Assembly (NCBI GenBank): GCA_030272155.1
Contig: CP126205.1
Location: forward strand, 794,501-858,500
Length of the DNA: 64,000 bases
Direction of reading: 5' to 3'
DNA from: Tetradesmus obliquus
Lineage: Eukaryota > Chlorophyta > Chlorophyceae > Sphaeropleales > Scenedesmaceae
The position numbers and the translations under genes are program-made. Numbering within the stretch: the first letter of the stretch is position 1; the number at the start of each line of letters is the position of its first letter. Positions 1 to 64,000 of this stretch are shown here, piece after piece. Below the pieces are notes generated by a model, which saw nothing but the letters and a program-made list of their open reading frames with translations, made no database searches and had not been told where the DNA came from.

Positions 1-3000
1 CATGCATGATCCTTGACAACACCAGCGGCCATGCTGCCACGCAAATCACACACACATGTGCATTCTGCCCCTGAAACAGTCACCTCACGCGGCTTGGCGT
101 TAACGCTCCAGGCCTTGCTTGCAGCCGCCACAATGCTGCCGCTGTCCCTGCCGCCCTGTCACAGACACCAAGCCTGGCCACACCAGCCCTGGCCACACCA
201 ACTTTGAAAGCAACCTCCCTCATCCACTCACCTCGCGCGGCTTGGCGTTGACGCTCCAGGCCTTGTTTGCAGCCGCCACGATGCTGCCGCTGTCCCTGCC
301 GCCCTGGTAATCCTCCGGCCGCTGCTTGTTGGCGCCAAACACCTTGATGGTTGGGTAGCCCTGCACGCCGTACTGCCCGCAAGTTGACTGGTGCGCTGTG
401 CAGTCCACGGCTCCAAATTTGACCTTGCCCTGCATGTCGCCTGCTGCGCTGATCCAGGCGGGCTTGAGCGCCTTGCAGTGACCACACCACGGCGCATAGA
501 ACTGCAAGACAAACACGGAGAAACAGTGCATGACGTGTCAGTTGTGTGTGTGTCTCAGGCTTGCTGGATTTGACCTTGCCTGAATGTCGCCGGCGGCGCT
601 GATCCAGGCGGGCTTAGGCGCCTTGCCGCGGCCGCAACCCGGCGCGTAGAACTGCGAGAAAAGCGGAGAAACAGAGCATGGCGTGTCAGCTGTGTGCGTG
701 TGTGTGTGCATGCTTGCCGAGTTTGACCCTGCCCTGCATGTCGCTTGCGGCGCTGATCCAGGCGGGCCTGAGCGCCTTGCAGTGGCCACACCAGGGCGCG
801 TAGAACTGCGGGCAAAGAAAAGACAATGTAACAGTCCATGCGGCATGTCAGTGGTGTGTCTCAGGCTGCAGCGCCTTGCAGTGGCCGCACCACGGCACGT
901 AGAACTGCAGGAAACACGGAAAAACAGAGCACGAAACGTCAGCGGTGTGTGTCAGGCTTGCTGGATGCGACCTTGCCCTGCATGTCGCCTGCTGCGGAGA
1001 TCCAGGCCTGCTTGAGCGCCTTGCAGTGGCCACACCACGGCGCGTAGAACTGCGAGAAAAGCAGAGAAACAGCATGGCGTGTCGGTTGTGCGTGTGTCTC
1101 AGGCTTGCTGGACGTGACCTTGCCCTGCATGTCGCCTGCTGCGAAGATCCAGGCGGGCTTGAGCGCCTTGCAGTGGCCGCACCACGGCGCGTAGAACTGC
1201 GAGAAAAGCAGAGAAACAGCATGGCGTGTCGGTTGTGCGTGTGTCTCAGGCTTGCTGGACGTGACCTTGCCCTGCATGTCGCCTGCTGCGGAGATCCAGG
1301 CGGGCTTGAGCGCCTTGCAGTGGCCGCACCACGGCGCGTAGAACTGCGAGAAAAGCAGAGAAACAGCATGGCGTGTCGGTTGTGCGTGTGTCTCAGGCTT
1401 GCTGGACGTGACCCTGCCCTGCACGTCGCCTGCGGCGCTGATCCAGGCGGGCTTGAGCGCCTTGCAATGGCCGCACCAGGGCGCGTAGAACTGTGGGCAG
1501 AAATGAGAAGATAAACATTGCATATGGTGTATCAGTGGTGAATCGCAGGCTTGAGCACCTTGCGTGAACTAACTTTAATAACTCTTAAAACGTGGAAGGT
1601 GAGGATCATTTTGCACATAACCCAAACTGTAAATATGCACACAAAAACTCATCCTTTCATTAGACTAATCTATTCCACATCCAAAGTAGCGCCATAATAA
1701 AAGTCCTGGCCTTTTTGTTTTTTAGAAAGAAAGGTTCAATAGAAGAGCAGGCAACAAAAATATTTACCTTTGGTTCTATAGAACAAAAGGCAAGAAGGCA
1801 AAAAACCTTTTGTTCGTTAGAACAAAAGCGCGTTGCCCAATAAAAAATTAAATGATCTCTATGGTATGGAATATGTGTAACGTTCGTGCAGATGCACCTA
1901 TGGCGTGGCAGAAATTGTTTCAAGACCCTGCAACGTCCAACATGGAAGGAATTGTAGACCTTCACGCAGATATTGCTTTTTTTATTGTAATTTTGGTTTT
2001 GGTTTTGTGGCTCCGAGCTCGAATTCTTGGAATTCGCAGTGGCAGCACCAGAGTGCGTAGGTCTGCAGGAAACAAGGAACACAAATGCTTGCATATAGTT
2101 GCTGGCTAGTATTGGGGTCATGACATGTGCTGCCAGTAGCACCAGGCAGCTGTTTCCTGCAGGCCCTTGCCCTAGCCTCCAACTGTCCGCCAACGCCACC
2201 CTGAAAGCTGCAGCTGTGGCCTCAACACTCACCTCCACAAACCAGATGTCGTCGCTGTTCATGACCTCATCCTCAAAGTTGCCGTCGGTCAAAGTAACAA
2301 CATCCGTGCCGTCATAGAAGCCGCCATCACCACCTGCGCCAGCACCAGCACCGCCGGATGCCCTGCCGCCGCTGCTGCCACCCGAAGGAGGCTTCTCCCC
2401 AAGCTGCTTGAAAGCAAAGGCCTTCGCCTTATCCATTGCGAACGCCACGATCTCCTTTGCGGAGCGGCCGCCGTTGTAATCGCTGGACTTGATGACGCCG
2501 TTTGACACGTAGAAGAACTTGATCGTGGGGAAGCCACGGATGCCATGCTCTCCTGCAATAAGAGAGCATTAGTTCATGTGAGTCCGGGCGACAGCTGAGA
2601 TGGCGTCAGTCACAACAGGGTAAACACATGGTCTGAGACCACACAATCATATAGAAGTGAGCGCTGTAGAGCACGCTGCACACCTGCGATTGACTTGTGC
2701 TCGTCGCAGTCCACTGCTGCCACGTTGACAATTCCTGCAAGCGCCTTGGCGGCCTGCTCCCATGCGGGCTTCAGCTGCTGGCAGTGGCCGCACCAGGGGG
2801 CGTAGAACTGCAAGCAGGGAAGACACAAACAACCACAAAAGATAAGTGCATGAGATGTCGGTGGTGTGTCTTAGGCTTCAGCTGCTGGCGGCAGAGAGAG
2901 AGCAGGGCAGAGAGGTGCAGGTGGCTGGGCGTGTCAGCAGCAGGCATGTGAGCAGCACTTGCAGGAGGGTGGGACACACGCAGGGGGTGTGCAAGCAGGG

Positions 3001-3460
3001 TGGGTGCAGCTGCTTCAAACTGTGTTATACCACTTGAACATGCTGTGACGTGCAGAAGTTGGAGCCAACTGTGTGGATGCTGGTGTGCTGGAGCAAAGCA
3101 GGCGCTGGCCGCACAGGGAACAGCAGCGCAGGCACCCAGGTGACAGCTGCTTTCTGCCTGGTCATCTGCATGCCTGTGTACCGCACCGAGACATTCATTG
3201 TAAACACAATTGCTTTAATCAATTGCGGTTCCTGCGCCTGGCGCTGTGTTTGCAATGATCTCCGGCCAACTAAGTCTATCCATGACCACACCCACCTCAA
3301 CCATCCAGACACCGCCCGACTTGATTTTGCTGTTGAAGTTGCTCTCCGTGAGACTTACAACCCCGCTGCTGCTGGAGTAGAAGGCATCAGCGCCCGAGAA
3401 GGCAGCTGCTGCACACAGTGCCAGCAGCAGGAGTTGTCGCGATGCAGCCATGGTTGCCAT
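1..3460 (-). CDS. Protein disulfide isomerase, P5/PDIA6 type (partial, 3' end outside window)
   Basis: Oxidises and isomerises disulfides in the ER lumen. Read exons, all in phase: 3460-3296 (signal peptide and start of the first thioredoxin domain), 2807-2684 (first active site, [12 protein letters not shown]), 2552-2233 (rest of domain 1, then a Gly/Ala-rich linker) and 501-232 (second active site [12 protein letters not shown] through the domain end, with GYPTIKVF around the cis-proline). The order signal peptide, domain a, Gly-rich linker, domain a' is that of PDIA6/P5. The protein continues past base 1, so the C-terminus and any KDEL signal are not seen. The intron between 2233 and 501 is swollen by eight copies of the second active-site exon, and the 3' end of the last exon is duplicated at about 83-164. 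Start chosen at the ATG directly ahead of a hydrophobic Leu/Ala signal segment. The family call is firm; the use of the extra exon copies is unknown. Confidence 0.9.
500..1523 (-). repeat. Array of eight thioredoxin active-site exon copies in the PDI gene
   Basis: Copies of the start of the second PDI active-site exon begin (minus strand) at 501 (the full exon), 651, 805, 904 (shortened), 1049, 1196, 1343 and 1490. Most carry a usable AG acceptor after a T-rich stretch. The last four intervals are about 145, 147, 147 and 147 bp. 147 is a multiple of three, so 939-1523 also reads straight through as one 194-residue frame in which [10 protein letters not shown] recurs every 49 residues. Each copy holds about 26 exon codons (78 bp), so adding copies as separate exons would also keep the frame. 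Confidence 0.9.
1550..2040. repeat. AT-rich island with hairpins in a PDI intron
   Basis: This stretch is far richer in A+T than its surroundings. It contains a perfect 9-bp hairpin with a 4-nt loop at 1808-1829 (CTTTTGTTC / GAACAAAAG) and a related near-perfect hairpin at 1767-1790 sharing the GAACAAAAG arm. It may be the remnant of a small non-coding mobile element. No coding capacity or clear terminal repeats were seen. A decayed further copy of the thioredoxin exon (ALWCCHCEF in place of APWCGHCKA) follows at about 2025-2062. Confidence 0.5.
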
Positions 3461-4515
3461 GGACGATCAATGGTCAATTCCCGACTATGATGAGCGGCGT
3501 CAATGTGTGCCCGTGCGAGACCACGTGGCTAAATGAGTGCAGTGGGAACTATCGACACTTCCAGAGGAAGGACAGCGTGTGATGACAGAAGACCAATAGG
3601 CAGTCACACAAACACCACCGTGCTGTATCAACATAAAGAAGCGTAAAATATTGAGCAGGCGTAGTGACAACGGATCCTTCCCGCCCAACTACAGCTCAGC
3701 CAAGCAGCAGAGTAAGAGTCTCCATCCGGAGCTACACACAGACAGCTTCATGGTTTACCATAACTACGAAAGCGTGTAATAATTGCAGCGATGAACATCT
3801 CAGCGAGTTCTTTGTCGGGTGGTACTGCAACACCGCACTGCTGATCACATGCATCACCTGCTCATGTGTGCACTGTGTACGGGCCATGCCATGATGGCCA
3901 GGCCTCTGTGGTTTCCCAGGGCTAGCCGCAATCGCACAAACTGCTGTGGCATGAAGTGAGTAGTACAAGAGCTTCTTGCAGTTTACAATTTTGCAATCGC
4001 AGTCAGTGTGCAGCTGACAAGCAGACAGCAGTACTGCAACACTGACAGCTTCAGCAGTGAGTCTGCCCCATTTGGTCGAGAGGTATACTGCTTTTAAAAC
4101 CAACCGTCTCGCTGTCTTTTAAAATTGGCGCCGTGTTAAACGTGGAGTTGCAGGCGCCTACTGCTGGCTGGTGTCACCAGCTCCTCAGCATGACGTGGGC
4201 TAGCTGATGGTCAACAGGTCCTTCCGCCAATCACAGCCGCGACAGGGTTGTTCAACTTTGTTTTTAAGTCGGTCGCAGTGTTGTCAAGGGCTATTTGCAG
4301 GCACATGACGGATGTGTCACAGCTGTTGTCCTGCTTTCTTCCTGACATGTTCCTGGGTGCCGATCTGAATTGGTATAATCGACGGGTACAGCTCAGGAAA
4401 GCAGCAGCATATACTGGTTTGAAACCATTTGTAGCTTCAACAGCGCATCAGCAACTCCCACATACTGTACAGTATCAATCTACCAGCGAAACACCAGCAC
4501 GGTGACATCGGCACG
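3461..4515. other. Divergent intergenic region, PDI / Cys-repeat gene
   Basis: About 1.05 kb between the divergent starts at 3460 (-) and 4516 (+). No convincing gene on either strand. It presumably holds both promoters, but no TATA box or other element stood out. Confidence 0.5.
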
Positions 4516-6900
4516 ATGAAGCTTCACGCCTGCTTGGCGCTGCTGTTTCTGATCGCCGGCTTACACGCAGGTAAATTGTGCTTGGGGCAAGCAGCGCATC
4601 AGACGCTCTGCACAGTGGCAGCCGTGCTGCTTGCACGTTCACCTCGACACTTGCAGTTTCGCCGGGTAGCCACGTATCCAGCGCAGTATTTGGCGATAAA
4701 GCTGCATGATTGATTTGCCTGCTGCGGGTGAAGAGGCCAGTGCTAGCTGCACGGCCTAACAGCAGGCCGCTGCATGCTGCTGCTTCTGCTGGCAGCTTGC
4801 TACAGCTGAGCTGGCACATGACATGCGAGTCGCCCTGCATGCCTGCAGGCATGAACAACTTCATAAGTCACCCCTGCCATCGTAACAAAAACAATCAAAT
4901 GGCTGTCTCTGCTGCACCGCACACTCCGCTGCTGTACTTTGCTCTGTCACCTGCCACCTGCAGTGCATGCTACAGCTTGCCCCAGAGGCTTTGGCGGCAA
5001 GCACTGCGAGCAGTGCAAAGATGGCACCTACTCGCTCAATGGCGAATGCATGGCGTGCCCTGTGCAGGCCATGTGCCTGTCAATGCCGATGTCTTGCCAG
5101 CGCATGCCGCCGTGAGTTTGCCCTGCAAAGAGTTACACCCCCAATCGCTCTGACTTGCTGACTAAGCACCACAGAGCTGAGTAGCTGCAGCAGTGACAGC
5201 AGTAGCTAGCTGAGCAGGGCAATGGAGTTGCCACCTTGCAGGAAAGGATTTCAAACACGCCGTGTACATGGCATGACATGTTCACTCACTCAACGGCAGC
5301 TGACGGGTCTTACAGTCAGCCATCATGTGTCTGTGCCGTGTCATGTGTCTGTGCCGTGTCATGCTTGAATCAGCCGCAACCCAGAGACATGCTTTCAGCA
5401 GCCCCCAAAATCATTGCACTGCTCCTTCTTTGACAAACCTCACCTTTGAGTGTGTTTGTACCACTGCAACACTTGCAGGTGTGACAAGGCTACAGGTGCA
5501 CCTACCTCCATGTGCTGGGTGGACAAGCCTGATGGTGCTGCCTGCAAGCCTGATCTGTATGGGGACCAGCAACTGCCGTCTGGCCCTGTGACACATGTGT
5601 GCAAGGCTGGAGACTGCGTGGAGGCACCAGCAACAGCCAAGCCAGGTGGGGCGGCATTATCATCGTGATTATCAACAGAGTCAGTTAGCTCTTTGTTGGT
5701 GTCATTCAGGTCACAGCAACATACCAAAGCCGTAAAAAAGCCGTAGAAAAAGCAGCAAGCCAGGTGATGCAGCATCAATGTCGTCAGCGTGTTTTAGTAC
5801 AAGCCCGGCTTGTTTGTGACAGAAATCCTTAAGTATAGCTCTTTTGCGGTGCCGCCACATGCTGTGCCGCCTGCTGCTGCTCGCCACGCGGCGCCTGACA
5901 CACTCTCCACCAGGTGGGTTATCGCCGTGATAAGGGCTCCACCCGCCAATTCTTACATCTGTGCCGCTGCATCGCACCTGCCACACTCCCCACCAGGTCA
6001 CGGCCTGTCCTGCCCCGCAGCCCCCATGCGCAGGAGGGCCAGGGGCCACAAATTGCTTGTACTGCACACCTGTATTACACCTGAGGGTTGCCTGAGGGTT
6101 CAAGGGTCCTAATGACTGGTTCTCACACCTGCGCCGCCACCCTGCATCTGTCACACTTCCCACCAGGTCATGGTGGCCGTCACCGTTCAAGCTGTAGCAA
6201 CTACTCCAGTACTCCTTGTTACATGCCAAGTTTTCCACACTTGTGCCTCTGCCCTGCATCTGCCACCTACCCCGCCTCTGCCACCACAACAGGTCACGGC
6301 CAGTCCTGCCCCCCAGCCCCCATGTGCAGGAGGGCCAAGGGCCCCTGCGATCAGCTGCCCAAGTGCTTCCGCGGCCGCCACACCTCCCGCTGCTGGGTTG
6401 CTGCGCCTAACGGCACACCCTGCAACCCTAACTGGAACAAGGGCCTCGCTGCACCCCTAGCTGGCTTCAAGTGCCACAAGCAGCAGTGCATCAACACACA
6501 GCCGGCGAATCCCCCGGCAGCCTGTCCAGATACTCCTCTGTGCAGGAGGCTGGGCACTGTCTGTGAGATGGCCCCGCCTTGCGATGCAAACGGACAGCCG
6601 ACTGAAATGTGCTGGGTTGCTAAGCCGGCAGGCACTGGCTGCTCAGATGCAGCCGGAAAGCCGGGGTTCTGCAGCGCTGACAGGGAGTGTGAGGTTTCAG
6701 CGGGTGTGCTGAACCCTGGGGAGGGCGGTTGCCCTGCTACACCGGCGTGCAGGCGCATGGGTGGGGTGTGTGAGCAGGCGCCGCTGTGTGATGGGAATGG
6801 AAAGCCTGCTGGGATGTGCTGGGTGCATAAGGCAGATGGCGTTGCATGTGCAGAGGATGGCGCGAATGGCACGTGCAAAAAGGGGCAATGCGTGGTTTAA
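4516..6900 (+). CDS. Secreted cysteine-rich repeat protein
   Basis: Exons 4516-4570, 4988-5111, 5479-5645 and 6293-6900 join in phase to 317 residues. A signal peptide (MKLHACLALLFLIAGLHA) occupies exon 1. The mature protein is about four repeats of some 55 residues, each with the pattern C-P-x-x-P-x-C-R-R, then C, then P-x-C-D-x-x-G-x-P-T-x-M-C-W-V-x-K-P-x-G-x-x-C, closing with a G-x-C pair. The first repeat is built only by splicing 5111 to 5479, and its spliced form matches the uninterrupted later repeats, which supports that junction. The even cysteines suggest a disulfide-bonded extracellular or cell-wall protein. I do not recognise a named family. Partial copies of the last exon's acceptor region lie upstream (starts about 5914, 5997 and 6167). 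Confidence 0.75.
5914..6293 (+). repeat. Acceptor-side echoes of the last Cys-repeat exon
   Basis: The segment ending in CCACCAG followed by GTCACGG, the 5' border of the exon at 6293, recurs with exon starts at about 5914, 5997 and 6167. The 5997 copy continues into the exon (GHGLSCPAAPMRRRA versus GHGQSCPPAPMCRRA). The copies are diverged and truncated. Confidence 0.7.
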
Positions 6901-8179
6901 AGAGGGCTGGTGGCACACTTGGGCCATAGCATGCACGGTAATATGTACACGCATTCTGTTGTGCTGCATTGCGTAATCCACCTGGTACAAATTTTGTATA
7001 CACAGCATGCCAGCTGGCCCGACAGCAGGCAGAGCAACAACTGAAGTCCAAGGTGATGCCTTTGTTGCACAGTTCTGACCAGTTGCTTGCTGTGATGGGC
7101 CTGCGCCAGATGGATTAGAGAGCAGCCTTGCATGCAGTGCAATGAATGACGTCATTTGATGGTCGACCATCACACAGCAAAAAAAATTTGTTACCACACA
7201 GCAAGTTTGACGCATATTTGGCTTTGATTTGCCTCAGCTTACTCATGCATGCATGCACGTGCCTGCCACATACTAGCTAGACGGAGCAGAGTCAGCTTGC
7301 TGTTTTCGGCTGCTGCTGCTGCTGGCTTGTACTAGGGTTACACTAGTCGCCAACCCTTGAGCCTTGATCCCGCCTGTCACAATGCGCACCTGCAAGCATG
7401 GGTGGCAGGCGCTTTGACACTTACTGCTGTCACGGCGAGGATTGAAGGTACCCAAATATGTGCACAACTGCATGCTCTGTATTCTCGCCGATGGGGTGGT
7501 GGTTACAGCACAAATGCACAAGGCCTGTTGATCAGGCAGGTTGGAACCGTTACCAGCATAATTGCTGCATGTGTGGCCTCGTGGGTCATCTGCTTGGTGG
7601 TCACTGCAGAAACGTGGCTGCTGCAGCTGCATTGTGATAGAGCAGTGTGGCCATGCATACATCTGAACGTCACAGCCATACTATGCTTGCGTTTCGTGCA
7701 TCAAACATAATCATGTTACCGAAGTAGGCCATGACATTACTGCTGGATGAGTGCAGTGCTGTATAAGTCTGCACCACGTCAACTTTGGCTGTTGCACAAA
7801 ACACACAACACGCACAAGAGCTCATGACGAGATGAGCTTATGGAGATGCCTGGACCCTGCACAAAGTACAGCTGGGCCTACTGCAGCCACAGCGCTGCCT
7901 TGTCTGAGATGCAAGGTTGAAAAACACATCTTGTGATGCGTGGGTGATGTCCCATTGTTGAGAGCGCAGAGATGTGCGGAAACTGGCACCACAGTGTGTG
8001 ATGCACAAACCTTTACTTGCGCAATCAGCACATGCATCATTTGAATGTCCAATTGTAACATCTGGATGACGGACGGCATGCAGCCCGCGCCCTGCAGCAT
8101 TCACTGCTGCATAGTTCACAAACGTGCCGGTAATGATTCCAGCCATCTACTACATCACTGAGTCACCTCATCTGAAAAG
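6901..8179. other. Intergenic, no supported gene
   Basis: Open frames here are short, overlap on both strands and show neither a recognisable domain nor a consistent exon structure. Confidence 0.5.
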
Positions 8180-9474
8180 TCACCGCGCATAGCGCCGCTT
8201 GCGCACGTACACAATAGGCAGCGCCCCTGACAGTATCACCACCATCGCCAGCTCAAAACACAGCAAGTTCAGCCCACCCACAGCTGACAGTGGATACAAA
8301 TGCCCCGCTGCTGCAGCACCGGACAAGCTGATGTCCCCTTCGCTGCTGCTGTCACTGCTGCTGCTGCTGCTGCTGCTGCTGCCAAACTGCATCACCTGCT
8401 CAGACAAGGCAGGCAGAGGCTTAGCACGAGTGTTGCCGCTATCACTGCTGCCTTTGCCGTTGCTATCGCCGTCACTATCGACGCTGCTGCTCCTGCTGCT
8501 GCTGCTGCTGGCTTTGCCGGCCAAGTCCTCCTCCTCGGCTGGTGCTCTGCAGCTGCGGGACACGTGCAGCAGTGTGGTCCTGGGGCTCAGGCGCCGGTGG
8601 ATGGTGATCACAGTCTGCAGCAGTAGCAGCAGCAGCAGCAGACAAAGGAGCAAGATGAGCAGCATGAAAATCAGTGGCGCCACGACACTTTTGTGATATG
8701 GGATGCACATTACTCAGTGTACGGTTACACAGTTGCGAAAGATCTACATAGGAGGACGGTGGAAGTGCTGCTTGTGGGAAGGCCTAGATACTACTGCACT
8801 GCTGCACTCGCTGGGCCAGCTGCATGTTTTCCTGTCAGCAGGTGCTAACCACGCAATCGAATAAAACCCTACTTTCTTCGCGTTCAGCGACTCACCTCAT
8901 GTGTGATCGCCTCACTGGTGCTGCATGTCAGGTGCTCTGTGTATGCAGTGGGCCTGCAGGCCTCAGAGACTAGATGCTTGGCAAGGCATGGTTTGCATTC
9001 ACCTGCAGGAGCAGCAGCAGCATAGGCAGGGTAAAGGACATGCAGGCTCCTTGAACTGGCCTCATTTTGTGGATGCTAAGCGGGCTCTGCAAGTTCAGCG
9101 AGCAGGGGGATACCATGTGTGTATGCATGCCATCGGCGCAACAAGCATGCACAGCAGTACGCTGCCAGTAGCGGTAGGGACTTCTGGCGGTGTCCATGTG
9201 CATGTTGTTGTTAGCACGCATAAAGCAGAACAGGTGTAGCGCATCCATGCGTACTTGTAACGTTGCAGTACAGCTTGGTGTCCGCCAGAAGCTTTCTTGC
9301 TGGCTGCTGTGGTGGCTGAATTGGTGAGTTGGAGCTGCGACTGACGTGCTGCTGCTGTTGCTGATCCTGCGCCTGTGCTGCCAAGACTTGGGCAGGTTGC
9401 AGCACCAGCAGCCATAGCAGCCATACCCCAACGCAAAATGATTGATGCCTCGAACAATTAGATAAAGGTGGCAT
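8180..9474 (-). CDS. Hypothetical Ser-rich membrane protein (tentative two-exon model)
   Basis: Exon 1 (9474-9255) starts with a signal-peptide-like segment (VGVWLLWLLVLQPAQVLAAQ) followed by a Gln-rich stretch. Exon 2 (8712-8180) holds a very Leu-rich membrane segment, an acidic Ser/Asp/Gly-rich middle, and a second hydrophobic segment before the basic end VRKRRYAR. The donor at 9255 and the acceptor at 8713-8714 agree in phase, giving 250 residues. A frame also exists on the opposite strand of 8199-8696, but its composition (runs of Leu from CTG repeats) is poorer. The intron (542 bp) is inferred. No family recognised. Confidence 0.38.
8713..9254. other. Stretch between the two tentative exons
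   Basis: Apart from serving as the putative intron of the tentative membrane-protein gene, nothing recognisable was seen here. Confidence 0.4.
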
Positions 9475-9907
9475 AGCTGCAAATGCTCTGCCTTTTTGCT
9501 AGCAGCAATGAGGCAGCACTGGTGGTTAGCTGGAGGTTGCAATCCAAGCGGGCAGGGGTGAACGTACATACGAACGTGTGCATCAGGGCAATATGGCTAC
9601 GTACTTTACTTTGAATCGAAATCTCGCGTCCCTGTCAATGTTGTGGTTTGCCGGAGGTCTTTCAGACCTTCCGGTTCATCTGACGTTTGCAACGCACGGA
9701 ATGATCCAGTGATGTCAATGTCATTTATCTCCACAGTGATCGAAAAGCCGCAGAGCAGCAAGGAAGGGCCCTCACATACCACGTCTGCTGCTAGCGCACT
9801 TCGACATCACGCAGCAGAGCCTGACTCCTGTTAATTTAATTGGGTTTGCGTCTTCTGCAATTTGCGCTGTCAGCCTGAGCAAGACAGTGTAGTTGCTTGG
9901 CCTGCTG

Positions 9908-11204
9908 ATGGCTCAGCAGCAACCTGGGCAACCAGGGCAGCGCAGGTGGGTTTGTTCGTCGCACCCGGTTGCCTCATACCAGTCTACTGCATGCAATATT
10001 CTGATTTTCTGCCAAGTAGGCATGATGGTGGGTAGGCATGGAGAGGTGCTGCTCTGCTTCGTCACTGTTGTAGCACCCAGCCAACCCTCAGCTGGCTTGT
10101 GCTGATGATGACGAGTTGTACACCGCTGACTACAGCCTTGTATCATATTTGAGTGTATCAGCAGCAACATACCTGCCATGCAGTGCCCCAGCAAGGTGCC
10201 AGTAAGCGATGACGTCAGCACAGTGCTGCAGCTGGTCTGCGCTCGCTCGCTGCGCTTGCTGATGTCCAGCCATCAGCAACAACTGCTCCACGTGTTTAAT
10301 TGATCCATGATTAATCAAGCCCCCACTCTTGCATTGCTCCCTTGACATATACTGTGCAGAGGCAGGCCGTTGAAGCAGGCAATTCAAGAGTGTGAGCTGC
10401 GCTGGTTCCATGAGACAGCAGCGCTAGCAAAGGAAGGAGAGGCTAATCAAATGGCGCTGCTAGGTGTGATTCCGTGCTACTCTACAGCCTTGGCAGCAGC
10501 AGCAGCAGCAATGGATGCAGCAACAGCAGCTGGTACACAGGCGCTGCGGACAGATGGCAGTTGTATCGTGAGAAAATCGTGGTCACGTCGCAGCAGACAG
10601 ACACCATTTGCATGCAACACGTGCCTTTCAGGTCTTTGACAGTGTCCTGCAAGCAGTTATCAACTCCAATCTGTAGGTGCAGCCTAGTAGAGCTGCGAGC
10701 TATGTGTAGCACTCGCCATGCAGGTTTGCTGGACTAATTGAAGAGCTGAGAGCAGCACCGTCACAGCTGTCTGCTTTGTGCATACTCTTGCCATCAGTGA
10801 TGGGTGTGTTGACCTGTCGCTGCGCTGCTGCCTGGTGCCTTCTGCTGCTGCCACCTTCCCTGGCTTTTTGTGCATGCACAGGTCACATGTACAGTGTGGG
10901 CTATGGCTGCAAGCCAGACAATGAGCAGGCCTCAAAGTGGTTTGCAGAGGCCTCAAAACGACTCGGCTACAACGTACTCACAGACCAGCCACCGCTCATG
11001 AGCTGTGTAGGTCCAGCACAGCAGCAGCAGCCAGCAGCAGCAGCTGGAGCAGGCAGCAGCGGCAACGGCAGCAGTAGACCGCAGCGGCCGCTGCAAAGCA
11101 GCGGCGGCGGCTGTGGGGGCGCGGGCAACAGCAGCAACGCTGGGGGCCTCACGCCGCCTCCACCTGCCGTGGTTGCCACAGCGGCATCCACAGCACAGTT
11201 TTGA
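9908..11204 (+). CDS. Small Sel1-repeat (TPR-like) protein
   Basis: Three exons (9908-9945, 10360-10463, 10882-11204) join in phase to 154 residues. Residues about 13-75 form one conserved block: RGRPLKQAIQECELRWFHET, then LLGHMYSVGYGCKPDNEQAS, then KWFAEASKRLGYN. The LG-x-x-Y-x-x-G-x-G pattern and A-x-x-W-x-x-x-A spacing are those of a Sel1-like repeat. Plants encode a small uncharacterised protein with the same arrangement, from memory of the family. The rest is a low-complexity Gln/Ala/Gly/Ser tail. Exon 1 encodes only 12 residues plus two bases, but its phase matches exon 2 exactly. Function is unknown; Sel1 repeats normally bind other proteins. Confidence 0.7.
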
Positions 11205-14074
11205 GTGGGCTTGTGCCTTCAACAGCAGTTATTAAGCTGCTGTTGTTTGTGCATGGGGCTGGTTTGTGCTGCGCCCCAGTGCACGCTGCAGGTGGTGCTG
11301 TTTTTGGTTTGCAGCAGCAAGGTGCAGCGTTTGTTGTGCAGCGTGTGTTGGTGTGGCAGCTGCGCCATTCCAGTCGCTAGCGCTGCTTGCCTGCACTGCA
11401 GCTGCAGCTGCAGCTGCTGCAGCAGCAGCAGCGGCAGCAGCAGCTGCATGCATGGGGCGCAGCTGCTGCTTTGCTGCCCATGTGGCGCTTATTTCTTCAG
11501 TACATCAACCAAACCACATCAGCAGCGTTGGCAGAGGTCCTGTCATCTGCTGTTTTGTGTTGGTTGCTTTTGGGGCTCTGCAGTATGCAATGACGCACTT
11601 CTGACCTAGAACATTTCACCTGCAGTGTCGTCTGCTGGGTGTGTGCGGCATAGTGGTGCTCTGTCTGTGACCAAGAATCCGTTGACATCAGTTTTGGTGG
11701 GGCGCTTTTTGTGTAGATAGCCAGCTGGGGTTGTAGAGATAGGCCTAGCACTGCCAAAGTGTGCGCCTGTATAGGGTGCTGGGTGGCTAGCAAGCTGCTG
11801 CGCGCTATGCAGCAGCGCAGGTTTCTCTGTTTCACATGCATTCCTGCTAGTGACGGAGTGCTGTCGACACGTTTTCAGGGTCATGTGGTGTTTGTGGCTC
11901 TGTGGTGGTTTGTGGTGGCTGGTGGCTGGGAGCGCAGCACAGCCCTACTTGCATGGCAGCTGCACGTCTTGCCTTGTGGCATACGCGGCCTGGTCTGGCG
12001 CCACTGTGCTTGTGCCCAGCACTGAACCTGTGTGTAGGCGGCGTGACTGCTTGAGGTGACTGCCACACGCATGTGCTTAAAGTCCTGTGTCACGCAGTGC
12101 CGCACTGTGCCGCACTATGCTAGGCTGTAGCTGCTCCTGTGGTCCTCCCGGGACAAAGTGCATGTGCATAGGCTCTGTCATGCAGTGCCGCACTGTGCCG
12201 CACTACGCTAGGCTGTAGCTGCTCCTGTGGTCCTCCCGGGACAAAGTGCATGTGCATAGGCTCTGTCATGCAGTGCCGCACTGTGCCGCACTACGCTAGG
12301 CTGTAGCTGCTCCTGTGGTCCTCCTGGGACAAAGTGCCTGTGCATAGGTCATGTGTCGCGCAGTGCCGCACTTTGCCGCATTACGCTGGGCTGTAGCTGC
12401 TTTTGTGGTCCTCCTAGCACAAAGTGCATGTGCACAGGTCTTGTGTCACGCAGCGCCGCACTGCGGCTCAGCAACCTGTATGGCTTCAGCTGTCTTGCAG
12501 CCTTGACTGTGGTTGCCAGCTTGTTTGCACAGACCGCTACAGCTCCGTGGCGTGTGGCGGTGCAAAAGCAGCCGGCATTAGTGATGTTAGCACTGCGTAT
12601 GCACTTGCACTGCACCGTGACACGGCAGCGTGGTGATACCACGGCAGGGATGGTGATACCGGTTGGTGCTCAGCATGTGATGGTGACAATGGTAAATTGT
12701 GAATTGACCTGACCAGCTCAGCTAACATGCAGTGTGTCAAGGGTGCTGCTTTCCCTGCGAATGACCCGGGACATTCCAGTCTGCCTTGCTGCCGTGAGGC
12801 AAGTAGGCGCCCCGCATTATGCATGGTGCATGCAATGGTAGAGGCCATGGCCAGCTGTAGACGCTATGTGCCCTTGCAGTTAGAGACATGGATTGCGATG
12901 TGTGGTCGCCTGCTGCCCGCATGTGTAAGTACATACCTCGCTATAGCGAGTAGCTACTGATTGATTTCAATGGGGGACGCGCACGTTGCCCGCAAGAATT
13001 GGGGTTCACTAGTGAGTACTGCTAGTGGGGCAACACTGTTGTAAGCACCGTACGTACGCCTGTATACAGGCTGTTGTGGGGCAACACTGTTGTGGGGCAA
13101 CACACTCACACTGTTTCTGCGCAGCCTGGCACTGGGGCCATGCGTCCCTTCAACCTGTGGCTTCCGTCATTTGGCAGGACAGCCAGCATCTATCGCCGCC
13201 ATCCCGTCTTAAACACCTGCGACAGCAGCCGCTGCTGGTCACCAGCATCATAGTATGATGGACCAGCAGAGGTAGTTTGGCGCACCGACACCCGTCACGT
13301 GCACGTGATTAATGCCACTCCTGCTTTACCGAGCAGTCAAGTCAACTCAGTTGACTGGATCGGATCCAGCTTTCAATCATCGTCATTGCCGGAAACTTAC
13401 AATGCTGGCCCCAGGTAAACAAACCACACAATACTAATAATCATTCAAAAGACACACGGGCGCTGGGTACGAACAAAAACAGTTCAGTGCTGCTGTAATG
13501 CTGGCCCATGCATCTGAAGCACTATCAATGAAAAACACTGTGTATGTGAAAAGCACTGAGTACGTGAAAAGCAGTGTGTGTATGTCAACCGCACTGTAAG
13601 TTTGAACACTTCTTGAGTGAATAACGCAACTGCGCCCAGGGGAGCGTCAATCTCTGATAGCTGAGCATCAGCTTTAGTGCACATCAAACACAGCTGATCC
13701 TGAGCTGTAGCTGCGACACGCAACATGTTGTACAACTGATTGGGAGTTGTAGCTGCGCACAAGCCATGGCGAAGCATAAGCCATAGCGGAGCATCAGCCC
13801 ATTGCTGAGCTGTTTTGTTTATGCTGTAGTGGGCGTGCTGGCGGAGACCACAACAGGGCACGGCTTTAGCTACATAAGCTACCTAAGATTCATAAGCTGG
13901 GCAACCCAAAACATCCACAGCTGTCCATGCCTCCAGCAGCGTAAGAGGTTACGCTATGCCACCCTTTCAGCAACCCGCATGTGCAAAACCCATTACTGCA
14001 GCAACCCGCTTGTGCAAAACCCATTACTGCAACACAGAACAACACTGCACATAACTCACGCTGATAGCACGCAA
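11205..14074. other. Intergenic region with tandem repeats
   Basis: No supported gene. Frames at 11205-11609 and 13484-13861 are low complexity or lack domain signals. Contains the 88-bp tandem repeat described separately and a short GTTGTGGGGCAACACT direct repeat near 13070-13100. Confidence 0.5.
12072..12470. repeat. 88-90 bp tandem repeat, about 4.3 copies
   Basis: The unit starting CAGTGCCGCACTGTGCCGCA begins at 12095, 12183, 12271, 12361 and 12451 (intervals 88, 88, 90, 90; the last is partial). It includes GCTAGGCTGTAGCTGCT and a GGTCCTCC-GGGACAAAGTGC block. The first three copies are nearly identical and the later ones more diverged. It lies outside any gene model. Confidence 0.9.
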
Positions 14075-15859
14075 TCAGGCTGCTTTTGCTTTGATGTCAT
14101 AGGCCGCTCGTGCGGTCAACCCACGAGCACACTTTTGCCCATCACTGCCGCTGCTGCTGCCGCGTACCATTCGAATCATCACTGCCACCACCCGCCGCAG
14201 CACCATCACCACTGCAGCTAGCGCCAGCAGCACAGCAGCAGAAACCGCAGCATACAAGTCCAGATTGCTAGCCTTGTACCAAGGCATCTTATCCCCAGCT
14301 GATACCAGATGCCCCCATCCATACTGCGCAAAAAACTCAAACATATCGCCCGCAGCAGCTGTGTTGGTTTGGTCCAGCGCTCTTACAAGGGCCTGCATCT
14401 TGCGGGCTGCTGCGCGGTAGGGTTCTGCTGTTGCGGGGTTCAGCATGTGGAACAGAAGCTCTTTTGCATTGTCAGCTGTCAGCAGGTTCTGCCGAATTGC
14501 TTCTGCCATACCGGCTTCCTGTAGCTTGGCTCCGTTCATTGGCTGGTCCCTGCAGCAGCAGTCAGATGCAGAAAGGGGATCAGCAGAGGCAAGGCAACCA
14601 GGGAGGAAGACAGTCATGGTGATGGCACTGACACACGGTACTTGTCGCGAGTCCAGATGCAGATGAAATGTCTTGCGCAAAAAGCAGCGGCAACATGCAA
14701 AACAAGATCTCTTTAAAATTGCCAGGGTGATACTGCCAAAATGGCATGTTTGCTGATTGAGATAGCACAGCTACGCATCTTCAGCGGCTGAATATAACAC
14801 CAAAAGGAGGACAGCAAGCATTGACATACCACCATACATTTAACTGCAGACCATCAACCATACACAGTAAGCTAACCGTAATCCATTGACCATCTGCAGC
14901 AGCTCACCCGAAGAAGGACAGGATGATCATAGGCACGCCATCATACATCGCCTGGTGGCTGCTCTCGGCTCCGCCATGGCTCACAACCCACCACCCCTCT
15001 TTGGTGACCCAAAAGCTATCAACTTTAAACCACAAACCGCAGCTCACCCAAAGAAAGATAGGATGAGGATGGGCACGCCATCATACATCGCTTCATGGCT
15101 GCTCTCAGCGCCGCCATGGCTCACAAACAGCGACACAGCAGGGTGAGCCAGCAGCGCCCGCTGCGGCGCAAACGGCAGCAGCAGCACGCGTGGGTGCTGC
15201 TCGATGGCTGCAGGGAACTTCTCTCGGCGGATGTTGCTGCAGGGCGGCAGGAGGGCAGGCAAAGCAGAACGCTCAGTCCAACAGATGGTTTCTGGGCAGG
15301 TGTAACTTTTTCCGGCTAGTACCCCTGCCCATGGTCCAACTCTGCAAGTCCTGGTAAAGAGATCTTGCCGAAGACGACCGTCGGCAAGGTTTGCACAGCC
15401 GGACGCGAGAAAGCGTTGGCAGAACGCGAGGTGTCATGTTTTGAGTTACTGCTGTGGCAGCTGCCGGCAGGGGCAGGCGCGCTTGCAAGGCAGCCAACAG
15501 CTGCATGCTTCGTCACGCTGCACTACACATTTGCAATTACGTCACGACACATTTGCAACAACTTTCAAACGCACCCACCTGACAGCCCAAATAACGCCGT
15601 CAGCATAGCCAGCATCCAGCACTGCCAGCAGCGCGTTGGAAAGGTGCTGCAGCATGGCCACTGGAGGGTCCACGTGTGTGCCAAATGCAACATATACCAC
15701 ACGCGGCTGCGCCCTGCTGCTGCTGCTGCTGTTTGCGGCCAGCTTGTCTAGCCAGTGCTGGATGTCTGCCGGCATGCTGCTGTTGACGTGACTGCGGATG
15801 GGGCCAATCATTTGCACCAGAGGGCTCACTGGACGTGGCGACTGCAGCATCAGCAGCAT

Positions 15860-15890
<31 letters not shown>

Positions 15891-18800
15891 TGCATACAGC
15901 AAACTGGAGGCCCCGCGTCATGTAGATGAATGTCAACAATGAACAGCGGTGCCTGCTGCACAGCTGTTTTCTGGAATCCCAAGCCACAGCCATCTGTACA
16001 GGCGCCAGCAGTGCCACGTGCACGTGAATGAAGGACAAGCGCTGACACAACCACAGGCTGGAGTGATGTCAGCATTGCGTGAAAAGGCAGCTTCTTGATT
16101 GAGGCAATGAACACCTTCTGCCTCGCACCTCAAAGCGAAAGGAGCATGCATCTGGCGCCAGTTCCCAGCATGGCCTAAAAGCATGCGTTGCATTGATAAA
16201 TTCAAATACATAAAATTCAATCACACTCACCTCAAAGCCAAAGAAGCTGTTGACGATCTTCAGCGCATGGCTGTGCCTTGCCATTGGGTTGCCCTCATAC
16301 ACCTTGACCCCACACTCCCGCTTGACCTTGTTCAAGCGCTGTATTGGCTGCCGGCTGGATGCAATGATCTGCGCTGGTACCACAAAGCTGTTGACGAAGC
16401 GCTGCCACAGGTTTAGATGCAAGCTGGTGGTGTGGGGGTAGGGCGAGAACCAGCTGTTCAGGTAGGGTGCATCTTGCACTGCAAATGCAGCGGGCAGCAG
16501 CAGGTGCATGACACAACAGCAGGGTTAACCAGCAGCGGCGTGGTGGCTGGAACCAGGCTGTGTAAGGGTAGGGCGAGAACAAGCTGTTCAGGTAGGGTGC
16601 ATCTTGCACTGCAAATACAGCGGGCAGCAGCAGATGCATGAAACAACAACCGTTTTAAACAGCAGTGGCGTGGTGGCTGGCACAATATGGTGCAAGTTGG
16701 TGGTGTGGGGGTAGGGCGAGAACCAGCTGTTCAGGTAGGGTGCATCTTGCACTGCAATTGCAGCGAGCAGAAGCAGATGCGTGACATAACAGCAGTTTAA
16801 AAACAGCAGTGCCGTGGTGGCTGGCACCATATGTGCATGCATGCTGTGTAACGGTAGGGCGAGAACCAGCTGTTCAGGTAGGGTGCATCTTGCACTGCAA
16901 ATGCAGCGGGCAGCAGCAGGTGCATGACGCAGCAGGGGTGTTAACCAGCAGCGGCGTGGTGGCTGGGGTGAAATATGAGCAGGAAGCAGCAGCAGCAGCG
17001 GCAGCAGCAGGTGCATGAGGCAGTAGTGGTGTTCATCAAGCAGCGAGCATGGAGTGGGCGGCACAGTGCTGTGGCAGCAGCCGTCTATGCACTGGCAGCT
17101 GCAAGTAACACGTGTTATGGCCAAACTGCGTCTACCTACTGGTCAGCGGCAAGGGATGCAACAGTCTGATATTTGCAGATCAGGAAACAATGCACCAACT
17201 GCAAAAATTGCTAGCAAGAGGGGCCAACCACAATCACCAGCTACTCATAAACCACCTGTGATAGGGTCGGTCAAAAGCATTTCGTAATAATGAAGCCATA
17301 TAATAGCCTTGTCTACTCACCTCCAAGCGGGATGCCAGAGATGCTGACTGCATACTTCAGGCCCAGCGTATCCGCCACATCAGCGCACGCGTCCACCACA
17401 AGTCACAAACATCCTGATTAAACATACAACTAAACATATAACAATGTGACAATGTAACAAAGCCTGTGTCCACTCACCTCCAGGGGGAATGCTGGATATG
17501 CTGACTGCATACTTCATGCCAAGTGTGTCGGCCACATCAGCGCAGGCGTCAACCAGGAAGTCACAAACATCTTGATGTAACATTTAACTTGAAATATAAC
17601 ATTGTGACAATGAACAAAGCCTGTGCCACTCACCTCCCGGGGGAATGCTGGATATGCTGACTGCATACTTCATGCCGAGTGTGTCGGCCACATCAGCGCA
17701 CGCATCAACCAAGAAGTCACAGATGAGCAGGTCAGGCGTGCTGCTGCTGAACACACCCCTCAGGAAGCTGGACATGATGGGGTAGGTGGGGATTGTGAAG
17801 TGGTTGATGATGGTGGCAAAGCCTGCAGGGTGCAACGCAAGGCAAAATATCATGGGTTTGAAATTAATTTGGTCGGCCGAGACACATGAGTTCAAATCTG
17901 GTGTAGTTTGTGACAACTGTGGCAAAGCCTGCAGGGCACAATGACACAACATAAAAGAGTTAAAAGTAATCTTATGAGGCCAAGACAGGCGAGCACAACA
18001 TATGGTGTAGTGGTTAATGATGGTGGCAAAGCCTGCAGGACACAGTACACACCGTCAAGAATTGTAAGTATGTCTAACCACCCAAGACACGTGAGCACAA
18101 CGTAGGGTGTAGTGGTTGATGATTGTGGCAAAGCCCGCAGGGCACAAGACACATGTGTATGTGGTGGTTGCAGGAGCAATGGCTGACACGCGGAACTGCA
18201 CTTGCAAGGGCATAGTTGATTATGCGGAGCAGTGATGCCCTATGTTTTCCCGCTACAATTTCGAACTGTTCATACAGCAACCGTCCTGCTAGCAAACACA
18301 CCCTGTAAAGCTGTTGCAGCTCGCAGTAACTGCTGTGCAAGCATACCTCCCACCCCTCGACCATGTGCTTGCCTCTCAACAACCCACAAACATAGCTGCA
18401 GGGACGTGAATTGTGGTCGTTGGGGCTTTTGTGAACATGGCCTTTACAGTGTGCTTGTAAAGAAGATGCAAGCGTGCGGCCAAAGTGGACGTCGAAGGGA
18501 TGGAAAGTATCACCTGAGCGAAAGTTTGCAGTTTGCAGGTATTGTGCATGGCACGCGTGCAGTGCCGTGCTGTGTCTTGTCACACCATCAGTTGTGCGCA
18601 CATGCTGCTGTTGCTGCCTCTGCTGCTTACCTCGCCTGTTCGGATCCATCATATCTTTTGCCATGCTGCTGTTGCCGCTGCGCATATGGTGCATGATCTC
18701 ATTCACTTTCTTGGGAACAAACTGTATCTCAACACCGGGGTAGTTGGGCGCCAGCCATGCTGATGCGTCACTGTCAGTAACAACTGTTACTTTATGGCCC

Positions 18801-19291
18801 CGCTCTGCCAGCGGCTGCAGGACTTCTAGGTAAGGCACCATGTGACTGCGGCCTGCAGGAAGAAGAGGCGTTGAATGCAGCAGCATGCATTGGTGTATGA
18901 GGAGCCACAGCAGCTGTGTGCTGCAGCAGCCTGTTAGCAGCTGCAGTGGGCCTGTTAGCACTGAAGCGTCAACAACTTGTTGAGTGGCAACATCATTGGT
19001 GACCTGCGATACGCTGCTCACACAACAGCCGCTGGGCGGCCCTATGTCCTTCTGCATTTAACTGGATCAAAAAGAGCCTGCACAATAGATCCGCCTCAAG
19101 CATTAAAATTGACATCAGGCACAACCCCACTTCCTTAAAGCACCTAACTTACCGAGATTGGAGACAAACATGAAGTGCTGGCTGGGAGGGCTGCCTGCTG
19201 CTGCTGCTGCTGCTGCTGCTGCCAACGCTTTCGTCATAAGAAGAAGCAGCAGCAGCGCCGCGAAACAATGTCCAACCTCATGAAACACCAT
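14075..19291 (-). CDS. UDP-glycosyltransferase, animal-like, with C-terminal membrane anchor
   Basis: GT1-family enzyme moving sugar from a UDP-sugar to a small acceptor. Eight exons, all in phase, give 600 residues: 19291-19153, 18852-18631, 18285-18202, 17822-17634, 16472-16231, 15841-15579, 15236-15048, 14549-14075. Seen: an N-terminal signal peptide; GRSHMVPYLEVLQPLAERGH, the N-terminal motif with the catalytic His; VQMIGPI and VVYVAFGT leading into the C-terminal half; then FAPQRALLAHPAVSLFVSHGG and FFGDQPMNGAKL, the sugar-donor site; then a hydrophobic span (LYAAVSAAVLLALAAVVMVL) and a basic tail. Signal peptide plus C-terminal anchor is the layout of animal ER UGTs and is unlike soluble plant UGTs, so an ER/endomembrane enzyme with its active side in the lumen is inferred. 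Acceptor and sugar are unknown. Exons 4, 5 and 7 have echoes. Confidence 0.88.
14902..15060 (-). repeat. Donor-side echo of UGT exon 7
   Basis: The end of exon 7 (HGGAESSHEAMYDGVPILIL then SFFG and its GTGAGC donor, at 15048) is repeated 140 bp downstream with a donor at 14908 (AMYDGVPMIILSFFG). The echo keeps the reading and the donor. Either donor could be joined to the next exon (14549). Confidence 0.85.
16472..16905 (-). repeat. Acceptor-side echoes of UGT exon 5
   Basis: The start of exon 5 (DAPYLNSWFSPYPHT, after a GTGCAAG acceptor) occurs with starts at 16472 (full exon), 16602, 16745 and 16888, intervals 130, 143 and 143 bp. The copies are nearly identical over some 45 exon bases and the preceding intron, then diverge. 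Confidence 0.9.
17321..17720 (-). repeat. Donor-side echoes of UGT exon 4
   Basis: The 3' part of exon 4 (DACADVADTLGMKYAVSISS and IPPGG) with its GTGAGT donor occurs three times, with donors after 17634 (full exon), 17478 and 17321 (intervals 156 and 157 bp). The third copy is more diverged (LGLKYAVSISGIPLGG). Confidence 0.9.
17817..18145 (-). repeat. Acceptor-side echoes of UGT exon 4
   Basis: The 5' border of exon 4 (CTGCAG then GCTTTGCCACCATCATCAAC) recurs with starts at 17822 (full exon), 17928, 18032 and about 18134. In the outermost copy the acceptor has changed to GCGG and is probably dead. Exon 4 thus has echoes on both sides. Confidence 0.85.
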
Positions 19292-21295
19292 TTTGGCAGT
19301 GAAATCGCGTATCGTGCGGTGAGAGTATGCAGGAGTAATCCCCTGCAGCCGCTACGAGCGAAACTCTGTTTGTGTGCCAGTGACTTCACCGGAACTACAC
19401 GGCTGTCATTATAACAGTAAGTTAACCTGCTCGGTGTTTGCACCACACAAGTGTTGGCTTTGCACCTCGTGCTGATCATCGAGGTTGACCAACCTTGCGG
19501 GTAACATTAGGCGATACCACACGTACCCTGAACACTCGGCGCCCTGCTGTGCATTGAAATAGCAAATAGACCTTATTAGCAATTTCGCGCCGAATGAAGG
19601 CAAGAAGAGCAGCAGGCGAGTTGTGTCACTCCATCTCACACTACGAGGCCAGTGTAGCACCTCAGCTGCGCAGTGCGACTCTGTTTTGCCTCCCCTGTAA
19701 CCAGTCTCTCTCTCTCATCGTTGTCTTGTCAGACCAACCCATTCGCAGCAGACGTTCATTGAGTAGTTACTTGAGACTGTGCAAAGACAGTGATCTGCAA
19801 GACAGCTAGTTGCCGCCAGGTGGCAACCAGACAGCGCATTCCACAGCAAGTCTCTTGGAAAGAGTTCAAGCAACACACAAAACAGTAACCTGGACACGGC
19901 ACACGCGCCTGATGCATACACAACTGGCCATATACAGGCAGAACAGACAGCAACCGTTGTACAACCCGACTCGGCCAGGCAGCAGGGCATGCACTGCGCA
20001 TCACGGCTCCCTTCAAAAGCTGCCCAGCATCACTGAGCAGCAGCGCTGCTGCATGCTGCTGCACCCTTTACAATGCTGCAGCCTCAAACTCCAAGACCCC
20101 GCCACAAAGGCACCTGTCTACTGCTTTCTGAGTGTCCAACTAAGCGCCGCCGCCTCTGCTGCAGCTGAAACATGCAGGCCCTGTGACATCCGCCACACCA
20201 TCAACAACTGCACTGAAGAAAGCGTCATTCCTCCAGCCCTTGCTGGGCTACACACAGCACATATAAGACGCCTGCAAGTGCAAGCAGCCAGGCAGCCGGC
20301 CCCATCGCATGTTCAGCCAGTCTGCACAGGGCACACTGATCATGCTTCGACAGCATGAGCAAGCTTGCTTCAGCTGCATACACCCGCAAGGCATCTGCTG
20401 CCATCGGACGCCAGTCCACACTAACCTAACTCTGACAGTACAGCACACCAACTGCCTACATAGGCTGTGCACAGCCCACCATCCCACGCGTTCCACCAAA
20501 AAAACAGATCCGCAGTCAATGAAGAGGCTCGTTTGCTGCACATGCACCTCAACTGCATCGTATTGCAGATGCCATGACGGAAACCCGGAAGAAAAGAGCA
20601 CAAAAAAGGTCAACCTCACAGACAGCACGCACTGCAGTACACTGCTGCAGAGCTGCGTGCGCCGTTGATGACAATACAGTCCACACTCGCAATGCAGAAG
20701 CTGCCAGGCTGCAGGCACCTGCTGCTCTGAGCTGAGCCTACACACAGCGGCAGCCTGCAGTAGGCCAACACCTGCCTGCCTGCCTGACCGAAAAGAGCGG
20801 CACTGCGCGCATGTGGAGGCAGCCTTACGTGCCTATCAACAACGCATGTTGCTGGCGGAGACGCAGTCACTCGCGTTACTTGCAGTAAATATGCGTGCTG
20901 CAACCAGCAACGTGCAACACGCGCGGCTTTCTACCAGGAGCCGTGACAGTAGAGCTAGGCGCCGCGCACACACGCCCTGGCCTAGCATGGAGGAAGCAAA
21001 ACACAAGCAACTAACAACCGCAGCATGATGATGGTGCAGCATCATGCACACAGGCCGCCACCCGCCTTGCTGCCAACCAGCCAGCAGTGCCAGCACAGCC
21101 CCTGTGAGGCAGTGAGCCAGTGCATTACCCAAACCCATAGCCCCAGCAACAGCCACACCCGCAGTGGCTACTGCTGCCGCTGCTGCCGCTGCTGCCGCTG
21201 CCACACTACCTCCTGTGCATGGCACACTCACAATCCTGCAGAAGAACACTCCTCACCGCAGCTCAGTGCACTACGATGCTCCCGTACTGCAGCGC
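19292..21295. other. Intergenic, no supported gene
   Basis: 2 kb between the UGT start and the end of the bromodomain gene. Several open frames occur on both strands but none has a domain, and they overlap one another. Confidence 0.5.
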
Positions 21296-21498
21296 CTACT
21301 GCTGCTGGCTCACACGCACTGGCATTGCCAGCCCCTGCTGCAGCTGCTGCTGCACGCCCAAGCCCTGCACATTCGGCACAGCCAGTTGCTGGTTCATGGC
21401 CCCGCCAGCAGCCAACCCAGCCATGCCAGGCCCAGGCACAAACTGCTGCTGCTGCTGCTGCTGCTGCTGTGCTGCCATCGCATACTGCTGCATGCCAG

Positions 21499-21535
<37 letters not shown>

Positions 21536-24500
21536 TCGAGCAGCGAGCATCTGTGCCTGTTGCTGCTGCAGCAGCTGAAGTTGCTGTGGCTGCTGCTGCT
21601 GTAGCATCTGAAGTTGCTGTTGCTGCTGCTGCTGCAGCTGCATCTGCTGCTGCAGCTGAGGGGCTTGTATGCCTGCCAGCTGTGCTGCAGTGCCAGCCTG
21701 TAGCCCCTGCATGCCGCCCATACCAGCGCCACGCCCTGCGCCAGCTTGCAACTGCTGCTGCTGCTGCTGCCGCTGCGCCTGCTGCTGCTGCTGCGCAGCC
21801 GCCGCGCCAGCCGCCTGCTGCTGCAGCAGCTGCTGTTGCTGCTGCTGCCGCTGCTGCGCCTGCTGCGCGGCCAGCGGATGCACGTGCCGCTGCGGCGCGT
21901 ACTGCGTGGGTGTCACTCCCTTGATAGGCACGAGCTGCTGCAGGTTGCTGCCCATGAGCCGCGTCACAAAGCGCTCCACAACCGAGCCCGCACCAGACAC
22001 AAAGCGCCCCAGCGACTTGAGGTAGTACTCTGGGTTCAGGTTGTTCACGTGCCCAGCCACGCAGCGCAGCACCGGCCGGCCATTGGCACCGTACGGCAGG
22101 CCGTCTGGGTTGGCGCCCTGCGCGAGGCCTCCCCACATCGCGCCCAGGTTCTTGGCCTTGGCCCTGTTATGTAACAAGTCATGTGACAGAGCAGCGGCAG
22201 CGCGTGCACAGCGGCGGCGGCGGTGGGACGCGCACGGGGCATACTGCACTTGCGAGCACAGAGCATCGGCGTTCAACACATACACCACGCACGCTACAAC
22301 AAAAAGATACAACAATGTCCCCGCACTCAGGTCGTGCTGATGCTGCAGCCGTGCGGCCTGCAGAATGCTTACGCAAACCTGCAGTACACAACCCACGCCG
22401 CTCACCAAACCATCAGCAGGATGCTGGACCAGATCACCCCAAACATTCCTGCATCCTGCACCCCTGGCCTGATTCTGCAGCAGTGCTGTCTGCAACAGTA
22501 GCCTTGCACAGCCCCCGAGCATCAACCCCCTCATCACGCCAAACACTTACCAGCCACAACCACACATGCCCCATGCCAGCAGCTATTGCTCAGACACAAT
22601 ACACCCTTACGCCAGTCGTGCCACGACAACTGCGACTGCTTCCTGCCAATTGTACACCCCATCCGACGGGCACTTACTCCTGCCGGCAAACCGCTAGCCA
22701 CAGCAGACCACCTGTCAGCACAACACCACGCACATGCAGCAACAGCCACCGCCACAAGCACTGTTTGCACCACCATCTGTACCATCATCAACACCACCTG
22801 CCGCAGCACCCGCACACACCTGTACGTGTCCCGGAAGCTGTCACCCTCCACAGTAGACGTTGCATAGTCCCCAGCAGCAGCAGCCAGCGGAATGAACTTG
22901 CTGCCACGGGGCCGCTTTGTAACAGGCGCATCATCGTCGCGCGGCCGCCGGCCCCGCCGCGTCTGCCGGGTCGTCATTTGTGATGGCCCGCTGGCAGCAG
23001 CAGCGCCGCTGCCGCCGCCACCGCCGCCAGACACGCCGCCGCCGCTGGCGGCGGCTGCGCCGCTGCGGGTGGCGGCCTTGCCGCCAGTGGCTGCTGCTGC
23101 TGCCGCTGCTGCTGCGCCGGGCGCACCAGGCAGAGGCGCTGTCATGACGTTGCCTGCAGACGAGTAAGCAAGCGGAGGGTCGCCGATCCGTTGCTGTTCC
23201 ACTCTCAGCATGCACGCCCAAGAACACACAAAACTATAACTCAGCAACAGCCAGACAGCCAGACGCAGCGGGCACAACAACCTCACCAAGAACCCTGCGA
23301 CCGATGGATGCTGTTACAGCACTGCCCCAAGAGTGGAACACTGCTACCCGATGTCGAAGCCTGCAGTCATTGCACAGAACTCGCACAATGCGCGACGCGC
23401 ACCAATACAACTGCCAGCTTGGCCTCGCGGCGCCTGGTTATAGGCCGAGCAAAGGCAACACATGCCAGCTCAAACCAGCTGCTGCAGCCAGAATCATCAG
23501 CACACTGCTGCTGCTGCTGCTGCCAAGCCTAAGCAGTGCAGCCGCACAGCTTGATCTTGCCCTGCTTGAAGTTGAGTATGCAGCGCAGAGAATCGCACAC
23601 CTGTGAACCAACCCTAAACCCCACAGCGCCCACAGCGCCACACACAGTATCATGAAAACCCCGCACATGGCTCACCAGTGAAACCTCGCAGCTTGGTCTT
23701 GCCCTGCTTGAAGTTGCGCACCATCTTCAAGCCACTCGTCAGCAGCAGGTCGGCCTGCTTGTGCACCACGGTGCCAGCCGCGTTGAAGGTCTTGGCGTTG
23801 CTGAACATGAGCACCAGGTCCGATGTTAGGTCGGCCCAGCTGTTGTAGGCGCCACGCTCCACCTTGGACTTCATGGTGGACAGGTCCATGGGCTGCTTGA
23901 TGATGGTGTGGTAGTTGGGCGCCTGCAGACAGAACACAGCAGCATAACATAAGGACTGATCAGTCTCACGCAGTCAATGTTTGCAACAGGTGGTTTTGGA
24001 CTGGATGGCACTACACAACATGCCACATGCAAGGCATGGATACACTGACAACATGCATCAACGTTACAGCTCAGCCGCAAGAGTATATCTACACCAGCTC
24101 TGCCAACTAAACAGTCCGCTCCCCCAGAGCCAGGCAATACATAGAAGCAAGCTGCCCCGCCCGCTACTCACCATCTGCTCAGTCACGGGCGTTGTGAAGA
24201 ACCTGAACTTGTCGCGCTTGTCGACCGCCATCAGCAGCTTCATCATGCTGTCCCGCGTGGCAGGGTGCGTCTCAGGCGTGGCAGCAACCTCATTCAGCAG
24301 CACCTGGTCAACCAGCACGAATGTAGCTCCGCGGCGCTGCGGCGCCCGCGGCGCAGCAGGCGGCGGCGACAGCGACGCCGGCAAGCCCGCCGGCGCTGCT
24401 GCTGCAGCGTCAGAGGGTCCGGCTGCTGCATCGGCTGCTGCGGCGGCGCCGCCTGCTGCCTCGCCGGCTGCATCAGCCATGCCGAAAGCAGTTGCGCCTT

Positions 24501-26427
24501 CAGCCGTGCTCGTCATGCGCGCGAATGCAGCAGCAGCGTCTGCTGCTGACATCAGCGGCTCACCCTCCTTGGCTGCTGCTGCGCCGCCGGCCTCTGGCGC
24601 TGCTGATGCTGCAGCAGGGCCAGCTGCGTTTGCAGCTGCAGTAGCAGCAGCCATGGCCGGGTGCTGGTACTGGTGCTGCTGCGCCAGCGCAGGGTGTTGA
24701 TACTGGTGGTGCCCCTGCTGCTGCTGGTACGCCTGCGGGTGCGTCAGCGGGTGGTGGTACTGCGCCTGTTGCTGCTGCTGCGCCTTTGCGCCGTGTGCAT
24801 GCCGCGCCGCTGCTACGATTGCATGCCGCGCTGCTGCCTTGGTCCGCTGCTGGCTGTGGCTGCCGCCCCTGCTCCACCCTGCACGGTGTGTGGCAGCACC
24901 ACGGTGCCGGGCTGCTGCCGCTGCTGCGTGCGCTGCAGCGCGCTGCTGCAGCCGCTCTGCCTTGGGATTGAAATCCTCATCTTCATCCTCCTCATCCTTA
25001 TCCCTGAACTGCCCCAGCTTTGGCCGCTTTGCGCGAGGGCCCAATGGTGTGCGGTGGCTGCCCAAGTTGTCGCGTGGGGCTGCCCTGCCAGAGCCCGGCG
25101 GCCTGCCCCGCTTGACGCCGCTGCTTTTGGGGTATGCTGCTGCTGCAATCGGGTATGCATGCGCGGCAGCAGGCACGGGCGCTGCTGCAGGCATCACACC
25201 ATAGCCTGATGCTGCTGCTCCCAGCTGCGAGGCATCTGCAAGGCCTGCGCTGCTGTCCAGCGCCGCACCACCAGCTGCTGCTGCTGCTCCGTAGCTGCTG
25301 TCGTGCACTGCAGCGCTGCTGTTGTAAGCACTGGAGCTAGGATCATACTCCATAGGCTCATACACACCCACGTACCCGCCCATTCCTGCAGCTGCTGCTG
25401 CTGCTGCTGCTGGGGCAGGCTGCTGTTGGTAGCTGCCGCCTGCTGCTGTTGCTGCTGCGGAAGAGGTGCTGTAGAAGCTCGGCAGCTGCTGCTGCTGCTG
25501 CGGAGCTGCTGCCAGGTGCTGGCTGCTGCTGTAGAAGCCGCCTCCACCACCACCGCCGTACCCTCCCAGCGCTGCTGCGCTGGGTGCTGGCCGCTTGGTC
25601 TTGTTGAGCGTGATGCGAGGCTTGGCTGCTGCTGCTGCACCTGCACCTGCTGTTCCTGCAAGCTGGCCTGCTGCCCCAGGTGAGGCAAAGGGGCGTGGCT
25701 GTCCTGCACCCTTCAGCTTGATGCCCAGCTTCTTGACAGGCCCAGCACCTGACGAGGCTGCTGGTGAGGCAGCAGCTGCTGCTGTTCCTGCAAGTGCTGC
25801 TGGGGACGCTGCTGGGCGCACAGGTGCTGCAGCAGGGCTGGCTGGGACAGCGCCTGCTGAGGCAGCTGCTGCGTGCGGCATGCTCTTGGCATGCTGCGGT
25901 ATGCTCGCACTAGCTGCTGGCACTGGGGCTGCTGCTGCGGGCCTGGCGGGTGTTGCCGCCCCAGCAGGCCTGCTGCTTTGGCCTTTCAGCATGAACTTTG
26001 GGCGAGCAGGGGCATTGCCTGCTGCTGGTATAGCTGCTGCTGGGGCTGCTGCAGGTGATGGTGCTGGAGCTGCTGTGCGCGGAGCTTGTGCTGATGCAGT
26101 AGCAGCGCCTGTGCCTGCGCCTGTGCTTGCTGAGGCTTTCTGGCCCTTGAGCATCAGCCGAGGAGGGCCAGCAGCAGCAGGACGAGGAGCTGCTGCTGAC
26201 TGCGATGCACCACGCAGAGTGAGGCCCTGAGGTCGGGGAGCAGCTGCAGGTTGCAGTGCAGACCCCGCTCCAGCAGGTGATCCAGCAGCATACCCCAGGC
26301 TGCTGGTGCCGGGTTGGCTGCCTGCAGATACTGTTCCAGCCCCATTTGCTTCGCTCGACGCCTTCTGCTGCGCGCTCGTCCTCTTAATTGTGAGTTTCAG
26401 CCCAGGCCTGCCTTGCGAGCTGCTCAT
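21296..26427 (-). CDS. Bromodomain protein with polyQ C-terminus
   Basis: Nuclear acetyl-lysine reader, inferred from the domain. Four exons (26427-24172, 23922-23676, 23153-22820, 22163-21296) join in phase to 1,234 residues. The long first exon starts GRPLKLTIKRTSAQ-like (SSSQGRPGLKLTIKR) and is mostly Ala/Pro/Gln low complexity, with a basic patch (KRGRPPGSGRAAPRDN) and an acidic DKDEEDEDEDFN. The bromodomain (about residues 718-832) crosses the exon 1/2 junction: FRFFTTPVTEQM, then APNYHTIIKQPMDLSTMKSK, then LMFSNAKTFN, whose final Asn is the acetyl-lysine-contact position. Exon 3 has an RRGRRPRDDD nuclear-signal-like patch. Exon 4 carries a conserved-looking block (NPEYYLKSLGRFVSGAGSV) before about 220 residues of Gln-rich sequence from CAG repeats. 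No exon echoes were seen. Not assigned to a named BRD subfamily. Confidence 0.85.
21420..21860. repeat. Coding CAG tracts (polyglutamine)
   Basis: Several runs of CAG on the minus strand (CTG as written), up to 12 in a row, encode glutamine in the last exon of the bromodomain gene. On the plus strand the same DNA gives long but meaningless Ala, Leu or Cys frames. Confidence 0.85.
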
Positions 26428-28843
26428 GCTTGCTGCGGTGCTGCGTGGCGATCAAACGTGACAGAAGCTGAGAGCCCTGTGCTGCCCGTCAACCCTAGGG
26501 GCTTGCCCTATGCGAGCAGTCTCCCATAAGGCAGCCGGGCAACACAGGAACTCATCAGTGGCCAGTAACGTTCAAGTATGCATGGCTACCAGCCATAACT
26601 GTTGCATCGGTCAAGGCGAGTCAAACGTGAGCGTTGCTAGGGTCTGGAGTGGGAGAGCAGTGAGCATTTGAGTGTGACAAGCTGGCGTGGTTTGGGGTTG
26701 AGGCTAGCTTGCAGAACTGCACGATTCGGCTGGTAATAGCCATATTGAGATAGATCACAGACTCAGCTCTCGATTGATACAAGCGCAGCAGTAAGCGGTG
26801 GCGGAACACGGCCACGCGGCTGCTGGAGAGCTGAGCCGTGCCACCGTGCAGAGCAGCCCAGCTGCGCTCGTTCCAAGACTCTAAATGGTTTCAAAATGTA
26901 CTTATGCTGGACTCTTGGTGCTTGAAACAGCTGTCCTGAACATCAGCCTTGGCAGCAACCGGGACCCCCTCCAGCTGTGAGCAGCAGCAACAGCTGCAGG
27001 TGGGGTGGGGGTTGAGGGTGGGGGAGGGGGGGCGCCTGGTCAGGGGTCCCATCTCTCGACCTAAAAGCACAGTGGCACGATTGTTACTGGTTAATGGAAA
27101 CAAACATTTACCATGTGATTTCAGTGTATTGCCTGGCTTGTGAGCAATGTCAAGATCGAGTCAAAGTCTCACTCAGGCTGAGCCGCGCAGCTCCGCCTGG
27201 GCAGTCTGCCAAGCTGGGGTGTGTTACCCGCACAGCCGCTGGCAGGTTGCCACGCTGTCGAGCGGCAAGGAAAATGCCTGCCCAGCACACTCTGTCTGCA
27301 AACATTCCCTTCATGCAGGCTGCACTGCATGCCTGGCAGGCTGCTTCACAAACATCGGCACAGTGGCAATGTTGCGTCATTGCGCAAGGAACTGCCCTGA
27401 AGCATGCGTCTCTGGTCACGGTGTGCAACGCAGGGATGAAGCAGGTGCATATGATGCCATGCGGCACAGTTAGCGCCTGGGCTGCACGCCCAGCATGTAG
27501 ACATGCCCAAGTACGCTCCACACTGGTGTGCAAGCCATATAGCTTCACCTGGCAACTTGGGGATGCCATTCAATGCAGCTGCCACAGTTGCCAACCAACT
27601 GGTCTGTCAGAAGAGCAGGCACATGACACTCGATGAACTAGCACCATGCTTGGCACACGATGTGACGGTGTCAACAGCATCTGCACAATGACCAACCACG
27701 GCATTGTTTACACCCTGCGCCAAATGAGCTTGAGGGCTGCCAGCAACTGTGTACAAACAGTCACCTACTAGCATGCTTTGCCAGCAATGCTTAGCTGCGT
27801 GCAAGGTCAGCTCTGCTGCCTTGAACAGCATGCAGCTGTGATACCACAGGCGTGACGCACAGGTGCAGAGGCTGCAGCCAGGTTGTTGCATGGCTGCTTG
27901 CCACATGCCGCTGCTGATACGGCGCTATCCAGGCGTATTCAGACGAATACGATTGCTGTTGTGCGCACATACGTGCATGCAGTAGCTAAGCTAAAGCGCC
28001 GCATTGCTGCGGCACGGATCTGTCAAGCTGCTGGCAGGCAAGCAACTTGAAGCAAGCTCCACCACACGCACATTAGTGTGGCGAGCATTGCCAGTCTTGT
28101 TGCACAGCTGATATAAAAAACCCAGGTCAAGCTGGCATTGCCACCACAACAGAAACAGGGCACTTGAGGTTGAACTTGTCAATGATATTGTCCTGAGGAT
28201 AAGCTGTTGCAAATAAGCCTATGGCTGCAGCTGCCCAGGTGCAGGACCGCACACAAGGTGGTGGCACAGCAGAATTCGCTGCTGGTTGTGAGGGCGGACA
28301 GCAAAGGTCACAAACAGCTCTGCTGCTGGTGACACCTGCGCCCAGCAAGCACAGGCGCATGCACACACAGACTCAATACACAACTGCAAGGCACACCAGC
28401 CGAGGGCACGCACAGCCTACGCAAAAGTAGCCTGGATGCAGGCTACTGAAAGTCTGTGCAAACAGCAGGCGCATACATCCCTGCCACCAGCAGCAGGCAG
28501 GGCATGCCATGCAACAGCACGCGTTGCACGCACTGCCACAGAATGTCATGCATGCAACATGGTGCACTTGCCGGCACGCCCCGGCACCAAGCAGCCCACC
28601 ATGCACACCAGCCGCATCCTGCTGTGCAACAGCATGCAGCAAGTCTCCTGTGAACACGCTGTAGCTGGCAGCAGGCACAGCGTGCCATGCACACCCAAGC
28701 CGCAGCCCACACCAACGACATTCAGCCACCACGACCGTCACCAACATCAGCCCCCATCGCTGCTGCAGCCATGCAACATACAACACACATTACCAAGCAC
28801 ACTTGTCGTTACCAAACAACACTGTTATAACACATGTCACTCG
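26428..28843. other. Intergenic, no supported gene
   Basis: 2.4 kb upstream of the bromodomain gene and downstream of the LIP1-like gene. Contains a G-rich stretch near 27000-27040. No frame with a domain or a consistent exon structure. Confidence 0.5.
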
Positions 28844-30566
28844 TCACACCCAGTCGTCATCTACCCTATCCTGGTCATCCCCCACCCTGCTACCCCCACC
28901 CGCCCCCACACCCACACCACCTAGCCCTCCAAGCCCTCCCCCAAATGACACGCTACGCTGCATAAACTCCTGCTGCGCACTGCCACTGAGCGGCTTATAC
29001 CTCCGCTCCCACAGAGCTGCAAGGAAGGTGTTTACCAGCTCCCAATCCAGCTGCCCTGATACAGCTGACGCACTCAGCCCCTTCACATGCTGCTCCATGA
29101 TGAGATCTGCACCGAGGTTTGTTTCCGAGGGTGCTTTGCGGCCCCGCAGCCCTGCAATGCTGCGCCGCCACCAGCTGCTGCAGACTGAGCTGCTCAGGGC
29201 CTGGCTGCAGGCACTGTTGATCATGCTGGCAAGCGTGTCTGCGCCGCCGTGGCGCAGCCGGTCGGACTTGTTGCCCACCACCTGCAGGCACGCGAAGGCA
29301 TATGAGGGAGACATGTACAGGAAACAGCGAAGATTGGCTTGCAGGAACCTGCGAGGCTGGCCTACTGTGTGTGCACGTGTTGTCACAAGGTCAGTCCCAA
29401 CTTATAAGGTCTCACACAGAGCACTCTAATATTGCCGTGGCAACTGCAGGTGCTGCTGCAGCTGCTGCCTCCAAGTGAGTACCACAGGCTGTCCACAAGC
29501 TGCACCTGCACGCTGAAACAACATCCATATCTCTCTGCCAACGCAGCTGTCAGCAGAACAGCAGCAGCTGCGCTGTTGCTGCCTCCTATCCACGCACCAG
29601 CACTGGCACCGGCAGGCCTCCGATGTTGCGTGCAGCCATCTCATCTGCCAGCGGAGCCACAAAGCTGCCATACTGCGTGATCTCTGCAGCCCACTTTGTC
29701 AGTCGTGCAAGCGTCTTGCGGTTGGTGAGGTCATACACGAGGATGACGCCTGCAGAACACAGCGGCAGGCAGCAGCAGCAGCAGGCGGTTTCAGTTATTT
29801 TGTGGCTGTGTCAGCAGCCATCAAATGCAGCAGCGTGATGTTCAGCGGATGAAGGAGCTGCTGTGTGTGCTGGTGCTCCTGTGCAGGCTGCGGCTTGCTG
29901 CTGCTGCTGTGACAACTACCGACATAGAGCACTACATGGCATGCAGCAGCAGCTGCACCAACTGCTTAGCTGCTCTTATTGCCATCTGCAAAAGCTGCTT
30001 TGTGCGTTTGCTGTCCCTGACGTTGCATGCTAGCAGTCAAGACACACCAGCAAGTGCGTGTAACCCCAACCCTGACCAGCAACCAGCAATAAAACATCTC
30101 TTACACCACCTCTCGTCTCACCATTGATCTGCTTGTAGAAGACAGAACGCAGCTGCTCGTATTTGGGCTGCCCACTGACATCCCACAGCTCTACAAAGAA
30201 GCGTCTGGGTGTGCCATCGCCTGCTTGGCTGCCACTGGTGTCCACCAGCTTGACATGGATGTGGCAGCCTGCTGTTGACCGAGATGCCTGCATGGAGCAG
30301 CAGGACATATCGCATACATGATGTCGCCAGCATGGGCTGGGCAGGGAGAGCAACTGCTTGCCTGCATGCAAGCAGGCTGGGCAGCAGGAGGGCAGCTGCA
30401 GCAGCAGCACCTGTCAGGCAGCACGCACCTTGCTTGGCTGCCCGTTGGCGATAAGCTCGGTGAGGGCAGTCTTGCCTACGAAAGGTTCTCCTACAACCAC
30501 TAAGCGGATGCTACCTAGCAGGGCTGCGGACTCCTCGGGAACTACGCTCTTGCCAAAGAGAGCCAT
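28844..30566 (-). CDS. LIP1: LIP1/RABL3-like small GTPase
   Basis: Ras-superfamily GTP-binding protein of the atypical group containing plant LIGHT INSENSITIVE PERIOD1 and animal RABL3. Four exons (30566-30429, 30287-30122, 29749-29598, 29281-28844) join in phase to 297 residues. Seen: P-loop GEPFVGKT (residues about 26-33), switch II in FFVELWDVSGQPKYEQLRSV, then FYKQINGVILVYDLTNRKTL and KWAAEI, and the NKxD guanine motif as GNKSD. The FVELWDVSG-x-x-x-Y-x-x-x-R-x-x-FY-x-QINGVI stretch is diagnostic. No prenylation cysteine is present at the C-terminus (it ends DRVDDDWV), as in LIP1. In plants LIP1 affects clock period and microtubules; the role in algae is not known. No exon echoes. Confidence 0.88.
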
Positions 30567-31336
30567 TCAAGCAGTGCGAGGCAGTCCATCAACGCCAGGT
30601 GTTCTACATCAACTCAACCTACGATATTGATCTTTAGCCAGACGCAGAAGCAGCTGGCTGTGCCAGCTCAACAGCCACAGGGCAAGTATACGGAACTGCA
30701 CGGTGTGCACAGTGCACTGCAGCAACAGGCGAAGGCCAGAGTGATAACTTTCTGCTGTAAATGAGCAACAACCGACGATGTGACGTGGATGGGCTCTGCT
30801 GAGCACGCTGTTGTTCAACAATGATCGTGGTGGGGTTGTCAGTCAGCTGTCAGGGGTGCAGGTTCTCATTGAAACCGCCAGCTGGCAGACAAGCAACCTC
30901 ACTCCTCAAGGATTTCAAGTAAATCATCTTGCACCTTTAAGAACTGCGCACTTCCACATGCATCGCCCCCACCGCCTGCTGAAGGGGAAACAGGGATATG
31001 CGGAGGGCTGTGCTATCTAGCACCCGCTACAAGGATTGCGGTGACTCTAGGCTTGATCAAGCTGGTCAGAATCTGGCAGTTGACCTGCCTTGCAGGGTTG
31101 CACTGCCATTCATCCATGCCTACTATTTCAAAACACCTGATGCCGAACAAGCTCAGTCAAATAGGAACCATTTGATACAATGCTGGGGGGTATACACGAG
31201 TTCAAGTAACGCACCTTCTGTAACTAGAATGCCGAATACATAACAAACCATTGCTGAATGGCTCTTTACTATGCAATGCTGCCGGCTGCGGCTGCCAGCC
31301 GCTGCAGTGCAGCACCACACTGCTGCTGTGCAACAT
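30567..31336. other. Intergenic, no supported gene
   Basis: About 770 bp between the LIP1-like start and the end of the LRR gene. Nothing recognisable. Confidence 0.5.
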
Positions 31337-33063
31337 TCAAACTCTTTCTGAGAGTGCTGCCACTTTCCTGCGCAGACTATCCAATTCAGCCTGCATACTT
31401 GTCATCAATTGCTTCACCTGCGCTTCTAGCAGCTTGACCTTCACATTGGTCAGCTCCTGGCCCAGCTTTACACATGGCAGGCTCTGCAGCAGGGCTGCCC
31501 AGTCTGGTTCACAAACCCCGTCAGCAGCTGATCCTACATCCTCTAGGTCCTTCAGGTCCAGGTAGGTGAGCTGTGTTGCTGCCTGCAGGCACATGGAGGG
31601 GTGAGGCCTGTCCCCCTCTGCAGCTGCAGGTTCAAACCAGGGGAATGATGCTCTCAACTTGCGCAGGTGCTTCGATGCCACAATCGCGTTGACCAGGGCC
31701 TCGTAACTGGCCACACGCCCCCGCAGCATTACCCTCTCACTGTTTGTCATGGACAGCTCCAGCTCCTGCAGGCCTGTCAGGTGGGCCAGGCTGGCCGCCA
31801 CATCAGCCACCCTGTAGGCGCCTGTTGCGAGCTCCAAGCGCGTGAGGCATGTCAGCTGCCCAAGCAGTGCTCCAACAGCGGCTGGGGAGCTGTATTCCAT
31901 CGCTGCTGCTTCAATGCCATCAGCTGCTGCGTTTAGTACTGGCGGCCCGTAAGACAGCACATTTAGCGACTTCAGCGGCAGCATAGCCAGATCTGAGATG
32001 ACTTGGGGTGCATCTTCATCTTCGATTTGCACCCAGCCTGCCGTCACAGATGTTAGCTGTGTGAGGCAGCGTGCAATTCCTGCAAGCCCGGCTGCTCCTG
32101 GCATGCTGCAGCTGTGGATGTCCAAGTGCTGCAGGCGGGTGAGCTGCAGCAGGGGCCCCTCATGCATCACCATGGGCACTCTCAGGCTGACGAGGTTGGG
32201 TGGCAGCAACGAGTCCTCTTCAATCACCATGCGGTTGCCATGTATAGCCAGCTTTGTCAGCGCTGTCAGGTGGGCCATCTGCATCCCACGCTGCAGCTGC
32301 AGCAGCCATTGCCTGTCGCTGTCACTGAGCTCCGCTCCAAGAGCAAGCTGTTTAGGCAGGTCCACCCCAGGTCTAGCTGCACCAGGCTTGCAGGAAGTGC
32401 TGGCAGCAGCTGTTCGATGCCTGCCTGGCTCTTGACGCTGCCCAGGCAGATAAAGGTGAGCTGGCTGAAGGTGGATCCGAGGTCGATGCCGCTGGAAAGG
32501 CATGCTGCTGCACCATGGCCTTCGATTTTGATGCTCTGCAGGTTGGGAAGTGCTGCCAGCTCTGAGCGGATCATGGCGCACTCACAGTCGTAAAGCAGGG
32601 TTCCTGTGAGGTCTTCATCGCCCAGCAGCAGGTCTAAATTGACACTTGAAAGACTCCTGGGCACGCTTTGCAGGATGGCTGCTGCAGTAATTGTGCTTTG
32701 CCCAATGCTGTTGCAGCGTCGGCTGTGGTCATCAATGGCGTCCCGGGCTAGCTGCAGCTTCAGGGAGCGCACACCCTGCAGGAGGTCTGAGTTCTTGGCC
32801 AGCCAAGCTGCCGTCTGCTGGGCTCCGCTGCTGCTTGTTATCTGCAACTCCAGCTTGTGCAGCAGACTGCTGCGGGCAGCCTTTGCTGCAGCTGCTACTG
32901 CTTTGCTGGTGGCAAGGAGCTGGGCTGTCACTTCAAGGGAGTTGGGCACGGAGGGGTGGGAAAGGACGCAGGGTAGCTCCAAGATGTTGTTGGGGAGGTG
33001 GCTGCTCTGTATACAACCATTGCTGCTGTCGGCATTGCCTACATTAGCAGCAGCCCGTGGCAT
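31337..33063 (-). CDS. Leucine-rich-repeat protein with a reading-frame break
   Basis: Two overlapping frames make up one LRR protein of about 576 residues. From 33063 the N-terminal part reads PNNILELPCVLSHPSV and LLATSKAVAAA, which looks like a degenerate F-box-type start. Repeats such as LSSVNLDLLL, LPNLQSIKIEG and LPASLVQLDLG follow, up to about 32366. The repeat pattern then continues one frame over (LTALTKLAIHGNRM, LTRLQHLDIHSCSM, LTCLTRLELATG, LTGLQELELSM, LTYLDLKDL). It ends in a coiled coil (VKLLEAQVKQLMTSMQAELD) and a stop at 31337. The frames meet at a run of four C (32365-32368), so a missing base there (sequencing error or real mutation) is the simplest explanation. A 35-bp intron would also restore the frame but is improbably short. 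Confidence 0.65.
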
Positions 33064-33934
33064 TTGGGCACGGAACCAACGCCGTTAATGACTTGTAAAC
33101 CAAAAGCCATCCGACATTTCCGTCTTTGTGCGCAGCGATGCCTGTAAGGCGCAGACTACAGCTTCTGCGACCTGGTCCACTGCGGTCAACTGCAGCTAGA
33201 GGTTGAGCAAGGTTCGATACCAAATGCGTAGCTATTTAGTTAGAGGCGTTAGTGCAGTCATGTAACACGAGTGTGATGGCAGCTTAAGAGGCCACGTGGA
33301 GATGTACGTGCTTGTGAAGTCAAATTCAGGGGAGGAAGTTAGGGTTTGGCGGTTTGTTGTGTGTGGTTCTTGGCTGTGATGTCTTCAACAACAATGAAAC
33401 AGAAAGTTAAATCGTTGCATAACAAATGTGGTTGAGCGTAATCAGTTCGGCTCCAGCAGCTTGAGCTAGAAGCCTGCACAGCTCGTGCACTTGCAGCAGT
33501 CCCCCGTGGATATCAAGAAATGTGCTTCTTGGTCTGGGAATGGTATCCAATTGGTAGCACGGAACATACGTTCAACCTGTTGTCGCCATCAGCCCCACGC
33601 CCACACTGCAGCAGAGGGAGGAGAAGCAGCAGGAGGGAGCACAATCTCACAAATTCACAAATGGGAAGTGCACAGCTGCATCGTGCTTGCATGCACTCCT
33701 GTAGTGCTCCATGCCAAAGTCAAAAAATGGCTGCCAATGCGCTTGACAGGTATGCAGACCGCGTCTGCAGATTGCACAAGCCTCCTACCCATGGGCCGGC
33801 CGGCACACAACATCATCAATTACTTGACAGCAACTGCAGCAGCCTCCCTTAGGTGCTGCTGCCACCAATGGATCGCCAGGCGCGCAGCAGCTGCTGCTGG
33901 TGCTGCTGCTGCTACTGGTGATGATACTTAAGCC
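33064..33934. other. Intergenic, no supported gene
   Basis: About 870 bp between the LRR start and the ADA2 stop. No supported coding region. Confidence 0.5.
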
Positions 33935-36900
33935 TCATGCCGCGGCCTCTGCTGCTGCCGCACTCTGCCCCTCAGGCCCGCCTTCCAGCCCGCCACTCAC
34001 AGCCCCGCTCTCCGCCTGCTGCTGCTGCGCTGCCGCCGCCGCCGCTGCTGCTGCTGCTGCTGCTGCTTCTGCATTCTTTTTGCTGGGCCTGCCTCCTCGC
34101 CGCTTGTCCTCCGCTTCTTCGGGGTTGGTGCCTTTCAGCCAGCCAGCAGCACACAGCAGCTCCCACACGCGCGTTGAGCGCGAGGCGTCCAGCCTGAAGA
34201 ACCCACGAGCCTGCACATTACAAAGCAAAGCCCAGCACGATTGAAGTAAGGGAAGATTGCAGATGAATACTTGCAGGATATGCTTGCAAACAAACGTTAC
34301 TCCAACAGGTGCCACAGAAGCAAGCTGCGACGAGTTGCTCGAGGTGTCATGCCGTCACTGCTTTCCTGCTGCCATGCACTGTCGCTTGAACCCTCCAACG
34401 CACAGCCACACTGCACACTAGCACGCTCCACCCCACACCACTCCACAATTGACTCACGTCTGTACGGGATATGTGCCCGTGCACTTGCGCGTCGCGCATC
34501 ATGACATCCTTCAGGCTCAGATAATGAGCTGGCAGCAGCCGCGTGTTGGCGCACAGCTCTGCTTCTTTTGCGGTGAGGGACTCGACACCAGGCAGGCCAG
34601 AGATGTCCAGCGGCAGGCCCCTGCAGCAGCAGAGTGAGAAGCACAGACGACATGCTTTACATTCACATGTCAGTGCACAGCTCAGCCTCCTTTGCAGTGA
34701 GCGACTCCACGCCAGGCAGGCCAGAGATGTCCAGCGGCAGGCCCCTGCAGCAGCAGAGTGAGAAGCACAGACGACATGCTTTACATTCATATGTCAGTGC
34801 ACAGCTCAGCCTCCTTGGCAGTGAGCGACTCCACGCCAGGCAGCCCAGAGATGTCCAGCGGCAGGCCCCTGCAGCAACAACAGCAGAACAGAATGCCTCA
34901 CATCCACACAACAGTGCACAGCTCTGCCTCCTTTCAGGTGAGGGAGTCCACGCCCGGCAAGCCAGAAATGTCCAGCAGCAGGCCCCTGCAGCAACAAAAT
35001 CAGCAGACTATCTTGCTTCACATAAGTTATGACAGTGCACATGTGCACAGCTGCATGGAGGGACTCCACGCCCGGCAGGCCAGAGATGTCCAGCGGCAGG
35101 CTCCTGCAGCAGTGGATGTATCATTTCAAAAAAAAAAGTGCACGCAAATGGGAAGCATCCTATGGAATGATGTTCTTTCAGCATCGGTCTGAACAGCACA
35201 GACGCAATCCCACTGCGACACACATTGAAGAGTGTGCACAGAGCCACGCGGCAGCACCTGTGCTGCTGCCACACGTTGAGGGCACTGGCTGTTGGTCAAT
35301 GAGGACTGCTGCCACATACGAAAAGCAAAGCGACTTTGTGTGCACAGCGCCACGCGGCCGCACCTGTGCTGCCGCCACACGTTGAATGCGCTGAACAGCA
35401 CAACAACGCGCTAATTGCAGCACATACGCTCACGGTTTATGCACAGACAGAATATGCACATCACACAAAATGCGCACCTGTGCTGCCGCCACACGTTGAG
35501 TGCGCTGGCTGTGGAGCGGTAGCCGCCCAGGCCCTCCCTGCCCCCTGCAGCGCCAGTGGTGGGCGCCTGCGACAGCAGCAGCAGCGGCAGCAGCAGCAGC
35601 ATCGGCAGTGGTTGCAGCAGCATTGAGCCATATCGAACTGTCTGTGCTTGTTGACAGCAGCCACGGCAGCACAGGTGCGGCCTGCACAGCGTTTGCACGG
35701 CTGCGCCGCAGGGATATCGCTTCAGGCTGCAAGCGGGAGTCGACAGTGATGTGCCACGCCTTGACATCCTGATGCAGCAAACAGCACTATGCAAATGCTG
35801 ATGAGGCCCCAAACAGAACAAGCGCAGCGGCTGCTGGTTCCAGGAAAAGCTCACCTCGTCTGTTGCTGCTGCCAGCGCGCCCTGGCTCTTGCTGCTGCCC
35901 TTCTTCTTGAGCGCAGCCTCCATCTCAGCCTCCTCAATCTGCGGCAAAGCAGTGAGAAATATAACAACAACACGAGCAAAGCAAAGCACAAAGCCGCTTT
36001 GTAACGTTAAAGCAAGAGCGGCCAAGGGCTCGTAGAAGTCAAGCTGCTTGTTTGCCTGTGTAACCGTCATCACTGGTATGGACAGCCGTTTGTCAGCACG
36101 TCACAGTGGCTGGTGCGTGTCACATAATCAGTGCCACCAGGTTATAGCACACCTCATGCATGTGGCCATACAACACAACACACGCTGCCATGCTTGGCTA
36201 CAACACCAAACAAGCAATGCTGCTCCACGCGCAACTCAGCCATGTTGCGCCGCCCCGCTGCACGGTGCGCCTGCAGCTCCGCGATGCGCAGCCACATTCT
36301 TGTGCACATGCATACCCACCCCTTCGAGTGCTGGCACACAGCATAACACAGCACAGCACGCAGGACACTGGCGCTCCAGTGGCTGAAATGCCGCACACAA
36401 CCCCGCGCCGCCACCCTGAACCTGAAGGGGCCAAACTGCACAACACAGCCCAGCATACATCATACTTTTCTTGCTGTTTCTGATCGCTGAAAAACGCACC
36501 TCAGCCATGGTGCGCCGCCCTGCTGCCCGGTGCGCCTGCAGCTCTGCAATGCGCAGCCGCAGCCGGCCCTCCACCAGCAAGCCCTCAACTAGGCCCTCGT
36601 GGCTGCCGGGCGGGCCGTACCTGCAGGAAACGACATCACAGCAGATGCACATGTAATGTGCAGACATGCCCAGTCAGGTTTATACCAGCATGCAAAGATC
36701 CCTCCCCAGGTCCAGCCACCCACCTCGCAAGCACATGCATATCAAAAGGAGCGCACTGCTTCAATTCAACTCAATTCAAGCACGCTAGGTCACAGCATCG
36801 ATCAACAACACCCACCTCGCAAACACGCGCATCTGTGCGGTGCGCTCGCGCTCCCTCGCCATGCGCCGCTTCTGTAGCACCCCAAAAAACGCGCACACGC

Positions 36901-39900
36901 AACCCTTGAAGCACATTGCCTTCAACGCACCGCGGCTGCTGCACGCACCTGGCAAACACGTGCATGTGTGCGGTGCGCTCACGCCCGACCATGTGCAGCT
37001 GTACTCGAGATGCGCGATCCCGTCAGCACTCATACACAGCGCATGCAAAGCCCTGAAGCCACCCACCTCGCAAACACGCGCAGCTGCGCGGTGCGCTTGC
37101 GCACCCCGGCCATGCATACGGCAGAAAGCAGCGCATAGCTCTGCAGCCGGTAGCATGCAGCAACCCACCTCGCAAACACGCGCAACTGCGTGGTGCGCTT
37201 GCGCTCGCCGGCCACCCTCATACTCAACACACGCACTCTTTTCCAGCACATACACATTGCATGGCACGTAAAGTCATCTAACAACACCCACCTCGCAAAC
37301 ACGCGCATCTGCGCGGTGCGCTTGCGCTCCCCGGCCATACGTAACATATGCACAACTTTTGCATGTACACAGACGCGGTAAATATTCCTGTACAACACCC
37401 ACCTTGCAAACACCCGCATCTGCGCGGTGCGCTCGCGCTCGCCTGCCATACGTAACATATGCACAACTTTTGCATGTACACAGATGCGGTAAATATTCCT
37501 GTACAACACCCACCTTGCAAACACCCGCATCTGCGCGGTGCGCTCGCGCTCGCCTGCCATGCGCCGCTTCTCCAGGCCCTGCATGCGCCGCACACTCAGC
37601 AGGCCGTGCTCCAGGATGAACTCGCGCCGCCGCACGCGCTGCAAAAACAAAGGGTAGACGGAACGCAGAAGGCAACAGCAGGAGTTGTGAGTGGGCGTGC
37701 AGCAGGCCGTGCTCCAAGATGAACACGCGCAGCCGCACACGCTGCATAACAAAAATTATGGATTCAACATGCACGCAACAGCAGCAGCAGAGGCAGCAGC
37801 AGCATAGGTGCGCAGGCCATGCTCCAGGATGAAGTCGCGCCGCCGTAACCGCTGCAGCAGCGTGGAGAACATTGTAGAAGACAGGAATATTTATATTTCA
37901 AAATGAAAACAGCAGCAACATCGCAAGCAGTGCAGAATTACTGCTGCTGCTGTCGCTACTGCTATCAAGTGCCCACCTCATCCAGGCGCAGGTTGTAGAT
38001 GTCCAGCAGCCTCAGCTTGGCCGCCACCTCAGCAAGGCTGTCCTTTTCAACGTCAACGGTGGAGCCCTCTGCCGCATGCTATGCACTGGCAGCTGTTGAC
38101 GCATCATCAGCTCCTACTCTAATTTGGGCGGCAGCTCTAGCTAACCAGCAACCTGACGTACACACCCACACACAACACGCATAGCTAGCGCTGTCCACAT
38201 GAGGCAAACCTTCACACAACACCCACCTCATCTAGCCGCAGGTTGTAGATCTCCAGCAGCCGCAGCTTGGCAGCCACCTCGCCAGGGCTGTCCTCTTCCC
38301 TGAACTCGATGTCAGCGATTGAGGCCTCCGCATCGTTGTCCCATTCTGGTTCAAACTCAATACGCTTCGGGTGCCAGCCTGCAGTGCAATGAACATGGCG
38401 CCATGCAGCAGCAGTGCAGTGCAGGGGCGTGCTGAGACAAAAATGGTTTGCGCGGTGTTTTGTGATACTCGGGCTTGCTCTCAACAAGCTTCAGGTGCCA
38501 GCCTGCGGTACAACGATGTAATGCGTTGCGCACTAAACACATTGCAGCAGGCAGCGGCAGTGCAGTGCACGTGACTGACGCTGATAGAATGTACTGGGCA
38601 CTGATTTCAATACAGCATTATACTAAAAGCGCTACCGGTGCCCGCGTTGCACTGCAGAAGCCTGCATGTTTCCTCGCCATTCAGCCAGCCAGGCATATAC
38701 CTTTACAGCACTGCCACACAGCACGCAGCCATGCACAGCACAGCTACGTAACTGCTAGCCACTGCCAGCCTGACCAGCCGTGTACAGCAGCAGCCTGCAT
38801 GTTTCCTCGCCATTCAGCCAGCCAGGCATGTGACTACTGCCATTCTGACCAGCCGTGTACAGAGAGGGGTGCCCTGGCCCTGCCTGAAGCAGGCAGGGTA
38901 GGGCTGCATTGCTCTTGCACGGGTATGACTCAATTGCCACCCCATGGGCAGCTGCTGCTGAGGCTTTAGCGCCAGCAGCAGCTGGGGATGTGATCTTAAG
39001 GCCCGCGCGTGCTGCCGCTGCATGTTGATCTGCTTAACACATCAACACTGGAACAAGTGCATACATTGTAACACTTCCCTCTACCTCTCACTGGCAACGG
39101 CACCGCCAGCTTGGACAACAGACGCGTGTCAAGAACACACGCATGCAGCACGCACTCACTCTCCCAAAGCCAAAAGCCTCAAAGCATTTGTATCGCCTCA
39201 CCCGTCATCATGTCCAGCTGTGGCCCTGAACCTCGGACCCTCGGCCCGCCGTCACCAGCCGCCGCTGCTGCTGCTGCCGCCGCTGCTGCTGCCGCGCTGC
39301 TGCCTGGCCCCAATCCACCAAGCCCACTAATGCCTACACCAGCAGCAGCAGCAGCACCAGCAGCAGCAGCGCCTGCGCGGTCCTCATGCGGCTGCTTGTT
39401 TGACTGCGTTGGGTGGTGTGTGCTGAGGCCGCCTGCTGCAGGGTGCTCCGGCTGCTGCTGGCCTGCGTGCTCTGCTGCTGCTGCAGCTGACGCATCCTCT
39501 GCTTTCTGCCGCTTGGCACCCTTGCCCAGCACATGGTCTGCAGCAGCAGCAGCAGCAGCAGCAGGGGTATTTTCTAGTTTACACCATGCATACCCAATGA
39601 GCAACAGTTGTGCAATGTGGAGCAAACCAGCAGCAGAAGCGGCAAAGTACACTAGCACAGCAGGCAGAGCTTTTGAAGATCATCCTTGTTGCTGCAACTT
39701 TCCTGGCGTCTGCACGTTTCTAGTCACTTGCAGCAGGTCTCTGTGCACGCTTGCTGCAGGCATTGACAACACCAACAGCCAAGACAATGCTTGCCAACAG
39801 GCACTCGTCGAAAAAACACCAGCACCTCACCCTGCTTCTGCTGCTGCTGCTGCTGGTCCTGCTGCTCCTGCTTTACATCTGCATCACCAGGCGCTTGCTG

Positions 39901-40840
39901 CTGATCACTGCCAGGCTCCTGCTTCAACTGCTGCTGCTGCTCCTGCTGGTGCTGCGCGACTGTATCTTCTAGCCGCATGCGCTTGCGCCCGCAGTTGCTC
40001 TTGGCCAGCGCTGCTAGCTTTCGTAGGTCCAGCTGCGGTGCAGGACAAGAAACAGCAAGTCAGAGCAAAGTGAAGGCAACAGGCACAGACACGGCGCTGA
40101 TATGAAACGCCGCAACTACTCCAACAGTGTCGACAGCGCTGTTCTGCTGCTGCAGTAAAACACATTTAAGAAGACCGCGTACTGCCTCGCACACATGTGC
40201 CTGCCGCTGCGCACATACCACCTGATGCTGCCTGCTCATCTGCGTCCTCGTCTCTGCTGGCCAATGCACAACTGCCATTTCACCACCCTCCTCTCCAAAA
40301 CAAAACCCGTGCGCCCTTCTCACCCCTGCCATCTCCGGCGCTGGTGTTGGCAGCGGGCAAGACGGCGGCTGGATGTATATCTGGAAGTAGTGCTGCGCGC
40401 AGGCCTCCTTTGACTTTGTGCCCACGTGCTCAGCCACAGCCGCCCAGTTGCCCAAGCCTGCAGCATACAGCAGCACAGCAGCATACAGCAGAATTGGTGT
40501 GATGAGCAGGCCTCCTTCGACTTTGTGCCAACATGCTCAGGCACAGCCGCCCAGTTGCCCAAGCCTGCGGCACACAGCACGCAGCACACGTGCAGTTGCT
40601 TGTCATTTCGCTCGCAGGCAAGCAGGTGCTGTTCAGCTGCATAGCCAGCTACATGACCGAACGGCAGTGATGCAGGAGCGGACGATGCTACCTCATGTCT
40701 GCCAGACGTGCTGCGCGCAGCAAGCCGCCCCTGCCGCTGCTGCTTAAGAACACAGCTGCACCCTCTGCTGCCGTCCTGTGACGGCTGCTGCTGCTCCTGT
40801 CGCTGCTGCTCAGGAACACAGAGACATCACGTGACAGGTG

Positions 40841-40871
<31 letters not shown>

Positions 40872-41796
40872 CTCACCGTAGATGTCGATTGCCTCCAGCA
40901 GCAACAGTTCCTCGTCTGACTGCAGGCAAGAGCAGCACAGCAGCAGCGCCACTCAGCACACCAGGGGCCGCACATGCATTGGCCGGAGTGCAACTGCATG
41001 AACTGTGCACAGGTGCAGCCACAAGCTCTGCTTGTGTGCCAGCAGGAGCTCCATTGCAAGTATGTCAATCAAACGCCTCAGCCGCCCGCCCGCAGCAGCA
41101 CAAAAGCACCAGTGCAACTGCAGTTGTGCTGGCAGACTTACTTCTGCAGGGTGCAGCTCTGCTGCCGAAACTGCTGCCGGTACAGCTGCCTTTGCCTGAA
41201 CTATTGCTGGCACAGCTGCCACTACTGCAGCTTCAGCTGAATACACTGCTGCAGCATTATAAGCTACGCAGCGCCCTTGCCGCAGCACACACTCACCCCC
41301 CAGCTGGGATGGAAGATAGGGAAGCTGAGGTTGTCCATCACCCTGTAGCTGTGGGAGTTGCTGTGCGCACTGGTCTCCACGCCAACAGAGAAACACTCCA
41401 CGCACAAGTCAAAGTCGGGGCAATCTGCACACTTGATGCGCACATTGTCTGAGATGTCCTTGTGGCAGTAGTTGCAGTGGTACAGCGCCCTGCAGGACAG
41501 CGGAGGTTGAGGACAGCAGTGGTGCGTGTTGGTGCACATGTGAGCAGCAGCACGTGACAGGTGGTGACTAGTGATGAAGGTGCTTGAATCTGCATGTTAT
41601 AGAGCTGCCTGCGGTTGGTTGGCCCACCTGTTCTGCTCCTGTGTAGCACGGCTCCACACAGACTGTGCACTGCCCCTGGAGCGGGTCCTCCGACCGCCCC
41701 TGCACAGATGGAGGTCCATGAGCAAAGGCAAGGTCTACAAGCTTGACTTGGTGTGATATTTGGGCTGCTGAGGTACCTCGCAGCGGCCTCGCTCAT
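33935..41796 (-). CDS. ADA2: Transcriptional adaptor ADA2 (SAGA-type complex)
   Basis: Partner of the GCN5 acetyltransferase in SAGA-type coactivators. Fourteen exons in phase give 669 residues: 41796-41777, 41699-41628, 41489-41297, 40919-40877, 40457-40324, 40032-39831, 39537-39202, 38378-38227, 37638-37514, 36620-36500, 35938-35855, 35566-35478, 34620-34458, 34210-33935. Domains in order: ZZ zinc finger (YHCNYCHKDISDNVRIKC and CPDFDLCVECF); SANT/Myb (DEELLLLEAIDIYG, then LGNWAAVAEHVGTKSKEACA); a Gln/Ala-rich insert; the ADA2 core (KRIEFEPEWDNDAEASI, RLLEIYNLRLDE, RRREFILEHGLL); and a C-terminal SWIRM domain (SGLPGVESLTAKEAELC, LLPAHYLSLKDVMMR, FFRLDASRSTRVWELL). It then ends in a basic/polyAla tail. 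At 7.9 kb for 2.0 kb of coding sequence, much of the excess is tandem exon echoes on exons 5, 8, 9, 10, 12 and 13. Confidence 0.92.
34673..35111 (-). repeat. Acceptor-side echoes of ADA2 exon 13 (SWIRM start)
   Basis: The first about 70 bases of exon 13 (GLPLDISGLPGVESLTAKEA), with the preceding (CTG)nCAG acceptor, occur with starts at 34620 (full exon), 34744, 34868, 34985 and 35103. Intervals are 124, 124, 117 and 118 bp. The two nearest copies are almost identical to the exon; the outer ones are more diverged. Confidence 0.92.
35239..35400 (-). repeat. Donor-side echoes of ADA2 exon 12
   Basis: The end of exon 12 (SALNVWRQHR and its GTGCG donor, at 35478) recurs with donors after 35364 (AFNVWRQHR) and 35258 (LNVWQQHR), intervals 114 and 106 bp. 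Confidence 0.85.
36225..36310 (-). repeat. Donor-side echo of ADA2 exon 10, donor lost
   Basis: The end of exon 10 (LRIAELQAHRAAGRRTMAE, at 36500) has a copy at 36225-36305 reading RIAELQAHRAAGRRNMAE. The donor GT has changed to TT, so this copy is unlikely to splice. Confidence 0.8.
36816..37470 (-). repeat. Six donor-side echoes of ADA2 exon 9
   Basis: The exon end (RMAGERERTAQMRVFAR) with its donor occurs seven times: donors after 37514 (full exon), 37403, 37292, 37169, 37067, 36949 and 36816. Intervals are 111, 111, 123, 102, 118 and 133 bp. All but one keep a GTGGGT donor; the 36949 copy has GTGCGT. The nearest two copies are nearly identical to the exon. Confidence 0.92.
37639..37860 (-). 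repeat. Acceptor-side echoes of ADA2 exon 9
   Basis: The start of exon 9 (RVRRREFILEHGLL, at 37638) is repeated upstream with starts at 37741 (RVRLRVFILEHGLL) and 37851 (RLRRRDFILEHGL), intervals 103 and 110 bp, each after a CAG acceptor. Confidence 0.88.
37977..38060 (-). repeat. Donor-side echo of ADA2 exon 8
   Basis: The end of exon 8 (EVAAKLRLLEIYNLRLDE, donor at 38227) has a copy reading EVAAKLRLLDIYNLRLDE with a GTGGGC donor after 37977, 250 bp downstream. Confidence 0.88.
38440..38510 (-). repeat. Acceptor-side echo of ADA2 exon 8
   Basis: The exon 8 start GWHPKRIEFEPEW (38378) is repeated with a start at 38502 reading GWHLKLVESKPEY, 124 bp upstream and more diverged. Confidence 0.8.
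40505..40580 (-). repeat. Acceptor-side echo of ADA2 exon 5 (SANT)
   Basis: The exon 5 start LGNWAAVAEHVGTKSKEAC (40457) is repeated at 40564 reading LGNWAAVPEHVGTKSKEAC, 107 bp upstream, after a GCCGCAG acceptor. Confidence 0.88.
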
Positions 41797-42274
41797 GGCG
41801 ATCAACACCGCCCAGCAGACAGGCCTCTGATCGAACACTCCAGCACCGATTCACTGATGATTCTGCCGTAAATGTGACTTCACAACACCAGTCAGCGACC
41901 TGGGCAACAGTTGAAGCAGCACAGTATTGGTTCTCGAAAAACCACTATCTGTATGGAGCCTCTCCAATAACAAGCATTCTGTGGCCGAAGGCGATGCAAC
42001 TGATGGTAGCAACAGGCGCCAAGCCTACAGCAAAGGGTGGGTCCGTCCAAGCCCTAGCCAGCTACTAACAACAGCTATTCTGCAATGCTGCAACCCATTA
42101 TATCCACATTTCCCTTCAATCAACTTCTGCGAGTGTTTAAGCCAAGCTTCACAGCGTCTGAGCAGTCACACCCGGCATCACCTGAACAGTACTGCTGCTT
42201 GGTCACGTATTGCTGTTCAACTGCTTTCAAGTGCACAGTCACGCACAATAACTTATAGACGCCTGCTTGTTACC
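41797..42274. promoter_or_regulatory. Divergent promoter region, ADA2 / SPATA4-like
   Basis: 478 bp between the ADA2 start (41796, minus) and the SPATA4-like start (42275, plus). It must contain the transcription starts of both or their close upstream sequence. No clear TATA box. Confidence 0.5.
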
Positions 42275-43849
42275 ATGTCAGCCTCACCAAAGGCAGCATC
42301 GCTGCGTTCAGCCAAAGCAACAACCAGCAGCAAGGTGCCAGATGTTTTTGGCTACTCACCCCCGCCTGAAGTGCAGCTGGGGAGAGAATGCTACAAATTC
42401 CTGCAGCGTTTAGACCTGAGCATACCAGTGAAGAACCCTAGACGAGACCTCAGCAATGGCTTTGTTGTGGCAGAGATACTGTCGCGGTTTTTCCCTGTGA
42501 GTACTGTGCAGCTGAGCCAGCTGCCTCCTGCAGAGGAGCAATGCTGATGCACAATGCATACAATACATACTGCAAGGCGGGTGACGTCATTGTTTCAAAA
42601 ACACAGTTGTCAGCCGCAGATGCACCCAGGGCAGGCAGCATGCAGCTGCAACTGATCGCTTGTCAGGCCTCCATCACAGCATGCCTGCTTCAACACGCAC
42701 TAGTTTCCCTCAGCACAGGACGCTTGCAGGAGTACTGCATCTCCAGTCTCAGCTCCCACGAGCAGCCTTCAGCTGAAACCCGCATGCCACTTTCCTGCAA
42801 ACTCCTGCAGGCTGACATCCAGATGCACAGCTACCAGAACGGCACCTCAGAGCGCTGCAAGCGAGACAACTGGGAGCAGCTGCAGCGCGTGGCAAACAAA
42901 AACGAGCTGCAGCTGCCACCCAAAATAGTAGAAGGCACAGTGCAGGGCCAGCCAGGAGCAGCAGTTGCCCTGCTGGAGCTGCTGTATGAGAAGTTCACCG
43001 GCAAGAAGTGAGTTCAAGTACACTGCAGCACTGCAGCACTGCAGCAGCAACAGCAGCAGGAGCAGCAGAATGTTGGAGAGGTGCAGTATCAGGCAGGGGA
43101 GCTTGCTTGGCATGCACGCAGCAGCAAGAGCTTGAATATTCCTGTGCTATGTATGGCAGCTTGCAGCAGCAGCAGGGTGCTGTGCACGTCCAGCTGACGG
43201 CCTAGCAACACAGCAGTGTTTCACTTGCAGCCTGCTACTATTGATGGAGCACATGCTGATTGTGTTGCCCGTCACGGCCAGCCAGTAGGTCATGACCATG
43301 CAATAAACATCAGGTTGGAGTAAAGCACCTGCACAGCAGCAGAACAGCAGCACAGCAATCCAACCGGTATGCAAATGCTGTGCCTGACGCGCTGTAGCGT
43401 GCACAAGGTTGACCCTAAGGACCTGCCAGGCATGGATGCAGCCGCTGCTGCAGCTGCTGCTGCTCTGCCAGCGCTGTCTTTTGGCGAGTCAGCTGGTGAG
43501 CCCAATGGCAGTTAGCAATTGCTAGGAGTTCTGGCTGTGTTCAGTGTGTGTTCATGCCTGAGCCAAAAGCAGTTACCACCCAGTTCTGGCATCTTTGATT
43601 AGCGTCAATTATACTAACGAGGTGATTGGACAGCAGCAACTGTTGTGCTTACGGCGTCTCGCCCTGCTTGTGTTGTTGTGCCCTGCAGCAGCCTCAGAGA
43701 GCGGTGCTCTGCGAGCCATCAAGTCCAGCGCTGGAGCAGCAGTGGCACTGGAGTTTGGTGCAGTGCAGACTCAGCAGGCAGGCGATGCAGCAGCACTGAG
43801 GCGGAAGTTTGCTGCAGCTGGCGGCAGCAGCGCAGGGGGCGCAAGCTGA
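42275..43849 (+). CDS. SPATA4: SPATA4-like CH-domain protein (ciliary)
   Basis: Calponin-homology-like (DUF1042/CH_2) protein of the SPATA4/CLAMP group, conserved mainly in organisms with motile cilia. Four exons (42275-42496, 42811-43007, 43398-43495, 43689-43849) join in phase to 225 residues. Seen: [20 protein letters not shown], then [33 protein letters not shown] and [15 protein letters not shown], which line up with SPATA4 throughout the CH fold. An Ala-rich segment and a short C-terminal region follow. Probably associated with ciliary microtubules or assembly, by family inference. No exon echoes. A TGTAA element, the usual green-algal poly(A) signal, lies at 43914-43918. Confidence 0.85.
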
Positions 43850-44534
43850 CACAGAGCTGCCGACATAGCAATGGTGTTGCAGCACGTTGACACAGGGGTA
43901 TCATTGGTGTGCATGTAAGCAGTCTAGCAATGCGGTCTGCTGATGGTGTGCTCGACGCATGTTTGTTGCAGCACGCGCAGCTGGTAAGCAGAGTTGAGAG
44001 CGAGCACTGGCTGATTGTATCTGTGCCTTGCAGTGCTGTCAACTAAAAACAGTGTTGTCTTGTGCACTGAGTGGGTCCCTAGATGCTTCCCCATAGTTAC
44101 AGTCTGTGACATCAGCCGACCGATGCTGGATATAAACACCCCCAACAGTATGCGGCTGCAAATTCCCCATGTCGCCATGCATCTCTGTGCTGCCACAACT
44201 GGATGCCTGCACTCCACTGCACAGGCATGCTTGTTATTGTAGCTCAAACCGTTTCAGATGGTGCCAGGACCCTTATGCGACAACCCTTTAACAAACAAAC
44301 AAAACTACCTAATACAATGACAGCATCAACGCCATGTCTGTTCACAGCATTTGGCTGCTGTAACTACATTGTGGTTGACCCAGTGCTGACTTGGCCAGTG
44401 CTACTCAGCTACTGGCTCTTTGTCGAAGCAGCTTGTATCTGTCCATCACAAACATGCCTTCAAATCAGCGTTACATTTCTAACAGCTTTGAAAACTGCTG
44501 AACCCCAACGTCATGGGCTTTGAGTGAGGTGCCA
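43850..44534. other. Convergent intergenic region
   Basis: Between the 3' ends of the SPATA4-like gene and the unrecognised minus-strand gene. Contains the TGTAA element noted above and nothing else recognisable. Confidence 0.5.
43914..43918 (+). terminator. Putative TGTAA polyadenylation signal
   Basis: TGTAA 65 bases after the stop of the SPATA4-like gene. TGTAA is the typical chlorophyte poly(A) signal. The position fits, but a 5-base match is weak evidence alone. Confidence 0.4.
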
Positions 44535-46227
44535 TCAAGCCAGCAGCACGTCACTGAAGGTGCTGGGCAGCGCCAGCCGCTGCAGTGCTTCCGCCAATTC
44601 CATTGGCATGCATGAGATCACCAGCACGTGCACTATCTCTGCCTGCCCGGCAGCATCATTTGCCCCGGCAGCGTTGCCTGCTGCAGGCGGCAGCTCAGCA
44701 GCTGGCAGCAGCAGCTCCCTCATGAACAGGCCTTTCTTCTCGACCAGCGTGCGGGCGGCCTCCAGGCTTGGTGGCCCCATCAGGCTGCGCACTGCAGTTG
44801 ACAGTTGACAGTTGCACGGCAGATGAATCAGACGAGTAATAAACAGGGAGTGCACTGACGCGGTGGTCCAGCTCAGGGCCATCAGCGATGGAGAGACCTG
44901 CTTATTCTTCTGTGTTTGAAGGTTCTGACCGTATCTGGCCCTGGCTTGTGGGTTTGCCCGTCTGGTCAGGAATCACCTGAGGTGGTTTGGGAGTGGCTGC
45001 CTTTCTGGGTACCATCTCTTGCTAGCAAAACGTGTAATTGATTGATAATTGATTGATAGACGTGGAGACGACTGTACACATGTGGTCAGTGGGGACACCA
45101 TTCAGCATCGTCCAGACGACTGGCTGATTGAGCTTGGACCCTGAGGGATTTCGAGGTTATAACAGCAAACTAGCGTATGCTGTCGACTGGATATTATGGC
45201 AGGATGCGCCGGGCAACACAACTGGCCTGTGCTTTTCTGCCTGCATGTATCGCCATTGCCATAGCCAGGCTGCCGGCCCTGCAGCTGAGCAAGCATGCAT
45301 GGCTGAACCCTGTCACCAGGACCCATTGCTGCTGCAGCTGAGGACCTGCTTCACAGATTTAGTACAGTGCTGCTGCAAAAGCAGGCTGTCAGCCAACACA
45401 ACATGCTGCAATGCAGCAAACACCGGGTCCAAATAATGCTGAGATTTCAAGGCTGCTGCAGACAAGGTGGATTGAGCCGCAGGCTTGAGTGACTGCTTAG
45501 CTTCATGTCCAAAGTGCTCACCTGCCATCACGCGCTGCATTCCGTGGCGAGACTGCAGCACCTGCTGCAGCGTCTCTCCCCAGGTGGGTGGGTGCCACAG
45601 CCTCAGGTGGCGGTTCAGGGTGCGCTCTGCTGCCGTGGCAGCTGCCAGGCGCTCTGCTGGCAGCAGCTGCACCTCTTCAAAAGTTGGTGTGAGCAGCTCG
45701 CATGAGGTGCGTGTGATGTCTGCAAAGCGCTGGTGCTGGTCTCCACCAAACAGCCCGGCAAGTGCCGATGGCATCAGCAGTATATGGATGCTTGTTGTGC
45801 TGATGCAGCAGGTGGTGCGAATACCGATGCCGTCTGCAAGGCTGCTGATGGTGTCGAGTTGGGAGGGAAGGTAGGAAGCACTCGACAGCACCATGCACTG
45901 CACGCCCTGCTTTACTGCTGCGCGCGTGCTCAAACTTCACTGCAGGAACCTAAGCATGGCAGGCTTGGTCAGGTTTGCGGGCCTCAGGTCTTCCAGCTGC
46001 AGCGGAATAACTTCAGCGATGCTTGCAGGAACGCCCTTCACCATGTGGATTCTGGTGGGGGTGTAAGGCAGGCCCCACACTGCTGCAGCCAGCTGTGGCT
46101 CAACTGTCGCTGTTACGTCTGCTGGGGCCACTGTTGGGTTGTGGTTGCGTATGTATGGGTTTGGAAGAGGCTGAGGCAGCAATCCAGCAGCATTGTGCAG
46201 CTGGGCCGCAGCAAGAATCGCTGCCAT
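44535..46227 (-). CDS. Unrecognised protein, two exons, in-frame TGA
   Basis: Exon 46227-45522 and exon 44791-44535 join in phase and end at a normal stop, 321 codons in all including it. Codon 98 (45936-45934) is TGA. On both sides the frame looks protein-like: PYIRNHNPTVAPADV, WGLPYTPTRIHMVKGVPASI and LTKPAMLRFLQ before it; VQCMVLSSASYLPSQLDTIS, LMPSALAGLFGG and RLWHPPTWGETLQQVLQSRH after it. Exon 3' has GPPSLEAARTLVEKKGLFMR. I do not recognise the family. The TGA could be a nonsense mutation, a sequencing error, part of an undetected short intron, or a selenocysteine codon; nothing seen decides between these. Exon boundaries are otherwise canonical (GTGAGC donor, CTGCAG acceptor). Confidence 0.55.
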
Positions 46228-46841
46228 GATGAGTTAGCTGCTGGGCGGGACAATCGCAAGCTCCTCTGCACGTCGACAGAGCTCTGGCACAGTCGCCCTT
46301 ATATAAACGATCATTGTGGCCCTGGTATGATGCATGGGACGTTGCGCGTTTCAACAGTTGAAGCTCATCCGTGCAATATCCGTGCGCTGTGTGGTGGACC
46401 GTGCCAACGTTGGCATCTGTGCCACGTGGCCAATGCATGCCACCCGCCAAACCGATGCGAGAGCAGGTGTGACAACAATACGTTCGAAGGACAGACAGCC
46501 TTTCAACTATTAGTTCAACGACTAGATCAAACATCAGACAGCACAGTACACATGTGAAAGTGGTCATATCCCTGTTCCCAGGCAATTCAGCAACATCCCA
46601 CAACAGCTGAAGTGTCTTGAACAATGAATGAAACCGTTTCAATACTAATGAAGTTCTCTGCTGGTCACTTGTGTCAACGGAAGGTCGGCCAACCTTCCGC
46701 TACTACACCTGCGAAGGTTACAAATTCATCGACCACTTTCGACTTCGGAGCCTACCTGCAGCTCCATCCATGCATACTTTGATACACGGAGCTCACATCA
46801 ATCAAGTGTTCGTAGTCTCAGACTAAAAACAGACGTGCACG
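46228..46841. promoter_or_regulatory. Divergent intergenic region
   Basis: 614 bp between divergent starts at 46227 (-) and 46842 (+). No gene. Probably holds both promoters. Confidence 0.45.
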
Positions 46842-47693
46842 ATGGCAACAACAGACTGCAGTGGGCCTGTTTGTCAAACAGGCGAGCTGCACTGGCGTGA
46901 AGATGGCCTAGCTCACCACCTAAATGGCTTCAAAACTAACATCTGCCTGCACAGGCGGTGTTATGCTGCTGAGGAACTGCAGTACATGCACTACGAGATG
47001 CGAGACAGGCTCGCTGTGTGGGCCACCATCAGCAAGGGTGCCACTTTGGGCCTGCTGCCTTTTGGGACGCGTTTCACGCATTACCACTTCGTATTCAACA
47101 GGTAAGAGGATGTGGAAGTTCACTGAACGGCATATGTTTGCTTAATGTGCTGCCCGTCAGCAGCTGGGACTCCGAGTCTGAGTCAGCGGAGCCTCTTCAT
47201 TGAGTGCAGGGACTGCAGCGCTACTAGCTGTTGCTGCTGCCGCTGCTGCTGCTTACTCTTCTGAGCAGGCATGCACAGAGCTGCCGCATGGTTCTGCGGT
47301 TTATGCAGTGCTAGTGCACTAAAAAAGCAGGCTGCAGTTAACTCCTCAAAAGCAAAGCTGCTAACTCAGAGTCTGCTTGTCCTTCTGTACAACTGCTGTG
47401 TGCTTGTCTGCTGCAGTGAGGACGACTACCGCTTTGCATCAAAGCACTGGCCACAAAAGTTCTCAGCCAAAGCTATACCAATTCACGGAGATTGGGTGTG
47501 GTCAAAGATCAAAATCAAGCAGGGCTGGGCCACACACCGCATCTACTTCATCAGGCGCCGCTATGACCAGTTCAGCAAGCAGGGCGTGGTGCTGGGCCTG
47601 CTGCAGCAGCCGGCAACAAAGGAAGGCGTGCGGCCATTTTTCGTGGCAGATGCGATCATGAAGGTCTCACAGATGCGACTGCCAGGAGCCTAG
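46842..47693 (+). CDS. Unrecognised 178-residue protein
   Basis: Two exons (46842-47101, 47417-47693) join in phase (AG plus T at the junction) to 178 residues with normal codons throughout. Notable stretches are GELHWREDGLAHHLNGFKTN, ICLHRRCYAAEELQYMHYEM, PFGTRFTHYHFVFNS and then EDDYRFASKHWPQKF, IPIHGDWVWSKIKIKQGW and THRIYFIRRRYDQFSKQ. It is rich in aromatic and basic residues, with no signal peptide or membrane span. No family recognised. The even composition and absence of low-complexity sequence argue for a real gene. Confidence 0.65.
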
Positions 47694-48335
47694 GGCGCAC
47701 CTGAATGTTCATGCAAGTCCACGCTTGGGGCTGCTTGGGCCGTAGAGCGAAGCAGCCATGCTAATCTGGGCGTGTTTGGACCGAGGGGCTGCGCCATTAA
47801 CTTTGCATGCAGCTGCTGCAGCGGGGACTTCACTGCAGGCCCGGACAGCGGCAGCTGTTTGCTGTGTTGTCTCAGCTGTGTCATGTGGGCGGCAAGCGCA
47901 TGCGGGCAGCGTGGGCAAGCGCCTGAGCAGGGTTATGTGCACATAAGCCGCCTGGCAAGCTGCTGTTGCGTGCCTCAAAATGTAACACTCAAAGACACCC
48001 AGACCCAGATTGCAAAGTGCCCCACTTTGATTGCTGCCTGGTGATGTGGTATCGACAGTGCAGCTGCCTAGTTGCTCACTGTGGCGTGACAAACTTGAAC
48101 AGCAGCAAGCACCACACACAAAGCCTGAACAGCTTGCTGTGAGGCAGCTGCCCCGTCCCCACCAGCCTAGTCTTCCTGTCTTAACAATCAGCATCCGGCG
48201 CAGTGTCATGGGACCTGGACCCCATGGCGTTCACCATGTACTTCGTATGGCAGCAACTATTCATACAGCATCATATGCATCCAAGCTGGTCACAACTTTG
48301 TGCCAGCGCTCTGCTTACCGCCGGCAGTCCTGTGT
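47694..48335. other. Intergenic, no supported gene
   Basis: Between the 3' end of the 178-residue gene and the terminal-exon array of FMN/FHY. No supported coding region. Confidence 0.45.
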
Positions 48336-48661
48336 ACTCGCCCTGTGCTACCCGCTAGCTGCCACAGCCACCTCCTCCAGCTCTGCCACACCCTCCCCAC
48401 AACCAGCTGCATCTGCATCTGCTGCTGCTGCTGCTGCTGCAGGCTGCAGGAATGCTTCTGCTGCGCAGCGTTGCAGCTGTGGGTGGCTCAGCGCTGCCTT
48501 TGAGACCTCGCCGTCCTTATGTATGCGCGCCACCAGGGCTTTAATCGAGGTGGAGGTGCCCTCTGAACTCAATCACCCTTTTCACTTACGGCAAGCCGCA
48601 GTGCTACCCGCTAGCTGCCACAGCTACCTCCTCCAGCTCTGCCACACCCTCAACACCACCA

Positions 48662-48697
<36 letters not shown>

Positions 48698-48917
48698 GGC
48701 TGCAGGAATGCTTCTGCTGCGCAGCGTTGCAGCTGTGGGTGGCCCAGTGCTGCCTTTGAGACCTCGCCGTCCTTGTGTATGCGCGCCACCAGGGCTTTAA
48801 TCGAGGTGGAGGTGCCCTCTGAACTCAATCACCCTTTTCACTTACGGCAAGCCGCAGTGCTACCCGCTAGCTGCCACAGCTACCTCCTCCAGCTCTGCCA
48901 CACCCTCAACACCACCA

Positions 48918-48953
<36 letters not shown>

Positions 48954-49350
48954 GGCTGCAGGAATGCTTCTGCTGCGCAGCGTTGCAGCTGTGGTTGGCC
49001 CAGTGCTGCCTTTGAGACCTCGCCGTCCTTATGTATGCGCGCCACCAGGGCTTTAATCGAGGTGGAGGTGCCCTCTGAACTCAATCACCCTTTTCACTTA
49101 CGGCAAGCCGCAGTGCTACCCGCTAGCTGCCACAGCTACCTCCTCCAGCTCTGCCACACCCTCAACACCACCACCTGCTGCTGCTGCTGCTGCTGCCGGC
49201 TGCAGGGTTGCTTCTGCTGCGCAGCGTTGCAGCTGTGGGTGGCTCAGTGCTGCCTTTGAGACCTCGCCGTCCTTATGTATGCGCGCCACCAGGGCTTTAA
49301 TCGAGGTGGAGGTGCCCTCTGAACTCAATCACCCTTTTCACTTACGGCAA
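48336..49350 (-). repeat. Four tandem copies of the last FMN/FHY exon beyond its stop codon
   Basis: The canonical last exon ends at 49360. Downstream, the frame ALVARIHKDGEVSKAAL through the polyAla run to VEGVAELEEVAVAASG and its stop is repeated at 49328-49116, 49084-48860, 48828-48604 and 48572-48348. Copies end 256, 256, 256 and 244 bp apart; the 244 interval reflects a shorter CTG run. Each copy replaces the canonical EANFTSLE with EGTSTSIK and is preceded by a TTCAG acceptor-like site, so each could act as an alternative terminal exon. Confidence 0.92.
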
Positions 49351-49359
49351 GCTGCAGTG

Positions 49360-51065
49360 CTACCCGCTAGCTGCCACAGCTACCTCCTCCAGCTCTGCCA
49401 CACCCTCAACACCACCTGCTGCTGCTGCTGCTGCTGCTGCCGGCTGCAGGAATGCTTCTGCTGCGTAGTGCTGTAGCTGTGGGTGGCTCAGTGCTGCTTT
49501 TGAGACCTCGCCGTCCTTGTGTATGCGCGCCACCAGGGCTTCAAGCGAGGTGAAGTTGGCCTCAGGACGCACATAGCCGCACACCAGCAGCCGTATTTCT
49601 TGGCCGTAGAAGGGCTGCAGGCAGCAAACAGCACAACTTTGTCAGGATGCCAAAGTGCAATTGAATTTGAGTTGCCCAGAGCCACGCACAAGCAGCCGGA
49701 GTCCATGGCCATAGAAGGGCTGCCGACAACGTACACAGCAGTAGTTTAGATGAACGCTGACTTGAAGTGAGGTTTGGTTTGCACATAGCCGCACAAGCAG
49801 TCGAATCTCTCGGCCATCGAAGGACTGCAGGCAGCAAATGCAGCACAACATGTGAGCACGCAAGCAGCACCCAGCTGCACACCAGCATTTGCTGGCCATA
49901 CAGGGCTTCATGCACAGCGTGAAGCCCTGGGCGGCCAAAGTTTCAAGGGATGCAAGTTTGCAGATCGCAATCAAGGAAGAATTCAAGACAGCTGGCAGCA
50001 ACAGTACACCCAAGCTGTTGCTGCCTCTGCTGTGTGGAGCAGCTGGATGGCACGCTAGCTGCAACACAGGTGCAATAGGCTGACACTGCTGTCCTGAGCT
50101 GCGTTTTCCGACCTGTTCGAAGTCATGCAGGATCCATGGCTCCGCCGTCTTCTCCGTGTTGTTGTAGAAGGGGTTCCAGCCAATGCTCATCACCATCTTG
50201 TACACCTGCAGCAGCAGCAGCAGCAGCAGGAGCAGCAGCAATAGCGCCCAGAGTTCAGCCAGCAGGGAGTGAAAAGGTTGTGCAATTAGTGCAACAGCTG
50301 CTGTGCGCTGCGCCCGGCACGGCTGCATATTCACCTAATGACGGTCAAACTTAACTTGTGGGTTGATAGTGCAACCCTACAACCCGCAACCCTCAACTTG
50401 CAAGTCATGCACACCTGGACTGAGTCGCCTATCCTTGCCCAGCCGCAGTAGATGCCTGTGACTGCCTCTGCGATGCTTAGTGTGCACTACTGTTGCTTAG
50501 TGTGCACTACTGTTGCTTAGTGTGCACTACTGTTGCTTAGTGTGCACTACTGTTGCTTAGTGTGCACTACTGTTGCTTAGTGTGCACTACTGTTGCTTAG
50601 TGTGCACTACTGTTGCTTAGTGTGCACTACTGTTGCACTCCGTATGCAGGACATGCAACCAAAACCCACCTCGCGTGAGCCGCCTATGCTGGCCCAGCCG
50701 CAGTAGATGCCCGTCACTGCTGCTGCAATGCTGCGTATGCTAATACGCTGCATGCTCATGCGCTGCATTTCACATGCAAGAAGTGCTCAACATAATGAGA
50801 AGCTCACTTCGCTTGAGTCGCCTATGCTGGCCCAGCCGCAGTAGATGCCCGTGACAGCCTCTGCTATGCTGTGGCGCAGCGAGTCTGCGTCCACGTTAGC
50901 AGTTGGGATGCCCAGCTCCTGCACAAAGCAGTGCGGTTTACAACGACAGCAGCAGAAGCAACACCAGGCGCATCGATATGTTGCAATGTCGCTGCACCAT
51001 CATGCAGAGCTCGGTTTATGCATGAGATCCTAAGCATGTGAGTTCGGGATGCTGCTGTTTCTCGT

Positions 51066-51097
<32 letters not shown>

Positions 51098-54034
51098 ACA
51101 CTGCTTCAAGAACAGTGCTTATGGCTGTCGCTGCATTGCTGCACAACGTCCTGCATGCCTTCGCCTCTCACCTTGGAGCCGCGGCCAAAGCCCTTGACCA
51201 CAGTGCCGCTGATTGTGAACACAGGGTCCAGCGGAATGACACCTTCCACTAGGTCCCCAAAAGGTGGCAGGCCGTAGATGGTGGGGTCAAAGGCGAGCAG
51301 TGATGGCAGCACCTGCACTACACCTGCATGTAGTACAAGCAGCAGCAGAACACCACAGAGTATGGAAAACATGTGTCAGCTGCATGCGGTTGAAGGATAC
51401 AGCTGCCCGTGCCAAGAGCCCCAGTCAAGGTAACTAAGCCCAGCAAAAACGGTCTTAAGCAGCACCATTATGTGTGTCTCACCTCCCTTGCCGCTGGCTG
51501 CTGCCTCTTCCTGGCTGATGGCTTTGAACTCATCTTGCGCCTCTACCAGTGACGGCACCACCACCACGCGCATGCCAGCAGCAACAGCACCCTGCACATT
51601 TGGAGAAAGGTAGACAGCCAAGCACGTGCAGATGTTAATGAAAAGCACATGCAGCGACTGAGCAGGCAGCCACATTACTGCATGTTATTCCGCAGGCTGC
51701 AGCTCACAGCAGGTCGCAGAAAGGCGCCACCCACAATCTACTTACACCATGCCAGACAGTGCTTCACAGCACACGGCCCAGTTCTGTCAAGACCAAGGCA
51801 ATCTGTAATCTTTTTTTCCGAAAATCCCTTGTCTTGTCTTTTCACGCACCTCTACGCCGCTGGGTGCGTCCTCAAAGCAGAGGCAGCTGCTGGCGGCCAC
51901 GCCCAGCTGCCGCGCTGCCTCAGCAAACACATCTGGCGCGGGCTTGCCGTTAGTAACCTGCATAGTGGGAGGCAACACGCAGCCACGTTTGTTACCGCGT
52001 GTGCACTCCAGCTGCTACGGGGCCTCAGAAAACACGTCCCAGACTTAGTACTTGACACAGCTGATTATAGCATATCGACACACCTCATCGCCATACATTG
52101 ATGCCTGGAACAGCTGCTGCAGCCAGAGCTTCTTTGAGAGCTTCTTGCTCAGTGACGACAAAATGACAAAATAACACACATAACAGCAAATGTAGCACAC
52201 CTCGTCGCCGCACACCGAGGCCTGGAACAACTCCTGCAGCCAGGGCTTTTTTGATAGCTTCTTTCCAAAGGTGGCCCTGCTGGTGCTGGTTGCAATCGCC
52301 ACCTTGGCGCCACAGTCTGACAAATGCTGCAGCAGCCGCCGCGCCCCGGGAAGCGGCCGAACATCAGCCCACCTGCAAGCATTTCATAACCAGATGATGT
52401 CGGTCAAATTATGCCAATGGCAGTGCATTATCACAGATGGAGGGATGCAGTGGAGCATGCTACAGCAGGGCCTGATGCTGCATTCCCTTATTTCCCGGCT
52501 GGTGCTGGTGGCGATGGCCGCATTGGCGCCACAGTCTGACAGGTGCTGCAGCCGCCGCCGCGCCCCGGGAAGCGGCCGCACGTCAACCCACCTGCATTCA
52601 TTTGCAGCACAAATAATAAACTTCGGCTGATGTACATGCCAGGTAGGTGCTTGCTGCACTGGAGCTGCTGCTGCAGATAGTCTTTCTTGCACCTTGTGTC
52701 TGTGCGCAGCACGCAATGGACGCTTGACACGTGACGTTACTGCAAGCGTAACGGCCAGCAGCCTGCCCAGCTTTCATTGCATGTGTAGATACTGCTGCCC
52801 TGGACACAACACCATGCCCATGCCCTGCTGCAGCTGCTGTAGCACCAGCAAGTGCAGGTAGCCGCCAGCAGCACCCCTGACCACCCCGTCGTACCACCAA
52901 ATAGTCTTGAGATCAAACATTACGATGCATCAGCTTGAGCAAGCGGCCGCTGCCTGTCACCATCTGCCCATCCTGCCGTTCACCCTCAACTGTCTTAGAT
53001 GCTTTTATAACCCACATTTGACTAATAGCATATGTGAAACTTGTCCTACCTCGCCTCCAGTAGCGGCTATGTCTGGTCAAACAGCTGCTGCGCGGGTACG
53101 TCCCGCTCCAGCAGCGCTGCCACTGCCATTGGCTCATCCTTGGCCTTGATATCATTGTCATTTTTACACTTTCTCGGATGCTGCCAAGACCTGCATGTAA
53201 CTACTTCTGAGCTACATTTGTTGTACAATCGTATAAATAACCACTGTCTTAGTAGTATGTTACCTCGCCTCCAGTAGCGGCTCTGTCTGGTCAAACAGCT
53301 GCTGTGCAGGCACGTCCAGCCCCAGCAGTGCCGCCACGTCACGCCAGCAGTCCAGCGGGCGCTTGCCCAGCGCTGTGCGCTGCGCCTCTGCAACACAGCG
53401 GGCGGGGCAACAGTAGTTTCCTCTGTAACGTTTACCGTTTGGTGGCAGGCTTCTAGGCAGCATACGCCACGTTGTGTTGGGTGATGTATGCCTTGCTGTG
53501 CGGCAATACACAGAAGTGGCTGGGCGGTGTTGGAGGAGGCAGCTGTGAAGGCAGTGGGCTGCTGGTCTTTGCCTGCAGGCTGACGGGTGCAAAAAAATAA
53601 GGAAGAGCTGTCGAGCAGTAGCAAGCTACACGCATGCAAGATTCAGTGGGTACACTGCTGCTCAAGATACATTCTCAGCATTTACTTCGGTGCTGCGCGC
53701 AAATTTTCACGAGGCATGCAAGCTGCAGCATTTGCTGGCGTTGCTGGGTGTGTGGTGGTTACCCTGCGACCTTGAACACGAGGTTTCATTGCCTAGCGCA
53801 ACACATTACCTTTGGTGAGCACTTTGCCATGCTGTGCCAGCACCTGCTGCGCCACTTCGATGCATAGTGACTCTGCATATACATGCAGCATCAGCGGTCA
53901 GGCAGGCCATCACTACTGCTTGTGTACGCTGCTGCGCTAGGCCATGCAGTAGGAAGATCTTGGGTGCACGTGCCTGTGTCTATTATCAGGCCGTCTAAAT
54001 CAAAGATGAATGCTGCAGGAGAGGCAGCAGCCAT
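49360..54034 (-). CDS. FMN/FHY: Bifunctional FMN hydrolase / riboflavin kinase
   Basis: Plant-type fusion: an N-terminal HAD phosphatase hydrolyses FMN to riboflavin, and a C-terminal kinase makes FMN from riboflavin and ATP. Ten exons in phase give 415 residues: 54034-53974, 53872-53810, 53387-53264, 52372-52201, 51957-51850, 51591-51483, 51323-51172, 50918-50808, 50205-50113, 49614-49360. HAD motifs: FIFDLDGLIIDTE (nucleophile Asp), AIATSTSRATFGKK, then NGKPAPDVFAEAARQLG and CLCFEDAPSGVE. Kinase motifs: VVKGFGRGSK and ELGIPTANVD (nucleotide and flavin site), GIYCGWASIG, MVMSIGWNPFYNNTEKTAEP, then CGYVRPEANFTSLEALVARI. Length is close to the Arabidopsis enzyme (379). Intron 1 appears to be GC-AG. 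Exons 3, 4, 8 and 10 have echoes. Confidence 0.92.
49615..49835 (-). repeat. Acceptor-side echoes of FMN/FHY exon 10
   Basis: The exon 10 start PFYGQEIRLLVCGYVRPEAN (49614) has upstream copies starting at 49729 (PFYGHGLRLLVRG) and 49824 (FDGREIRLLVRLCAN), intervals 115 and 95 bp. Confidence 0.85.
50415..50735 (-). repeat. Donor-side echoes of FMN/FHY exon 8
   Basis: The exon 8 end (AVTGIYCGWASIGDSSE, donor after 50808) is repeated with donors after 50670 (GIYCGWASIGGSRE) and 50415 (GIYCGWARIGDSVQ). The second interval is enlarged by the 20-bp minisatellite inserted in the intronic part. Confidence 0.88.
50477..50636. repeat. 20-bp minisatellite, eight perfect copies
   Basis: TGTGCACTACTGTTGCTTAG is repeated head to tail eight times (the last copy diverges at its end), inside an echo interval of FMN/FHY intron 8. 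The near-perfect identity implies recent expansion. Confidence 0.95.
52082..52170 (-). repeat. Donor-side echo of FMN/FHY exon 4
   Basis: The exon 4 end LSKKPWLQELFQASVCGDE (donor after 52201) is repeated as LSKKLWLQQLFQASMYGDE about 119 bp downstream with a GTGTGT donor. Confidence 0.88.
52480..52595 (-). repeat. Acceptor-side echo of FMN/FHY exon 4
   Basis: The exon 4 start WADVRPLPGARRLLQHLSDC (52372) is repeated upstream as WVDVRPLPGARRRLQHLSDC after a TGCAG acceptor, about 220 bp away. Confidence 0.88.
53050..53115 (-). repeat. Donor-side echo of FMN/FHY exon 3
   Basis: The exon 3 end LDVPAQQLFDQTEPLLEAR (donor after 53264) is repeated with a GTAGGA donor after 53050, but the Glu codon has become a stop, so inclusion would truncate the protein. 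Confidence 0.85.
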
Positions 54035-54732
54035 GCTGAAGCTGCTGGTGGCAGCAGCAGCAGTAGTTGCACAGCAGTTGCAACTGCACTGGAGCTGGCA
54101 GGTTTCAGACACAGGAACGGCTGAACCCGCTTTGACTCAGTCTTATTGAAGAACAACAGCCGTATTGCGCTGCACTCTGCCAAGCTGCAGCATGTTTAAG
54201 CCAATGGGCTTTCTGAAACCCTCAGGACTCAGGACAGAAGCTCACACCCTGAACACCAGGTGACAACTGTTTCACCACGGTGCTAACAAAGTGCAAGCTG
54301 AAGCTGTATGCGAAGTCGAACGACAGCAACACATACTTGGCTGTGGTTCGCGCTTCCTGCTTGAAATTGCTGTTGCCCTGACCACGCTGTCCTTCGCATC
54401 CACCTGCAACGCCGCGAACAATTGCACATTGTCAACGCTGAACTGTCATAATACGATCAACATGCAGCGGCTCGCGGGGTTGCAAGGCAGGAGCAGGTTC
54501 ACGGTGAGTGTGTGGGTTGGCAGGTCACCACACAAGTGGCCTTGGACCAAATGCTGTAGAGGGAGCAGGGGTAATCAGAGCAGCAGCAGATGACTGCTTG
54601 TGAAGCCTGATATTACCAAAATACAAGTAGCTGATGTAGTTTGAACGGCTTTACAGCTTGTAGCACAACAGGTGCTGCTGCTGCCGCTACAACACATCTA
54701 CTGCCTTCCTGGGGTGCCTCAAGACCATTATT
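54035..54732. promoter_or_regulatory. Divergent intergenic region, FMN-FHY / SnoaL-membrane gene
   Basis: About 700 bp between the starts at 54034 (-) and 54733 (+). No gene. Candidate location of both promoters; no specific element identified. Confidence 0.45.
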
Positions 54733-55502
54733 GTGGTTTCATCTGCTCTGTTGTCGACTTCACGTTGTGTCCATCAACTTAGGGATGCCATTGCTCAGGA
54801 ATCAAGGCCCTGCAGCCTTACTCAGTTCCTCTCAGGACCAGCACATTCAACAGGCATTGGGCACTCCCACCAGCAGCTGCGTATACCCCTCGTAACAGCA
54901 GCGGCAGCAGCAGCAACAGCAGCAGGAGCAACCACCAGCGACATGCAGCACGGCAGCAGCAGTTGACCGCAGCAGCTGTCCCAGCAGGCTCCTCAGCGGT
55001 CACCCAGCAGCAGCAACAGCTGCAGGGCAAGGACGTCGTCATTGCGTTTTATGACGCTTATAACAAGCGTGACCTGGCAGCGATCTCAAACCTGATTGCT
55101 GATGACATCTCATACCATGACTTGGTGTATGACGAGCCTCATGAGGGCAGAGAGGGAGTGATGTCCTGGCTCAAGAAGGTGAGCTGGGTGACAGTGCTAA
55201 GGGCGGGTTCGACAGCAGTGGTACAGCAAGGAAAAGCAAGGTAAAGTGAAGCGAAGCAAACCGCAGCAAAGCAAAGCAAAGCAGAGCAGAGCAAAGCAAA
55301 GCAAAGCAAAGCAAAGCAAAGCTTCTTGAGGGCAGGGAGGGAGGCATGCATTGGCTGGGGTGAAGTTGGTGGGCAGCACCAGTGTTGCAGCAGCCGAGCA
55401 AGGATAGCAGCAGCAAAACACAGCAGAAGTCTGGCACAGCTGATGGCAGCTTTAGTCAGGTACCCTTGTGCAGGCTGAACACCAGAAATTGTTGTGTTGT
55501 TT

Positions 55503-55535
<33 letters not shown>

Positions 55536-58334
55536 AGATCCGCCGCTATGCTCCTGATGACCTCAAGTTTGTCATTGAGGACATCACTGATGGTGATGCA
55601 ACAAAGGTCGGCGTGAAGTGGTGAGCAGCTAATTGCATCACCCTGAAAAAACTTCATAACAAAGAAATGGTTGACATGTCAAATGTGCGCTTTCACCAGC
55701 AGCTCTGACGTCAGCAGGCATTGCGCAAGCCGCCAAGGCAGCAGCGCTACCACCAGCAGTACCAACATTGGAAGATAACAAAAGCGCGCAAAATCATGTG
55801 TTGTGTCCCTGCAGGCATGTGGAGTCTGGTGACGGCGTCTTCTTCCCCTTCAGCAGCAATGATCTAGAACACCTTTGACGTGGATTTGTGATGCCCATGT
55901 TGTGCCGCTGCAGGCACGTGGAGTATGGTGACGGCGTCTTCTTTCCCTTCAGCAGCAATGATCTAGAACACCTTTGGCGTGGATTTGTGATGTTCACGTT
56001 GTGTGTCCCTGCAGGCACGTGGAGTGTGGTGACGGCGTCTTCTTCCCTTTCAGCAGGGGCTGCAGCTTCATCACACTCAACAGCAGCTGCCAGATCCAGA
56101 CGGTGAGTGTTGCCATGCAAGCTAGCAGCAGGCTTGTGTGTGTTTGTTGCACGCGATGCCTGCCTGCTGGCATCAGCGCCCACGTGACTTTGTGTTTACT
56201 CTGCAACAGCTGCGGGTTGGTGCAGGGCCAGACACAGCGACCAGCACTTGCAGTTGCTCGTTCTGCTGAAGGTCATATGCTGTTTCTTCTGTCCGTTTTC
56301 TCTCTCCTTGCTGCCACAGGTGCGTGATGTGGTTGAGCCCTCAACCAAGCCTGGTGACTCCACCCTGGTGCTGCTGGGTGCGCTCACCCCTCTCATCCGC
56401 AAGCTGGGCCCAGCAGCAGACCCCGCCAACCTGAAGCGGCTACCCATTGCAGCAGCAGCTGTCTGGGCACTGTACGTCGGTGAGTGCTGCTGCCGCTGCT
56501 GCTGTGGTTGTGGTGAAGGCATGCCGTCGGCATAGCTTGCAAGCACAGTCGCAGCAGTGCATGTCAAACACATCAACACCGACGTGTCTGGGTTGCACTT
56601 TGTTGCGTTGCTGAGTGATGTGGCTGAATTGATGTCACTGCGACAACTGCATGTGCTCAATGACCGTGATCCAACTGCGAAGAAATGGACAATCATTGGG
56701 CTGCTGCTGCTGCTGCTGCCCCAGGCTACCTGTCGATTGTGATGCTCAGCACCGCTGTGCCAGGCGCGCCAGCCATCGCCACACCGCCTGAGGTGTTTGA
56801 GGAAATCCTGCAGGTGGGCTGGCAGCCAGCATGATGTGCAGGGCACACAGTGCGGCTGAAACCTGTTGTGCTTGTGAACGAGTGCGTGTCTGCAGTCTAT
56901 TGCCACACCGCCTGAGGTGTTCCAGCAGATCCTGCAGGTGGGCATGCCTATGAAGCTGCATCTTGCAGGCACATGAGCCTGCAAGCCTGTGTGCATTGCC
57001 TTTGCCTTTGCTGTGCGCACGCTTGCCCAACGCTCCTGTCAAACTGCCATCGCCACACCACCCGAGGTGTTCGAGGAGATCCTGCAGGTGGGCAGGCAGC
57101 ACCAGTGTGTTTTGCACACATTGTGGCTCGGGTAAAGCATTCTTGATAGTCAGCCTGTGCCTCAACCAATGCCCATCTGCCAATCAATGCACAACTGATC
57201 TCAACATCCCTTTCACACCCCCTTCAATCCCCATCTCGAACCACAGGAGTCCATCAACCTGTGGTGGATCAATGACAGCCTAACCGCCCTAGGCCTCAGC
57301 TTCATCCCCAATATGCCCTGCCGCCCTCTTTGGCTCCAACCAGAAGCTGCTCTAGGCACAATCATGCAGAACTGTGCGCATTGCTTTTGCCTTGGCTGCT
57401 TGCATATGCCCTGCCCTTCAAACCGCTGTGAATGCGCCTTGCAACCCTGCAGGAGTCCATTAACCTGTGGTGGATCAACGACAGCCTGACTGCCCTAGGC
57501 CTCAGCTTCATCCCCAACGTGCCCTGCCCGCCAGTCAGCGAGGCAGTCTTCAACTTTGTGCTTGGCTGGTGCCTCATGTTCCTGCCCGTGATGCTGACAG
57601 ATGGACCGTCGCAAAAGGTAGAAAAGAAGGTGAGAATGCTGCCGGCAGGGTTCTGGAGTTATGTTGTAACTTTGTGCTGGGCTGGTGCCTCATGTTCCTG
57701 CCCGTGATGCTGACAGACGGGCCCTCATAGAAGGTCGAGTAGAAGGTAATAATGCTGGCAGTTGTGTTAGCAGGGAACTGTGAAACCCAGATTTGTGCTG
57801 CAACTTTGTGCTGGGCTGGTGCCTCATGTTCCTGCCGGTGATGCTGACCGATGGACCTTCAGAAAAGATCAAGAAGAGGGTGAGATTTATGGAGTTGTTG
57901 ATTGACAATGCATTGGCGTAGTTGCTGAATGTTTTAGGGCTGTGCTTTGCAGTTCCCATGTGTCCACAGTGGTATCGCTGGCGGCAGCGCCTCAGGTGTT
58001 TCAGTGGACTGACTGCAGCACACCATCCCTGCAACGATCCTGCTGACTGCTGCTGCCAACTGCTGCTGCTGCCGCTGCTGCAGGGTGCGTGGTTTACAGC
58101 CATCATGTTCATCACCAACGTCTTCTTCATCCTATATATGCACTTTTGCTGCTGCTGCTGCCGTCACTGCTGCAGGGTGTGTGGTTCACAGCCATCATGT
58201 TCATGACCAACGTCTTCTTCATCCTATTTATGCACTTGCTGCTGCTGCTGCCGTCACTGCTGCCGCTGTTGCAGGGCGTGTCTTTTACGCCCATCATGTT
58301 CATCACCAACGTCTTCTTCATCCCCTTCATGCTA

Positions 58335-58392
<58 letters not shown>

Positions 58393-59441
58393 AGGGTGCG
58401 TGGTTTACAGCCATCATGTTCATCACCAACGTCTTTTTCATTCCCTTCATGGCCCTGAGGGCAATGCCAGAGCCCCTGGAGCCGGCAGCAGCAGCAACCA
58501 GCAGCAGCAGCAGCAGTGTGGCAGCAGCACAGCGGCAGCGCAAGGTGGCGGTGCCTGGCAGTCAGCGGCTGCCCAGCTGGTCACCTGCGCTGGGTGCTTT
58601 TGGAGGCTTCATTGGCGTGTTTGCCATCTACTGGGCACTTGCGGGTGAGATATGCTTGTTTCATGTAACAGGCTAGCATGCTGGACTGCTGGGCTTCTTT
58701 TGCCACACCTGCACGCTGGTATGCTGCAGTGCTGCATGCTCAGTTGCTAGTCGGGTTGTGCGGAGGATCTTGTATGATGTGAGTCACCAGCTGCCATGTC
58801 AATCGCCTCAATTATTTGTGCATCAGCTCATACAGCAACTGCTGCTGCTGCTGCTGCTGCTGCTGCAGGCCGTCCAGAGTTTGGTGACCTGTCTGCCCGC
58901 TATGACTACTTTCAAACAACATTCAACAGCAACAGGGTGCGTGACGTGGCCTAAATGTTTGCTCAAGCACTGGTTGCAGCAGCGTCACATGCCCTGAGCT
59001 GCTGCGCCATGTGCCAAGCTTGACATGCTGCATCATGCGTGCAAGTACTGCAGGCCAGGCCTGCAGGGGCTTGGTTGCTGTCAGCACTGCGTGTTTCACT
59101 TCTTACTCGACAACTTTTAACTTTGTTGTGTGTAACATTGCCCCCCCTGCAGGTGTTCCGGGCATTCAAGCTGGACATGGGCCTATTCTACGCCTGGCAG
59201 CTCTCTTTCCTGCAAACCTTTGCCGCAACTGTGCGGCAACTTTGACCATGTTTGACCAGTTGCTGGCAACACTGCTTTCCTGCAGGTGTTCTGGGCCTTC
59301 ATGCTGGACATGGGCCTGTTCTACATCTGGCAGCTGTCTTTCCTGCAAGCAGCGCCAGCGCAGTACAAGTACGTGCCATACTTTGGCCTGGCTGGGTGGC
59401 TGATTGCTGGAGGCACAGCAGCCGATGCGGAGGAGGCTTGA
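54733..59441 (+). CDS. SnoaL-like domain fused to a multi-span membrane domain (predicted plastid)
   Basis: Ten exons (54733-54891, 54963-55178, 55538-55620, 56015-56102, 56320-56479, 56725-56813, 57453-57629, 58395-58644, 58869-58936, 59286-59441) join in phase to 481 residues. The Ser/Leu/Arg-rich, acid-poor N-terminus resembles a plastid transit peptide. A SnoaL/NTF2-fold domain follows (VVIAFYDAYNKRDLAAISNL, then DISYHDLVYDEPHEGREGV and ITDGDATKVGVKWHVE). The second half has several hydrophobic spans: AVWALYVGYLSIVML, FNFVLGWCLMFLPVML, WFTAIMFITNVFFIPFMAL, FGGFIGVFAIYWALAG and YVPYFGLAGWLIAGG. I recall plant plastid proteins of similar layout but give no function. Exon 1 and its 71-bp CAG-rich intron are the least certain part. 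Exons 4, 6, 7, 8 and 10 have echoes. Confidence 0.8.
55240..55322 (+). repeat. AAAGC pentanucleotide tract
   Basis: About 14 tandem AAAGC units with a few substitutions, in intron 2 of the SnoaL-membrane gene. Confidence 0.9.
55814..55985 (+). repeat. Acceptor-side echoes of SnoaL gene exon 4
   Basis: The exon 4 start (HVECGDGVFFPFS, at 56015) occurs twice upstream, at about 55815 and 55914 (HVESGDGVFFPFSSND and HVEYGDGVFFPFSSND), at 100-bp intervals, each after a CTGCAG acceptor. Confidence 0.9.
56881..57087 (+). repeat. Donor-side echoes of SnoaL gene exon 6
   Basis: The exon end AIATPPEVFEEILQ with a GTGGGC donor (56813) recurs with donors after 56937 (SIATPPEVFQQILQ) and 57087 (AIATPPEVFEEILQ), intervals 124 and 150 bp. 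Confidence 0.9.
57247..57330 (+). repeat. Acceptor-side echo of SnoaL gene exon 7
   Basis: ESINLWWINDSLTALGLSFI occurs at 57247 after a CCACAG acceptor, 206 bp before the full exon at 57453. The copy agrees for about 70 bases, then diverges. Confidence 0.9.
57655..57879 (+). repeat. Donor-side echoes of SnoaL gene exon 7
   Basis: The exon end FVLGWCLMFLPVMLTDGPS with its donor (57629) recurs with donors after 57745 and 57879, intervals 116 and 134 bp. The first echo carries TAG stops near its end; the second stays open (DGPSEKIKKR). Confidence 0.9.
58084..58335 (+). repeat. Acceptor-side echoes of SnoaL gene exon 8
   Basis: The exon start GAWFTAIMFITNVFFIPFM (58395) is preceded by copies starting at 58084, 58176 and 58275 (GVWFTAIMFMTNVFFILFM, GVSFTPIMFITNVFFIPFM and similar), intervals 92, 99 and 120 bp. 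Each follows a (CTG)nCAG acceptor, and the last three stay open through the intron. Confidence 0.92.
58336..58392 (+). repeat. (CTG)19 tract abutting a splice acceptor
   Basis: About 19 CTG units run directly into the CAG acceptor of exon 8 of the SnoaL-membrane gene. Confidence 0.9.
59153..59215 (+). repeat. Acceptor-side echo of SnoaL gene exon 10
   Basis: VFRAFKLDMGLFYAWQLSFL at 59153 precedes the full exon start VFWAFMLDMGLFYIWQLSFL at 59286 by 133 bp. Both have a CTGCAG acceptor, so which of the two is normally used is open. Confidence 0.88.
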
Positions 59442-59780
59442 GGCTGCTGTATCTCCTGCAAGCAGTGCCAGCGCAGTTCAAGTACCTGCCGTACTTTGGC
59501 GTGGCGGGCTGGCTGATTGCCGGCGGTACCACAGCCGATGCGGAGGAGGCTTGAGGCAGCTGTCTTTCCTGCAAGCGGCGCCAGCCCAGTACAAGTACGT
59601 GCCGTACTTTGGCCTGGCTGGGTGGCTGATTGCCGGCGGTACCACAGCAGACGCAGAGGAGGCTTGAGGCAGCTGTCTTTTCTGCAAGCAGCGGCAGCGC
59701 AGTTCAAGTACCTGCCGTACTTTGGCCCGCCAGGCTGGCTGACTGCTGGAGGCACAGCAGCAGACGTAGATGATGCGTGA
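59442..59780 (+). repeat. Three extra copies of the SnoaL gene's C-terminal end, each with its stop
   Basis: The end of the last exon (APAQYKYVPYFGLAGWLIAG, then ADAEEA and TGA) is repeated three times past the gene's stop, with stops near 59554, 59667 and 59780 (about 113-bp period). Readings are close (VPAQFKYLPYFGVAGWLIAG, APAQYKYVPYFGLAGWLIAG, AAAQFKYLPYFGPPGWLTAG). The SFLQ coding run includes CCTGCAAG instead of an acceptor, so these are probably 3'-UTR copies. Confidence 0.9.
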
Positions 59781-60529
59781 GGCAGCCATCACGGCTGTCA
59801 CGGCAGAAAATAGACTTTCCTGCAAGCAGCACCCTCCAACAAAAACCACCTGGCCTAGCCGTGGGCAGGTGTCAGCCTGTGGATTGAATCAGCTTGGTAT
59901 GTGACTGCTGGGTGGTGCATTTTTCCTTCTCCTGTGCATGCATGCAGTGCTGCGCCGCTAACAACTTTGTTCATTTTGGTCACATGCCAGCTGACCAAGC
60001 TGTCAGCTGAAGCTGAAGTTGTAGCCGCTGCTGCTGCCGGTTGCTGTGTTTTTGAAGCATGGTGCAGTTGATTGGTACTGTCACACATAAACCGGATTTG
60101 CTGGTAACAAAGCAATGGATATGCCTGCGTGCAGTTCACATGTGCACTTGTGCACATGGAACCTTTTTTGTTGCAGATACTGGCACGCACAGAGTGGCGT
60201 TAGATCGCCTGCGCCTCTGCCGTGCTGATAACACAAGTCTTAAAATCATAGCGAAGAGCGTTTTCACTGTGGATCAGCTGGCCTCGGTGGAATCTAGGAA
60301 CCAGGGCTTTCATGACACCCGCCACGCTGTACCCACAAACACAGCTTTCCACCCAATCGCAAATTACGCTGCTTACAGCAACCAGATTCAATGCTTAGCA
60401 TTTGATAAAAATTGTTTGCGGAGAAGCACACCATCGTTTCGACCACACCCAGAGCTAACTTGCACATCGCTGGTTGATTGCGTGCCTTGTAAATCTGTGC
60501 ATGATTTCTTTGTCATAAGCAAATAAACA
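59781..60529. other. Intergenic, no supported gene
   Basis: About 750 bp ahead of the methyltransferase start. An open frame at 60059-60526 lacks any recognisable domain. The proximal part probably holds the methyltransferase promoter. Confidence 0.45.
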
Positions 60530-63500
60530 ATGCAGCGCCTGCGTACTTTGCAGGTTCAGTCTCACCACAGGGCATACGTGTGTGCAGCACTGCCACGCCT
60601 TCCAGGCGCCAGCCAACGCACATTAGCGCAGTCTTCGCCCCATTCTTCCCCTCTTAGCAGCAGTGGTGCATCCCGGCGGCAATTGCTGGGATCCCTAGTA
60701 TTGGGTGGCTCTAGCTTACTGGAGCTCAGCAGCAGCGGCTGGTCCAGCAGATCTGTGGCACAAGCAGCAGCAGTGTCAGAGAAAGAAAAGGTGAGCAGTT
60801 GGCGTTATCAGACGTACAAAAGGCAGAATGTGGCGAGGGAAGGCATTGTGAGGTCGAAATCCAGCTCTGCCAGGAATCCAATGAAATGCTGTGCTGTCAT
60901 ATGTCGGGCTTTGGTGGGGGACAGCACCACACTTGTTCACCCGCCTCTTGGGGGCAGCGAGGCGAAATTGAATAGCCTAAAAACCTACATGTCCTCATCT
61001 GCGGCTCAAGGGGCCTAGCAGTGCGACATGCTGCAGTTGGTCGGGTTGCATTGTACACTGCAGCTACATGCGTGGCAGTGCATGGATGTGCACACATCAC
61101 GATTTTCTCATGAACGAGATACCTGATGCTGGATGTGCACACATCACGATTTTCTCATGAACAAGACACTAATGCGCATTGCATGCTCATATCCTGATTA
61201 ACTCGGCTTTGCTTAGCAAAACAGATGAATCCGTCCAGCTTGCCAGCACAGCAACCTCCCGCAATGCACGGCGTCTGCAGCGGCAGCCCTACAACACGTT
61301 CGAGCCCTGAATGGCACCTCATCAACACGCACGTGCTGGTTGTAACTGCAACAGCTCGATCTCCTGACGTCCCGCTCTTCCAAAGCTCTTGTGGAAACTT
61401 GACAACATGTGCTGTGTGGCCTACTGCTGCTGCAGGTGCTGCAGGACCCCAAGTGGCCTGAGAAGTGGCCCTTCAGGCCGGAGGATTTCCTGCGGTGAGG
61501 CGGCAGCTGCACCATGTTTGTTTTTTTGAAGCAGCAGCAGCGGCAGCAGCAGCGGCAGCAGCAGCGGCAGCAGCAGCGGCAGCAGCAGCGGAGGCAGCAG
61601 CAGCAGCAGCGTTGACAGCGGCAGCATGTGGCAGCTGGCAAGGGTGGTCTCTTCCGGAGAAAGCAGCAAGTGCGGCTGGTGCACCAGTATGGCAGATACA
61701 GTGAGCAGCACACCACGTGCTGGCCGATGCCAGACACTCTCGCTACATCAGCAAGGCAAAGTCGAATAAACTTTACTTTTTTGTTTGCATTAAACCAGCA
61801 GGCTGCGCGTCATTCGCAGCTGGTGCTCTGTGCAGCAGCATGGAGTCATACAATGCTGTGCAGTGGCTTTGGAGGTCCCTAGGTCATATTGCCCAGCAGC
61901 CACCATCTTCTGACAAACGCCTGCTGCTCTGCCGCTGCCCTGACCATGTTTTGTAACAGTTACGACGAGAGTGACGACTCGGTGTTCTACGAGGCGCCGC
62001 GCTTTGTGTACCACATAGATGATGGAGCAGTCAAGTCCCTCACAGAGTAAGTGCCATGTGGCGCAGGAAAGAAAGAGCGCATAGTATCGTATGCAGGCCA
62101 GCACAGCTGCGGGTGTGCTGGGCTGCCTGCTATCAGCACACCTGTCACATGGTCTACCCTGAACCTTGTTCGGCTCGCAGTAAGGGCCACATATTGAATT
62201 GCAGCTGCTGACTTTCTGTTGCTTCGCATTTACCACTGCTGCTGCTGCTGCTGCCACCTGCGGGTTCTACAGCAGCGTGTTCCCTCCCTCGGGCAGCGAT
62301 GACATTACTCAAGCCATTGTTCACGTGGTCCTGCTGCTGCTGCTGCCGCTGCTGCTGCGCGTGCTGCAGGTCCTACGCAGTGTCTTTCCTCTCTCAAGCT
62401 TGCTCATTGATCACAGTCACAACCGCCTCTGACGCGTGCTATTGTCACTGCTGCTGCTGCCGCCACCTGCAGGTTCTACGGCAGCGTGTTCCCTCCCTCG
62501 GGCAGCGACGACGCTCACTCATGCCATTGCTCAAGTGGTCCTGCTGCTGCTGCTGCCGCTGCTGCTGTGCCTGCTGCAGGTTCTACGCAGTGTGTTTCCT
62601 CTTTCAGGCTTGCTCATTGAATCACAGTCACAACAGCCTCTGACGCGTGCTGTTGTCATTGCTGCTGCGTTGTCCTGCAGGTTCTACAGCAGCGTGTTCC
62701 CTCCCTCGGGCAGTGATGACGTGGCGATGCTGGACATCTGCAGCAGCTGGGTCAGCCACTACCCGCCAGGCTACAAGGCAGGCAAGATCGTAGGTGAGCA
62801 AATTGGTGGACACACAGCAGCAGCAGCAGCAGCAGCAGCCGTGGCAGCAGCTAGGTCAGCCACTAGCCGCCAGGCTACAAGGCAGGCAAGATTGTAGGTG
62901 AGCAAGTTGGTCGAAGCACAGCAGCAGCAGTGGCGGCGGTGGCAGCAGCTGCAGCAACAGCAATGGGGCAGCAGCAGCCGTGGCGGGAACAACAGCAGCC
63001 GCAGAAGGGTCATGAGGCTGCAAAGAGTGTGGCTGGAGGCTGCTCATGCCTTTGCGACTCTGCCGAGCCTTCCTTCGCGACCGGCAGCAATGTGCTGCGC
63101 CCAGACACCAGGCCCTTTTGTTGTAGCCTTCAGTGCACATTTCTTGCCACTGCCCTCAAGCCCTCGTCCCTGCTATGGGCTTTGTGCTGTGTTCTGCAGC
63201 GCTGGGTATGAGTGAGGAGGAGCTCAAGGCCAACAAGGAGGCCAGTGAGTACGTGGTGCACGACCTCCACTGCGAGCCAGACCTGCTGCCGCCTCCAAAC
63301 TTCTCAACCCTCTGACCACTCCGCTTCGCTTTTTGTGCCGTGCAGTGCTGAACAAAAGAAGGTGATGAAAATTCGTAACCTGCCGCCAGCTTCAGCCTCT
63401 CAGCACGCTATTGTTCTGACTTGCCGCTGGTGTTACTGCTTGAAGCGCTGGGCATGAATGAAGAAGAGTTGAAAGCCAACAAGGAGGCCAGCGAGTATGT

Positions 63501-63706
63501 GGTGCATGACCTCAACTTGGAGCCAGACCTGCCCTTCCCTGACAACAGCTTTGACATCATCACAAATGCTGTCAGCGTGGACTACCTCAACAAGCCCCTG
63601 GAGGTGTGTTACATGATGTTTACATTGTGTGCTCTTCTCAGCGTGAAGTGGGGTGATCCCGATCAGGAGCCAGGACATACTGCCGCAGAGACTGTGTAGC
63701 TGGGCG

Positions 63707-63748
<42 letters not shown>

Positions 63749-64000
63749 AGTGCATGCGTTTGGGCGCTGTGGCAGAGGACATCAAGCCTTTTCCTGACAC
63801 CCATGCTGCTGCTGCTGCTGCCGCTGCCGCTGCTGCAGGTGTTCCAGGAGATCCACCGCGTGTTGAAGCCTGGGGGCAAGGCCTACATGAGCTTCTCCAA
63901 CCGCTGCTTCCCTACCAAGGGTGAGCTTTATGTGACTGGCTGCATGTATGCTGCTTCGTCCATGTCGACAGCTCAACAGCCTCCAGCACCACCTTTGGCT
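60530..64000 (+). CDS. SAM-dependent methyltransferase, predicted plastid/thylakoid lumen (partial, 3' end outside window)
   Basis: UbiE/type-11-like methyltransferase of a plant-algal plastid group. Exons in phase: 60530-60790, 61436-61494, 61960-62046, 62681-62793, 63446-63603, 63839-63920, continuing past 64000. The N-terminus has a transit-like region, then a twin-arginine signal (SRRQLLGSLVLGGSSLLEL) and an AQAAA cleavage-like site, the pattern of Tat-exported thylakoid-lumen proteins. Core: DPKWPEKWPFRPEDFLR, FYEAPRFVYHIDDGAVKSLT, VAMLDICSSWVSHYPPGYKA (SAM-binding motif I region, atypical in lacking a G-x-G), GMNEEELKANKEASEYVVHD, PDNSFDIITNAVSVDYLNKP and RVLKPGGKAYMSFSNRCFPT. The substrate is unknown. 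Exons 4 and 5 have echoes. Confidence 0.85.
61083..61168 (+). repeat. 47-bp direct repeat, two copies
   Basis: GGATGTGCACACATCACGAT with the following TTTTCTCATGAAC occurs at 61084 and 61131, in intron 1 of the methyltransferase gene. Confidence 0.9.
61530..61610 (+). repeat. Imperfect (GCAGCAGCG)n tract
   Basis: A run of GCAGCAGCG-type units in intron 2 of the methyltransferase gene. Confidence 0.85.
62264..62680 (+). repeat. Four acceptor-side echoes of methyltransferase exon 4, in alternating types
   Basis: Copies of the exon 4 start (FYSSVFPPSGSDD, full exon at 62681) start at 62264, 62370, 62473 and 62580, at 101-107 bp intervals. The first and third read FYSSVFPPSGSDD / FYGSVFPPSGSDD; the second and fourth read SYAVSFLSQ / FYAVCFLFQ-like. 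The array is thus a repeated dimer of about 209 bp. The acceptor of the first copy is degraded (GCGG); the others keep CAG. Confidence 0.9.
62855..62897 (+). repeat. Donor-side echo of methyltransferase exon 4
   Basis: The exon 4 end (GTCAGCCACTACCCGCCAGG to the GTAG/GTGAGC donor at 62793) is repeated about 104 bp downstream with an identical donor after 62897, but TAC has become TAG, a stop. Confidence 0.88.
63200..63315 (+). repeat. Acceptor-side echo of methyltransferase exon 5
   Basis: ALGMSEEELKANKEASEYVV then HDLHCEPDLLP starts at 63200 after a TTCTGCAG acceptor, 246 bp before the full exon (63446, ALGMNEEELKANKEASEYVV then HDLNLEPDLPFPDNSFD). The echo runs for about 30 codons and then loses the frame, with a stop at 63315. 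Confidence 0.9.
63707..63750 (+). repeat. (CTG)14 tract
   Basis: Uninterrupted CTG units ending in CAG, in the intron before methyltransferase exon 6. A second CTG/CCG run ends at the true acceptor (63838). Confidence 0.9.

Follow-up and report, generated by a model that had tools for sequence, protein, structure and literature searches.

Introduction

Introner elements form dispersed families and place repeated sequence in many algal introns. The copies described here from the alga Tetradesmus obliquus resemble them in putting repeated sequence into numerous introns, but they are local: among the candidates scored, stretches from three genes (ADA2, FMN hydrolase and SnoaL) gave no dispersed matches other than simple repeats and the neighbouring minisatellite. 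For a PDI stretch, one 53-bp match was found on another contig.

A tandem duplicate across an intron-exon boundary has been described in the potato RdRp gene by Ma, Lan & Niu 2016 (PMC4974935). It takes in the 3' portion of one intron and the 5' portion of the exon that follows, and with them a copy of the 3' splice site; the same article mentions an 83-bp duplication within an intron. The likeness lies in a direct tandem duplicate over a border, splice site included. The potato duplicate, as presented in the excerpted text of that article, is however a single case that created a new intron, whereas extrapolation for the alga gives some 17,000 copies, which show preferred units and whose exon parts survive longer than their flanks. 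In the Rogers model, introns are gained by tandem duplication of an exon segment bearing AGGT (Hellsten 2011 and Gao & Lynch 2009, in PMC3443670; Lehmann 2010, PMC2891723). Common to both are a short intragenic tandem duplication and splicing as the rescue, yet the model, in the form these excerpts give it, draws both ends of the new intron from the duplicated exon piece, while in the alga both the duplicated border and the intron that receives it were already present.

Staggered breaks repaired by end joining with fill-in yield small tandem duplications (PMC8355091; overhangs tested 43-50 nt, insertions described as <100 bp), and breaks with long overhangs can in this way give rise to direct head-to-tail duplicates. 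A preferred unit of 118 or 237 bp is a feature of the alga and does not appear in the staggered-break account of the excerpted text. Dscam likewise has exon duplicates inside one gene, which are alternatively spliced (PMC3236188). These are tandem exons under mutually exclusive splicing, whereas the algal copies are mostly partial and include one border. As represented by these excerpts, published accounts of intron change by tandem duplication cover few cases. The single potato case was already known; the abundance and the preferred unit reported here appear to be new. Thousands of staged examples in one genome would make it possible to measure the length at birth, the rules of survival, decay and exchange, and the preferred lengths suggest a particular DNA transaction behind them.

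Results

Local exon copies are abundant and direct

The sampled DNA amounts to 334 kb of T. obliquus, made up of the 64-kb window (the whole stretch covered by the preliminary description) and 27 random 10-kb regions. Exon labels are predictions of a self-trained gene finder made without RNA data, and Pfam matches of joined predicted proteins back the PDI, UGT, ADA2, FMN hydrolase/riboflavin kinase, SnoaL and methyltransferase genes. Local exon copies not themselves predicted as exon are called strict, and a single-border copy was counted when it reached to ≤12 bp from the exon border.

The window holds 80 direct and 0 inverted repeat pairs less than 2 kb apart, plus 2 pairs at larger distance; five locally shuffled windows gave 0 pairs. 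Local hits at E≤1e-5 were direct in 215 cases and inverted in 1 with the low-complexity filter at 1.0, and 614 against 4 with the filter at 1.5, the satellite region L027 being left in for these counts. Across the 334 kb, predicted exons have 113 local copies situated outside any predicted exon, 81 of them including one border and 27 both. Single-border copies occur in 13 of the 27 random regions, which extrapolates to ~17,000 (bootstrap 8,900-26,700) in 104.66 Mb. The tandem copies are genuine and spread over the whole genome, in agreement with the genome-wide duplication process first supposed.

Under the strict filter 20 of 107 window exons have a copy, matching the initial figure of at least twenty, while the statement that nearly every multi-exon gene carries them was too strong (19 of 42 sampled models with ≥4 exons). 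Six of the seven genes originally named have border copies (Table 1); the gene finder calls those of PDI exon, which places them outside the strict set. The seventh, a 'Cys-repeat', is most likely the 256-bp minisatellite, a plain tandem array. At E≤1e-6 no window repeat clusters were found within 18.2-34.5 kb or 40.6-48.3 kb; a laxer search gave a 41-bp hit (23534-23716) and a 32-bp hit (40724-40821) there.

Table 1. Tandem copies and arrays in the 64-kb window (positions in the window; spacings in bp)
Feature	Position	Strand	Remarks
PDI, donor-side copy (69-158) of end of exon 232-440	69..306	-	spacing 148, 91% identical; copy labelled exon
PDI, array of exon-plus-intron units, period ~147-151, several copies	417..1563	-	part-similar stretch 2690-2882
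Tandem array, 88-bp unit, 4.4 copies	12069..12463	.	outside gene models; same process without exon
UGT, donor-side copy of exon 15048-15236	14899..15126	-	spacing 140; codon-position mismatches 2/0/9; copy partly labelled exon
UGT, three acceptor-side copies upstream of exon 16231-16478	16418..17045	-	spacings 130/273/416; flanks alike (young array)
UGT, donor-side copies of exon 17634-17822	17305..17721	-	spacings 156 (flank alike), 313 (flank not alike)
UGT, acceptor-side copies of exon 17634-17822	17792..18153	-	spacings 210, 312
ADA2, array of ~124-bp units and donor copies of exon 35478-35566	34551..35512	-	donor spacings 114, 220
ADA2, donor copy of exon 36500-36620	36230..36561	-	spacing 265; alignment ends 5 bp into intron; GT changed to TT
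ADA2, array of 102-111-bp exon-plus-intron units	36804..37856	-	partly called coding by gene finder
ADA2, donor copy (37972-38048) of exon 38227-38378	37972..38298	-	spacing 250; copy labelled exon
ADA2, copy near donor of exon 38775-39017	38648..38829	-	spacing 133, 94% identical
ADA2, acceptor copy of exon 40324-40457	40399..40586	-	spacing 107
256-bp minisatellite array, 4.9 copies, 94% matches	48345..49571	.	not an exon-border copy
FMN hydrolase/riboflavin kinase, acceptor copies of exon 49534-49614	49569..49849	-	spacings 105, 210
FMN hydrolase/riboflavin kinase, donor copies of exon 50808-50918	50412..50871	-	copies 50667-50740, 50412-50485
FMN hydrolase/riboflavin kinase, acceptor copy of exon 52201-52326	52275..52603	-	spacing 219; 58 bp of intron also alike
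FMN hydrolase/riboflavin kinase, donor copy of exon 53264-53463	53047..53337	-	spacing 214
SnoaL-domain gene, tandem array, 99-bp unit, 2.6 copies	55794..56056	+	
SnoaL, donor copies of exon 56725-56813	56772..57100	+	spacings 124, 274
SnoaL, acceptor copy of exon 57453-57629	57244..57528	+	spacing 206; alignment from 3 bp before exon; 5/6 mismatches third-position
SnoaL, donor copies of exon 57453-57629	57548..57898	+	spacings 116, 250
SnoaL, three acceptor copies of exon 58395-58644	58040..58451	+	spacings 120/219/311
SnoaL, 113-bp exon-plus-intron array	59146..59786	+	
Methyltransferase, exon 62681-62793: 209-bp tandem unit on acceptor side, 104-bp copy on donor side	62239..62950	+	
Methyltransferase, acceptor copy of exon 63446-63603	63195..63532	+	spacing 246; copy partly labelled exon

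Copies obey a head-to-tail side rule

The side expected of a head-to-tail duplicate is occupied by 74 of the 81 single-border copies (acceptor copies: 46 upstream, 2 downstream; donor copies: 28 downstream, 5 upstream), as follows from the geometry of such duplication. Head-to-tail tandem duplication is thus very probably the origin of the copies. Directed copying of the exon edge plus ~6 nt into the adjacent intron, for example by RNA-templated or splice-site-targeted insertion, would suit the 34 of 59 copies that lack flank similarity, their mean falling at about +6. Such insertion would not follow the 74:7 rule, however, nor carry the intron flank that is included in 19 of 74 copies, and over 38 first-mode copies, whose choice in itself bounds the spacing, the gap is the more variable of the two (sd 24, against 19 for the spacing); we consider such insertion extremely improbable.

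Since the ~118-bp unit is close to the typical predicted exon (median 104 bp), most units that touch an exon cross a border. Clusters spanning one border make up 42 of 94, against 20% expected under random placement, and those with two or more borders 12 of 94 (10% expected); 14 lie in exon interiors (17% expected; some are arrays labelled exon by the gene finder), 22 in introns only (39% expected) and 4 between genes (15% expected). This ~2.2-fold border enrichment is partly a detection effect, exon-derived copies being recognisable for longer. The proposed tie to borders is mostly accounted for by unit length and tandem geometry, but the enrichment speaks in its favour.

Spacings point to a preferred unit

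Spacings had been given as mostly 90-160 bp, which holds for 66 of 97 clusters (90-159 bp) but missed a second mode near 237 bp. In a mixture fit to 94 clusters, two components at 116 and 237 bp beat one (BIC 44.7 vs 73.5), and the 65 clusters from random regions alone gave 119 and 238 bp (19.1 vs 42.3); a three-component fit to all data was slightly better (BIC 42.4) and adds a small 62-bp group. Only 3 clusters have spacings of 160-199 bp, where a single log-normal predicts 17.8. Independently, Tandem Repeats Finder reported 28 arrays with periods of 80-160 and none at 60-80 or 160-200. Among 14 clusters within predicted exons, 13 have spacings of 96-134 bp and the remaining one of 244. Because these intra-exon clusters share the same spacings, unit length is apparently not set by splicing.

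Four of the 21 clusters in the 237-bp class are complete double-length units, and in the other 17 a significant intermediate copy is present in only 5, about three of them near halfway. This scarcity indicates that the class is not simply made of arrays whose middle copy has faded. A mutational step with a preferred length is the probable cause of the spacings.

Exon parts outlast their intron flanks

The intron flank is alike in 19 of 74 copies (26%) and not recognisably similar in 55, while exon-part identity is nearly the same in the two classes (0.866 and 0.872). Plain neutral tandem duplication followed by decay, with exon parts better kept since the exon is constrained, accounts for the side rule and fits the 19 flank-similar copies fully (third-position ratio 2.19, 1.40-3.37; 2 stops against 2.0 expected; no indels). 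Yet neutral simulation at matching identity left 71% (t=0.09) to 61% (t=0.12) of flanks similar, and reached 18-32% only at t=0.16-0.20, when exon parts had dropped to 0.80-0.82; the observed flanks were lost without any such drop.

Identity falls from 0.73 at +2 to +6 to 0.38 at +6 to +10 in 34 flank-dissimilar copies, and over all 55 runs through 0.74, 0.48 and 0.41 to 0.30 by +15 to +20. The same fall at +6 is seen in 24 copy-copy pairs of which neither member is coding (0.71 to 0.49), which likewise argues against decay alone. In these pairs the exon part is 0.864 and the flank 0.624 identical (random-pair flank 0.50), the copies having been found through the exon part and hence being biased towards high exon-part identity. 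In favour of neutral decay, the pair that is closest by exon part is also closest by flank in 8 of 13 groups (one of them tied). The two differ in 5 (35477, 56813, L006:1666, L010:1578, L020:5881); such disagreement would be the direct sign of exchange, but it is a weak one here, several of these flank values being at noise level. Altogether, neutral tandem duplication with decay alone is disfavoured, and we judge it unlikely.

Flank-dissimilar copies carry a partial coding signature

In the 55 flank-dissimilar copies the third-position ratio is 3.08 (bootstrap 2.54-3.70), an interval overlapping that of the flank-similar class, and 2 stops are present where 6.5 are expected. By our reasoning, two-way gene conversion alone would give a ratio near 2; a ratio of 3.08 would require either that the copy had at one stage been the exon itself or that selection acts through exchange. 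Changes private to one copy are distributed 30/29/62 over the codon positions.

The excess of third-position changes, the few stops and the retention of the splice dinucleotide in 56 of 74 single-border copies over all regions, which bears out that most AG and GT are kept, could also be read as selection on alternative exons or decoy splice sites. Retention (0.76) is nevertheless below the 0.86 predicted from codon positions 1/2, and 11 of the 12 indels in exon-derived parts break the frame. All 12 lie in flank-dissimilar copies and fit weak constraint at most, although 8 of them are ≤18 bp from the distal alignment end. With one border only, as in 81 of 113, most copies cannot be whole exons, and most do not combine both borders with an intact frame as a tandem alternative exon would. 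Selected function of this kind is very unlikely, and the suggestion that the copies supply alternative exons finds no support, given the broken frames and the 18 of 74 lost splice dinucleotides. Intron growth, proposed alongside, follows from copy anatomy.

Unequal exchange between diverged haplotypes, in which the copy stems from another allele and has synonymous differences and an unrelated flank from birth, would yield both properties in one step. None of the candidates scored for ADA2 (40 of 263), FMN hydrolase (4 of 4) and SnoaL (40 of 373) was a second gene copy that could act as donor, leaving the allele as the likely outside donor. Third positions, however, differ by only 23%, and introns equally diverged should often align (61% flank-similar in the simulation at t=0.12). 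We regard this origin as very improbable.

Discussion

The best reading of these data, in which our confidence is evenly divided, is recurrent tandem duplication in preferred units that is tolerated through splicing, after which exon and copy go on exchanging sequence. Where a duplication unit crosses a border, the piece joined to the remaining exon stays exon and the other becomes an intronic partial copy. Such duplications would be tolerated because splicing can skip the extra border: an additional upstream acceptor or downstream donor is presumably ignored, leaving the mRNA unchanged and the intron longer. The common unit may reflect slippage or fill-in over ~118 nt during a single local step of replication or repair, and this one kind of slip might account for the birth, loss and homogenisation of copies alike.

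The exon-derived stretch of a copy, through the end of the splice motif, may keep swapping sequence with the exon, whether by gene conversion, by slipped-strand template switching or by unequal exchange with subsequent re-duplication, while the intron-derived part, unconstrained in both copies, would escape exchange and diverge. Sequence comparison within one assembly thus tentatively suggests continuing exchange, on which we stay somewhat short of even confidence. If it is true, exons co-evolve with their intronic copies, which bears on how genes in T. obliquus are annotated, dated by synonymous rates and edited. A bolder version, which is possible but doubtful, has a single replication or repair process producing head-to-tail units of ~118 bp, or double that length, throughout genes, with ongoing exchange, so that introns would be a reservoir of near-copies of exon ends able to return to coding sequence.

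The earlier description of the copy nearest the full exon as usually the most similar is not borne out: that copy beats the farthest in 9 groups and loses in 7.

Copies of exon ends in adjoining introns

Comparison of the window with itself yielded 80 direct repeat pairs less than 2 kb apart, two direct pairs farther apart and no inverted pair, and five locally shuffled windows yielded no pairs. With L007 left out, nineteen readable random 10-kb regions from elsewhere in the genome held 49 clusters comprising 87 local direct pairs, two farther pairs and one inverted pair; with eight regions added later, the 27 regions contained 160 local pairs in 66 clusters, spread over 16 regions, along with 50 farther pairs and one inverted pair. 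One of the later additions, L027, consists mostly of a satellite with a 355-bp period, which probably explains the high intergenic share in the 27-region repeat list. The exon-border copies of the preliminary description are real and occur genome-wide. Chance as their source is ruled out by the shuffled windows and the inverted-strand control, and an assembly artefact is unlikely because the copies diverge by 7–23%, depending on codon position, and have different flanks.

A typical aligned copy comprises 30–90 bp of one exon end plus the splice motif and little else, and lies in the adjoining intron, past the border that is copied. In 334 kb (the window and the 27 random regions) we counted 113 distinct copies not labelled as exon, namely 81 one-border copies (within 12 bp), 27 both-border copies, a class that may include the L027 satellite, and 5 interior copies. 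Among the one-border copies, those of acceptors lie upstream in 46 cases and downstream in 2, those of donors downstream in 28 and upstream in 5. Since a head-to-tail unit across an acceptor must leave its partial copy upstream, and one across a donor downstream, this side rule is diagnostic of tandem duplication, with no need to invoke selection.

Copies accompany 20 of 107 exons in the window and 44 of 452 in the random regions. By gene model, 19 of 48 from the random regions contain copies, as do 3 of 8 from the window, the latter being partly merged. Counted per 10 kb, the 74 copies on the expected side have a density of 4.69 for the window and 1.63 for the random regions, which extrapolates to 17,056 (8,916–26,747) in the genome.

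The same event, a duplication across an intron–exon boundary, is described in one gene, the potato RdRp (PMC4974935), and tandem duplication is treated as an intron source in a review and a survey (PMC3443670, PMC2891723). Among the top-listed papers of a literature search, judged by title and abstract opening and with most subscription journals outside its coverage, there was no report of genome-wide intronic exon-border copies, none of a preferred unit and none of exon parts outlasting their flanks.

Gene models and filters

The genome holding the window comprises 104,662,953 bases in 17 contigs; in a table of PMC12571836, in whose main text the words "intron" and "tandem" do not occur, Tetradesmus obliquus GCA_030272155.1 appears at 104.70 Mb in 17 contigs, with a GC content of 56.5%, and that paper also lists a second assembly of the species, GCA_030272055.1. 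Exons were labelled by a small gene finder self-trained on sequence alone, without annotation, which converged on plausible splice sites (MAG/GTGAG and CTGCAG/G) and on median lengths of 104 bp for exons and 216 bp for introns. Across the 334 kb it predicted 689 exons, 559 of them at least 30 bp long; the window models include merged neighbours. When it was retrained on all regions, its predicted exons became progressively shorter (median 83), so the original model was kept and the retrained exon labels were unused, while the repeat list from the retraining run still fed the spacing, unit-class, border-enrichment and mixture-fit analyses. Before counting, copies were dropped if more than 30% lay inside predicted exons or the low-complexity score exceeded 1.5, and duplicates of one locus and exons shorter than 30 bp were removed.

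Pfam domains in manually joined proteins back the window genes: thioredoxin/PDI, Myb and TADA2A (ADA2), UDPGT, HAD and flavokinase, SnoaL, and methyltransferase. With unaltered letters, thioredoxin scored 5.4e-29 and Methyltransf_11 1.1e-4, barely past the cut-off. CTG/CAG microsatellites are abundant across the whole window; they also precede the acceptor at the ends of some introns and, in predicted proteins, show up as glutamine/alanine stretches.

Enrichment at exon borders

Clusters crossing exactly one border made up 42 of 94, compared with 20% if units of the same lengths were placed at random; because the observed class is judged on the aligned part only, and exon-derived parts persist longer than the rest, this enrichment is real in the data yet no proof of targeting. 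Clusters with two or more borders numbered 12 (about 9 expected) and exon-interior clusters were at expectation (14 versus about 16), while intron-only (22 versus about 36) and intergenic clusters (4 versus about 14) fell below it. Of the earlier suggestion that the copies are tied to exon borders, the excess stands; the link itself is mostly geometry plus detection.

A preferred unit length

When each of the 97 clusters is represented by its smallest spacing, two modes appear: 118 bp for the larger group (sd 20, n=73) and 238 bp for the smaller (sd 25, n=21). Two components strongly beat one in all data and in the random regions alone, and were slightly favoured in the window alone (BIC 33.4 versus 35.0); a small third component at 60–62 bp lowered the BIC a little, to 42.4 for all data and 30.3 for the window, with no gain in the random regions (21.5 versus 19.1). 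Tandem Repeats Finder returned 273 arrays, of which 235 have periods below 60, none 60–80, 28 between 80 and 160, none 160–200, and 10 between 200 and 500. The length derived from the exon (mean 43, sd 17) is uncorrelated with spacing across 38 first-mode copies (r=0.08). Clusters inside predicted exons share the spacing of the others; in 8 of these 14 exon-interior clusters it is divisible by three, as selection for frame would give. In the second mode, 4 of 21 clusters consist of whole units 209–229 bp long. The idea that the 237-bp class represents arrays with a missing middle copy was rejected, a significant in-between copy being found in only 5 of 17. This preferred unit is one of the surprising parts of the observation.

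Loss of similarity beyond the splice motif

The exon parts of the 74 expected-side copies are about 87% identical, and 19 copies have a similar intron flank, that is, one scoring above the 95th percentile of a same-neighbourhood control. Plain neutral tandem duplication followed by decay would predict many more: simulated through the same search, it left 71% of flanks similar at t=0.09, when exon parts stood at 0.878, and 61% at t=0.12 (0.846), and shares of 18–32% arose only with exon parts at 0.80–0.82. Each run had a single age and 0.12 indels per substitution, and some of the simulated stretches contained real copies from the start (the youngest run gave 328 detections for 300). Plain decay is favoured by the nearest relatives of exon part and flank, which agree in 8 of 13 groups (L020:9209 among them); on balance we consider it unlikely.

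Exon-part identity is equal with a similar flank (0.866) and without one (0.872); its correlation with the flank score is −0.13 (rank correlation 0.14). Of the 59 copies in the first set, 34 are flank-dissimilar, and their ungapped identity was 0.73 at +2..6 but 0.38 at +6..10; pairs of copies, neither of them coding, dropped from 0.71 to 0.49. The 55 flank-dissimilar copies of the larger set showed a gentler fall (0.74, 0.48, 0.41, 0.30). Between copies, exon parts averaged 0.864 identity and flanks 0.624, compared with 0.50 for unrelated flanks. This loss just past the splice motif is surprising and is unexplained by plain duplication.

Codon constraint and possible exchange

Mismatches by codon position number 92/86/253, each of about 1,210, changes private to one copy 30/29/62, and stops 4 where 8.5 are expected. 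The flank-similar class behaves as neutral (ratio 2.19, 1.40–3.37; stops 2 versus 2.0 expected). The flank-dissimilar class has a ratio of 3.08 (2.54–3.70, 40 groups), an interval overlapping the former, with stops 2 versus 6.5; 11 of its 12 indels break the frame and 8 of the 12 lie no farther than 18 bp from the distal end. Of the 74 copies, 56 retain the splice dinucleotide, a share below the 0.86 expected from positions 1/2. Because of the frame-breaking indels and the splice-site loss, codon-constrained functional copies were dropped as the main reading.

The pattern of codon positions, stops and indels suggests continuing exchange between exon and copy over the homologous part, for which we see slightly less than an even chance. 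Exon part and flank disagree on their nearest relative in 5 of 13 groups, which gives no clear sign of exchange and lowers its odds. In the mechanism we propose, slippage or fill-in spanning about 118 nt would create the copies; copy sequence would later pass in and out of the exon over the homologous part, and the intron flank would escape. Fill-in end joining is described as yielding small tandem duplications (PMC8355091). Tandem duplication with a preferred unit and exchange is our best overall explanation, at about an even chance; a duplication engine of about 118 bp or its double, with copies in continuing exchange with exons, seems rather doubtful.

Paralogous genes as outside donors were rejected for three genes on the candidates scored (40 of 263, 4 of 4 and 40 of 373). 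Whole-genome searches used 2 kb of SnoaL, 2.7 kb of ADA2 and 4 kb of FMN hydrolase; among those candidates there were no second copies, and matches elsewhere were only simple repeats and the neighbouring minisatellite. The PDI query, bases 1 to 1,000 of the window, had one 53-bp match, on contig 17 (Table).

Table. Positions of individual features (window coordinates unless prefixed; L, random regions)
Feature	Position	Observation
Stretches free of copy clusters	18200-34500; 40600-48300	None at E<=1e-6; gene models include long exons, by eye bromodomain-, leucine-rich- and small-GTPase-like
Exon-interior clusters	37054-37563; L006, L020, L021, L022, L029	
Intronic pair, 60 bp	5988-6047 / 6284-6343	90% identical, 296 bp apart, in predicted intron without predicted exon
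Minisatellite	48345-49571	256-bp unit, ~4.9 copies, 94% matches, containing CTG runs; partly called coding by the gene finder
Tandem repeat	50474-50636	Perfect 20-bp unit, 8.1 copies, between copies of a riboflavin-kinase exon
Satellite	L027:1303-10000	355-bp period (~3 x 118), ~8.7 kb, outside gene models
PDI match	864-916 / C17:1573255-1573307	53 bp, 87%; possibly a related PDI exon
Kinase-family matches	G000:C15:1399073-1399435	Overlapping profile ranges ~250 bp apart; possibly another exon copy
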